Source of the DNA: a virus
Length of the DNA stretch: 43,710 nt
IMG/VR virus record: IMGVR_UViG_3300044712_000403
Span: 1-43,710 of that record
Strand: one strand, 5' to 3'
How positions within the stretch are numbered: position 1 is the first letter of the stretch; each line of letters starts with the position of its first letter. The translations under genes and the position numbers were made by a program. Below the pieces are notes generated by a model. That model saw only the letters and a list, made by a program, of their open reading frames with translations, did no database searches and was not told the DNA's origin. This document shows, piece after piece, positions 1 through 43,710 of the stretch.

Positions 1-2139
1 CAATGGGATGAGGTTTTAACTACTCCAAATACATTCTTTATAGATTCACCAGGAACTATAGATTACTGTGATACCACAATAGTTACTGGTAGCACTTATG
101 ATTTCACTTTAGCCTTTGCGGCTGGAACAACCTTGACTGTTAATTACGCAGAATTTATAACTTATGAAACACCTATAACATCTGGGGATATTGGGAAATT
201 GGTCGAATATGTAAAGATTGATACAGACTATGGATATTTCCAATTGTCTGCAAATTCTGTTTCTGGACAACCTCTAGGGATAATTATGAACAATGCTTCT
301 TCTTATGCCACACCTTACACCTTGAATCTATTAGCAGAAGGTATTTGGGATTCTTCTGCTACTGGTGCAAGTGGAACTATTGGAGGCATGGGCGTTCCGC
401 TAAATGTTGAAGCCAGTCCAACTGAAGGAGATGACCTGTGGGATTATGGGCATGGTGGTCCTGGAAACATCGGACAATTAACCCATAATATTAATAATGT
501 TTCTGGTGATATTACAAAGCAAAAGAGAATAGGTATATGGCTTGATGCTACAAAATCATTAATAACAATATACAATAGCAATGATTTTAGTTCTTATTTG
601 GCAGAAATAGCAACAGATACAACTACAATAAACGATGCCACAATACAAATCTATCCTAAATGGACTAGAACGGGCATAACATATTCATTAACCTTAACCG
701 CCAACCTTGAAACTAATACATTTGATAATAGGAAAATAGATACTTCAGCAACAATATCGGTAGCTCCAGTTGTAGAAGATGAGAATGATGATATTTTCTT
801 GGCTGTAAGCGAGTCAAGTCCTTCAAATTCTACATTCGCTTTTTATAACGCCTCAACCAACTCAAAGATAGCTGATTGTGCTTCTAACTATTGGAGTCCT
901 GTAAGCGGAACTCTAACGAAAATAACTTACGATGATACTAATGCTGTTCTTTTAATAGAAGCTGGTGGTTCTACAATACTAGACCCGTTTAATGGGGTAT
1001 ATCAAACACAAGTAGTAACAAGTGATTTCAATACAATAGATGTTAGTTCTACTGCTTCTGGGCAAGCACTATTAACAAAATATAAGCACTCTTTACCTTA
1101 TTGTGGTATAATGGTTTTAGCACATACAGACGGAACTATATCAACTAACAACAGAATGATGTTGTTCTCATATAAAGGTTATTCTGGATATGGAACCAAT
1201 AAACTAGCTTTCTACAATGTCAATATCTTTAAGAAAATAAGTTCTGATGGTGGAACTTTCATAGACACAAATTGGGTTGGCTCTAATCCAGGAACAGCAC
1301 CAAAGGATTATTACGACCCTGAATCAGCTAGCTATAAAAAATATCTAACAACAAATAAGCCAGACTGGTCAACTAGTTATACATCTTTATGGGGCTCTAC
1401 AAACTCTTCGGGTTGGGCTTTTAAGTTAATGTATGGTGGTGGATTTAAGCTGAATATCATAGGTGGTGGAACATTTTCAGATGTTCAATTAATGCCTCCT
1501 GATGGTTCTGTAGATTCAAATTTGGTTAATAGAAAATGTAAGAGACCACCTCACGGAACGCATTTAAGAACACCAGTAGAATTTGATGATGGTAATGCTT
1601 CTGCTAATGATACTACTGGAAGAAATCTATGGGCTTCTATTAACTCTGGATTAAGCATATCCACTTTTGCTAAAGCATCGTTAGCTACAACATATTCACA
1701 TATAGATGTTTACACTAATGCCTTGACAGCAATAAGTTATTCAGACCTGTATACTTATAGTGATTTGATAGGAAGTATTGGTATGCCTAATGGAATGATA
1801 TTTAACACTTTTGGTGGAACGACTTATGTAACAACACCAACCCCAACTGTAATTTGGATAGACCCAAAGGAAATATGGCTTGACATAAATTCGTTTGCTT
1901 CTGGTGCTGAAACATCTTTGGCTTTTGTAAAAGTAGCTAACAAAACATACAGCACTTTTGACGACCTTATTGATGATAATTCAATGATAGAATTCACTAT
2001 GGCACAAACGGTTTTCAGCGACCCAGAGAACTATCAAACAACATTAGACCATGTACTAATAGGATATAATCAATACCCAGGCTTAATGGACGGCGAAAGT
2101 GTAAGGTTCTACTTAAAGAATAGGAAAGTGAGTTGGTAA
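1..2139 (+). CDS. Large beta-rich virion protein, 5' partial
   Basis: The reading frame is open from the first base of the window, so the gene starts upstream and only its last 712 codons are seen; the TTG at 133 is just an internal codon. The product is rich in Thr, Ser, Tyr, Asn and Gly with alternating hydrophobic residues, typical of beta-structured tail or baseplate proteins. No signal peptide, membrane segment or catalytic motif is visible. It is followed after one base by another large protein of similar composition, so the two probably belong to one tail-associated operon. I do not recognise a named family; 'virion structural protein' is inferred from composition and neighbours. Confidence 0.6.
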   Translation, partial: QWDEVLTTPNTFFIDSPGTIDYCDTTIVTGSTYDFTLAFAAGTTLTVNYAEFITYETPITSGDIGKLVEYVKIDTDYGYFQLSANSVSGQPLGIIMNNASSYATPYTLNLLAEGIWDSSATGASGTIGGMGVPLNVEASPTEGDDLWDYGHGGPGNIGQLTHNINNVSGDITKQKRIGIWLDATKSLITIYNSNDFSSYLAEIATDTTTINDATIQIYPKWTRTGITYSLTLTANLETNTFDNRKIDTSATISVAPVVEDENDDIFLAVSESSPSNSTFAFYNASTNSKIADCASNYWSPVSGTLTKITYDDTNAVLLIEAGGSTILDPFNGVYQTQVVTSDFNTIDVSSTASGQALLTKYKHSLPYCGIMVLAHTDGTISTNNRMMLFSYKGYSGYGTNKLAFYNVNIFKKISSDGGTFIDTNWVGSNPGTAPKDYYDPESASYKKYLTTNKPDWSTSYTSLWGSTNSSGWAFKLMYGGGFKLNIIGGGTFSDVQLMPPDGSVDSNLVNRKCKRPPHGTHLRTPVEFDDGNASANDTTGRNLWASINSGLSISTFAKASLATTYSHIDVYTNALTAISYSDLYTYSDLIGSIGMPNGMIFNTFGGTTYVTTPTPTVIWIDPKEIWLDINSFASGAETSLAFVKVANKTYSTFDDLIDDNSMIEFTMAQTVFSDPENYQTTLDHVLIGYNQYPGLMDGESVRFYLKNRKVSW

Positions 2140-2140
2140 T

Positions 2141-5100
2141 ATGGCACATACTACATTAATAGATTTTAAGCGTTTAAAACCATTAACATTAGATGGTTTG
2201 TGGACATCTGGCTATGCTGCTGGGGATGGTCCATTTTCAGATACAGACCAAACACATTTCTATTATTGGCTTGTGGATAACATTCCATTTTTACGCTTAA
2301 ATGAAAGAGATGCCTTATTTACAAGGCTTATGAATTTAGGTTATATTTCTGCCTTCCCTTTCAAGAATTATGCTAACCCATTCATTACAGACCTAACCCC
2401 TGTAATTGTTGATTTTCAAGGTGGTTATATACATCAAAGTTTCTCAAAACAAGACCTAGATATAAATGAATCAATAGGATTTGTTATAGCTAATTTTGGT
2501 AGCAACAGTACTTTCTATACTGATGATAGCGGAATAAGATATTACTATGTTATATTAAACCTTAACAATGCCATTATACCTTTCTATCAGCAACCAGATT
2601 CTTTTGCCTATCTTCATATTGGACCTACGCAAACACACGCCACACTTATACCTGAACAAACAAAATTGTATTGCGATTTACATGGAAACATTTGCACTCT
2701 AGGTTATCCAGAAGAAAAAATGAGTAGGCTTGATGATGAGGGTGCTGAAATACCTATTGAAATTGGTAATGTGGTAAAGGTAAATACTACTAGTAATGCT
2801 TGTGTATGTAACTTAACATCTTCATCGTTACTTGGGGCTTCTACTGGATTGGATAATATTAATCACTCTAACCTAGAAGATATTGAAGCGTATGAAATTA
2901 AGAGAGCAGTTGGTTCTGATATGCCAGACTTGTATGTGTATGGACACTATGGTTATCAAACTAAAATAATAAAGTACACAACGGCACTTGGTTTTGAATT
3001 AGATGTATATGACCCTGTGCAAATAGATTTAGGTAATACGATTAAAAAATATGCTGGTTCAAATAGTTTCTTGGGTTATGTTTATTACAAGAAAGAAAAT
3101 TCTAGCACAATTGATTATTACATCGTTACTTGTGGGGAATACAACTTTCCTACTGCTACTCTTACTGCTAGTGAAACATACTTTTTAGACCCACAAGGAG
3201 TCCTAGTTTCAGAGACTAGCACAGCATTTGGTGTAAATTGTGTAAAGATAGGAACTGCTTTATCTACAACAACACTATTGATTGAATCAAATACTTCTAG
3301 CTTTAACATTAACTTCCTTACAAACTTGGGCATTACTACATTCTCAACATCAACAAAGGGAGAACAAGTTGGTGCTACAGCAGATACGTTTGGTATGGCA
3401 TTGAACCATAAATATCTTTCTGGTAGAGGTATTTTTGGAAACCTACCAATAGTAAATGATGTAGCTTTATCTGCGGTAATAACTGGTTTGGTTGGTCTTA
3501 AAAGATACAGCTATCAAGAATACTATACTACCCCCACTTCCGCTTCTTGGGCTTCTGGTTGGTCTGATACAAGTGCTGACAAACCTTTATGGGGATTTAT
3601 ACAACAACCTCCTACATTTATGGTTCAAAGATTATCACCAGAGTACGATTCAACAGGTGATATACGGTATGATAGGGTTCTTGTATATCTCTCAAGCACA
3701 GATAGAAACAATTACAATTTCTTAAATGCTTTAGATGTAAGTGCTGTTCCCAATACTTCTTGCAATTACTCACCAGCATTTCAATCTGATTTGGATGGAA
3801 CTTCTGGACAAACTCTTACTGGTGCAGCCCATGCTATAAGTTCAGCTCCAACTTTGACTTATGGAACAACAGCGGAAATCACCATAACAGTTGGAACAGA
3901 CTTTAAGTTTGATACCCCCACAATGGCTTCCCCAACTGCTAAAACATTCTACCCTACAAATAGAGGCATTAGTCTTAAACCTAATAATGGATTGGTTGCG
4001 TTTTTTAATTCAGCAACAACACCAATATGTAGCTCAACAATTTATTGCTACTATGAAACAGTAGAGTTGACTGGAACTAAAACATACAAATTTACAAACT
4101 GCACACTATTCAATACTACTTATCTTAATACACCAACAGCAACAGCCATTCAACCAAATTATGTAATCAGTATTCCTACTGGTGCGTTTACGTTTAAAGT
4201 TGGTGGGACTAGTGCTCCTATTATAGCTGGTATGCTTAATCCCAACCCACATTTAATGACACAATATTCAAAATTCACAGCACCTTATTTCTACACTTCT
4301 GGTGATTGGTATGAGAATAGAAGTAAGTTTGTTATGGTTTGTGGTAATTGGACTGGTTCTACAACTGGATATTACCACCCTTATAGGCAAGTTGTTGGTT
4401 GTATGGGGTTACAAGATTTCTCTTATGGTAAAATCCTATCTAAAATTTCATTGTTCCAAAACTCGACTTATACATCATTAGAGGCTACTGCTAATTTCTC
4501 ATATCCATTATTAGTATCTACTGCCACTGGTGCTGGCTATCCGCAAACAACACAAAATCTAGTGATAGATACTACATACAACTTCTACAAATACATTGAT
4601 ATTGATACTATGTATATCAATCCTCACACCTCATTAACTTCTGGAGGTGTAACCCATAAACTAGCTAGCGAATTACAAGATAGAATACCTATAAAACTTC
4701 GTTTAGGTGTAATAGGTGAACCTAATGTAAGCACATTCCACGATTCATTTGTGTTCTGTAATCAGCAAACATTGACTATGGGATTTGATTTAAGACCAGG
4801 ATTAGCTATATGGAGAAAGCATAAAGTAGGTGGTGTGGGGGCAATACTTTATATAGCTAGACAAAATGTTGATGTTGTTGAAGACTATATTGATATTCAT
4901 TTAGACCCTTCGGCATTAGCATATCAAATAAATGGAGATTTCGGAAACCAGGTGCCGATTGGTTCAACTCCTACAACCATAGACCATCCTTACAATTTTG
5001 ACATTATTTGCCAAATTAACGGTAAGCAGTATGTGTATGGCTGTAACGACACTATTAGGCTTTATTTGCCTCCTGACGACCCCACAGACGATATTAGATA

Positions 5101-5326
5101 TGACTCTGTGAAGGAAGTGTCTTCAAGGCAAAAACCCTACTTAACATTGACATATACAAACAATGTAAAAACTAGGGCTTATTGGGTAAATGATTTGGAC
5201 TTCACCTGGGTTAATCCTACCCAACCACCATCAGACCCAACAACAATAAATTCACCACAAGTAACTGGATATTATACTACTCTATTGCAAGTTGGCCCTG
5301 TAATAGCACCACATATAGGAGATTAA
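2141..5326 (+). CDS. Large beta-rich virion protein, hypothetical (1061 aa)
   Basis: A 1061-residue protein starting one base after the stop of the preceding gene. The ribosome site is weak (AGGAAAG about 15 bases upstream), so translational coupling is likely. The N-terminal 80 residues contain a more helical region (DNIPFLRLNERDALFTRL); the rest is Thr/Ser/Tyr/Asn-rich and probably beta-structured, as in tail fibres, baseplate or tail decoration proteins. No enzymatic motif, coiled coil or membrane segment stands out. It lies between another beta-rich protein and a small Gly/Thr-rich one. A structural or adsorption role is inferred; no family is recognised. Confidence 0.6.
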   Translation: MAHTTLIDFKRLKPLTLDGLWTSGYAAGDGPFSDTDQTHFYYWLVDNIPFLRLNERDALFTRLMNLGYISAFPFKNYANPFITDLTPVIVDFQGGYIHQSFSKQDLDINESIGFVIANFGSNSTFYTDDSGIRYYYVILNLNNAIIPFYQQPDSFAYLHIGPTQTHATLIPEQTKLYCDLHGNICTLGYPEEKMSRLDDEGAEIPIEIGNVVKVNTTSNACVCNLTSSSLLGASTGLDNINHSNLEDIEAYEIKRAVGSDMPDLYVYGHYGYQTKIIKYTTALGFELDVYDPVQIDLGNTIKKYAGSNSFLGYVYYKKENSSTIDYYIVTCGEYNFPTATLTASETYFLDPQGVLVSETSTAFGVNCVKIGTALSTTTLLIESNTSSFNINFLTNLGITTFSTSTKGEQVGATADTFGMALNHKYLSGRGIFGNLPIVNDVALSAVITGLVGLKRYSYQEYYTTPTSASWASGWSDTSADKPLWGFIQQPPTFMVQRLSPEYDSTGDIRYDRVLVYLSSTDRNNYNFLNALDVSAVPNTSCNYSPAFQSDLDGTSGQTLTGAAHAISSAPTLTYGTTAEITITVGTDFKFDTPTMASPTAKTFYPTNRGISLKPNNGLVAFFNSATTPICSSTIYCYYETVELTGTKTYKFTNCTLFNTTYLNTPTATAIQPNYVISIPTGAFTFKVGGTSAPIIAGMLNPNPHLMTQYSKFTAPYFYTSGDWYENRSKFVMVCGNWTGSTTGYYHPYRQVVGCMGLQDFSYGKILSKISLFQNSTYTSLEATANFSYPLLVSTATGAGYPQTTQNLVIDTTYNFYKYIDIDTMYINPHTSLTSGGVTHKLASELQDRIPIKLRLGVIGEPNVSTFHDSFVFCNQQTLTMGFDLRPGLAIWRKHKVGGVGAILYIARQNVDVVEDYIDIHLDPSALAYQINGDFGNQVPIGSTPTTIDHPYNFDIICQINGKQYVYGCNDTIRLYLPPDDPTDDIRYDSVKEVSSRQKPYLTLTYTNNVKTRAYWVNDLDFTWVNPTQPPSDPTTINSPQVTGYYTTLLQVGPVIAPHIGD

Positions 5327-5328
5327 TT

Positions 5329-5802
5329 ATGTCTAGGAGAGACCATTACCATTATGTAACAGATATTAGAGAAAATTATATGTGTTCTTACGCTAGACCT
5401 GCAGGGTATAAATATACTGCTGTAACTGCTTACCCTTTACCAGCAAAGTATAACATACATAGAATGTCCTTGTATATCAACAACACTCATATAGGTTCTG
5501 TGTTTGCTCCATTTAGTGCCTCTGTTACTTGGAGTGATTTAAGTGCTAGTGAATTCTATACCACCACAACAGGAGATTCTATGGGCTCTAGTATTCCAAC
5601 AAATGTCAGCGAGGTTGGGGATGCTAATGGTATTGGCAGCGGAACTACCCCAGAGGTAGGTTCTGGAGGTCAACAAACAGGTGGTAATAGAGGCACTGGC
5701 ACACCTGAAACACCTGGAGTTTTACCAGTAGGAATACCTAAAGTCTATTATTATGATTATAGTGGTAATTTACGCTATGTGGCTTGTTGCCAACCTGCTT
5801 AA
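5329..5802 (+). CDS. Small Gly/Thr-rich protein of the plus-strand virion operon
   Basis: 157 residues, preceded by a good ribosome site (AGGAG, 7 bases before ATG). The first 85 residues are Tyr-rich and probably beta-structured. Residues about 95-130 form a Gly/Thr/Pro/Gln-rich low-complexity linker, followed by a short Tyr-rich tail ending in CCQPA. The layout (folded head, flexible linker, short tail) suits an adaptor or accessory fibre protein. The stop codon directly abuts the ATG of the peptidase-like gene downstream. Function is unknown; the structural role is inferred from position and composition only. Confidence 0.55.
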   Translation: MSRRDHYHYVTDIRENYMCSYARPAGYKYTAVTAYPLPAKYNIHRMSLYINNTHIGSVFAPFSASVTWSDLSASEFYTTTTGDSMGSSIPTNVSEVGDANGIGSGTTPEVGSGGQQTGGNRGTGTPETPGVLPVGIPKVYYYDYSGNLRYVACCQPA

Positions 5803-6315
5803 ATGCTACCTATCAAGCAAGTCGCCCAACTATATTCTTATGATTGCGGAGGGGCTGTATTTGCTAGTATAATTCAGTCTTATGGTTTAGAAACTATTGA
5901 AAACACTAAACAATATAGACAATTATTAAAGAAGATACATTGTGGTATTGATGGACTATCTGTATCTGATTTATGTAGTGCATTAAATTCTTATGGTCTA
6001 AAAAATTCACAACAAAAATACAAGAAGTATGACAAGTTAAGCAATCTTGTTAATGAACAGCTATACCCTGTTATAGTTAGTTGGCACTCCATATTTACAC
6101 ACGCCCCACACTACTCTATTGTGGTAGATGCTAATGTAACTTCTGTAACACTTATGGACCCAAACTTTAGTGAAAGGCTACATCTAGATGATAAAACATT
6201 CTACGATAATTGGTTCTTTATGATGAAAAACACAACAAAAGTTATGTTTGAAAGATACCCAGATAAATGTGTTGAAGTAAGACCTATGATAGTAGTTGAA
6301 AAACCCTTGAAATGA
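5803..6315 (+). CDS. C39-like cysteine peptidase
   Basis: A 170-residue protein with the signature of papain-like peptidase family C39. The catalytic Cys is in SYDCGGAVFAS (C15), with Gln at positions 6 and 9 as oxyanion-hole candidates. The catalytic His is in APHYSIVVDAN (H103), followed by the Asp of LMDPN (D119). The length fits a stand-alone C39_2 domain without transporter parts. The ATG follows the preceding TAA directly and has no ribosome site, so translation is probably coupled. It is followed by a membrane protein gene. In bacteria C39 domains cleave double-glycine leaders of secreted peptides; here it could process a virion or host protein. No signal peptide is seen. The substrate is unknown. 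Confidence 0.65.
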   Translation: MLPIKQVAQLYSYDCGGAVFASIIQSYGLETIENTKQYRQLLKKIHCGIDGLSVSDLCSALNSYGLKNSQQKYKKYDKLSNLVNEQLYPVIVSWHSIFTHAPHYSIVVDANVTSVTLMDPNFSERLHLDDKTFYDNWFFMMKNTTKVMFERYPDKCVEVRPMIVVEKPLK

Positions 6316-6329
6316 TTGGAAATTTTGAA

Positions 6330-6340
6330 AGAATATAAAC
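6330..6340 (+). promoter_or_regulatory. Putative phage late promoter, plus strand
   Basis: AGAATATAAAC in the short gap between the peptidase gene and the membrane protein gene, 21 bases before the downstream ATG. It is the only plus-strand copy found of a motif that otherwise precedes minus-strand genes. No TTGACA-like -35 box is present, which fits T4-type late promoters (TATAAATA at -10). Activity is inferred. Confidence 0.5.
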
Positions 6341-6361
6341 TACAATACATCTGGAGCTTTT

Positions 6362-6811
6362 ATGAAAAAAAGTATAATGTCCACAGAAGATTTTGGGGAT
6401 GTGTCAGAAAAATTAGAACCATCTCTTGCTATTAAAGCTAAACATGCTTTAAAAGGTGAGAACTTTTATCAGACACTAAACTGGTTTCAAAAAATAGAAT
6501 ATGTTGTTTATAAGAAACTTTCAGCTTGGTTGTCTGAATTGGCAATAGTGTTTTTGTTGATAGGACTTATTGCTATTTATTTGGGGGTTGGACCAGGGAC
6601 TATTTTAACCATAATAAATAATGCTTTATTGATAGTAAATTTGCTTCTTGTTGCTGGTAAAAAGATACAAGAAAGAAGAGATGAGGAACAGAAACAAATA
6701 AACCTAGCCCTTGATTACGCACAGCATAAACAAGAAAAGGTTATTATAGATTATTTAGATGAAATTTTGACATTGATTAAGGACAAAGACAAAGAAACTA
6801 CAAAGTTTTAA
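6362..6811 (+). CDS. Small membrane protein with two transmembrane helices
   Basis: 149 residues with a GGAG ribosome site 5-6 bases before ATG. Two hydrophobic helices are clear, about residues 57-75 and 79-99, joined by a short GVGPGT turn. A charged helix rich in Glu, Lys and Gln follows (residues 100-149). The layout weakly resembles the low-affinity iron permease/DUF1003-type fold, two membrane helices followed by a charged helix. A holin or superinfection-exclusion role is possible, but nothing in the sequence proves either. Its TAA overlaps the TAA of the convergent minus-strand gene by four bases. A promoter-like motif precedes it, so it may be transcribed separately from the peptidase gene. 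Confidence 0.55.
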   Translation: MKKSIMSTEDFGDVSEKLEPSLAIKAKHALKGENFYQTLNWFQKIEYVVYKKLSAWLSELAIVFLLIGLIAIYLGVGPGTILTIINNALLIVNLLLVAGKKIQERRDEEQKQINLALDYAQHKQEKVIIDYLDEILTLIKDKDKETTKF

Positions 6812-7224
6812 CGAGGTCTTGGTATTCCTAGTTTCTCCATCCTTTCAAATAATTCTTTAAACCAGCCATCTGCTTCGACGCCACTTAAATAATTCACGGC
6901 ATCATCAATAGTCTTTGCTGAAACATTAGACATTATGTTTCTAACAAGATTGTCCCAACCTCTAAAACCATAATCATAAACTAGAAATGAAACAAGATTC
7001 CATTCTCTATCACACCACTTAAAATTTGTGCAATTATAGTTTATTGGCAAATCGCTATTAGCTAGAAGGTCGGCAAACTTGTATTGATGTGTGTTCAATA
7101 GTTGTGCTAATACCTCACCCCATTTAACATCCTTATCTGCTTTAGTTACAAGTTCAGTAAATTGATAGAAAGACTTCCTAGGAACCCCAGAACTTAAGGC
7201 ATAGACTAACTCTCCAGTAGTCAT
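6808..7224 (-). CDS. Hypothetical protein, tandem paralogue of the upstream gene
   Basis: 138 residues, probably mostly helical. It is clearly related to the protein encoded just upstream: the stretches FADLLANSDLPINY and YADVLINDNIPINY align, as do the W..V..L segments and IMSNVSAKTID with IMNNVSDYMLE. Its ATG overlaps the stop of that gene (ATGA), so the pair is translationally coupled. It is the last gene of the minus-strand block and shares its terminal four bases with the plus-strand membrane gene. No known domain is recognised. Confidence 0.6.
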   Translation of the reverse strand: MTTGELVYALSSGVPRKSFYQFTELVTKADKDVKWGEVLAQLLNTHQYKFADLLANSDLPINYNCTNFKWCDREWNLVSFLVYDYGFRGWDNLVRNIMSNVSAKTIDDAVNYLSGVEADGWFKELFERMEKLGIPRPR

Positions 7225-7622
7225 TTGTTTTCCCTTAATGATAAAAGTTCATAAAATACATCCCTATATCTTTTGTCATGTAACGACTTTCTTGTTTCCT
7301 CAAGCATATAATCACTTACATTGTTCATAATAGCTTTCTTTAAAATTATTGAAGGTCTGCTATTATCAACTATTTCAGCAATTAGCAATTTAACAAGAGA
7401 CCATTGATTTATTCCGTATTGGATGTCATAATTTATAGGTATATTATCATTTATAAGCACATCAGCATACCTAGATAAGTATTTATCCATAGTCCTAAAT
7501 AATATATACCCCCACTCTATCTCATCTTTTAAACTTTCGTATTTTGAGATAAGGTTAATATAGTCGTAATAAGACATTCTCTCACGGATATTGTCAAATA
7601 GTTCGGAAGTTTTTACGTTCAT
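7221..7622 (-). CDS. Hypothetical protein, tandem paralogue of the downstream gene
   Basis: 133 residues, helical. Its N-terminus aligns with that of the neighbouring paralogue (KTSELFDNI against TTGELVYAL), which supports the start at 7622 although no ribosome site lies upstream. A promoter-like AGAATATAAA motif ends only 6-7 bases before the ATG, so a transcript from it would be nearly leaderless. The gene lies just beyond the terminator of the capsid gene and therefore forms its own two-gene unit. No function is recognised. Confidence 0.6.
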   Translation of the reverse strand: MNVKTSELFDNIRERMSYYDYINLISKYESLKDEIEWGYILFRTMDKYLSRYADVLINDNIPINYDIQYGINQWSLVKLLIAEIVDNSRPSIILKKAIMNNVSDYMLEETRKSLHDKRYRDVFYELLSLRENK

Positions 7623-7628
7623 ACAGTT

Positions 7629-7638
7629 TATATTCTAT
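7629..7638 (-). promoter_or_regulatory. Putative late promoter of the paralogue pair
   Basis: The minus strand reads TAATAGAATATAAACTGTATG, with the start codon at the right end. The core AGAATATAAA matches the motif found before the scaffold, 912-residue and 1196-residue genes. It is placed directly after the capsid terminator hairpin, as expected for a new transcription unit. No -35 box is visible. Confidence 0.5.
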
Positions 7639-7643
7639 TAGCT

Positions 7644-7675
7644 AAAAGAAAAGGCCCCCAATTAAGGAGGCCTTT
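7644..7675 (-). terminator. Rho-independent terminator after the major capsid gene
   Basis: Minus strand: AAAGGCCTCC, loop TTAATT, GGGGGCCTTT, then TCTTTT. This is a ten-pair stem (one T-G wobble) with a six-base loop and a T-rich tail, 27 bases after the capsid stop codon. Confidence 0.85.
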
Positions 7676-7701
7676 GTTGTTAAACAAGTTGATTTGATTG
7701 G

Positions 7702-9414
7702 TTATAGAAGAGTCCAATCGGAAGTTGCCTTGTGAAGTTCAGTCATGGTGATTAACCCGTAGAAATATGAACCGTCAAGCATCGTGGTTGTTCCAAACCT
7801 AGTAAACACAAGCCTTGACTGGTCATACGTGGTTGGGTTCCACACTACAGGACCGAGAGTTGCAGGAATATAAGGACAGAACATATAACCAGTGTTCTGT
7901 GCATCGTTACCCTTATAACCCATTAACAGCTTACCCTTGGGCATTCTGGGGTCTACGAATACCTTATACTTGCTCTGGAGAGTACCCTTCTCCTTCACAC
8001 CGATGTCATAATCAATATAAGACTTACCAGAAGAAGTAAATCCAGGGATTGATTCGATTACGGTAGCAACATCAGGAGCGCATACAGCAAAGTTGGCAGG
8101 ACCACGGAGAATCTTAACAGCGATAGCATTGGCAACATCGTTCATTGTATAGAGCAATGTTTCCATATGGTCGCGCTGTGTTCCTCTGTAAGCGGGCATT
8201 TCAGTAGTACCAGAAGTAGTTACACCAAGACCCTGATAAATACCAGCAAACTTATTCCAAGTCGCCTTGATACCAGCAATAGCCATAAGTTGCGAAATTA
8301 CATGGTAGTCAGTAGCGTTTAGAAGTTCGTTTGTCAACAGGTCGGCAAGAAGCTTCTCAAGGTCCTGACCGTGAAGGTTAGAAACGTCCTGATTGGCTTC
8401 AATTGACCAGCTAGCCTGGAGTTTATAGGTCTTTGCTTCGATAGGCTTGGTTTCAAACTTCATTTTCAGAGTAGCAGGAGGCTGTGATTCAAGACCCTTT
8501 GCAGAGATAATAGGGCAGTTGTTTGAATCAATGAATACTGCTTCGGTGAAAATAGCCTGTGCGGCGTTTGTTCCTACGCCAGGGAGAGGTTGAGTCTGAA
8601 CTGCAACGGTAGTAGCACTATTGAACACGAAGTTAAACAGAAGCTTTGCAGTACCAGTTCCAGCCTGCGTATAAGAAGTAGGATAGGTGTCAATGTAGAT
8701 TTCGCTAGAAGTGGTAGGTGTAGTAGTCACGAAAGTGAAGTTGCCAGCCAAGCTAGTAGCAGCCCATGCGGGGGCAGTAGCCTGAAGGTCAGCGGTGTTC
8801 TGAACAACGATTACGTCGGTAAGAGTATCGCTACCAGAAGTAACTGTAACCTTGAACTTAAGCTGGGCGTTGGCGTTCCAAGAATACCAAGAAACGTCTG
8901 TTCCGTGCATGGCGCCTGGCTCTACATAAGAAGAGGTAAAGTCAAACTCAAGTTCATAACCAGCACCGCTAGTAACGGTAGGGGTTACGGTCAAGAAGCT
9001 TGAAGGTTCCCACTCCCTAAACAGAACTCTGTAAGAATCTTCGTTTCCACCGGGCTGCAGAATCTGGTCGCCATTTTCATAGTAGTACTTCAAGAAGATT
9101 GCCACACCATGGGGACCAGTCATAGGAGTTACACCTACGAGTTCAGGGGCAACAAGTCTAGGGTACACACGATGCACAACGGGAAGGATTACCTTTTGGA
9201 ACACACCAGCATCAGTTGTTGAAACTCCTGCTTCCTTAAGGAGACCACGACCATTGTATTTCTGCTGGTTCTCATAAAGAACCGACATAACCTTTGCAAA
9301 GTCGCTGTTCTTCCTCTTATCGGCAGGCAGTTTAGATAGCCACTCTCCCCATTTCTTTTGCAGGGCTTTCACCTGGTCTGGGTTGAGTCCGAAATTAGAA
9401 TTAATTGCGTTCAT
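7702..9414 (-). CDS. Major capsid protein (T4 gp23-like)
   Basis: 570 residues. The N-terminal part carries features of the gp23 family: a region ending in VVHRVYPRLVAPELVGVTPMTGP, comparable to the gp23 segment around its GVQPMNGPTG motif, and a later helix VSNLHGQDLEKLLADLL that matches the gp23 domain. A probable maturation site is LLKE|AG, cutting after E61; T4 gp23 is cut after residue 65 by the (L/I)-x-E rule. Ribosome site AAAGGAG precedes the ATG. Codon choice looks richer in C- and G-ending codons than its neighbours, as expected for the most highly expressed gene. A hairpin lies in the leader and a strong terminator follows. Confidence 0.93.
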   Translation of the reverse strand: MNAINSNFGLNPDQVKALQKKWGEWLSKLPADKRKNSDFAKVMSVLYENQQKYNGRGLLKEAGVSTTDAGVFQKVILPVVHRVYPRLVAPELVGVTPMTGPHGVAIFLKYYYENGDQILQPGGNEDSYRVLFREWEPSSFLTVTPTVTSGAGYELEFDFTSSYVEPGAMHGTDVSWYSWNANAQLKFKVTVTSGSDTLTDVIVVQNTADLQATAPAWAATSLAGNFTFVTTTPTTSSEIYIDTYPTSYTQAGTGTAKLLFNFVFNSATTVAVQTQPLPGVGTNAAQAIFTEAVFIDSNNCPIISAKGLESQPPATLKMKFETKPIEAKTYKLQASWSIEANQDVSNLHGQDLEKLLADLLTNELLNATDYHVISQLMAIAGIKATWNKFAGIYQGLGVTTSGTTEMPAYRGTQRDHMETLLYTMNDVANAIAVKILRGPANFAVCAPDVATVIESIPGFTSSGKSYIDYDIGVKEKGTLQSKYKVFVDPRMPKGKLLMGYKGNDAQNTGYMFCPYIPATLGPVVWNPTTYDQSRLVFTRFGTTTMLDGSYFYGLITMTELHKATSDWTLL

Positions 9415-9434
9415 TTAAAACTCCTTTCTAAAAT

Positions 9435-9455
9435 TAGCCCTAAAATTGTGGGCTA
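9435..9455 (-). promoter_or_regulatory. Leader hairpin upstream of the capsid ribosome site
   Basis: TAGCCC and GGGCTA form a six-pair stem with a nine-base loop, ending 10 bases before the AAAGGAG of the capsid gene on the minus strand. It sits between scaffold and capsid. A role in mRNA stability, processing or expression balance is inferred; it is too short and lacks the T-run of a strong terminator. Confidence 0.4.
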
Positions 9456-9480
9456 TGGGCATTTCTGCCTAATCGCTCTC

Positions 9481-10464
9481 TCAATTATCTGTTATACCTG
9501 CAAGTTTAAGCATATCTGGGTCGGTTGGGGCGACATCAGAATCAAAATCGTTATTTATCTGTTGCGCATTAGTTTTACTAACTTTAATCTCCGCCGCGGG
9601 ATGATTAATTTTAGGATTGCTAACCGCTGTGTTGCGCTTAATGGTTTCAAAGAAAATAGTTTTGCACTTTTCCTTGTCGGTAACATTCTTGAGTTTGGTT
9701 TCTAGGGTTGCCTTAACTTGAGTTGGTGCCTTTTCCATCAATTTAGCTTTGAACGTTTCAACGCTTGCCCTATCAAGTCTATCTTTTGCCTCTTTTAGCA
9801 ACCCTTTAAGTTTCTTGTTTTCAACAGATGCGGATTCAAGGATTTGACTTTGTTTTGCACTCTGTTCTTTAACAAGAAGTAGGCTTTTTTCTAATATATT
9901 TACCTTATTTTCTATTTTTTCTCTATCTTCTGCCATATATGGACCGACCAAAGCACCTATTTCTTTTAGAAGGTCGGTTTCAATAGGTTTAAACTTTGCC
10001 TCAAATAAGCGTTGGGCACGGCTAAAAGCGGTGGGTATAATCTCTTTAAGGTGTTTCTCCACACTAGCCGACAACTTGTTCTTAAGCTCTATTTCCGCAA
10101 GTTTAATGCGGTTTTCCAGTATAGGTAGTCTTTCTAGCAATTTGGTGTGTTTCTCTTTAAGGGCTATGTAGTTCTTTTTGAGAGGGTTAATCTGCTTCTT
10201 AAGTTCAATGTTTTCAAGCTTTAGGCTTTCTACTTCCCTTTTCAACTTTTCTACGAGAGTGGTTTTAGCTTGATTTTCCCTAGCCATACTCTCTTTTAAC
10301 TCAATCAAAGCCTTTGTTTCTTTATCTTTGGAAGTTAGCTTGCTAGACAATTCCACATTGTCATTTTCCAGATTAGTAGCCTGTTCCTTAAGAACGGACA
10401 TTTCTTTCTTAACAGGTTCTATTTCCTCTTTTATAATCTCTACTAACTCTTTGTTTTCGGGCAT
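9481..10464 (-). CDS. Prohead core scaffold protein (gp22-like)
   Basis: 327 residues, almost entirely charged coiled coil from residue 1 to about 240 with heptad-like Leu/Ile spacing, followed by a Lys/Asn/Asp tail ending DPDMLKLAGITDN. Its place directly before the capsid gene and after the protease is the T4 order 21-22-23, and gp22 is also a charged helical scaffold. It contains possible (L/I)-x-E sites such as LLKE and HLKE, expected because scaffold is destroyed by the protease during maturation. The start has a good ribosome site (GGAGG, 9 bases before ATG) and an AGAATATAAA motif 64 bases upstream. The assignment rests on position and architecture more than on sequence identity. Confidence 0.75.
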   Translation of the reverse strand: MPENKELVEIIKEEIEPVKKEMSVLKEQATNLENDNVELSSKLTSKDKETKALIELKESMARENQAKTTLVEKLKREVESLKLENIELKKQINPLKKNYIALKEKHTKLLERLPILENRIKLAEIELKNKLSASVEKHLKEIIPTAFSRAQRLFEAKFKPIETDLLKEIGALVGPYMAEDREKIENKVNILEKSLLLVKEQSAKQSQILESASVENKKLKGLLKEAKDRLDRASVETFKAKLMEKAPTQVKATLETKLKNVTDKEKCKTIFFETIKRNTAVSNPKINHPAAEIKVSKTNAQQINNDFDSDVAPTDPDMLKLAGITDN

Positions 10465-10527
10465 CTTACTGCCTCCATAAAATCTTTTCTAATGGTAATG
10501 GCCTATAATAAGCCGAATACGCTTTCT

Positions 10528-10537
10528 TTTATATTCT
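10528..10537 (-). promoter_or_regulatory. Putative late promoter of scaffold and capsid
   Basis: AGAATATAAA on the minus strand in context GTAGAATATAAAAG, 64 bases before the scaffold ATG in a 161-base intergenic gap. There is no clear -35 box. It would drive scaffold and capsid together up to the terminator after the capsid gene. Confidence 0.5.
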
Positions 10538-10603
10538 ACTATCAAATCTAATCGTATTAAAATTAGCCATATTATTTAAGATAAAATCACTCACTATAAA
10601 ACA

Positions 10604-10616
10604 CAATAATTGTGAA
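10604..10616. repeat. Small palindrome in the gap before the scaffold gene
   Basis: CACAATAATTGTG reads CACAATTATTGTG on the minus strand: five-base arms around a three-base centre, followed on the minus strand by TTTTAT. It lies just after the stop of the 196-residue gene. It could be a weak terminator or a protein-binding site; nothing more can be said. Confidence 0.25.
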
Positions 10617-10625
10617 TTTCATAGG

Positions 10626-11216
10626 CTAATCTTTTAATTTCCGTGCTAAACCTTCTTCTCTTAACCAGGACAATTCTGCTGGTGTTATGTAATCAAGTAG
10701 AGAATAACTGTTTCCTAAATCAACTTTACTCTCTATTTCAAGCCTCATTTCAGCAAAACATTCCATAGCTTTATCAACATCTTTCTCTGCAATAGCTTCT
10801 TTTAACCTTTTCACAAACACAGGCACATGAATAGTTTGCTTGTTTTCTTTATGTAATTGTTCTGGCATATATTCAACATCATCTATACTAAATGTTCCTT
10901 CTTCATCATCTTCTCCTTGTTGACCCCACTCAAAAAGTTCAGTAAGGTTTTCAATTATAACATCTAATGAACTAGAGATAAATTCTTGTAATTTATTCCA
11001 ATCTTCATTAATATCTTCATACCTATCTTCTGGTAAATCAGGGTCAGACAAATCATTGTTCATAGTAGCTAATAGTTCTAAATCTTTTAATAGGTCTTTT
11101 GTATGTTTTATAGATTCAAGTATTAAGCCTTGTTCCCTAGCTTTAATTTCTTTCCATTCACGCATACATTCTTCTTCACTCATATCTGTTGGGCATTTGT
11201 AAAGGTCATCAGACAT
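10626..11216 (-). CDS. Hypothetical acidic helical protein sharing a module with the 1196-aa protein
   Basis: 196 residues, acidic and helical, with two parts. Residues 1-110 are a charged helical region with an acidic stretch (QQGEDDEEG). The C-terminal part (about 125-196) resembles residues 305-372 of the 1196-residue protein: F..++..+......D..KA......L, then an E..WL.E..L ending. It has a strong ribosome site (AAGGAG) and follows the 1040-residue gene by nine bases, just before the scaffold unit. Function is unknown. The shared module suggests it works in the same structure, probably the prohead interior. Confidence 0.6.
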   Translation of the reverse strand: MSDDLYKCPTDMSEEECMREWKEIKAREQGLILESIKHTKDLLKDLELLATMNNDLSDPDLPEDRYEDINEDWNKLQEFISSSLDVIIENLTELFEWGQQGEDDEEGTFSIDDVEYMPEQLHKENKQTIHVPVFVKRLKEAIAEKDVDKAMECFAEMRLEIESKVDLGNSYSLLDYITPAELSWLREEGLARKLKD

Positions 11217-11225
11217 ATTATCTCC

Positions 11226-14200
11226 TTAATTCGGCTTTATATCGTCTAATCCTTGGTTACGAGTTTCATTTTGATACTCACCTACAATGGCTTTCTTTTC
11301 TTCCATCTCTTCTTTGTTAGCTAGATTAGTTACCTCAAAGCTATAATCCAACTCCCAATCTATTGAGCCCATACCAGCACCACTATCAAAAGAAATACCT
11401 AGTTCAGTTAGTTCCCACTCTGCTTGAAACACATCGTCAAATTGCTGTTTGCTGGTAGGATAGAAAGAAACATGAACCCATTTTTCTGGTGAAAGCTGTG
11501 GCTGTTCCGGTGGTTCTGAAATCTCTTCAATTTTAGCTGGTTCTATATCACTCTGAATACCAGCTTTAGCTAACGCCTTAATAACAGAAAGAGTATGTTT
11601 ATAAGCCAATTCTACATCTTGTTCATTCAGTATTGACTTTATTTCAAGGGCTTCTTTTAGCTGATGTCTCATTGGGTATTCGCCTCTTAAATTAGTCAAC
11701 TTGTCCTCCAAAGTTACTATCATAGCTTTGTACGCTTTCTCTGTACCATAAAATTTAGCTAGAATTTGCATAGCTAATTTCTTTAGGTAGCCCATATTTG
11801 GTTTTGTTGTTTCAATAACATAATCCAAAAATTCTCCAAGAGTTTCTGGTGTATATTCTGTTTTCAATACCCTTAAAGTTTCTTCTAAAATCTCTATTTG
11901 TTTGCTAGGTGGATATGATTGGAATTCACTATAATTAACCCATTTACCAAAATCTTTTGTTACATCACGCATAGCATAAATAGCCATAGGGATTAGAACG
12001 GCATACATAGCCAAACCAGCTTCAGGAGTTAAACCTTCATTTAATTGCTGTGATTCTTCAGTTAAATTACGCTTTTTGCGTTTTTGGTGGTAATAATCTC
12101 TAACATTTATAGCTTCTAATGCCACATTTATATGTTCAAGCAATTGTAACTTTAGCTTTCCATTATCTAAATATTGTGTAAGTTCTTTTTCATATTTACG
12201 AAGTGGCGGAGCTACAGAAATTAAATGTTGTATATAGGCTGATATATCATCGAGAGTCTCTATTTTATTTTTAACATCTAATACAAGTTCTTTTTGCTCT
12301 TCTGGCGGTAAAGAAAGATAGGCAGAATGTAATTTAACAAAGGTATCACTAGCTAATGTTTCTGGTAGGCATTTAAGCCACCAAAATAATAGTATTATAT
12401 AATCTTGTTTGCTTAAAACATCCCAAGTATATTGACTGTGAGTTTTAGCTTCCTCAAAAGGTAATCTACGGCCACCCATAGCTTTTTCTCTTTCCAATTG
12501 TCTTTTTTCATATTCAGCTTCAACATATTCTTTTCTACTCTTTTCGGCGGCGGCCTTTGAAAGAGCCATTAACCTTTGATAATCTCTTTCAATCTTTTCT
12601 TCTTGTATGTTTCCTATTTCAAAACCCTGCTTTATGTATTGCTTTTCAAGTGAGTATAGAACAGCATCTTCAGTTGGGTCTGGGTATCTAATAAGGGCTT
12701 CAGCTTCAACTTCAGCCAAATCAAAATCCTTATCAGAAGGAAGGGCAAAAGGAACTACTTTTGTTGTTTTTTGCATTCTATTAATATAGGCATCCCTAGC
12801 TGCGTTTGTTGCCCTCCAAGCCTTAATCATAGCTGTTGTATAGTCATTATCCATTAAATCATCTTCTTTGTTTCCAAATTCGCCACGTCTTTCTAATCTT
12901 CTATTAACCATATCTCTTATTGTAGCTTCATCTGGGTCGGGGTATTTAGCAATAGCTTCTTCTTCAATTTCAGAATAAGTCCTAGCTTCATTTAATTGCT
13001 GTGATTCTCTTAAATCACATTCTTCCAGTTTCTTGTCTTTCCTTCTATAATTAGCAATAATCTTTTTTCTAGAAACAACTTTAGTCTTAATGGTTTTACC
13101 GTCAGCATCATCAATACTTAATTGCACATCACCATTAGGGGTAATTGAATCCACGAAAGCATCAAAAGTTTTTCCACTATCTGAATAATAAATAATAGGG
13201 TCTCCTTCGCAAATAGGGTGACCATTCTTATCTACTGTGTGTCCGCTTCTCATACTATTTGATTCTTTTAAGTGTTCTTTGTCAATAGTAAGGTCTTTAA
13301 CATTACCAACAACTAACAATTCTTCTGGTAGGAATAGGAAAGTGTTTGAAAATGCTGGACAAAATACAACAACTTCATCATCAGTAAGTTCTTTTACTTC
13401 GCCTTCTTCACCATCAAAAGAATCAATAGCAACAGACGCACCAATAAAAATGGGCTTTCCTTCCATATCTTTTAAATGCGATTCTGTTTTAGAATATACC
13501 TTTTGTTGAAATTTATATGGTGGGGTTGCTTTTGCTTCTGTTATAGGCATTAAAGTCATAATACTGTTGTAGCTTTCTAATGTTACAGGTTCGCCTTTTG
13601 TGTCTAATATAGAAACAATATTGTTATCATTTTTCAATACAAAAAATACATCGTCAACATTATAATCTACTATTTTAGCATAAACCCAAGCCGTATAACC
13701 AGTCTTTTGCCAGTCTTCCCAAGTTTTAGAATCTATATTCCAAACATTTGTAAGCTTATTTTCATCAACAAATTTCTTAAACTCCTCATAAGAAGGAAAA
13801 CTTCTGCCAGATATTCTATTGGCAGCTTTACTAGAATCAAATACTTGTTCGTTTAAGCTCTGTCTGTTCATAGTCTTTGTCCTTCTACTTTCAAAAATAT
13901 TGTCTTCGCTTTCCACCCAATCAACCATCATATTTTCTTCCCACAATTTCTTTGCTACTTGGAAATACTCTTTTCTAGCAGAGGTTAAAGGGTGGTGGTA
14001 ATTATCTACTGTCACATATTGTAAAGGGTTTCCGTATTTCTGTTTTAAATTGATTAGTATTACTTCTACATCATACAAATCGTGTTTATTTTGAACAAAC
14101 AAAAACATTACCCAAGGCTTCTTATAATGATAGAAATGGTTTTCTTTCTTATCTGGAGTTGCTGTACACCATATATGAGGAGTTAATTCGCAATATTCAA

Positions 14201-14348
14201 GAAAGCGTATCTCGTTTTGACTGTAATAAATAGACGCTTCCATATCCTCAAGATTTACAAAATAATAATTCTCTGTTTCTGCAACAAGTTTAGAATCAGG
14301 AAATTGTCTTAAACCTTCATCTATGAACTGTTTAGGCGTTAGTCTCAT
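11226..14348 (-). CDS. 1040-aa multi-domain protein, probable capsid-interior polyprotein
   Basis: The N-terminus MRLTPKQFIDE|G resembles the T4 capsid-targeting peptide MKTYQEFIAE|A, which the prohead protease removes. Further (L/I)-x-E sites followed by A, G, S or Q separate modules: after E167, E271, E362, E454, E771, E899 and E909. Two are full ESQQLNE linkers (448-454 and 765-771). Modules include SH3-like small barrels (about 294-350 and 372-432), a tandem duplication around EEEAIAKYPDPDE (about 459-522) and EAEALIRYPDPTE (548-612), a helical region (634-758) and a domain with a hydrophobic stretch (772-895) shared with the 1196-residue protein. The ATG overlaps the upstream gene by 17 bases and has AAGGA 9 bases before it. 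Processing is inferred; exact functions are unknown. Confidence 0.7.
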   Translation of the reverse strand: MRLTPKQFIDEGLRQFPDSKLVAETENYYFVNLEDMEASIYYSQNEIRFLEYCELTPHIWCTATPDKKENHFYHYKKPWVMFLFVQNKHDLYDVEVILINLKQKYGNPLQYVTVDNYHHPLTSARKEYFQVAKKLWEENMMVDWVESEDNIFESRRTKTMNRQSLNEQVFDSSKAANRISGRSFPSYEEFKKFVDENKLTNVWNIDSKTWEDWQKTGYTAWVYAKIVDYNVDDVFFVLKNDNNIVSILDTKGEPVTLESYNSIMTLMPITEAKATPPYKFQQKVYSKTESHLKDMEGKPIFIGASVAIDSFDGEEGEVKELTDDEVVVFCPAFSNTFLFLPEELLVVGNVKDLTIDKEHLKESNSMRSGHTVDKNGHPICEGDPIIYYSDSGKTFDAFVDSITPNGDVQLSIDDADGKTIKTKVVSRKKIIANYRRKDKKLEECDLRESQQLNEARTYSEIEEEAIAKYPDPDEATIRDMVNRRLERRGEFGNKEDDLMDNDYTTAMIKAWRATNAARDAYINRMQKTTKVVPFALPSDKDFDLAEVEAEALIRYPDPTEDAVLYSLEKQYIKQGFEIGNIQEEKIERDYQRLMALSKAAAEKSRKEYVEAEYEKRQLEREKAMGGRRLPFEEAKTHSQYTWDVLSKQDYIILLFWWLKCLPETLASDTFVKLHSAYLSLPPEEQKELVLDVKNKIETLDDISAYIQHLISVAPPLRKYEKELTQYLDNGKLKLQLLEHINVALEAINVRDYYHQKRKKRNLTEESQQLNEGLTPEAGLAMYAVLIPMAIYAMRDVTKDFGKWVNYSEFQSYPPSKQIEILEETLRVLKTEYTPETLGEFLDYVIETTKPNMGYLKKLAMQILAKFYGTEKAYKAMIVTLEDKLTNLRGEYPMRHQLKEALEIKSILNEQDVELAYKHTLSVIKALAKAGIQSDIEPAKIEEISEPPEQPQLSPEKWVHVSFYPTSKQQFDDVFQAEWELTELGISFDSGAGMGSIDWELDYSFEVTNLANKEEMEEKKAIVGEYQNETRNQGLDDIKPN
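12031..12056 (-). repeat. ESQQLNE linker repeat, copy in the 1040-aa gene (second)
   Basis: Minus strand encodes ESQQLNE|GL; core GAATCACAGCAATTAAATGA. With its flanks it matches the copy at 33829-33854 over about 28 bases, because the module that follows (GLTPEAG...) is also shared. Confidence 0.8.
12987..13007 (-). repeat. ESQQLNE linker repeat, copy in the 1040-aa gene (first)
   Basis: Minus strand encodes ESQQLNE|AR with the same core GAATCACAGCAATTAAATGA. It joins an SH3-like module to the duplicated YPDP module. Confidence 0.8.
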
Positions 14349-14793
14349 TGTCCATCTTCCTTATACCAGCGTTTATGGTTTCGTAAGTACCTTTATGTTT
14401 TCCTTCTAAATCCTGGGACATAATCATTCTACATTTCCAAATAACCGCACTATCAAACGCATCTGACTTTATGAACTCAACATCTTCTTGTCCATTTATC
14501 TTTTCCTTCTTTACCCAATCACCAAGCAATCCATTGTAGGTGTATCCTACCATTCTTTCAACATTAGTGTGTCCAGCAATTATTAGCCAAAGACATCTAG
14601 CAAGGACTTTACCAAACAAATGGTCCCAAAAACTTACGGTAAATAATTGGTATATCACTTGCTTTAAAAGAAAAGAATAAACATTTTTCTGTTCCTCTCG
14701 TTCTTTTAATAGAAGAACAGTAGCAATCTTTCCAGTTGCAAAAGTATAAAAAGATTGTGCTAATTCCCTTTCTCTTTTAAGGTCTACAGCCAT
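14332..14793 (-). CDS. Hypothetical helical protein, paralogue of a domain in the 513-aa protein
   Basis: 153 residues, helical. Residues about 45-125 align with residues 130-208 of the 513-residue protein encoded just upstream: IIAGHTNVERMVGYTYNGLL against IIAGDTKTEEEIGLTYSMLY, then W.......N.........SD.FD. The ATG overlaps the stop of that gene (TAATG), with AAGGA 7 bases before it. The gene looks like a stand-alone copy of a domain also found within a longer protein. It lies among prohead genes between protease and scaffold, so a head role is likely. No known family is recognised. Confidence 0.6.
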   Translation of the reverse strand: MAVDLKRERELAQSFYTFATGKIATVLLLKEREEQKNVYSFLLKQVIYQLFTVSFWDHLFGKVLARCLWLIIAGHTNVERMVGYTYNGLLGDWVKKEKINGQEDVEFIKSDAFDSAVIWKCRMIMSQDLEGKHKGTYETINAGIRKMDNETNA

Positions 14794-16334
14794 TATTTAT
14801 CCTTTTTAAAGTGGTTAATAAAAGACTCTCTTGCTTCGTTTATAGAATCCTTTTGTATCTTAACTGGTTTGTTCTTATCACTAGTTATAATAGGACGCTT
14901 TTGTGATGGTCTATTGGTTTCTTTGATTTCTTCTTCTTTCTTATCATTTAATTTACTCTTATCAAATGTCTTTTTACATTTTGAGCAATAGAACCCAGGC
15001 TTTCCACCAGTCTTAAAACTCCACTTAACTTCACTATTACATTTAGGACAATACTTTGGGGAAGCTTTCTTGTCTTCCTTCTTAAACGGTTTCTTTTTCT
15101 TTTTGGCTTCATCTATTTCTACTGGTACAAGTTTCTTTGTAACTCTTAAAGCCTCTCTAACAGGTTCTTTAAGTTCTTCTGTTTCACTTTCTGGTATCTC
15201 TTCGTCTTCTTTGGGTGCTGGAGGTGCTTGCTGGTCTATAGGGTCTACATCAACAATAGTAACTTCTATTGAAACTTCATCAAGGTCAAAAGCATCGTCT
15301 CCGTCGTCTATCGTAGCATCCCAATTTGTTACATCTTCTAAATAATCCTTCACTTTTGCTTTGGCTTCTTCTTCATCATCAGCAGTTACAAGAACTTTAA
15401 CCATAGTTGTATCATCGCAATTTATGATAGGGGGTCTATCATAACCTATATTTTCACCACCCTCAATATGCAGTTCTTTGTGTTCTGGTGCTAATTCAAT
15501 GTCCTCCATTTCATAAGCCAAGAAATCAGAACTTGCCGTTACATACAAATCTTCTTTAGCTATTGAGGTAGTCCATTGCATACTTATATTAGCCATAACC
15601 GCATATTTGTTCATTCCATACTCTCCTTTATTTGCTGTTGGTGCTTTGGTTTCTTTAACAACTAAAGTTTTGCTAATAGTTTTGACAAAATCTCTATCTG
15701 CTTTTTCTTGTTGCAAAGCTTTTTTACTATAAGCTAAAACCTCTTTATCAAAGTCTTCTGATTGTAATACCTCTTGTGAAAGTTTATTAATTCTATTATG
15801 AAAAATCCAACTTCTATACAACATAGAATATGTTAATCCTATTTCTTCTTCTGTTTTGGTATCACCAGCTATAATATTATTAACTGTGGCAACAATTAAC
15901 TTATTAAGCCAATTTTCCATTACTTTAGGGACTAATAACCCCCCTAATAAATTTCTAGCTAAAAGAATAAGAGAATTTAATGCTTTTTCCCCCTCTTTTT
16001 CTATTACTTTATCCCCAACTCTTCCTTTCATAAAATTGTAAAAATCTCTAGCAAACACAGAAAAGAAAGAGATAAAAGCTTCTTTTGTGTAGGTAAGATT
16101 ATTAAGATTATACAATCTTTCTTTTTTCTGTTCTTCATAATTTATATGGCGTTCTGGTATATGAGACCAATGATTTCCTTCATTGTCTAACAATGTATAA
16201 TCTGGGTGTTTTAATTGTACTTCTTTCCCTTCATAAGTTTTTGTTGTATAAGTTACATCTATAACAACCATTTGTACATCATTTAGAGTAACCACATCTC
16301 CAATTGAAAATTTGGCTGTTTTGGGTGTGTCCAT
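14793..16334 (-). CDS. 513-aa modular prohead-region protein with zinc ribbon
   Basis: Visible parts: an SH3-like N-terminus (residues 8-65, FSIGDVVTLND); a helical domain (84-210) shared with the 153-residue protein; an alpha/beta domain (243-364) resembling the stand-alone 136-residue protein (V.ADDEEEAKAKVKDYL against VEATDEKEAIKKAKTAL); an acidic linker (370-395); a Lys-rich stretch; and a zinc ribbon with CPKC (429/432) and CSKC (450/453). Possible protease sites are EIDE|A (after E409) and SINE|A (after E500). It starts at an ATG overlapping the protease stop, with AAGGA upstream. Its position beside the protease and these sites suggest an internal head protein. Function is unknown. Confidence 0.62.
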   Translation of the reverse strand: MDTPKTAKFSIGDVVTLNDVQMVVIDVTYTTKTYEGKEVQLKHPDYTLLDNEGNHWSHIPERHINYEEQKKERLYNLNNLTYTKEAFISFFSVFARDFYNFMKGRVGDKVIEKEGEKALNSLILLARNLLGGLLVPKVMENWLNKLIVATVNNIIAGDTKTEEEIGLTYSMLYRSWIFHNRINKLSQEVLQSEDFDKEVLAYSKKALQQEKADRDFVKTISKTLVVKETKAPTANKGEYGMNKYAVMANISMQWTTSIAKEDLYVTASSDFLAYEMEDIELAPEHKELHIEGGENIGYDRPPIINCDDTTMVKVLVTADDEEEAKAKVKDYLEDVTNWDATIDDGDDAFDLDEVSIEVTIVDVDPIDQQAPPAPKEDEEIPESETEELKEPVREALRVTKKLVPVEIDEAKKKKKPFKKEDKKASPKYCPKCNSEVKWSFKTGGKPGFYCSKCKKTFDKSKLNDKKEEEIKETNRPSQKRPIITSDKNKPVKIQKDSINEARESFINHFKKDK

Positions 16335-17023
16335 TAAAAATTCCTTAATTCTTTTCTAATTATAGACCTAACATACTCTGGGTCATATTTATCTTCTTTG
16401 ATAACTGCTGTGACTGGTTCAACCATATCTTTCTTTTCAATTTCAGTAATAAGTTTCTTTCTTAACGCTTCTGTAATTACCTTCCACTCATGTAATACCT
16501 TTGAAGTAGAAAGTTCTGATTCTGAAACAGAAGGCCCAACAACCATATCCCAGGTAACGATTTCCAAGTCATCGCCAACCTTTAAGAAACCATTACCCAA
16601 TTCAGTTAAAGTTCCTAATGCTCTGCTAGAAACACCAACCTTTACCTTTTTGTTGATAAACTCCTGTGCTATAATACCTTTAGGAGTATTGAGAACTTCC
16701 AATGTTCCATACATATAAGTGTCTTTCATATTCAAATCAACAATAACATGGGAGGCATTAGACATATGTAGCAAAGTTCCTTCTTCCGGGTCTGAAGTCA
16801 TAGGGTGGTCCAATTCTCCAATCAAAGCCCTATTTTTACATACAGGCAAAAGTCTTTCTGTTTCCCTCTGTAAAGATTCAAGCATATAAATTCTCTTATT
16901 ACCATTAGGTTCATTTGCTTTTTGAAATACCCCATTCAAGAGCATTACACCATCTTTCTTGGTTGATTGCTCAAGAACTAATACTTCATACAAAAGTGAA
17001 CGTTTAGACTGTTCTATTGACAT
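16334..17023 (-). CDS. Prohead maturation protease (T4 gp21-like, S80 family)
   Basis: 229 residues with family hallmarks in order: NGVFQKAN..NGNKRIY (30-46), ALIGELDHP with the catalytic His (H73), GTLEVLNTPKG (106-115), KVGVSSRALG with the catalytic Ser (S132 or S133), and a late D.V..PS motif (WDMVVGPSV, 158-166). In T4-like phages this enzyme degrades the scaffold and trims capsid and internal proteins after (L/I)-x-E. Its own N-terminus has LYE and VLE, possible autoprocessing sites. A good AAGGAG precedes the ATG. The gene is flanked by small head-region genes, and many nearby proteins contain matching sites. Confidence 0.92.
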   Translation of the reverse strand: MSIEQSKRSLLYEVLVLEQSTKKDGVMLLNGVFQKANEPNGNKRIYMLESLQRETERLLPVCKNRALIGELDHPMTSDPEEGTLLHMSNASHVIVDLNMKDTYMYGTLEVLNTPKGIIAQEFINKKVKVGVSSRALGTLTELGNGFLKVGDDLEIVTWDMVVGPSVSESELSTSKVLHEWKVITEALRKKLITEIEKKDMVEPVTAVIKEDKYDPEYVRSIIRKELRNF

Positions 17024-17032
17024 AGTTGCTCC

Positions 17033-17329
17033 TTATATGTTCCTTAATTCTCTTAACACTCCACGCTCATAAACTAGGTCAATAATATCACTTAAATCCA
17101 CTTGGGCAGTAAGTTCTGTAAGAGCCTCGTTGATATAATCTGAATCTTTCCTTATTTTAGAACACAATAAAGCACAAAAAGTTTCTACAAGTTCCTTTTT
17201 GTATCCATCTTGGGCTATTTCAAATAATATTTTTTCTATCTTTTCCTTTTTTATATGTAAAGGTAAGGTAGAATTCTTAATAGTTTCTGCTTCTGTTAAT
17301 AGTTCTGATATTACTTTTGTTCTTGACAT
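17033..17329 (-). CDS. Small helical prohead-region protein
   Basis: 98 residues, predicted helical throughout, with a strong ribosome site (AAAGGAAAGG). It sits directly upstream of the protease, where T4 has the small head genes 67 and 68. Sequence similarity to those proteins is not evident by eye, so the comparison is positional only. No motif is recognised. Confidence 0.55.
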   Translation of the reverse strand: MSRTKVISELLTEAETIKNSTLPLHIKKEKIEKILFEIAQDGYKKELVETFCALLCSKIRKDSDYINEALTELTAQVDLSDIIDLVYERGVLRELRNI

Positions 17330-17330
17330 T

Positions 17331-17741
17331 TTATTTCCTTTCCTTTACGTAGTTTAAGGAAAATTCTACATTATTTAAACTAGCATGTATATTTTTATTT
17401 TCATCACCAAAAGATGCATACCAACATTTGGCCATATTAAGTGCCGTTTTAGCTTTTTTTATTGCTTCTTTTTCATCTGTAGCTTCAACTATAATACCTG
17501 TTGTACCCTCTAAAACATTATCCCCCAATTTTCCAAACGCCTTAAATGTGGTTTTTAATGGGAAATAATTATCCAATGAAGACGCATTAGAATAGTAGTC
17601 TTCTGGTTTAAATTCTAGTTTCAAATTAAACTCTGGATTCCTATAATAAACAACCAATAATATCCTAACTTGAAACTCAACATCAAATGTTTTCATTACC
17701 TTTAAATCTGGTTTTTCTTTAGAACCAAATAAATTAAACAT
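17331..17741 (-). CDS. Hypothetical 136-aa protein, stand-alone copy of a 513-aa protein domain
   Basis: An alpha/beta protein. The stretch IIVEATDEKEAIKKAKTAL followed by W.A and a ..VE.S.NYV ending resembles residues 311-364 of the 513-residue protein. The start overlaps the last eight bases of the 912-residue gene, so it is co-translated. It lies between that gene and the protease operon. Function is unknown. The shared domain suggests both proteins bind the same partner in the prohead. Confidence 0.55.
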   Translation of the reverse strand: MFNLFGSKEKPDLKVMKTFDVEFQVRILLVVYYRNPEFNLKLEFKPEDYYSNASSLDNYFPLKTTFKAFGKLGDNVLEGTTGIIVEATDEKEAIKKAKTALNMAKCWYASFGDENKNIHASLNNVEFSLNYVKERK

Positions 17742-20472
17742 TAGGCTCTTTATCCTCTAAATCTATGCTAGGTGCGGGTGCGGGGTTTTCTTCATCTACT
17801 AATTCATCGCTTTCATCTTTCAATGTTTCAATGAAATCCTTAACATCTTTTTTAACACCATCAGAAGGTTTAGAAGTAAGCTGTTCCTTCAACTTATCAA
17901 GCAAAGCTATATACTTATCGGCTTCTTGCTTTAACTGGTATACATCTTTGTTCTTTTCAACATACGCATTTATTTCATCTTCTACTGATAAGAGTTGCTT
18001 ATAGAGGTCTAGCACTTCTTTGTCCTCACCTTGTAGTACTTGAGGTGGGATTCTACTTGTCATAACCTCATCTAAATCTTCTCCGTGTGGGGAAGAATTA
18101 CCATATAATTTATTGTAATTTTCATCGGGGTTGTCTACACCAGGATTAGTTTTGTTAGTTAAGCCAAATAACAAGTCTTCTACTTTTGTTCCTTCTATTT
18201 GGTCAGAAGGAATTTTAATAGTTATTTCAACTTTGTCATCATCAGATTCTACATTCGCTTCCGGTGCAGGTGTGTCGTCCACTACTTGTGCTATTGAAGA
18301 GGCTACTTCATCGTATGCTTCTTCAGGATATTCTGTTTTTTCTGGTTCTGCCAATTCGTCTACATCTTCTGTACTTTCAATTCCTTCTTCAGAGGCAGGT
18401 TCAGCGGCATCTGTTTCTGGGGTTTTAACAACACCCATACTTCCAAGATTGTTAAGGTCTAGTGTGTGAAGTCTATTAGTTGACATATCAGAAATCTTTG
18501 CTATATTTGCTTCTTGGTCAAGAGAAACTAGTTCATACTCACCAATAGGGATTACTTGTCCATCATCGTCTAATATGTTTTCATCTACAACTTCAAGTAT
18601 AGTTCCTTCAGACAAAGACTTAACAGGAGAGAAATAGTTGTTGTACTCTTTCAACGAATCAACACTCACAACAGACTTTACACCCTTTTCGTTTGCCAAG
18701 GCACATTCGTTGTTATCTTCGTCTATAGAAACAACAGTATAAACTTCTTCTGGTGCAAGTTTTACGCCTTTGATGTCTTTAATGTCATCGTCAGATTCAA
18801 AGATAAAGGCATCTCCAAGAGTAATAGTCTTGGGTTCTTCGGCAAAACTATCATCATAGGCTGGTGCTTCGGCAGGAACATCATCTACCGCAAATGCATC
18901 TTCGCCTTCTTCTGGATATGCTGGGGCTTCTGCTGGAACACCAACTTCTTCATCTTCCATACTAGGATAGGCTGGGGCTTTGTCTGCATTATCGCCAGGT
19001 TCCCCAATGGCTTCTTCAATAGGAGGGGCTTCATTTTCATCAGATGTAACTGGAATATCATTTAAAATATCTTCTATATTTTGTTGCTTATTGTCTTTAG
19101 GTTCTTCTTTACCAGCATCAGGTTCTTCTTCGTCTAAAATATCATTTATGTCAACATCAGGTGCTTTCTTTTTTTCTGGTTGTTCTATATCAGGGAATTC
19201 CTCTTCTTCAGTTTCTTCTGTTGCTTCATCTGTCTCTGTAATTTCTGCTTCTGCATGTAAGTCTTCCAAATACTTTTCAAGGTTAGTTATGCTACTCATC
19301 AATTTCTTAAAGCCTTTTTCATTTTCTTCAAAGGTTTCATCTGCTGACAAACTTAATTCAGAAACTTCATCCTTAAAAACACTCTTTAATATTGATAAAG
19401 CATTTTGTAATTCTTCCTCGTTTGTCATTGTTGGAGATTCATCTGGTATAATTTCCGTCTTACCATCTTCTTCATCTATAGGTAATTCGTCTTGTGAAAC
19501 AGCTTCTTTAAAATATGTCTTTGCTTCACGCATTAGAACGCCTTCATATTTCTTGCCACCACCAGATACTATAGCACCCTTATCGGTAGCTTCAATAACA
19601 TCATAAGTTCCAGACTTTAATACATTACCCTGATGGTCTAGTATTTTACCTTCATCAGTAGGTTCAACAATTAACTTATCTCCTTTTATGGCTTTAATAG
19701 GTGTAACTTTTGAGCCAGATAGATTTGGCTGAACTTTAAACTCATTTAGTAAAGCTCTTCCGGCCGTCTCTAAAATAAAATAAGTCAATTCTCTTGACTT
19801 ACTAGGAGGTAAAACACTATTGATTGAGCGATATAAATTCTTGGCGTTTAGGCTTTCGTTGTATTGTTTACCAAAAGCAAGGTTTAACAACGCTACGGCA
19901 GCCATTCTAGCCTGGTCATAGGTCATTTCTATCTGTTCTCTGAAGAATTTGATCAGCTTGTCCCTAGCCCTTAACCCTAAATAGGGGATGGCTTCAATTA
20001 ATACAGTCTGATTGTTCTTTATTTTTCCACCTAATTTGGTTAAATATTCTTTGAAGAGCTGATTTTCCATCAAACAATCAAATACTCTTTTCCTAACAGC
20101 CTCACTAATGGGAACTACACCATCACAAGGCAAAGCGAAAAGATATAATTGCTCGTTCAAAGCCTCATATAACTCCTTCTTACGCAAGCTAGCCAATGAG
20201 GGCTTACCTTCAACAACTGCTGATACAAAAGAATCTACAGCAGTTTTAAATCTGTAATCATATTCTTCTGTGTTGAGGTCTAGCCTATTTACTTTGCTAG
20301 TCCCTTCAACGAGATACATAGCACTATTTTTATGACTTAAAATAAATGCTTTTTCCTTGTCAAACCCAAGTATTGTATAGTCACTTCCAATTGTTTTGTA
20401 ATTTTCTAAAAGGTATTCAACTTTTGTGCTATAAAAATCCTTAAGGTCGCCATAAACACTTTTATTTTCCAT
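17734..20472 (-). CDS. 912-aa acidic prohead-region protein
   Basis: The ATG at 20472 is chosen over a GTG nine bases upstream because AAAAGGAG overlaps the GTG and lies 8 bases before the ATG. The N-terminal about 230 residues are a folded, mostly helical domain (NEQLYLFALPCDGVVPISEAV). Then come small beta modules and a very acidic middle (about residues 340-560) with repeats of the type EAPAYP (EAPAYPEEGED, EAPAYDDSF). More barrel-like segments and a helical coiled C-terminus follow. Candidate (L/I)-x-E sites include LLNE|F and PIEE|A. Acidic composition and position between portal and protease suggest a core or internal head protein, comparable in place to T4 gp67/68. No known family is recognised. 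Confidence 0.6.
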   Translation of the reverse strand: MENKSVYGDLKDFYSTKVEYLLENYKTIGSDYTILGFDKEKAFILSHKNSAMYLVEGTSKVNRLDLNTEEYDYRFKTAVDSFVSAVVEGKPSLASLRKKELYEALNEQLYLFALPCDGVVPISEAVRKRVFDCLMENQLFKEYLTKLGGKIKNNQTVLIEAIPYLGLRARDKLIKFFREQIEMTYDQARMAAVALLNLAFGKQYNESLNAKNLYRSINSVLPPSKSRELTYFILETAGRALLNEFKVQPNLSGSKVTPIKAIKGDKLIVEPTDEGKILDHQGNVLKSGTYDVIEATDKGAIVSGGGKKYEGVLMREAKTYFKEAVSQDELPIDEEDGKTEIIPDESPTMTNEEELQNALSILKSVFKDEVSELSLSADETFEENEKGFKKLMSSITNLEKYLEDLHAEAEITETDEATEETEEEEFPDIEQPEKKKAPDVDINDILDEEEPDAGKEEPKDNKQQNIEDILNDIPVTSDENEAPPIEEAIGEPGDNADKAPAYPSMEDEEVGVPAEAPAYPEEGEDAFAVDDVPAEAPAYDDSFAEEPKTITLGDAFIFESDDDIKDIKGVKLAPEEVYTVVSIDEDNNECALANEKGVKSVVSVDSLKEYNNYFSPVKSLSEGTILEVVDENILDDDGQVIPIGEYELVSLDQEANIAKISDMSTNRLHTLDLNNLGSMGVVKTPETDAAEPASEEGIESTEDVDELAEPEKTEYPEEAYDEVASSIAQVVDDTPAPEANVESDDDKVEITIKIPSDQIEGTKVEDLLFGLTNKTNPGVDNPDENYNKLYGNSSPHGEDLDEVMTSRIPPQVLQGEDKEVLDLYKQLLSVEDEINAYVEKNKDVYQLKQEADKYIALLDKLKEQLTSKPSDGVKKDVKDFIETLKDESDELVDEENPAPAPSIDLEDKEPNV

Positions 20473-20490
20473 AGGAAACACTCCTTTTGG

Positions 20491-20500
20491 TTTATATTCT
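20491..20500 (-). promoter_or_regulatory. Putative late promoter of the 912-aa gene and prohead operon
   Basis: Minus strand GAGAATATAAACCAAAAGGAG: motif AGAATATAAA immediately followed by the ribosome site, giving a very short leader. The motif and the adjoining CCAAAAGGAGT are identical to those before the 1196-residue gene. Confidence 0.55.
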
Positions 20501-20544
20501 CATAGGAATTTTTATTTTGGGTAAAAATAGGAAGAACTATTTGT

Positions 20545-20982
20545 TCAGATTTGTTTTATCTTGATTGGAACAGCATTTTTTCTGAAATAGTCAGCATATT
20601 CGTCCATAGATTCAAGAAATTTGGTGTCTGGCTTTTTTATTTTATATGCCTTTGTTGGATAAATGTTTTCATCAATTGTGTGTAAGCCCTTTTCCATCTT
20701 GACTTTATCATCCGAAATCTCAAATACAAAAATATATCCATAAGGTTCGTGTGCTATAAATTCTTCCCAACTAACACTAAAACTTTTGGGTTGAACACAA
20801 GCTTGTTTCATTGCTAACCAAGTGTCTTTAGTCAAATACTCTTTATGCGTTATTGTAACCCCTTTATCGCCATGTTCATTCCTACCTATGTATATCTCCC
20901 CTTTCGGGTCCAAACCTCGCCTTATGATGTCAATAGCGTTGATTTTAAGGGGTGTTGCGTGGTAGAGTGTGATAGTGTCCAT
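20545..20982 (-). CDS. Possible ADP-ribosyltransferase-fold protein
   Basis: The ATG at 20982 is preferred because AGGAG lies 4 bases before it; a longer frame to 21066 would lie inside the portal gene. This gives 145 residues starting MDTITLYHATPL. The pattern YHAT...I...GL.P.....IYIGR near the N-terminus, followed by alpha/beta sequence with Y-G-Y-I-F-V-F-E, resembles the H-Y-type ADP-ribosyltransferase/RNA 2'-phosphotransferase fold. T4 packages an ADP-ribosyltransferase (Alt) in its head, so such an enzyme beside the portal would make sense. The match is weak and the catalytic Glu cannot be placed firmly. Alternatively it is an uncharacterised small phage protein. Confidence 0.4.
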   Translation of the reverse strand: MDTITLYHATPLKINAIDIIRRGLDPKGEIYIGRNEHGDKGVTITHKEYLTKDTWLAMKQACVQPKSFSVSWEEFIAHEPYGYIFVFEISDDKVKMEKGLHTIDENIYPTKAYKIKKPDTKFLESMDEYADYFRKNAVPIKIKQI

Positions 20983-20989
20983 TTGACTC

Positions 20990-23713
20990 CTATTCTTCTT
21001 CATCCTCTGGGGGTGGGGGGGTAAATTCATTATTATTGTTAGAAGTTTTATGGTTTTGAGATTCAATTAAAAACAATCCTGTTACATTTTTAAGTTCATT
21101 TCCAGTCCTAGACATAAGGTTCTTCAAAGGTTCTGGCATCAAATCCACTGGGTCTGTGCTTTCCTGTGCTTCTGTTATAAGACCTTTTGATTTAGGAGAA
21201 CATAGCTTATTCAAGTATAAAGTCTTATAGTACATAAAGTTAAGGAATTGTTTGTGCTGTGTTGTTGCATTCATAGATTCTTTCAATAAAGTCCTGTCAT
21301 CTTTTCTTCTTCTAATGGCTTCACTAGGCATACCCATTTCACCACCACCCATTTCTGCTGGAGGTGCAGGGGCCATTTCTGTTGCTGGGGCTGTTTCCAT
21401 AGGTGCTGTTTCCATACCCATACCTTGTTCTCCGCCAGTGGGTTCAAAGGAAGGTTCTTCTGAAGCCCCGAAATCACCACCCATATCACCCATACCTCCT
21501 CCTAAATCTGTAGGTTGGGCTTGGGCTGTAATATCACCTTTCTTTTCTTTCTTTGCCATCAACAATTCTTCTTCGGCTTGTGTTAAATTGAATATGTTTT
21601 TAACAATATACGGATAAGCTGAAGGACCAAAAACTTCCTTCATTATCTTGGCTGTTTCCGCTTTTGTCTTTAAGCCTTCAAGTCTAGCATTTTCTTCAAT
21701 AAACGAAGCAGAAGTCCACTTGAAACCTATCTTATATTTATCAAGTTTTTGTTTTAATTGTGTCAATTTTTCTTGACTAGGATTATTAATTCCAAGTAAT
21801 GAATAAAGGTGCAAATAGCTAATCTTTTCACAGCCTTCTGACAATGCTTCTTGGAATCTAGTAACAACTTTAGCAAACCTAGTGTCCTGTTGAACAAGAG
21901 TAGCTCTGTTGATTTCAGTATCATAAGCCAAATATGCCTTGGGAACTCTCATTCCAGCATACATTTTCTTATGGAAGTATTCAACGTCAGCAATCTTATC
22001 AAGGTTAGAGTTAAAGGTAAATATGCCATTACCAAGTAGGAAAGTATGGTTATCGTGGTTATACTCTTTACCATCAACAGTTATAGTTCCAACTGCTATC
22101 TTTTCTTCTAAAGGCTCTACTTTAACCACCTTTGTAATATTGATAGTTAATTGAGGTAGCACTTCTAGTTTATCAGTAGGCTCATAATAATCTGGTGCGG
22201 TTTCTTCGGTATGAATTATTTTTGTCTGCTTGTAAATATCATCGTTGGTTATAATGCTGAAAATAGGGTCATTAGGTTTGAGGTCTTTTGCTTCAGTTTT
22301 ACCCTTCCCATATACAGGGAATTTATGGTCTGGTGTACAGATTATTTCTTTGCCATTTTCAAATGTAATCTTAACAATATCAGCATTTACACGGGTTACA
22401 TCAGCAAAAGAAATATCACCTAATGAAAGTTGTCCGTTGCTAGGATTAACTGAATAGACTTTCATTTTATCGCCAGCATGGAACTTGTCAATAACATTCT
22501 GTAATGTTACTTTCCCTACATTGTGGATATAAAGTTCTGCGTCAAGAGGTAAGCAAGCCTCTCTCAACTCATCAACTTCAACTTGCTTCTTATCTCCAAG
22601 TTGAGGAATGTAATAGTCTTCGTCTACACCAATGAACCTAAAGGACTTATCAACATCTTCTATTGAACTGAAGTTTGTTCCACCACCAACAATCCAAGTG
22701 TTAGATGAAGCCTGTCTCTTTAAGATTTGTTTAATCTGCTCAATTCTCTCCCATACCTTTGACGGAGGAAGATTACCAACATTGACATAGAAGATTTTTC
22801 TTGAAGGTGCTCTAACCATACGATACACCATCATAGCATCTTCAACCCTCTTCAAGATTTCCCAAGTCTGTCTGATACTATCAAGGTGAGAAGTTCCATA
22901 AGGGTGATAGGTCAACTTATTATCTAGCTTGAAATGGATAAGTTCACCATCAAAATATACGATATAGCTATCAGGATTTGAAGGAATAAAATATGAAATT
23001 GTAGAAGGTTGCCAAAGTATCTGTGAACCATAATCCCTAGCAACAGTAGGAACTTCACCTGACTGTTTAGGGGTTACTACATAGACATAATAAGGCAATG
23101 AGAAGTTGTCATCAACCTTATAAATCTGGTCCATATCATAGAACATCTTTGTATCTACAACACCCTTCTTATCAAGGACGGGTTCTACAAACCAATCACC
23201 ATACTTGGCAAGGTTTCTAGCCCAAGACCACATCTTTTTAGAGATGTTTAACCTATTGAAAAACAAATCATTCAAATAGGATTCAAACAACTGCATTTCA
23301 ATCTTTTCACTTTCAGAAGGGTCAGTATCAGAAAGTAGTTTTACTTCTACTTGGAACACTTCATTGTTAAAACCTCTGATACAAACTTCATCAGCTATAG
23401 TATCAAGAACACTAGCTATTTCAGGGTGCCAGTCTTCCATAAGGTCATACAAGTGATACCTTACTTTTCTATGAACATTAAGAGTGGCAAAGGTATAAAC
23501 CTGCATATCAGTAAGAGGAACAGAATTTCTATCTTGAACCAACTGATATAATGTAAGTAATTGTTCTTTACCTGACTTACCACCACCAAGGTCATAGTTA
23601 AGAAGTTCTGAATTCCTACGAGTGTAACGCATATTTCCAATAGTTGTTCCTACTTCTACTTTGGAAAAAGCGTCAAGAAAATTTGAGAATAGCGGTAGCT
23701 TAAATTTAGCCAT
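20990..23713 (-). CDS. Portal protein (T4 gp20-like) interrupted by a mini-intein
   Basis: The 907-residue frame is about 725 residues after removal of the intein (387-568). The N-terminal portal part matches gp20-type proteins: WHPEIASVLDTIADE, DNKLTYHPYGTSHLDSIRQTW, the helix EDAMMVYRMVRAPSRKIFYV, and after the intein NLDKIADVEYFHKKMYAGMRVP, the conserved crown/stem region. The C-terminal tail is low complexity (GGGMGDMGGDFG and Met/Pro/Ala-rich repeats, about 740-800). The ATG has AGAGGTG upstream. It follows the large terminase by nine bases. The stop is TAG and overlaps the start of the ART-like gene. The portal is the dodecameric DNA channel at one capsid vertex. Confidence 0.92.
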   Translation of the reverse strand: MAKFKLPLFSNFLDAFSKVEVGTTIGNMRYTRRNSELLNYDLGGGKSGKEQLLTLYQLVQDRNSVPLTDMQVYTFATLNVHRKVRYHLYDLMEDWHPEIASVLDTIADEVCIRGFNNEVFQVEVKLLSDTDPSESEKIEMQLFESYLNDLFFNRLNISKKMWSWARNLAKYGDWFVEPVLDKKGVVDTKMFYDMDQIYKVDDNFSLPYYVYVVTPKQSGEVPTVARDYGSQILWQPSTISYFIPSNPDSYIVYFDGELIHFKLDNKLTYHPYGTSHLDSIRQTWEILKRVEDAMMVYRMVRAPSRKIFYVNVGNLPPSKVWERIEQIKQILKRQASSNTWIVGGGTNFSSIEDVDKSFRFIGVDEDYYIPQLGDKKQVEVDELREACLPLDAELYIHNVGKVTLQNVIDKFHAGDKMKVYSVNPSNGQLSLGDISFADVTRVNADIVKITFENGKEIICTPDHKFPVYGKGKTEAKDLKPNDPIFSIITNDDIYKQTKIIHTEETAPDYYEPTDKLEVLPQLTINITKVVKVEPLEEKIAVGTITVDGKEYNHDNHTFLLGNGIFTFNSNLDKIADVEYFHKKMYAGMRVPKAYLAYDTEINRATLVQQDTRFAKVVTRFQEALSEGCEKISYLHLYSLLGINNPSQEKLTQLKQKLDKYKIGFKWTSASFIEENARLEGLKTKAETAKIMKEVFGPSAYPYIVKNIFNLTQAEEELLMAKKEKKGDITAQAQPTDLGGGMGDMGGDFGASEEPSFEPTGGEQGMGMETAPMETAPATEMAPAPPAEMGGGEMGMPSEAIRRRKDDRTLLKESMNATTQHKQFLNFMYYKTLYLNKLCSPKSKGLITEAQESTDPVDLMPEPLKNLMSRTGNELKNVTGLFLIESQNHKTSNNNNEFTPPPPEDEEE
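22010..22555 (-). other. Mini-intein in the portal (residues 387-568)
   Basis: Begins at C387 (CLPLDAELYI, block A) and ends at N568, with Ser as the first residue after it. Block B is ICTPDHKFPV with the expected T-x-x-H (T460, H463). Blocks F/G are NHTFLLGNGIFTFN|S. The length of 182 residues leaves no room for a homing endonuclease. The penultimate residue is Phe (F567), where most inteins have His. Insertion is in the conserved segment before the DVEYF helix. Removal would join ELREA to SNLDK. Confidence 0.88.
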
Positions 23714-23722
23714 CTAACACCT

Positions 23723-25666
23723 CTATTTGATTATATTCTTTTTGCGAAGTAGTTTTTCTAAAACCACTTCTTCAATTGACTTTACAGCAATACCCATTTC
23801 TCTGTATTGTTCCATTTGTTCCCTAGCAGCATCTGGCATAGCATTAACAAAAGCTAAATATTCAGTATCAAAATCGTCCTTTAAGTCTTTGATATTCACA
23901 TTCAATAAGTTATGTTTATCAACAACTTCTTGCCAATTTACTATGGCGTGTTTGTTTGCTTCTTCACCAGCATTAAAAGTAGAGTCTCCACGAATAGGAA
24001 CTAATACCATATCACCAGGTTCATCACCAAAACTCTTTACCCCAAAAATGTAAAGGGCAAAAGCTATAATGAAATCATCATTACAATCACTATCAGCCTG
24101 TGCTTTTCCATTTTTCCATACAAAGTTCTCTAGTTCGGAGTATATCCTAGAGTCGTGAAACTTTGGCTTTTGTGTTATGTCAGGGTAATTCATTGAAGCT
24201 ATGAAATCTGAAATCAATAAATGTCTGTTGTTTCTATGGGTAAAGAAACCAAAATTACCCTTGTCATCTTTCTTCACATTTTCATAGTAATAATCATCAG
24301 TTAGTCTTATTAAAACATCATTACCATAGGAGTTTGATTCTATGAATAGATGTGCGTGGTTATAATATGAAGCTAACAAGAATAGTATAATTGAGAAGGT
24401 TTTAGTGTCAGTTTTAATTTGAACTGTGCAAGCAACTGATTTCTGTAAATCACCTAAAACCACAGTAGAGAAGTCAGAACCACCACCCGAAGCCACATCA
24501 ATACCAGCTACCATAGTCTTAACACTAGGCAACTCAAAGAACTTTACTGATTCTTTCATTAAAACTTTTAGTCGTTCTTTTTCACCTTCAAGAGTATCAC
24601 CATCAATCTTTAGGTATTCTTTTAACGCTTCTGAATACATAGAAAGTATGTTGTTTAATATATCTTCTTTTGTATCAAGTATTTCCGACTTTATGAAATG
24701 TTCTTTTAATTGAACAAGTATTTTGGGTTCAACTACTTTCTTTCCAGAACCTTCAAATGAACAAAGATATTCTTGAGATATCTTTCTCCAATCATACTTG
24801 GCTTGTTCACAAGTCTTCTTATACCAAATTTCATCTCGCTCTGGGTGATACTGCCAAGGCAAAGTTATCAATGTGAAATTGGTTTGTGCTTCACCCTTTT
24901 CTTCGCCTAGAGTTTTGAACCTTAAAGTTGTATCAGTAGATTTTGGGTCTTCTGGAAGTTCTACTTGCTTGCTAGCATCCCTACATAACTCATAGAAGAA
25001 CCCTGATGCCCCATTAGGTGACGAAAGCATAATGGCCTTCCCTCCAGTAGAGAGTGTTGGGAAAGCTGCCGTCCAAATCTCATTAAGTTTTGAGATGTGA
25101 GCTGCTTCGTCTATGATTAACAATGACAATGCTTCAGACCTAGCAGCATCAATAGTGGTTGTAGAAGCCTTAATCATAGAACCATTTGAGAATGTGATAG
25201 AAAACACATTCCAAGAAACTATCTGTGGCTTCAACCATTTAGGGGCAAATTGATAGAATATCTTAACTTTCTTAATGATATTCTTTGCCACTTCCCCTTT
25301 AGTAGCAATAATTAAGATGTTTTTATCGTTATAGAAACAAGCAAGCCAGAAACTAAATCCAGCTATCAGGGTTGAAATACCCATCTGCCTAGACTTATTG
25401 ACTACTAGATTGTCAACTTTAAAGAAACTTTTAAGGATTATCTCTTGGAATGGAAATAGCTTAAAAGGTAATTTGCCTTTGTGTGGATGTTGTATGACCC
25501 CATATGTCTTGGCCCAATATATGGGGTTTTGTTTACATTTTTGATATTCTTCTTTTTTCTTTTCTGGCGACCAAGTAGAAAAATTAGGTTGCCAGGGCAT
25601 AGGGTCGGGGTTATATAAATATTCTTTTTGAGATTGTTGCGCACTTTTTTTCTTAAATAGTCTCAT
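23723..25666 (-). CDS. Terminase large subunit (T4 gp17-like)
   Basis: 647 residues with both terminase domains. ATPase: KSRQMGIST (91-99) as the noncanonical Walker A, LLIIDEAAH (182-190) as Walker B with catalytic E187, and coupling motif LSSPNG (214-219). RNase H-like nuclease: GIDVASGGGSDFS with D390, FIESNSYGND with E443, and CNDDFIIAFALY with D530/D531. The enzyme packages DNA into the prohead through the portal and cuts it. The start overlaps the end of the preceding small gene by 14 bases. The Walker A Lys lies early in the motif and the usual GKT reads GIST, which is seen in some phage terminases. The stop is TAG. Confidence 0.95.
   Translation of the reverse strand: MRLFKKKSAQQSQKEYLYNPDPMPWQPNFSTWSPEKKKEEYQKCKQNPIYWAKTYGVIQHPHKGKLPFKLFPFQEIILKSFFKVDNLVVNKSRQMGISTLIAGFSFWLACFYNDKNILIIATKGEVAKNIIKKVKIFYQFAPKWLKPQIVSWNVFSITFSNGSMIKASTTTIDAARSEALSLLIIDEAAHISKLNEIWTAAFPTLSTGGKAIMLSSPNGASGFFYELCRDASKQVELPEDPKSTDTTLRFKTLGEEKGEAQTNFTLITLPWQYHPERDEIWYKKTCEQAKYDWRKISQEYLCSFEGSGKKVVEPKILVQLKEHFIKSEILDTKEDILNNILSMYSEALKEYLKIDGDTLEGEKERLKVLMKESVKFFELPSVKTMVAGIDVASGGGSDFSTVVLGDLQKSVACTVQIKTDTKTFSIILFLLASYYNHAHLFIESNSYGNDVLIRLTDDYYYENVKKDDKGNFGFFTHRNNRHLLISDFIASMNYPDITQKPKFHDSRIYSELENFVWKNGKAQADSDCNDDFIIAFALYIFGVKSFGDEPGDMVLVPIRGDSTFNAGEEANKHAIVNWQEVVDKHNLLNVNIKDLKDDFDTEYLAFVNAMPDAAREQMEQYREMGIAVKSIEEVVLEKLLRKKNIIK
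23727..23737 (-). promoter_or_regulatory. Weak candidate promoter upstream of the portal
   Basis: Minus strand AGAATATAATC, one base off the AGAATATAAAC motif, 14 bases before the portal ATG and inside the last codons of the terminase. It could be chance, since it codes KNII of the terminase tail. Confidence 0.25.
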
Positions 25667-26189
25667 CGTCTATATCGTCCTCAAAAGTCATATTATTTAA
25701 ACCATCTGAACTACTAGAAGATATGGCTGCATGTTCGTCTATTGCTTCACCCATAGTGCTTTTATTGAAATCTATTTGTTCCCAATTCAATAATACATCA
25801 GAAACAATCTTACTCATTTTTACCAACTCTTTGTCCAAGTTAATTAGATTGTTTAGTAGTTGTGATACTGCCATAATGCCAAACTCATTGATATATCCTT
25901 GCTGGCTTGAAAAGGCTTGGTGTAATGTTATTATTACTTGCTTATCGTGTTCTATTGCTTGAACTGTACTTTGTAGATACTTTAACATAGATTCTCTGCT
26001 AATCTCATTATTGACAATGGCAGGGAATTTATCTACAACACTTATCTGAACACCACTTAAATCAATATTGAAATTCTGTTTGTTGGTGTCAGCTATTTGG
26101 CTCTCAATCTTTGTGGATATAGATTGTGCCTTATCCCAAGCATTTGCAAGTTTTACTATGTTTGTGGCTATTCCGTTATCTATCGGCAT
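25653..26189 (-). CDS. Helical protein before the large terminase, possible small terminase
   Basis: The ATG at 26189 is preferred over the one at 26195 because AAGGG lies 6 bases before it and directly abuts the other. This gives 178 residues (MPIDNGIATNIVKL...), helical in the N-terminal and central parts, with a Ser-rich then acidic C-terminus (SSSSSDGLNN...DDIDDE). It overlaps the sigma factor gene upstream and the large terminase downstream. Position and helical make-up with an acidic tail fit a small terminase subunit (gp16-like), which recognises DNA and stimulates the large subunit, but there is no diagnostic motif. Confidence 0.45.
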   Translation of the reverse strand: MPIDNGIATNIVKLANAWDKAQSISTKIESQIADTNKQNFNIDLSGVQISVVDKFPAIVNNEISRESMLKYLQSTVQAIEHDKQVIITLHQAFSSQQGYINEFGIMAVSQLLNNLINLDKELVKMSKIVSDVLLNWEQIDFNKSTMGEAIDEHAAISSSSSDGLNNMTFEDDIDDETI

Positions 26190-26928
26190 TTTCATCCCTT
26201 ACTTTATGTTCTATTGAAGTTTTTGATACGATATTTTTAACTTTCTTCACATAGGCATAAATGTCTTTCTCTCTATACCCCTTTTTCTTCATACACTCCT
26301 TAACTGTTTTCAAGCCCTTCTTCTTTTGGTTGATATTGGACAATAGTTTTATACAATCCAATATATCTAAACCTATATCATCTTTACATAAGACAGAAAC
26401 ATAGTCTTCGCTTAATGACGAAGAAACAAAGAAATTCCTCAATACTTCAACTTCTTTAGAAAAAACCTTATCCATATCAGCATGTTCAGAATTCAAAAAT
26501 TCTTCTACTAATATGTTACCCTTCACATCTTGAAGACTATCTAACAAGGTTTCTACATTATACTCGTTAGAAGTTTCGTTATAAATTAAAGCACCAATAC
26601 GCCTTAACCTATAAATGTGAGCTAGTAAATGGTTTTTAATAATAGTGGTCAAGAATATGAATGCAGAAGCCTTATTCTTTTTCTCTATTGTAGGGTTGAA
26701 TAATTCAAAGTCCCTCAATACTTTAAAGTAGGCTTCTTGCATCAATTCATCCGTATCGCAGAAACGATAGAGTTTGAATGTATTTATTACAGCCAAAGCA
26801 ATCTTTCCAGATTCTATGACTATTTCATCTCTAACCTTTTGCTTTTCAATTTCATCAGCAACTACAAAATACCTTGTCCACAGTTCTGTAAAATAAGGGT
26901 CATTAAAATACTTTTCTTTTTCTGGCAT
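26176..26928 (-). CDS. Late sigma factor (T4 gp55-like)
   Basis: 250 residues. Region 2 of the sigma-70 family is visible: a helix ESGKIALAVINTFKL, then DTDELMQEAYFKVLRDFELFNP (58-79) and ASAFIFLTTIIKNHLLAHIYRLRR (87-110), the core-polymerase and -10 recognition helices. The C-terminal TVKECMKKKGYREKDIYAYVKKV could be a helix-turn-helix akin to region 4. In T4-like phages such a protein directs host RNA polymerase to TATAAATA late promoters; the repeated AGAATATAAA motif here is a natural partner. There is no ribosome site before the ATG. In frame 51 bases upstream lies an ATG with a very strong site, separated from it by one UGA. Confidence 0.75.
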   Translation of the reverse strand: MPEKEKYFNDPYFTELWTRYFVVADEIEKQKVRDEIVIESGKIALAVINTFKLYRFCDTDELMQEAYFKVLRDFELFNPTIEKKNKASAFIFLTTIIKNHLLAHIYRLRRIGALIYNETSNEYNVETLLDSLQDVKGNILVEEFLNSEHADMDKVFSKEVEVLRNFFVSSSLSEDYVSVLCKDDIGLDILDCIKLLSNINQKKKGLKTVKECMKKKGYREKDIYAYVKKVKNIVSKTSIEHKVRDENADR

Positions 26929-26952
26929 ATAGTATGTGTGAACAATAAGCTG

Positions 26953-26979
26953 TCATTCATTTTCTGGTTCAATAAGCAT
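26953..26979 (-). CDS. Eight-codon leader ORF with strong ribosome site before the sigma gene
   Basis: Minus strand AAAGGAGGGTG directly precedes ATG; the frame reads MLIEPENE then UGA C. It is in frame with the sigma factor ATG 51 bases downstream, with the UGA as the only stop between them. It may be a leader peptide controlling the sigma gene, or the true start with UGA read-through (UGA followed by C is a leaky context). It is unusual that the strongest ribosome site in the region serves only this frame. Confidence 0.4.
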   Translation of the reverse strand: MLIEPENE

Positions 26980-27008
26980 CACCCTCCTTTCAGTAAGGAT
27001 TTTGCTAA

Positions 27009-28073
27009 TTATTCTTTTTCGCCTGTTGCCTCTTCTTCGGTAGCTAATGTACCTAAAATTTGGTCAACAAGTTCTTTCTTTTCAATTAGAAACTCTTTGA
27101 ATAAATCTTCGGATTCGTATAGTTCCGCAAATCCTTGAGCCACAAGAGTTTCCGTAACCTTAATACCTTTGGCTGTCTTCTTAATCAACTTTTCCTTCTT
27201 CAATACTTCAATGACTGAATTAATGCTATCAAATGTTCCAGTATCATAAAGAAGGTCAAGTTCTATCTTCTGGTAAGGTGCTGTGGTCTTACATTTAACC
27301 GTTTCAATCCTTACCTTCTGCCCATAATAAACATCACCAGACTTTAGTTTTGAAATTTGAGAAACTTTCAATCTCCAAGTTGAGTAGAACTTAATAGCCT
27401 CACCACCAGTAGTTGTAAACTGTTCCTGGAAGGGTAATGCACCAAGTATCTGTCTTACCTGATTAACGAACACTAATGAAATATTACACTCACCAATACT
27501 CCTAGGAAGCTGGCGCATCCAAGAACTCAATAGCTTTGCTTTGCTTCCCATATCCTGGAATACTGCTTGGTTCTGCATAGCATTAAATTCTGCCTGTGTG
27601 GGAGAGGCTGCAATGGTATCAACAATGATTAAACAAGGAGGGGCATCAGGACCCATATCCTTTTGAGACTTTATAATAGTCTGAATCATTTTGAATACTT
27701 CTTCTACTGTGTTTGCTTCGGTAAGAATAACACCTTCTCTATTAACCCCAATACTCTCCGCCCTAGCTTGGTCCCAAGAGTGTTCCGTGTCTATTGAAAC
27801 AACATATCCACCATTCTTGATAAATGCACTAGCTATATGATACCCTAGTGTTGACTTACCCGCAGCGTTCTTACCAAAGATTTCACCAATTCTACCTATA
27901 GGAATACCGCCACCTAAAATCCTATCTAAATCAGGAATAACAGGAACATAACCCTGCACAGGTGGTTCTTCTTCGTTGTAATGAATTAACTCTGTGTTGA
28001 TTGCTGGAATTTTCAGTAGCTTGTTATACACAGAATTTACAATTTTATTTTTCAATTCTTGTTCAGTAGGCAT
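27009..28073 (-). CDS. RecA/UvsX-type recombinase
   Basis: 354 residues. Walker A is GKNAAGKST (67-75), the catalytic Glu lies in SIDTEHSW (E97), and Walker B is CLIIVDT (147-153). The L1/L2 region carries FVNQVRQILGALPFQEQFTTTGGEAIKFYSTWRL with the conserved N-Q and G-G-x-A-x-x-F/Y pattern. It binds single-stranded DNA and catalyses strand exchange in recombination-dependent replication and repair. The length fits RecA/UvsX. The C-terminal 30 residues are acidic. It lies upstream of the sigma factor and terminase genes in an apparent operon, so it may be expressed with packaging genes rather than with a replication module. Confidence 0.93.
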   Translation of the reverse strand: MPTEQELKNKIVNSVYNKLLKIPAINTELIHYNEEEPPVQGYVPVIPDLDRILGGGIPIGRIGEIFGKNAAGKSTLGYHIASAFIKNGGYVVSIDTEHSWDQARAESIGVNREGVILTEANTVEEVFKMIQTIIKSQKDMGPDAPPCLIIVDTIAASPTQAEFNAMQNQAVFQDMGSKAKLLSSWMRQLPRSIGECNISLVFVNQVRQILGALPFQEQFTTTGGEAIKFYSTWRLKVSQISKLKSGDVYYGQKVRIETVKCKTTAPYQKIELDLLYDTGTFDSINSVIEVLKKEKLIKKTAKGIKVTETLVAQGFAELYESEDLFKEFLIEKKELVDQILGTLATEEEATGEKE

Positions 28074-28082
28074 TTCGTTCTC

Positions 28083-28364
28083 CTATGACATTTTCTTACT
28101 TATTCGTTTGTTTCGCTTCAAACATTCCGCCGCACATTGTTCCCACATAGTTATTGGAAATACATTGCGCTCTTCTAAAAAATCTGGGTCGCTGACTGTA
28201 GTTTTATAAGTATTACCATTAACTACTATGATACGCTCTTTATGAGGGGATGTGACCCATATTTTCTTGCCACTATCCCCTTTATTCTGTTCAGTTACTA
28301 GCTGATGTGTATACATATTGAACTGACGAATTACATAAACATTGTCGCCTACAATCAAAGCCAT
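28083..28364 (-). CDS. Hypothetical 93-aa protein
   Basis: The ATG at 28364 overlaps the stop of the preceding gene (TAATG) and has GGGGA 5 bases upstream; a TTG four codons earlier is less likely. The N-terminus MALIVGDNVYVIRQF and the later IIVVNGNTYKTTV suggest a small beta-barrel. The C-terminal 25 residues are basic and helical (CLKRNKRISKKMS), which could bind nucleic acid. It lies directly upstream of the recombinase. No family is recognised. Confidence 0.55.
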   Translation of the reverse strand: MALIVGDNVYVIRQFNMYTHQLVTEQNKGDSGKKIWVTSPHKERIIVVNGNTYKTTVSDPDFLEERNVFPITMWEQCAAECLKRNKRISKKMS

Positions 28365-28687
28365 TACTTTCCCCAAGTTTCCTTTAGATGAATAATCACA
28401 TCATCAAGAGTGGTGAAAACTGAAATTTCTGACTTCTGTGGGCCTATACAACCACAAGTATCTCCAGCTTTCTTTGCTTCTGCCTTGGCTTTCTTGTACT
28501 CTTCTTCAGTCATTTCCAAAGTAGTGTTCAATACAAACCCATTCGTAACTTTAGCTATCGTAATATCCTTAACAAACATATCATACTCCTTTTCTGATTC
28601 CAAGTTTTCCGCACCATAATCCCTTTCAGCAACAGGGGAATCATAGTAATCATATTGATTAATGGTATAAAGTATATTCCTACTCAC
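28364..28687 (-). CDS. Hypothetical 107-aa protein with GTG start
   Basis: The GTG start overlaps the TGA of the HU-like gene (GTGA), and AGAGG lies 8 bases before it, so the two are translationally coupled. The protein has a Tyr-rich N-terminus (YTINQYDYYDSP), an alpha/beta centre and a Lys/Ala/Glu helix followed by DTCGCIGPQ. It starts a chain of overlapping genes leading to the recombinase. No domain is recognised. Confidence 0.55.
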   Translation of the reverse strand: MSRNILYTINQYDYYDSPVAERDYGAENLESEKEYDMFVKDITIAKVTNGFVLNTTLEMTEEEYKKAKAEAKKAGDTCGCIGPQKSEISVFTTLDDVIIHLKETWGK

Positions 28688-28938
28688 TTTACATTCCTCT
28701 TAAAAGGCTTCCACTTTACAGTCTTGTCCTTTGCGTTTCCAGCCTTACCAAACTTCCTAGTCTTAAGTTCAAAAACCCCAAAATTGGAAATATAAAACTT
28801 CTTTGGTGTAGTGCTGGCTGTGGTTTCCTTAAGGTTTTCAGCAATAGTGTCCTTAAGAGCCTCAAACAGAGTTTCACAATCCTTCTGGGTCATACCTGTC
28901 TTTTCACTAATCTTCTTAATCAAGTCTTTCTGATACAT
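28684..28938 (-). CDS. HU/IHF-like DNA-binding protein (84 aa)
   Basis: Matches the HU fold: MYQKDLIKKISEKTGMTQKDCETLFEALKDTI as the two N-terminal helices, then FYISNFGVFELKTRKF as the beta-sheet with the conserved NFG.F segment, and a basic C-terminal part (VKWKPFKRNVK). The length is typical (about 90). It would bend and coat phage DNA. A second, divergent HU-like gene is immediately upstream, so the two may form a heterodimer. Ribosome site AAGGAGG. Confidence 0.85.
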   Translation of the reverse strand: MYQKDLIKKISEKTGMTQKDCETLFEALKDTIAENLKETTASTTPKKFYISNFGVFELKTRKFGKAGNAKDKTVKWKPFKRNVK

Positions 28939-28948
28939 AGTGTCCTCC

Positions 28949-29245
28949 TTAACCTATAATACCTTTTCTGAACAAGCTTGATACGACAAACTTGAACATC
29001 TTCTTGGGTTTAGATACAATTTCCTTGCCTTCGGTAAAAATAGTCTTTACCTTTCTAGGTGCTGTCATTTTGGGATAAAACCTTCCAAAATTAACAAGGG
29101 AAACTTCTTCACCCTTCTGTAGAGATTCATTAATTGTTTCAGCAAAAGCCTGAACAAATCCCTGCACATCCTTTTTAGAGAGTTCTGTGGTCTTCACAGC
29201 CTTCTCAACGAATACATCACCAAGATTAACATAATCACTCTTCAT
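28949..29245 (-). CDS. HU/IHF-like DNA-binding protein (98 aa), divergent
   Basis: Start at 29245 (MKSDYVNLGDVFV), chosen because AAGGAGG lies just upstream; an open frame extending to 29320 has no ribosome site. HU features: N-terminal helices (VEKAVKTTELSKKDVQGFVQAFAETI), then VSLVNFGRFYPKMTAPRKVK with NFGRF, and a basic end. It is more diverged from bacterial HU than the 84-residue neighbour. The upstream gap carries repeated TATACAC boxes that may regulate it. Confidence 0.75.
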   Translation of the reverse strand: MKSDYVNLGDVFVEKAVKTTELSKKDVQGFVQAFAETINESLQKGEEVSLVNFGRFYPKMTAPRKVKTIFTEGKEIVSKPKKMFKFVVSSLFRKGIIG

Positions 29246-29293
29246 AAAAACCTCCTTAAAATAAGTTTCGGTTGAACTGCTAAATCTATCCTT

Positions 29294-29335
29294 TATACAC
29301 TTCATAAAACAACTATACACAAAAATAGTGTATAG
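29294..29335. promoter_or_regulatory. TATACAC box cluster and inverted repeat before the HU-like genes
   Basis: Two direct TATACAC boxes at 29294-29300 and 29314-29320 are exactly 20 bases apart. An inverted copy extends the second into a perfect inverted repeat: CTATACAC (29313-29320), seven-base spacer, GTGTATAG (29328-29335). The layout suits an operator or promoter control site. A weak terminator after the preceding gene is an alternative. Confidence 0.45.
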
Positions 29336-29369
29336 AATTAAATATAAGTTTTTGGTAGGGGTAAGTTGT

Positions 29370-30026
29370 TTAGACTATTTGGCAGGCAAAAACCATCACA
29401 GAAGACACATCTACCGCATCTAACTTCATGATTTTTAAGGGGAAAAGGATAGATGCATCACTATAACCTGTTGAATCTGACCAAGACCCGGAAGCCCCAC
29501 CATAGTTAGTGGAATAAGTCCAAGCTGATAATTCTGCCGTTGTAGTAGGTGCTACCTTCTTATTAACATTATAGGTATTTATCAAGAAATACCCATTGAT
29601 AATAAGACCACCATTGATGTTTTTAGGTTGTGGGTCTAATGGAGTGGCAGAAGCACCAGGAGTTACAAATGGAGTTCCACTAATATCTACATAGCCAAAA
29701 TAAGCAAGAACAGGTGCATCTGTCATAATATACATAAAATTAGGTTGATATGTATTTAATGTTGGCTGTTCTACTAGGTTATAAGTATTGTTCGCACAAG
29801 TAAAGCAAAATTGAGTAGATGCTTCAAATGGAAATATAGCAGAACTAGAAGTTGGCGTTAGTGTCTTTTGATAGACCAACATTCTATTATTTGATATTTT
29901 TCCTTCAAGGCTTACAGGGAGTTGTCTTAAAATTTCTTTAAGAGTAGTGATTGTTTGAACTTGTCCATTAAGACTAAATTCTTTCTCACCTCTAGTTAAG
30001 CATTGATTACAAGTAGTCACTCCCAT
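29370..30026 (-). CDS. Hypothetical virion-type protein, paralogue of the 167-aa protein
   Basis: 218 residues, beta-rich, with two Cys pairs (CNQC near the N-terminus and CFTC near 73). It aligns with the 167-residue protein encoded at 31120-31623: LKEILRQLPVSLEGK against LKNILHKLPVLDRRV, FMYIMTDAPVLAYFG against FVYIETSAPILVKFG, and a final ILFPLKIMKL...VFACQIV against ILPFSVALQK...IYLCKFDC. It also holds a long Ser/Thr/Gly-rich insert. Good ribosome site (AAGGAG). Probably a structural protein; the exact place is unknown. Confidence 0.6.
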   Translation of the reverse strand: MGVTTCNQCLTRGEKEFSLNGQVQTITTLKEILRQLPVSLEGKISNNRMLVYQKTLTPTSSSAIFPFEASTQFCFTCANNTYNLVEQPTLNTYQPNFMYIMTDAPVLAYFGYVDISGTPFVTPGASATPLDPQPKNINGGLIINGYFLINTYNVNKKVAPTTTAELSAWTYSTNYGGASGSWSDSTGYSDASILFPLKIMKLDAVDVSSVMVFACQIV

Positions 30027-30027
30027 T

Positions 30028-30393
30028 TTATATCTCCTTACTTAAAGCCTTTTTTACTATATGAAGGCTATCTTCTACTTCTGTTATGTGCTGGTCTATG
30101 CCATACTTCTGAAACTTCAATTTGTATTTAATCAAGAATTTCTTATAAATATCAAATACTAAACAAAACCCTTCTAGTAATTCCCTTATTGCCTCTGTGT
30201 CAAATTTGCTAATAAATTCAACAACTTCCGTGTATGAATCAATAATTTCGGCATCAAATTCAGCAAACTCATTTTTAATAGTTTTGGGAATATCGTTATC
30301 TTTCAACACTTCTGTCGCAAACTTCTTTAAGTTCTTAAGAAACTTCAGTAGTGTTTGACAGTCTTCTTTAGACAAATATTGTTGTTCTAGCAT
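30028..30393 (-). CDS. Hypothetical helical 121-aa protein
   Basis: Acidic/Lys-rich helical protein. It has no ribosome site of its own; its ATG lies one base after the stop of a 17-codon frame that does, suggesting translational re-initiation. It lies between two paralogous beta-rich proteins. No motif is recognised. Confidence 0.55.
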   Translation of the reverse strand: MLEQQYLSKEDCQTLLKFLKNLKKFATEVLKDNDIPKTIKNEFAEFDAEIIDSYTEVVEFISKFDTEAIRELLEGFCLVFDIYKKFLIKYKLKFQKYGIDQHITEVEDSLHIVKKALSKEI

Positions 30394-30394
30394 A

Positions 30395-30448
30395 TTAGTC
30401 CAACTTGATGAAATTCCCTTCTTCGTCTAAAATCCACGAAAGTAACAT
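30395..30448 (-). CDS. 17-codon ORF, possible coupling leader
   Basis: Reads MLLSWILDEEGNFIKLD and stops one base before the ATG of the next gene. Its GGGAGATTAAG leader is identical to the ribosome site of the 97-residue gene just upstream. The next gene lacks a site of its own, so ribosomes may be delivered through this frame. It could also be a degraded remnant of a duplication. Confidence 0.35.
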   Translation of the reverse strand: MLLSWILDEEGNFIKLD

Positions 30449-30458
30449 CTTAATCTCC

Positions 30459-30752
30459 CTAATAACATAAATCTGTTTTTATATTAAGTAGTTTAGTTGC
30501 ATCCGCTACCCAAAGTTTGAATAGCAAAGCACTTTTATAATCTTCTCCTTCTTCTTCTGCTTCTTCCATTTCCTCGCATATAATCATTAAATCTCTGAAA
30601 AATAAAGGTATATTACCATTATAAAATAGTTTACAAGCGGAAAAAAGTTCTTCTTGTGCTATATCTTTAATTTTTGGGGTGGCTTCTAATACAGTTGGAT
30701 ATAGTGAACCCCATTCAGCCTTCTGTTCAGAGTTGTTAAATGAAATAGGCAT
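30459..30752 (-). CDS. Hypothetical helical 97-aa protein
   Basis: Helical, with an acidic run EEMEEAEEEGED in the middle and CY at the end. Ribosome site GGGAG, 6 bases before ATG. It overlaps nothing and is spaced one base from the upstream gene, in a tight operon of small genes. No family is recognised. Confidence 0.5.
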   Translation of the reverse strand: MPISFNNSEQKAEWGSLYPTVLEATPKIKDIAQEELFSACKLFYNGNIPLFFRDLMIICEEMEEAEEEGEDYKSALLFKLWVADATKLLNIKTDLCY

Positions 30753-30753
30753 C

Positions 30754-31110
30754 TTAATCTCCCATTAACATATAGTTTCGTAATTTTTCTTTCTTGTATA
30801 AAGAAATTCTTTCTTTCTTTATTGCTAGAAAATGCTTTAGGAATTCTTCTGCTTCATCTTCTTTATACCCAAAATCTTGTGCGTTTATTATCATCTCTTT
30901 GTCTGAAACAGGTGTAATAAGTCTATAATAATCATATATTTGCTTAAGAACATCGAACCAATCAGATAAATATTCATCAGACCAATTAGTGGCTTCTTTA
31001 GTTTGAATATATTCAGCTATCAATGCGTTTGTTTTGCCATCTCTTCTATCGGCATTACGCAAGTCAGCTAAATACTTGTTATATCCGTCTTTGTAATACT
31101 TTCTTTTCAT
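30754..31110 (-). CDS. Hypothetical helical 118-aa protein
   Basis: A Tyr/Lys/Asp-rich helical protein (MKRKYYKDGYNKYLADLRN at the start) with ribosome site AAGAGGA. It is nine bases after the upstream gene in the same run. No known domain is visible. Basic and acidic patches alternate, which could suit a binding protein, but nothing specific can be claimed. Confidence 0.5.
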   Translation of the reverse strand: MKRKYYKDGYNKYLADLRNADRRDGKTNALIAEYIQTKEATNWSDEYLSDWFDVLKQIYDYYRLITPVSDKEMIINAQDFGYKEDEAEEFLKHFLAIKKERISLYKKEKLRNYMLMGD

Positions 31111-31119
31111 AATATCCTC

Positions 31120-31623
31120 TTAACAGTCAAATTTACATAGATATATTATGACTGTTGCACCAGATACACCTTTTTGTAAAGCTACTGAAAATGGAAGTAT
31201 TCTTTGGTCAAAACCTTCTACTGCTGTAATAGTTGAAGGATAATTTGTCTTTAATACAAAGAAGCTATTTACATCAAATACGCTACCATTATTGATATTT
31301 CTAGTTGTATCGTCTGTGTCTCCAAATTTTACTAGGATAGGTGCTGATGTTTCAATGTATACGAAATCAACATCATCAGCAGAAGTGTCACCAGAAAAAC
31401 CGCAAACAGACTTATCTATATTGTAATATGTTTGGTTGGAATTTGACAAGTTAAGAGTAAAAAAGAATTCACCATCGCTTTTAATCACCCGCCTATCTAG
31501 AACAGGTAATTTGTGAAGGATGTTCTTCAGGTTATCCCTAACTAAAATCCTATAATCAGATACTAAAACCTGATTGTTTGGATATTGCGAACATTTTTGT
31601 AAAAGTTCATATGTTAGAGGCAT
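31120..31623 (-). CDS. Hypothetical virion-type protein, paralogue of the 218-aa protein
   Basis: 167 residues, beta-rich, strong ribosome site (AAGGAG). It aligns with the 218-residue protein at 29370-30026 over its whole length but lacks the Ser/Thr/Gly insert; shared landmarks are LKNILHKLPV, YIETSAPILVKFG and the hydrophobic C-terminal strand ending in Cys. Two such paralogues in one operon, separated by three small helical genes, suggest an ancient duplication. Role unknown, probably structural. Confidence 0.6.
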   Translation of the reverse strand: MPLTYELLQKCSQYPNNQVLVSDYRILVRDNLKNILHKLPVLDRRVIKSDGEFFFTLNLSNSNQTYYNIDKSVCGFSGDTSADDVDFVYIETSAPILVKFGDTDDTTRNINNGSVFDVNSFFVLKTNYPSTITAVEGFDQRILPFSVALQKGVSGATVIIYLCKFDC

Positions 31624-31637
31624 CTATCTCTCCTTAA

Positions 31638-34600
31638 TTATTGTTTGTCATCATAAGAATACATTACTGGACCGTAGTGTTCAAAGTATTCATCAGCAAG
31701 CTGTTTAGCTATTAGTAATGCCCCAGGTTCGTCCTTATCATCAAATACTGTGTGATTAATGAATTTGGCTAATTCAACAGAACTATTAAATTCAAATATA
31801 GCATCATTCTTTGGATTTTCAGTCCTTACAACAAACCCCCATTCTGACTCTGGTGCATCTATTAAATAATACTTTTCTTCTAGGTTTTTGTGTGGCATTT
31901 TAGCTGGAGTTTTGGTTTTCTGGTAGTAATACGAACCTTCTTCAATAATGTCTTTCTCGTTATAACCATCAATTATAGTATATTGCATTTGAGATTCTTT
32001 GATGTTCTTTGCCCTTAAAGCAAACTGTAATTCCCTAAAGAACTTCAAATCTTCTTTAGAGAATTTTCCATCTTTGCTCTTTTCTTTCTTTGCTTCTAGC
32101 TTCTTTATTTCTTCCTTAATTCTTGATTTAGGTATGGTTTCGTCTTCTGGAATGCCTAACTTCTTATGAAGCTTACCTTTATTCTTTTCAGGAACAGCAT
32201 CTTGCATCCACTTTTCTGTCTTTTTCTTTTTAGCTTCAAACATAGCCTGACAATATTTGCATTGCTTCTTTCCCTCTACAGTATTATATTCATGGCTTGC
32301 ACAACTAGGGCAAGTGAAAATCTTATCTTCTTTGTTTTTCTTGAAATGTTTATCTGCTATAGCATTTACTTCATTTTCAAATTCTTCTTCCGACATCATA
32401 GAAGATGTTTCATCTTCTGGAACACCATAAGGGGCTGTATCTAATCTGCCGTATTTTTTAATAAACGCTTCTTCATCATCAACAGGTGGTTTCGGGGGCA
32501 CTATACCCTCATTTATTTGCTGTGATTCTTCAACAACCCCATTAGACACCCACACAAGTCTACCTGGTGCATTGGCTTCATCTTCAGGGTTGTAATCGGT
32601 TATCTCTAAATCATTGGGGTTATAGGGTATCGTTTCATTTGTTTCATTTATTTTAACATTTGCCGTCCATATTTTAGTTTTAGAATTTCTTTTACCATTG
32701 ACTAAAACCCCCTCTTTACCATCTGGGGTTAACACTTGTGACCCGTCAAACAAAAGATGTTCATTCTTATCTACAGCATAACCAACGACACCTATAGCAT
32801 AACCTCTTCCATAACCACCACCACGGTTAATAAGTTTTTGTCTTTGTTTGGTTATCACAGGGGTTTTAGCTTCAGTTATTTGCTGTGATTCATATAAGTG
32901 CTCTTTGTCATATTCAGCAACAAGAGCTTCTATTTTTTTGAATAGATTAGGATATTTTTTGTCGTAATGTTGGCTGAATGCATAATCATAAATATCGTCA
33001 GCAAGTTCAGGGGTTATTTCTAGCCTACCACTATCTAACATCTTTTTAACTACACCTGGCTCACCCTTTTTGATAGCAAATAAAATGTAATGCTCACCAT
33101 ATAGTTTTGAGACGTTGTTAAGAGATGCCCCTTTATCAATAAGGAGTAGAGCAACTTTTGTAGCCCTATCCCATATTGCCAAATCAAGCAACTGATACTT
33201 CTCAAAGAATTTTGCCCCTGTAAGTGGACCATAACTCTTTATACCAAGAAAGCTATTCACATCATGTTTAGTCAAAAAATCTTCCATAAAAGCAACATTG
33301 TCCTTTGCTATTGCTTCAACGGCTTGATTGTTTGCTATATTGTTTGTATTCTCTGCCTCTTTTTCTGCCTTACTCTTAAAGCCTAGAAAGCCCTCTTTTA
33401 ATTGCTGTGATTCGTTAATACTATAGTCTGTATCTATAATATTACTTGGCCTTCCTATTCTATGAGTTTGGTTAAATTCTTCATATAAACCCTCTAATTG
33501 GTCTATTATTGTAGAAATCGTGGTTTCGTATAATTTTTCTTTGTCGCCAAAATGAGTGATTAGCTTAAAAATACTCTTTTTAATTGGGGTTAAATTGGTT
33601 TTTGATGTTGTGTAAAGATAATCAATAAACTCCCCATAAGTTTCTGGTGTATAGGTATTTTTAAGTTCATCTAAAATTTTCTCTAAAATTCTAATCTTTT
33701 TCTCTATAGGAAATGAATCAAATTCATTATAAGAAATATACTTCATTGCATCTTTACCCATACTATAAACGGCATGAATAGCAATAGGGATAAGAAGCAA
33801 ATATAACACTTGACCCGCTTCTGGGGTTAAACCTTCATTTAATTGCTGTGATTCCTTAATTTCTTCTTTAAATTTTGCAACTTTCTTCTCGCCATGGCAC
33901 GACGGACAAGGCAGAATTCCTATTCCAGTATCAACAGAACCTTCACCAGAACATTCAGAGCAGGGAATTGTTTTTAAGGCATCCAGTTCAGCATCTAACC
34001 TTTCAATTTCTCTATACATAGCTGAAACTAAATCAGGATTAACCTCTCTCCCTTCCCTTCGTGTAAGCCAATATTCTTGGTCTTGGAACCTTTGCGATAA
34101 TGCCTCTTCTATCTTTTCTTTTTTCTCAAATACCTCCAAACAATTGTTTTCTTCCAACCAATTAAATTCTTGTTCTGGAAAACACCCCAAAATATCATCT
34201 TGTTCTTCTACTTTGGAAAGTTCTATTAATATTTTTTTTGCTTTTTCACTATCATCATTTTCGTAAGCATCGAATACATCTTGAATTTTTTGTTCAAATT
34301 TATCTTTAGGATATTTGTTTTTTTCTTTTCCTTCTGCTTCTTTTATATTTGCTTTTTCTTTTCCACCATAAGTAGGAGGTTGCTTATCCAACCCTTTTTC
34401 CTTACAGCCTACACAGCATTGTAAGTCAGCACCATAAGCTGCCTTAACAGATTTACCCATAGGCTTACCACACCAATTACAACAATTAGAAGATTTTGCT
34501 TCACCTAATACAGTTCTAGGGTCTGCTGTTCTAACATCTATTTCTGGGTGTTCTGCCTGAATTTCATCAGCCTTTTCAATAGTTTTGTCTATCATTTCCT

Positions 34601-35228
34601 CAACGCCTTCTTCTGGCATATCTGGAAATCTAGTCTTAATAAAAGTTCTAAATTGTTCCAATTCAGTTGCGGTAAGGTCTGCTCTTGTAATTGCTTCTTT
34701 AATCATTCTACCTTTTCTTTTTTTAGCTTCAAACATAGCTTGACAATATTTACAAGTTTTTATGTTATTGTCAGCTACTTCATATTCATGCCCACCACAA
34801 TTAGGACAAGTAAATACCTTGTTCTTTTCTGTTGCCATTTCTGTCTTTGGCTTATAGGTTGGGTTTGATTTTAATGTTTTAAGTTCTATCTTTTCTTGTG
34901 CCTTTGTTTTCTTTTCCTCACGACCAGCAGCTAGTAAGGTTAAAAGCAAAAGGAAGGGAGACTCTTTTAGTAAAGACACATCTGCTTTGGCTTGCTTACT
35001 TTCAAACATTTGATTTTGAATATATGAGGCAGGCATACCATTCTTAATAGTCAATGATATTAGGTTTTTTCTAGCATCCGTAATAGCAAGCATTAAAGAC
35101 TTGTATTTAGGACTCATATTTACAAGGTTATCATCTAGTATATTACCTTCAACAGCCTCTAATAAGTTTGTTATATGTTCCACTAAATCATATGGAAGAA
35201 TTACCCCATTTTCTATCTTAACAGCCAT
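31638..35228 (-). CDS. 1196-aa multi-domain protein, probable capsid-interior polyprotein
   Basis: A chain of small modules divided by (L/I)-x-E sites, mostly followed by A, G or S: after E24, E89, E178, E243, E297, E375, E465, E612, E786 and E907. Four are ESQQ(L/I)xE linkers (459-465, 606-612, 780-786, 901-907). Modules include a hydrophobic segment (91-101), a zinc ribbon (C141, C144, C159, C162), a second Cys cluster (249-253 and 271-275), a helical module shared with the 196-residue protein (305-372), a DnaJ-like CxxC pair (423/426, 441/444), a domain shared with the 1040-residue protein (466-600), an ankyrin-like part (about 640-775), an SH3-like module and a second copy of the zinc ribbon. 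Strong ribosome site and promoter motif upstream. Processing is inferred. Confidence 0.7.
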   Translation of the reverse strand: MAVKIENGVILPYDLVEHITNLLEAVEGNILDDNLVNMSPKYKSLMLAITDARKNLISLTIKNGMPASYIQNQMFESKQAKADVSLLKESPFLLLLTLLAAGREEKKTKAQEKIELKTLKSNPTYKPKTEMATEKNKVFTCPNCGGHEYEVADNNIKTCKYCQAMFEAKKRKGRMIKEAITRADLTATELEQFRTFIKTRFPDMPEEGVEEMIDKTIEKADEIQAEHPEIDVRTADPRTVLGEAKSSNCCNWCGKPMGKSVKAAYGADLQCCVGCKEKGLDKQPPTYGGKEKANIKEAEGKEKNKYPKDKFEQKIQDVFDAYENDDSEKAKKILIELSKVEEQDDILGCFPEQEFNWLEENNCLEVFEKKEKIEEALSQRFQDQEYWLTRREGREVNPDLVSAMYREIERLDAELDALKTIPCSECSGEGSVDTGIGILPCPSCHGEKKVAKFKEEIKESQQLNEGLTPEAGQVLYLLLIPIAIHAVYSMGKDAMKYISYNEFDSFPIEKKIRILEKILDELKNTYTPETYGEFIDYLYTTSKTNLTPIKKSIFKLITHFGDKEKLYETTISTIIDQLEGLYEEFNQTHRIGRPSNIIDTDYSINESQQLKEGFLGFKSKAEKEAENTNNIANNQAVEAIAKDNVAFMEDFLTKHDVNSFLGIKSYGPLTGAKFFEKYQLLDLAIWDRATKVALLLIDKGASLNNVSKLYGEHYILFAIKKGEPGVVKKMLDSGRLEITPELADDIYDYAFSQHYDKKYPNLFKKIEALVAEYDKEHLYESQQITEAKTPVITKQRQKLINRGGGYGRGYAIGVVGYAVDKNEHLLFDGSQVLTPDGKEGVLVNGKRNSKTKIWTANVKINETNETIPYNPNDLEITDYNPEDEANAPGRLVWVSNGVVEESQQINEGIVPPKPPVDDEEAFIKKYGRLDTAPYGVPEDETSSMMSEEEFENEVNAIADKHFKKNKEDKIFTCPSCASHEYNTVEGKKQCKYCQAMFEAKKKKTEKWMQDAVPEKNKGKLHKKLGIPEDETIPKSRIKEEIKKLEAKKEKSKDGKFSKEDLKFFRELQFALRAKNIKESQMQYTIIDGYNEKDIIEEGSYYYQKTKTPAKMPHKNLEEKYYLIDAPESEWGFVVRTENPKNDAIFEFNSSVELAKFINHTVFDDKDEPGALLIAKQLADEYFEHYGPVMYSYDDKQ
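32509..32529 (-). repeat. ESQQINE linker repeat, 1196-aa gene (fourth copy)
   Basis: Minus strand encodes ESQQINE|GI; core GAATCACAGCAAATAAATGA, differing from the other linkers by one or two bases. Confidence 0.75.
32871..32891 (-). repeat. ESQQITE linker repeat, 1196-aa gene (third copy)
   Basis: Minus strand encodes ESQQITE|AK; joins the ankyrin-like module to the SH3-like module. The GAATCACAGCAA core is unchanged. Confidence 0.75.
33393..33413 (-). repeat. ESQQLKE linker repeat, 1196-aa gene (second copy)
   Basis: Minus strand encodes ESQQLKE|GF; joins the shared GLTPEAG domain to the ankyrin-like module. It begins inside INESQQ, which adds a second possible cut. Confidence 0.75.
33829..33854 (-). 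repeat. ESQQLNE linker repeat, 1196-aa gene (first copy)
   Basis: Minus strand encodes ESQQLNE|GLTP; identical at DNA level to the copy at 12031-12056 including the start of the following module. Confidence 0.8.
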
Positions 35229-35244
35229 AGCAGACTCCTTTTGG

Positions 35245-35254
35245 TTTATATTCT
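35245..35254 (-). promoter_or_regulatory. Putative late promoter of the 1196-aa gene
   Basis: Minus strand TAGAATATAAACCAAAAGGAG, ending in the ribosome site of the 1196-residue gene. The motif plus downstream CCAAAAGGAGT is identical to that before the 912-residue gene. No -35 box at the expected spacing. Confidence 0.55.
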
Positions 35255-35281
35255 ATTTGTTCTGGCGATTTATCAATAGAT

Positions 35282-37768
35282 TTACCAAGTAAAAATGTAA
35301 ATCGCACCACAGCCACCAGAACCACCAGTACCACCAGTACCCGCTCCAGCGTTGTAATTTCCAGCACCACCACCTCCCCCTCCGCCGCCGTGTGTTCCAC
35401 CATTGCCACCATTACCACCAGTTTTTCCAGCTACGGCATCGGCAGCACCGCCACCGCCACCGCCCTGACCTCCTTTATAGTCTGTACCATTTGCCCCATC
35501 TCCACCGTTTCCACCGCTATCGTTTGGAGTTAATGTTCCAGCGCTTCCACCTCCACCACATACTACTGTATTTACATTACCTCCCGCTGCCGCCGCGGAG
35601 GCTCCAAGAGTTGAGTTATGCCCGCCTCCACAGCCACCGCCAGCACCACCATATAAAGAACTTCCGCCAACATTGGCTAGGTTGGTTGACCAGCCGCCCC
35701 CGCCGCCTCCACCTCCATACTCTGCATAATGTGTCCATGTGGTGCCTGATTGTAAGCTGCCCTTACTACCTGTTCCTCCAGACATTCCAGTATCATCACC
35801 AGTTCCAGGTTTACCGCCACTACCTGGGGTCGTTGTAACCCCAGCTCCACCAGCGGAGCCCGTTCCACCTCCGCCACCACCACCTACGGACGCACCAGAG
35901 AAAGCTCCTCCAGCTCCGCCACCACCACCATAGGCATACAGCATAGGAGTTGTTCCAAAGCTAGTATCACCACCATTGCCACCATCACCACCTGCCGCAG
36001 AGAGACCCGCAGTTCCACTTAATCCACCAGTTCCAACTGTAAAGTTTTCTGTGGAACCCAAGTCGCTAGCACGAAATAGTTTTTCAACATAAGCACCACC
36101 GCCACCACCAGCACCTCCTTTAATGGCTGTTCCAGTTACTCTTGATGCACCACCTCCACCACCTCCACCAGCACCCCACATACGAACTAAAACAAACGCT
36201 GGTGTAAAGCTAGTGGGCTTTGTCCAAGTTCCAGTTCCAGCAGATGTGGCAAATTGAGTATCGGTTCTGTTTGCGGTTACACTTGCACTATTTGCCGCCC
36301 ATACAGTATTACCACTAGCATCTGATGAAGTTAAAACATATCCAGATGTAGGTGATGTGGTCATTTTTATAGCACCAAATATTCCAGTTGATGTTGTTGT
36401 TAATGATTGACCGCTTAAATCAACGGCTGATACAGCACCAGTGTATGGTATAAATCCAGTAATAGAAGCTGTGGTAGCATAAGAAGTTAATTGTGCCGTT
36501 GTAGCATATGAAGTTAATTGTGCTGTGGTAGCATAAGTTGGGTGGGTGTGTCCTGTTAAAGAAAATACAGATATATCATAGCCACTTAAATATTCTGAAT
36601 TTAAGTTTGTTATTTTTCCTGTAGAAGTAACTGTTATAGATTCAAAATGTCCTATATTAGCCGTTAAATCATACCCTGTTAAATTCAAAGAACTAGCACT
36701 ACCAGTGAACTTTACATAAGCAGTTAATACATCAGAATTTAGGAATGAACTGCTTTCTAACCCATTAAGATATTTTGCATTTAGGTTATTTATCAACCCT
36801 GAAGAGGTAACTGTAATGGTATCAAAATGTCCTATCTTACCTGTAATATCATACCCTGTTAAATTCAATGCACTTGTTCCACCGCTAAAAGGAACATACC
36901 CTGTTATTTGTGCTGTTGTTACATATGTGGTATGCGTATGCCCTGTTGTAGAGTAGGAAGAAGCCACTATATCATTTAGTATTTCAGCATTTAAATTTGT
37001 TATTTTACCTGTTGAAGTAATTGTAATTGTATCAAAATGTCCTACTTTACCCGTAATATCATAACCTGTTAAATTTAAGGCAGAAGACCCTCCAGTATAT
37101 GGGACATAATTTGTATGTGTATGTGCTGTTGTTGAATATGTAGAACCTTGTAACCCATCAAGAAGGTCTGCATTTAAATTTGTTATTGCACCAGAAGAAG
37201 TAATAGTAATTGTCAGAAACCTTCCAATATTAGCTGTAATATCATATCCTGTTAAATTCAATCCACTAGTAGAACCTGTAAATTTTACATACCCACTTAA
37301 AGCAGAAGGGTCAACAGAAACAACCAAATCACCAGAACCTAATATAGTTGATGAGTTAATTGTCTTTATATTTGAAGCACTTACTAATGTGGCTTGTTTA
37401 GCATCTAGTGAATCTTTAACAAGTTTTTCAGTAGGATAATGTGTGTTGTCTGGGGTTACTTGAAATGCGGTAACTCTATTTGCGGTTGCTTCTTTTGTAT
37501 CTAAATTATCCTTAACTAATTTTTCACTTGGGTATGCTGTGTTATCTGGTGATACTTGCCAAGAAGTTCTTTTATTTGAGATACTTTCTGGCGTATAAGG
37601 CAAACTACCAGTAACATAATATGCTAAAGAACTCCAAGCTGTTGTTCCATCTCCCACTTTAAAATTGTTTTTATCAATAGAAACAGCAGCTTCACCAGCT
37701 TCTAAAACAGGGTCTAGTGCAATCCAATCAGCTTCATTTCCGTGTTTTAGTTTTATGATGTATGCCAT
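35282..37768 (-). CDS. Tail fibre with glycine-rich tip
   Basis: 828 residues. The N-terminal 52 residues (IIKLKHGNEADWIALDPVLE, KVGDGTTAWSSL) match the attachment domain found in many tail fibres and in major tropism determinants. Residues about 63-128 are two copies of a unit ending in YPSEKLVKD or YPTEKLVKD. Then come four repeats of about 75 residues built on LNLTGYDIT..IGHF.TIT.TS.G.I.NLNA, with HTH triplets that could bind metal as in T4 gp37. The C-terminal 300 residues are glycine-rich (GGGGGG loops) ending GGCGAIYIFTW, a receptor-binding tip type. The start codon overlaps the stop of the previous gene by one base. Confidence 0.88.
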   Translation of the reverse strand: MAYIIKLKHGNEADWIALDPVLEAGEAAVSIDKNNFKVGDGTTAWSSLAYYVTGSLPYTPESISNKRTSWQVSPDNTAYPSEKLVKDNLDTKEATANRVTAFQVTPDNTHYPTEKLVKDSLDAKQATLVSASNIKTINSSTILGSGDLVVSVDPSALSGYVKFTGSTSGLNLTGYDITANIGRFLTITITSSGAITNLNADLLDGLQGSTYSTTAHTHTNYVPYTGGSSALNLTGYDITGKVGHFDTITITSTGKITNLNAEILNDIVASSYSTTGHTHTTYVTTAQITGYVPFSGGTSALNLTGYDITGKIGHFDTITVTSSGLINNLNAKYLNGLESSSFLNSDVLTAYVKFTGSASSLNLTGYDLTANIGHFESITVTSTGKITNLNSEYLSGYDISVFSLTGHTHPTYATTAQLTSYATTAQLTSYATTASITGFIPYTGAVSAVDLSGQSLTTTSTGIFGAIKMTTSPTSGYVLTSSDASGNTVWAANSASVTANRTDTQFATSAGTGTWTKPTSFTPAFVLVRMWGAGGGGGGGASRVTGTAIKGGAGGGGGAYVEKLFRASDLGSTENFTVGTGGLSGTAGLSAAGGDGGNGGDTSFGTTPMLYAYGGGGGAGGAFSGASVGGGGGGGTGSAGGAGVTTTPGSGGKPGTGDDTGMSGGTGSKGSLQSGTTWTHYAEYGGGGGGGGWSTNLANVGGSSLYGGAGGGCGGGHNSTLGASAAAAGGNVNTVVCGGGGSAGTLTPNDSGGNGGDGANGTDYKGGQGGGGGGAADAVAGKTGGNGGNGGTHGGGGGGGGAGNYNAGAGTGGTGGSGGCGAIYIFTW
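35284..36184 (-). repeat. Glycine-rich coding region of the fibre tip
   Basis: A long run of GGN codons encodes many GGGG loops separated by short hydrophobic strands. Such tips carry host-range determinants, and the repetitive DNA favours slippage and recombination. Confidence 0.7.
36536..37296 (-). repeat. Four tandem repeats of the fibre shaft
   Basis: Four units of roughly 75 residues, recognised by LNLTGYDIT or LNLTGYDLT, a GHF-type turn, a Thr-rich strand and NLNA, several followed by a GHTH or AHTH motif. Confidence 0.7.
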
Positions 37769-38730
37769 TATACTTCACCGCCATCAATAATAGCATCAAC
37801 ATCTGTCTTGGCATCTAAAGCAGCCTGCAAATCGGTTTGGTCTGTAATGTCTCCGATAATATCTCCCCAAGCAACTGTTCCAGAAGGAGTAGGAGGTTCT
37901 GGTGTAACCCCTCCTTGGCTAAAGCTAGAAACAGCACCACCAACAAAAGGAGCAACTACTTCTTTGATAGTAGAAGTAAAGTTTTCCATAGCCTTTATTC
38001 TTGTTTTTAAGTTGATAAAATCGTATATAAATCCTGTATTTTTCTTGAATGTTTCGGTAGGCATATTGTTTAAAACACCAGCATAACTATTGGCATCTCT
38101 ATTTAATATGTCGTCTGTTGTTGGTGCTGGTGGTTCTGGGATATTATAAGCTGAAGCAACAGTTGAAGGTATATTGTCTGCTGAACTGAAATCTCCACCT
38201 AACTTATTACTTAAAGAACCTAAATCAGTATCCATTTTGTTAGCTAAATCATAGAACTTATTAGTTACTCCTGGAAAGTTTGTGGAACTAATATTAGGAC
38301 TGATTGTTTCTTTAAATGTTGGCATTAAAGCATTTAAGTCATTTTCACCAGAAGTTTCGGCATCTATTACAGACTGACTTATGGTTGAAATATTGCCTAA
38401 TTTCGTTAAAGTATCCGAAATTTCAGCATTTGATACATCGGTTGAGTTGTTTAAGATATTATTGAGTGTGGTTTGAGATACCCCTGCAGCGTCGCAAACG
38501 GCTTTCTGGGTAGAGGAAGGTAAGCTAGAGATGTTGGACAAGATATTAAGCCCTTGTTGCTCTATTTGGCTCATATTGGAGGTTAAAGACGAAATCCCTT
38601 GTTCAGCCTGATTTACAATAGACGAAAGTTGACCAGGTAAGCTCTTTATAGCTTCCATATAGCTCAAGATTTGGGTTAAAAAGTTCTTGATTTTAAGGAC
38701 TTTTTGGATTATAAATATATAATTTATCAT
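37768..38730 (-). CDS. Tail-associated structural protein
   Basis: 320 residues. The N-terminus is hydrophobic and basic (MINYIFIIQKVLKIKNF), then there is a Ser/Asn/Gln-rich helical region, and the C-terminal 35 residues (TVAWGDIIGDITDQTDLQAALDAKTD) match the short tail-fibre linker found in many phage fibres. The first ATG fits the 12-base spacing to the upstream gene; an internal ATG at 38658 is an alternative. Directly followed by the long fibre, it may be the fibre base or an assembly partner. Confidence 0.6.
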   Translation of the reverse strand: MINYIFIIQKVLKIKNFLTQILSYMEAIKSLPGQLSSIVNQAEQGISSLTSNMSQIEQQGLNILSNISSLPSSTQKAVCDAAGVSQTTLNNILNNSTDVSNAEISDTLTKLGNISTISQSVIDAETSGENDLNALMPTFKETISPNISSTNFPGVTNKFYDLANKMDTDLGSLSNKLGGDFSSADNIPSTVASAYNIPEPPAPTTDDILNRDANSYAGVLNNMPTETFKKNTGFIYDFINLKTRIKAMENFTSTIKEVVAPFVGGAVSSFSQGGVTPEPPTPSGTVAWGDIIGDITDQTDLQAALDAKTDVDAIIDGGEV

Positions 38731-38742
38731 TTTCTAATCCAA

Positions 38743-39855
38743 TTAAGATGTTATGTTGATGTAACTCTTTAAATCCTCAACTAACACATTAAGTTTTTTT
38801 ATTATCGAGGTTGTTCCTACTGTAAAATTACCAATTCTATTAGTCTGGCAAGCCCCTTTGTTGTTTTCACAGAATAATCCAACATTACAAGGTATCTTGC
38901 TCATAATTGTTACATCATAAATACGCTTTTTTTGAACTTCTGTCACAAATAACAGAATATCGTGAGGTAATGAGGCGGCCTTTAACATAGCAATTCTTTT
39001 ATACACAGCATCAAACTTATCATCGTCATAAACAATAGCACCAATCTTAATTCCATTAGCAATATTGTATTCATACTCAATTTTAGGTTCATATTGCCAC
39101 GCTTTTTTGTTAAATTCAATCAAATCTTTGCTTACAGCTTCATTTTCTGGAGAAACTTCATCAATTACATAGTTATACATAGCTTTTAATGTTTGAGAAG
39201 AACTAATCTTCTTTGAAACATCATACATAGCAAAACTTCCTGGATATGATGTCAATGCCCCATAAATTTCATCCAATATTTCTTTATTAGACACATTACC
39301 AATTAGAGATAACCCACAACCCTCTATCATACTAACAGCATTAATCATATTTTTTGTATTTACTTGGTTTTCGTCGGTATGTGCCATAGGAAATATGTCA
39401 GCCAATAGATGGGTGCAAGAATCATAGTTAGTGTTAATAACTTGTATGTAACAGGGCGCTCCGAAGCTACAACTATTGTGGTCTACAATGATAAATGGCA
39501 CAAGATTAAGGACAGCTAATTCCTTGTGTTGTGATACGGAGAAATCTAAAAATATCAAATGAAGATTTTTGGTCTTTAACTTTCCTTGTATCTTCTCTGC
39601 TAGCTCTGGATAATTTATTGGCAACGCTGGGTTTACTGGATGAAATACTACATTGTCAGTAGAACAATTAAATATCCTAGCACCCCTAGCATTGAAAATT
39701 GAGGATGAAGCTATACCATCTAAACAATCATTGTAGAATACCAAAAATCCCGGGCTAGTTTTTAGCTTCAAATTTTTGTAGTCAGAAGAAAAATTAGAGT
39801 TCAAATAGAAATTAAGATTGTTTTTTGCTGCTTGCGTAGATACGACTTCTATCAT
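38743..39855 (-). CDS. DHH-superfamily phosphoesterase-like protein
   Basis: 370 residues. Motifs of the DHH family are visible in order: FYNDCLDGIASS with D43 and D46-G47 (DxDG-like), IFLDFS with D104, and IIVDHNSCS with D125-H126-N127 in place of the usual DHH. A helical domain follows, then a C-terminal part with repeated Cys. Relatives such as NrnB or RecJ-type enzymes degrade short oligonucleotides or single-stranded DNA with Mn2+. Asn for the third motif residue and loss of the usual first His may alter activity. AAAGGA lies before the ATG. It is placed after the tail terminator as the first gene of the fibre unit. Confidence 0.65.
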   Translation of the reverse strand: MIEVVSTQAAKNNLNFYLNSNFSSDYKNLKLKTSPGFLVFYNDCLDGIASSSIFNARGARIFNCSTDNVVFHPVNPALPINYPELAEKIQGKLKTKNLHLIFLDFSVSQHKELAVLNLVPFIIVDHNSCSFGAPCYIQVINTNYDSCTHLLADIFPMAHTDENQVNTKNMINAVSMIEGCGLSLIGNVSNKEILDEIYGALTSYPGSFAMYDVSKKISSSQTLKAMYNYVIDEVSPENEAVSKDLIEFNKKAWQYEPKIEYEYNIANGIKIGAIVYDDDKFDAVYKRIAMLKAASLPHDILLFVTEVQKKRIYDVTIMSKIPCNVGLFCENNKGACQTNRIGNFTVGTTSIIKKLNVLVEDLKSYINITS

Positions 39856-39898
39856 CTATTTTCCTTTTTGAAAATATTCAAATTACCCTCTTAAATAA

Positions 39899-39938
39899 AA
39901 GCCCCATAGAAATATGTTAATTTATTACTATGGGGCTT
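39899..39938 (-). terminator. Rho-independent terminator after the tail tube gene
   Basis: AAGCCCCATAG and CTATGGGGCTT form an eleven-pair perfect stem with an 18-base AT-rich loop; the minus strand continues TTTATTT. It closes the sheath-tube transcript 29 bases after the tube stop. Confidence 0.85.
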
Positions 39939-39966
39939 CGTTAGTATAAAATGTCTAATTTGCTAA

Positions 39967-40467
39967 TCAGTAGTCCCCTTGTAGGATGGCGTAATCAAAC
40001 CTGAACTCAACAGTCAATTTGGCAACTTCACTAGCTGTCATATTCAATGCTCCGCCATCTATGCTAGAAGGCCAAGCTCCATAAAGAATATACTCTTCTA
40101 TTGGTTCGTATTGAGGTCCTAGCATTTGAATCATAACATCTTTCTTGTATGCAGAAGGAACATCAGCAAAAGTAGTTTTAGGGTCATACACATTTTTATA
40201 CCAACCCATTAACGCCTTTAGTGTGTTGTCATCTACATAGTCGTAAAACTCGCAACTCCAGGTTGACCAAGTGGGCTTACCTGCAATCCACCATCTGATA
40301 TTCAAGTGTTGCAGTTCCATTTCGTCTACTTTCCATGCGGGTCTTTTAGATGAAATAACCGATGCTTGTAAATTTGTTCCACCAAACTCACTAGGGAAAA
40401 TTAACATAAACCTATATGAGCGTTTTACTTCATATTTTGTCCTGTATTGTGCAAGGCTTGGCATCAT
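39967..40467 (-). CDS. Tail tube protein (T4 gp19-like)
   Basis: 166 residues, the expected size. Features of the T4-type tube family: MPSLAQYRTKYEVKRSYRFML, the Trp-rich strand LNIRWWIAGKPTWSTWSCEFYDYVD, and the C-terminal strand LTVEFRFDYAIL. It forms the inner tube through which DNA passes and lies right after the sheath as in T4. AGGAGG precedes the first ATG by 6 bases; the second ATG, one codon later, is also possible. A strong terminator follows. Confidence 0.9.
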   Translation of the reverse strand: MMPSLAQYRTKYEVKRSYRFMLIFPSEFGGTNLQASVISSKRPAWKVDEMELQHLNIRWWIAGKPTWSTWSCEFYDYVDDNTLKALMGWYKNVYDPKTTFADVPSAYKKDVMIQMLGPQYEPIEEYILYGAWPSSIDGGALNMTASEVAKLTVEFRFDYAILQGDY

Positions 40468-40488
40468 ACTACCCTCCTATATCCTATC

Positions 40489-43176
40489 TTAACCTAAATT
40501 AGCCTTATTTATGATAACGTCGTATACAATGACTTTGATTGTAGCAGTAGGTCTCAAGTTGATTGTAAACCTTGCTATACCTAAATTGACATCTTCCTCT
40601 GTTGTTGAGTCTACTATGCTAAACTCTGTCAAGCCTCTCTTCTGTGCCACAACATCAAAGATAGGCTGGATAGAAAGTATAATAGCCTTTCTTTCTGCGG
40701 CATCATTGGGGTCAAACAGAAGTGATTGAGAGGCGGTATAAACTGCGTTTTCAGCCTTATCAAGCATCCTTCTAACATTGAAGTCAGAAAGCATTGACTG
40801 AATCTTTTGAGAAGTTTTATTTCCCCAAACAGTTACTATACCAGAAATTGTAGCAAGTGGGTTGACTTGTGCGGCGAACAGCAAATCTCTTTCTGGAAGA
40901 GTAGGATTGTATTCAAGTTCAACTACATTAGGTAGAATACCTCTCTTTAATCCAGCCGCTGCAGCAAATGGAAGAATTGATTGTTCTGTGTAAGCTATTG
41001 CTCTTATAGCAAAGACGCTAGGAGGCAACCAAATATATTGCCTATTAACAGAATCATAAATCTTTGCGTAGTTCCAGAAAATAGCCATATGTGAGTTGTT
41101 GATATTTTCAAGGACACCGTTTCTGTATTCAAAGGCAAGAATCGGAGTTAAGCCAGAAGGGAGGTCTAGAATACCAGAAATGAAAGGTCTTGTGGTGCAG
41201 ACTGTATACATAGCATCAGCAAGAACAGGGTGAGAACTCCAACCAGGAATTACCATAAGGTCATAAAGTAGAGTACTTTCTGTGCTTGAGATTAAGTTTG
41301 CTGTAACTAACAAGTCTGCTAGGTCAGAATCGAAATCACTTAAAGAAGTAGCAACAAACTGGTCTATGTTTGCGATGAAATCATTAGGGGAAATGTCAAA
41401 ATAACCATCGTAACCATGTGCTGGGTCTGCTGAATAATACTTCACATAAGTAGTGCTGTAAGTTTCATCATAAGCAACAAAACCAGTTAAGGCTGGTGCG
41501 GTAGAGGTTAGTTCCAACTTGATTCTTACAGATGTTTCATTGACAACATTTACAAGGTCGTCAATAGTAAGTTCAACGAAACTCTCTAACAAGCCATCCT
41601 CACCATAAAGCTGGAAGTTGTATTCCGTATTGCTTTCACTATAAGTAGTTAGAATTACATATTCATTTCCGAAAACGCCTCTACCTTTTGCTGTTGCTTT
41701 GTAGTAAGTAAAACCACTAGCATAATCGGTGTAGTAGTACTTTGTTTCCCCTAACAGATAATATGCTTGGATTGTGGCGGTAGTAGGAATTGTTACAGTT
41801 CCGGTTCCATTGAAATATAGGAATTTATCAGTTGTTCCAAGGAATGTAGAGGTTAGATAAATACCTCTTACTGCCGTATTAACAGTACCTTCAATATAAC
41901 TGCCAACATTGGGTGCTTCTACTGCTAGAGAAATAGGCTCCATAATATAAAGTGTAGTTCCTACTTCTATTACAGGTGAAGTTCCAGCTATTAATGTATA
42001 AACAACAACATCAGCAGAAGTAGTGTAAACATACTCAAACTTATACTCACCAGTTATTGTTCTTCCATCATAAGCGTTATAATAAATGTCGTGTTCGCTT
42101 CCAGTTACTTGATGTGAAGAATAAAGGTCTACACCATTTACGGCTATTGTGATAGGACATTGACCTAGGTATGCACCTTCTATGGTGTTAATATCATCAG
42201 TCCAAATTCTATTTGTAGTAGTATCAACCTTCTTGAATCCGCCAGCATCAATATCTCTATAAATTACATAACTAGAAAATCCAGTGGGAAGTTCTGGTAG
42301 CGTGAGTTCAACAATTTTGTTTGCTGTGATAGCTGCTGAAGCGGCGACAGACACAGGACTTTCAACACCAAGAGATGTTGAGAATGCATACCTATAAGTA
42401 TAATCACCTGTGGCTAATTGTGTTGCTCCAGTTTCCGCAACTGTTGTGATGGTTGGTGCTGTCGTTTCTCCGTATAATGCACTACCATTAGTATAGGTAG
42501 TTACATAATAAGAAACGGCATTGAAGGACTCACCAGTATTAGTAAATGTCATCGTTGCAGTAGCATTTGCAGCATCAGGATTGGGGAACTTAACTTCTTT
42601 AGTATAGGCTGGTTCTGCGTGTCCAATATACAAATCGCCAATTACTGTGGCTGGGGAAGTAGGATAAGAACTACCATAGCTATCCCATACTATTGCATAA
42701 ACTTCATCAGTTCCATCGTTGCCAATGTAATCAACAACATACACCTTATACAATTCACTATCGGTGTTTATGTAAACAACAACATCAGCAGAGTCAGAAT
42801 CCAAATAAGGAGTAGTAACTGTACCGCTAGGAATTCTAATGGTAGCACCTGTAATTGCTGATACAGTTTCACTTTCTGTCAAAACAGCAGTAATATCGCT
42901 AGAAATCTTAACGCTCTTGACAGAAGTTACTCTCTTAAACTTCAAATCATTCCCATAAGCCAAATACTCTTTCGCTGCATACATCGCAGGATAGTTGCCT
43001 TCCACATTACCAAAATAATTAATGTGCTGGCTCAAGTTGATTATAGTGTATACAGAATCATCGGGTCCTTGTGGTGCTTCTCCCAATACAAGTATAGGAC
43101 CACTAGTGAAAGAATTTACAAGTATGCTATTATCAACTTCATTGATAACAACCCTTGGAGATAAATAATTTGCCAT
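40489..43176 (-). CDS. Tail sheath protein (T4 gp18-like), enlarged
   Basis: 895 residues against about 660 in T4. The N-terminus (YLSPRVVINEVDNS, GPILVLGEAPQGP, AYGNDLKFKRV) and C-terminus (WLPPSVFAIRAIAYTEQ, FDVVAQKRGLTEFSIV, GIARFTINLRPTATIKVIVYDV) are those of contractile sheath proteins. The middle carries extra beta domains, one fibronectin-III-like (about 235-340, YTYRYAFSTSLGVESP ... YVIYRDIDAGGFKKV). The extra domains probably lie on the outer face of the sheath. AAGGGAGG precedes the ATG. The sheath contracts to drive the tube through the host envelope. Confidence 0.93.
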   Translation of the reverse strand: MANYLSPRVVINEVDNSILVNSFTSGPILVLGEAPQGPDDSVYTIINLSQHINYFGNVEGNYPAMYAAKEYLAYGNDLKFKRVTSVKSVKISSDITAVLTESETVSAITGATIRIPSGTVTTPYLDSDSADVVVYINTDSELYKVYVVDYIGNDGTDEVYAIVWDSYGSSYPTSPATVIGDLYIGHAEPAYTKEVKFPNPDAANATATMTFTNTGESFNAVSYYVTTYTNGSALYGETTAPTITTVAETGATQLATGDYTYRYAFSTSLGVESPVSVAASAAITANKIVELTLPELPTGFSSYVIYRDIDAGGFKKVDTTTNRIWTDDINTIEGAYLGQCPITIAVNGVDLYSSHQVTGSEHDIYYNAYDGRTITGEYKFEYVYTTSADVVVYTLIAGTSPVIEVGTTLYIMEPISLAVEAPNVGSYIEGTVNTAVRGIYLTSTFLGTTDKFLYFNGTGTVTIPTTATIQAYYLLGETKYYYTDYASGFTYYKATAKGRGVFGNEYVILTTYSESNTEYNFQLYGEDGLLESFVELTIDDLVNVVNETSVRIKLELTSTAPALTGFVAYDETYSTTYVKYYSADPAHGYDGYFDISPNDFIANIDQFVATSLSDFDSDLADLLVTANLISSTESTLLYDLMVIPGWSSHPVLADAMYTVCTTRPFISGILDLPSGLTPILAFEYRNGVLENINNSHMAIFWNYAKIYDSVNRQYIWLPPSVFAIRAIAYTEQSILPFAAAAGLKRGILPNVVELEYNPTLPERDLLFAAQVNPLATISGIVTVWGNKTSQKIQSMLSDFNVRRMLDKAENAVYTASQSLLFDPNDAAERKAIILSIQPIFDVVAQKRGLTEFSIVDSTTEEDVNLGIARFTINLRPTATIKVIVYDVIINKANLG

Positions 43177-43188
43177 TGTATCCTCCCT

Positions 43189-43686
43189 TTATTTCTTTCC
43201 GTTCTTTTTACGAAACTTTTTAGTAGCTTTTTCTATTACCCCCAATTTTTCTTCTGGGGTCTTCCCTTCCTCTTTAATCTTATCTATCTTTTTTTCTTCT
43301 TTCACTTCTAGTTCTTCAACTTTAGGCTCTACAATAACTTCCTCTACTTTAGGAACTTCTATTGGAACTTCCTCAAGTTTAGGTTCTTCCACTACCTCTT
43401 CAATTTTAGGTGCTTCAATAATTTCCTCAACTACCTCTTCAACTTTAGGTTCTTCCATTTCCGCAAGAACTTCAGAAGGCTTTTGCAGTTTTTCACTAGC
43501 AACTATTGAGGGTGCGGGTGCTGAAAGAACAGGGGGAGCATCATTCTTACACATAGACACAATCTTATCAAATTCTAATTGATTTATCTTTTTCCAAACA
43601 TTTAAAGAAAAAGCCCCTTTTACTAGGTCTTCTTTTTCTGGAGGTACGCTATAGGCAGTAACAGAACAACGACCTAAAATTTTCAT
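43189..43686 (-). CDS. Acidic repeat protein, start uncertain
   Basis: At least 165 residues. After a short folded N-terminus comes a Pro/Ala linker and repeats of EPKVEEV, EAPKIEEV, EPKLEEV and similar, about ten residues each, ending in a Lys-rich tail (KKFRKKNGKK). The ribosome site before the ATG is weak and the frame stays open to the window edge, so the gene may begin outside. It is the first gene of the sheath-tube unit visible here. Function is unknown; a flexible acidic linker or tail-associated protein is possible. Confidence 0.5.
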   Translation of the reverse strand: MKILGRCSVTAYSVPPEKEDLVKGAFSLNVWKKINQLEFDKIVSMCKNDAPPVLSAPAPSIVASEKLQKPSEVLAEMEEPKVEEVVEEIIEAPKIEEVVEEPKLEEVPIEVPKVEEVIVEPKVEELEVKEEKKIDKIKEEGKTPEEKLGVIEKATKKFRKKNGKK

Positions 43687-43710
43687 AGATTTCTTGCTAT
43701 CGCTAACAAT

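Follow-up and report, generated by a model that had tools for sequence, protein, structure and literature searches.

The window, by which we mean the whole stretch of 43,710 nt analysed here, is a 43.7-kb piece of an uncultured T4-type phage (IMG/VR record IMGVR_UViG_3300044712_000403) and carries terminase, portal gp20, gp21 protease, scaffold, gp23 capsid and tail genes (Table 1). Two of its genes encode long proteins, hereafter polyproteins 1 and 2, in which the peptide ESQQ(L/I)xE recurs as a linker and is always followed by G or A. In the six-frame translation of the whole window, SQQ(L/I)xE occurs in exactly six copies, all confined to these two proteins. In four of the six, the site is doubled, as (L/I)xE↓SQQ(L/I)xE↓(G/A), and a hexapeptide would be excised if both were cut. 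The block of T4 genes corresponding to the position of the polyprotein 1 gene is gp67/68/21/22/23. The polyprotein 2 gene is outside the portal-protease-scaffold-capsid cluster, at a distance of about 15 kb from the protease gene.

Table 1. Features of the window; arrows within sequences mark predicted cuts.
Feature	Coordinates	Strand	Remarks
Major capsid protein, gp23 type	7702..9414	-	Predicted maturation cut LLKE61↓A62
Probable gp22-type scaffold	9481..10464	-	Coiled coil; position between core genes and gp23
Polyprotein 1 (1040 aa)	11226..14348	-	Between gp21-type protease and scaffold genes; 9 predicted cut sites
Helical module, polyprotein 1 residues 772-899	11652..12035	-	Homologous to polyprotein 2 module
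Linker ESQQLNE↓G, polyprotein 1 residues 765-771	12036..12056	-	
Linker ESQQLNE↓A, polyprotein 1 residues 448-454	12987..13007	-	Double site LRE↓SQQLNE↓A
153-aa protein	14332..14793	-	Homologous to part (N-terminal region) of the neighbouring 513-aa protein
513-aa core-cluster protein	14793..16334	-	Cys4 motif; 3 predicted sites
gp21-type prohead core protease, 229 aa	16334..17023	-	Peptidase_S77 (Pfam)
915-aa protein between portal and protease	17734..20481	-	Acidic second half
Portal, gp20 type	20990..23713	-	Intein; C-terminal tail with three predicted cut sites
Polyprotein 2 (1196 aa)	31638..35228	-	15 predicted cut sites
Linker ESQQINE↓G, polyprotein 2 residues 901-907	32508..32528	-	
Linker ESQQITE↓A, polyprotein 2 residues 780-786	32871..32891	-	Double site LYE↓SQQITE↓A
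Linker ESQQLKE↓G, polyprotein 2 residues 606-612	33393..33413	-	Double site INE↓SQQLKE↓G
Helical module, polyprotein 2 residues 466-606	33411..33833	-	Counterpart of polyprotein 1 module
Linker ESQQLNE↓G, polyprotein 2 residues 459-465	33834..33854	-	Double site IKE↓SQQLNE↓G

An earlier note on this DNA had pointed out both reading frames with their linkers, a gp21-type protease and a matching site at residue 61 of the capsid protein. The frames and linkers were confirmed in the translation of the window, the protease assignment agrees with its Pfam match, and the capsid site was correctly read; LLKE61↓A62 aligns with the known cut of T4 gp23, FLTE65↓A66. Residues H73 and S132 of the window protease align with H85 and S140 of T4 gp21, which cleaves following L/I-x-E and trims the capsid targeting sequence (CTS) propeptides off internal proteins that are ejected later (PMC9026906).

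The two polyproteins together contain 24 (L/I)xE↓(A/G/S) sites, against about 6 expected. Measured by composition-preserving shuffles, polyprotein 1 has 9 sites vs 2.5 expected (z 4.1) and polyprotein 2 has 15 vs 3.4 (z 6.6). A comparable excess was absent in both proteins for all eight control motifs, which were reversed, shifted, or had D, K or Q replacing E or K, R, D or T following E. Close pairs of sites number one in polyprotein 1 and three in polyprotein 2, where 0.02 and 0.04 are expected. When applied to T4, the same enrichment test retrieved gp22 (9 sites vs 1.5) and gp23, both known substrates of gp21; in other phages it retrieved scaffolds and proteins at the gp22 position, and the product of the gene before gp23 in Sinorhizobium phage Phosso has 17 sites vs 2.4. 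Elsewhere in the window, predicted sites number 4 in the probable scaffold (1.2 expected) and 7 in the 915-aa protein (3.3 expected). A 548-aa protein of W01 with repeated DLPE↓GS was dropped, as it looked like an unrelated repeat protein.

The N-terminus of polyprotein 1, MRLTPKQFIDE↓G, resembles the CTS of the T4 internal proteins IPII and IPIII, MKTYQEFIAE↓A, while polyprotein 2 has its first site only at residue 24 and no clear CTS. Because of the site excess, the calibration on T4 gp22 and gp23 and the matching capsid site, because polyprotein 1 lies in the core cluster with a CTS-like N-terminus, and because independent relatives with other linkers keep the same rule (see below), the sequence strongly supports the proposal of the earlier note that polyproteins 1 and 2 are substrates of the gp21-type prohead protease, with predicted cuts at the linkers. 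Some of the predicted sites may fall within possible domains and escape cutting, and for polyprotein 2 the position of its gene away from the core genes and the want of a clear CTS count against the proposal.

Cutting at every site would yield 18 predicted products longer than 50 aa (7 from polyprotein 1 and 11 from polyprotein 2; medians 72 and 104 aa), with Cys pairs intact and no coiled coil, which agrees with the 15-20 products anticipated earlier. The modules had also been described as unrelated small domains, but they are not wholly unrelated. Polyproteins 1 and 2 share a module of about 130 aa (47% identity over 133 aa). The homologous stretch begins with the linker's first residue and, in polyprotein 1, stops 2 aa short of the following predicted cut. 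A zinc ribbon is present twice in polyprotein 2, together with two further Cys-rich modules, and a stretch of about 65 aa is duplicated within polyprotein 1. For the shared module, AlphaFold2 predicted a moderately confident helical core at residues 47-131 (pLDDT about 70-80), whereas pLDDT stayed under 50 in the linker and tail. Single-sequence structure prediction of the ESQQLKE-to-ESQQITE module gave a pLDDT of 47, and a by-eye impression of ankyrin repeats in this module was supported by no search. Foldseek found no significant match for the predicted module structures, and none of the window modules was named by Pfam, NCBIfam or PDB, which gave just weak zinc-ribbon and DksA-like matches. 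No close relatives emerged from scans of viral contigs with the gp21, the capsid protein, polyprotein 2 or the shared module, and a tblastn search of 50,697 phage records with the two polyproteins returned nothing. As relatives of the window's own modules are lacking in these searches, their borders are drawn from homology within the polyproteins and from comparison with other phages.

Relatives were sought with a DNA pattern for the linker, about half of the matches to which looked like chance. The matches include free proteins starting with MKIYDIIAESQQLNE↓A or MRELINLVESQQLNE↓A, and the N-terminal position of ESQQLNE in these free proteins suggests that the peptide may double as a CTS-like leader. 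The earlier note had recommended looking for such linkers next to gp21 homologues. On the contigs of the ESQQLNE-led free proteins, which are fragments, gp21 was not found, but the search led to G001 (158.9 kb). Besides gp21, G001 encodes three long proteins whose linkers follow the pattern (D/N)ESLxE and whose site counts are 17 (3.9 expected), 15 (5.2) and 13 (3.6). A narrower scan of viral contigs with a gp21 profile gave at least 80 loci, listed by closeness to the query. Among the matches listed, 45 gp21 loci are at least 10 kb long, and at least nine gp21 loci have proteins with reiterated linkers. In L135, ESINE occurs six times in a polyprotein that adjoins gp21. The linker is ESVNE in L079, L114, L143, L149, L153 and L154, EGKLTE in L090 and a mixture of ESVNE and ESVVSE in L110, and L133 is a weaker case. 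The proteins of these uncultured T4-type relatives range from 370 to 1717 aa, each repeat a linker of their own (ESINE, ESVNE, EGKLTE or DESLKE), and are encoded close to gp21 or elsewhere in a gp21-carrying genome. The capsid cut site in the clade of relatives from the gp21 scan is QL(V/I/L)xE↓(A/S). Because V is allowed at P3 of this site, ESVNE fits as a protease site. The predicted polyprotein organisation is a recurrent design among uncultured T4-type phages. The earlier statement that no T4-like phage is known to have internal proteins organised in this way agrees with the searches of cultured phages and open-access papers, but several uncultured T4-type phages do have them.

The relatives also locate module borders. 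Of 56 internal ends of the segments that polyproteins share with other proteins, 25 fall within 8 aa of a linker, where 16% is expected (P = 5e-7, with segments that are not fully independent). A 60-aa module is flanked on each side by the local linker in L143, L154 and L079; in L135, other cut sites take the linker's place. One G001 module corresponds to phrog_4264 (profile positions 9-90 of 93), a free small protein in Bacillus and Enterococcus phages, and an L135 module flanked by two ESINE linkers is the second half of phrog_13953 from Gordonia and Mycobacterium phages; DUF3008 is another free protein family matched by the relatives' modules. Immediately upstream of gp21 lies the gene of a core protein that measures 156 aa in L132 and 149 aa in L149, reaches 217 aa with one insert in L153, and is 589 aa long in L154. 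The 427-aa insert of the L154 protein, flanked by NISE↓A and ESVVNE↓AKSKRPVNRW, falls precisely on the cut site, which indicates a route by which polyprotein chains can arise.

We propose that polyproteins 1 and 2 are modular head polyproteins that the gp21-type protease would cut into about 18 domain-sized products kept in the head, and we put the probability of this reading at about 0.78. Small, independently folding modules would be strung together by ESQQ(L/I)xE↓(G/A), a repeated peptide recognised by the prohead protease that the phage itself encodes. The chains would enter the prohead core along with the scaffold, polyprotein 1 probably via its N-terminal targeting peptide, and would be cut at maturation, often twice per linker with loss of the hexapeptide, to release their products inside the head. 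These products would be present in the virion, and at least some may exit with the DNA like the T4 internal proteins and Alt; by this analogy, head retention and injection are plausible, and the modules might serve functions such as host takeover. Cassettes could expand as modules insert at existing cut sites in core proteins. The same design in several other uncultured phages suggests that many small head proteins may be loaded as one chain and then cut. T4 IPI-III and Alt share with the window the protease family, the L/I-x-E rule and a similar order of core genes. They are, however, separate small proteins with one terminal cut (two in Alt), whereas the window joins many modules by a repeated linker.

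The main rival explanation is that the polyproteins serve in the core or scaffold and are sacrificed, like gp22, gp67 and gp68: they would be cut to small peptides leaving the head, so that the modules lie idle after assembly. The T4 proteins likewise contain many gp21 sites each and are encoded by adjoining genes, with gp22 having a site excess like that of the polyproteins; polyprotein 1 is encoded in the core cluster, and the L154 polyprotein is an enlarged core protein. The fragments of gp22, gp67 and gp68 are nevertheless short and mostly leave the head, whereas the predicted cuts in the window are spaced at domain size and separate distinct modules without breaking Cys pairs. A gp22-type coiled coil cut throughout is found in neither polyprotein, and a separate coiled-coil scaffold is encoded in the window. 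In addition, the relatives' modules occur free in phages of other kinds, which mere filler would not need. We therefore consider a sacrificial role unlikely.

Alternatively, each linker could act as a targeting or docking peptide, so that the repeats hold a multivalent, largely uncut chain in the core. The N-terminal ESQQLNE of the free proteins is as expected of a T4 CTS, in which the targeting and cutting residues are partly separable (PMC9026906). Yet the most constant part of the linker across phages is the cutting part, (L/I/V)xE↓(A/G/S), double sites are common, and the preference at P3 is the same in the capsid site and the linkers, all of which makes docking quite improbable. It is harder still to regard the repeats as leftovers of DNA recombination or gene fusion rather than protease sites. 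All six linkers of the window share the DNA sequence GAATCACAGCAA without a difference, a coincidence to which codon usage alone gives a probability of about 8e-6; it follows that the copies derive from one another and were spread by copying. In L135, by contrast, the ESINE peptide stays constant while the codons vary between copies, which indicates that selection acts on the peptide, and the linkers vary between phages while the gp21 rule is kept in all. Least probable of all are polyvalent proteins, which would be injected in one piece and owe any processing to peptidases embedded in them: such proteins are multidomain, linked to the head and themselves likened to polyproteins (Iyer et al., 2017; PMC5512222), but Pfam, NCBIfam and PHROG recognised no typical polyvalent or peptidase domain in either polyprotein (highly diverged ones could escape), and the sites fit the phage's separate prohead protease.

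Beyond the reading of polyproteins 1 and 2 as modular head polyproteins, there may be a lineage-wide cargo system, which we put forward tentatively and at somewhat less than even odds. Host-takeover modules held in expandable polyproteins would ride core proteins into the prohead, be freed together and be injected; each junction would copy the phage's protease site, and a new effector would be loaded by insertion at a cut site.

The components of such a system are already known, namely gp21, the CTS, multiply cut head proteins of the phiKZ type and polyvalent proteins. The inner-body and ejection proteins of phiKZ and SPN3US (gp93, gp53 and gp54) are head proteins that a diverged homologue of gp21 cuts at several places, as is proposed here for the window polyproteins with their own protease. 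In SPN3US, however, 13 of the 14 mapped cuts remove N-terminal propeptides (PMC10052503), and that paper reports no chain of domains and linkers like those of the window. Polyvalent proteins of phages and plasmids likewise hold many domains per chain and are likely delivered along with DNA, but they are defined by other domains and embedded peptidases and are without repeated prohead-protease linkers. RNA virus polyproteins and retroviral Gag, from which a viral protease frees many products of one chain, offer an analogy only, as there is no homology and the window chain would serve to bring cargo into the head of a DNA phage.

No description of phage polyproteins or repeated head-protease linkers was found in open-access papers. 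Likewise, tblastn with the two window proteins and the L154 polyprotein found no chain of cargo modules with a reiterated prohead-protease site in the 50,697 phage records, and the search gave no cultured counterpart of the L154 polyprotein. If true, the proposed organisation would be a genuine polyprotein strategy for double-stranded DNA phages and a simple evolutionary path to new virion proteins. Repeats of a linker that is specific to the phage and ends in (L/I/V)xE could serve as a signature for candidate injected proteins in uncultured phages and would give module borders to the residue. The role and acquisition of T4-type internal proteins, an old question, would become testable by survey, and the design suggests packaging several proteins together in T4-based laboratory particles.

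The linker-bearing protein at L005, a locus in another viral contig, carries an HExxH segment, SQQLNE/N and ESQQLNE/G (slash, predicted cut). By eye, it has a possible ADP-ribosyltransferase-like domain between these two linkers; after the second comes a KxDG segment that, also by eye, looks like a motif of ligases or nucleotidyltransferases. DUF4116 repeats form its C-terminal end. The protein may be an effector polyprotein. The L009 protein has the N-terminal leader MRELINLVESQQLNE/A; spacers of the (Q)DAGKDAE-like type recur in it, and it also contains a peptidoglycan-binding domain.

In a 612-aa protein of L028 (G002, a 414-kb contig), SKQMNE/A and SQQMNE/A suggest that this phage has M at P3, two residues before the cut-site E. 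The same genome also encodes gp21 and gp23.

The fused proteases of L053 and L070 bear 8-15 predicted self-cut sites in their tails, as if one protein were both protease and scaffold. The 574-aa gp21 gene product of LR756508.1 (156480-158204) has a long insertion dividing the protease.

The C-terminal tail of the window portal, whose intein matches at residues 403-565, carries three predicted prohead-protease sites, LLKE/S812, LITE/A848 and LIE/S884. T4 gp20 is reported not to be processed (PMC5694885). Two neighbouring short genes (window 28684-29320, minus strand) appear by eye to encode HU/IHF-type DNA-binding proteins.

Coordinates of the long proteins, protease fusions and portal
Feature	Location	Strand	Match
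Protein of at least 1144 aa	L005:137-3568		
1331-aa protein	L009:3610-7602	-	
Prohead protease with long coiled-coil-like tail	G001:C1:123912-125429 (L053; 158.9-kb relative)		
Prohead protease with long coiled-coil-like tail	L070:18257-19933		
Portal (gp20 type) with intein and C-terminal tail bearing predicted cut sites	window 20990-23713	-	Pfam Intein_splicing
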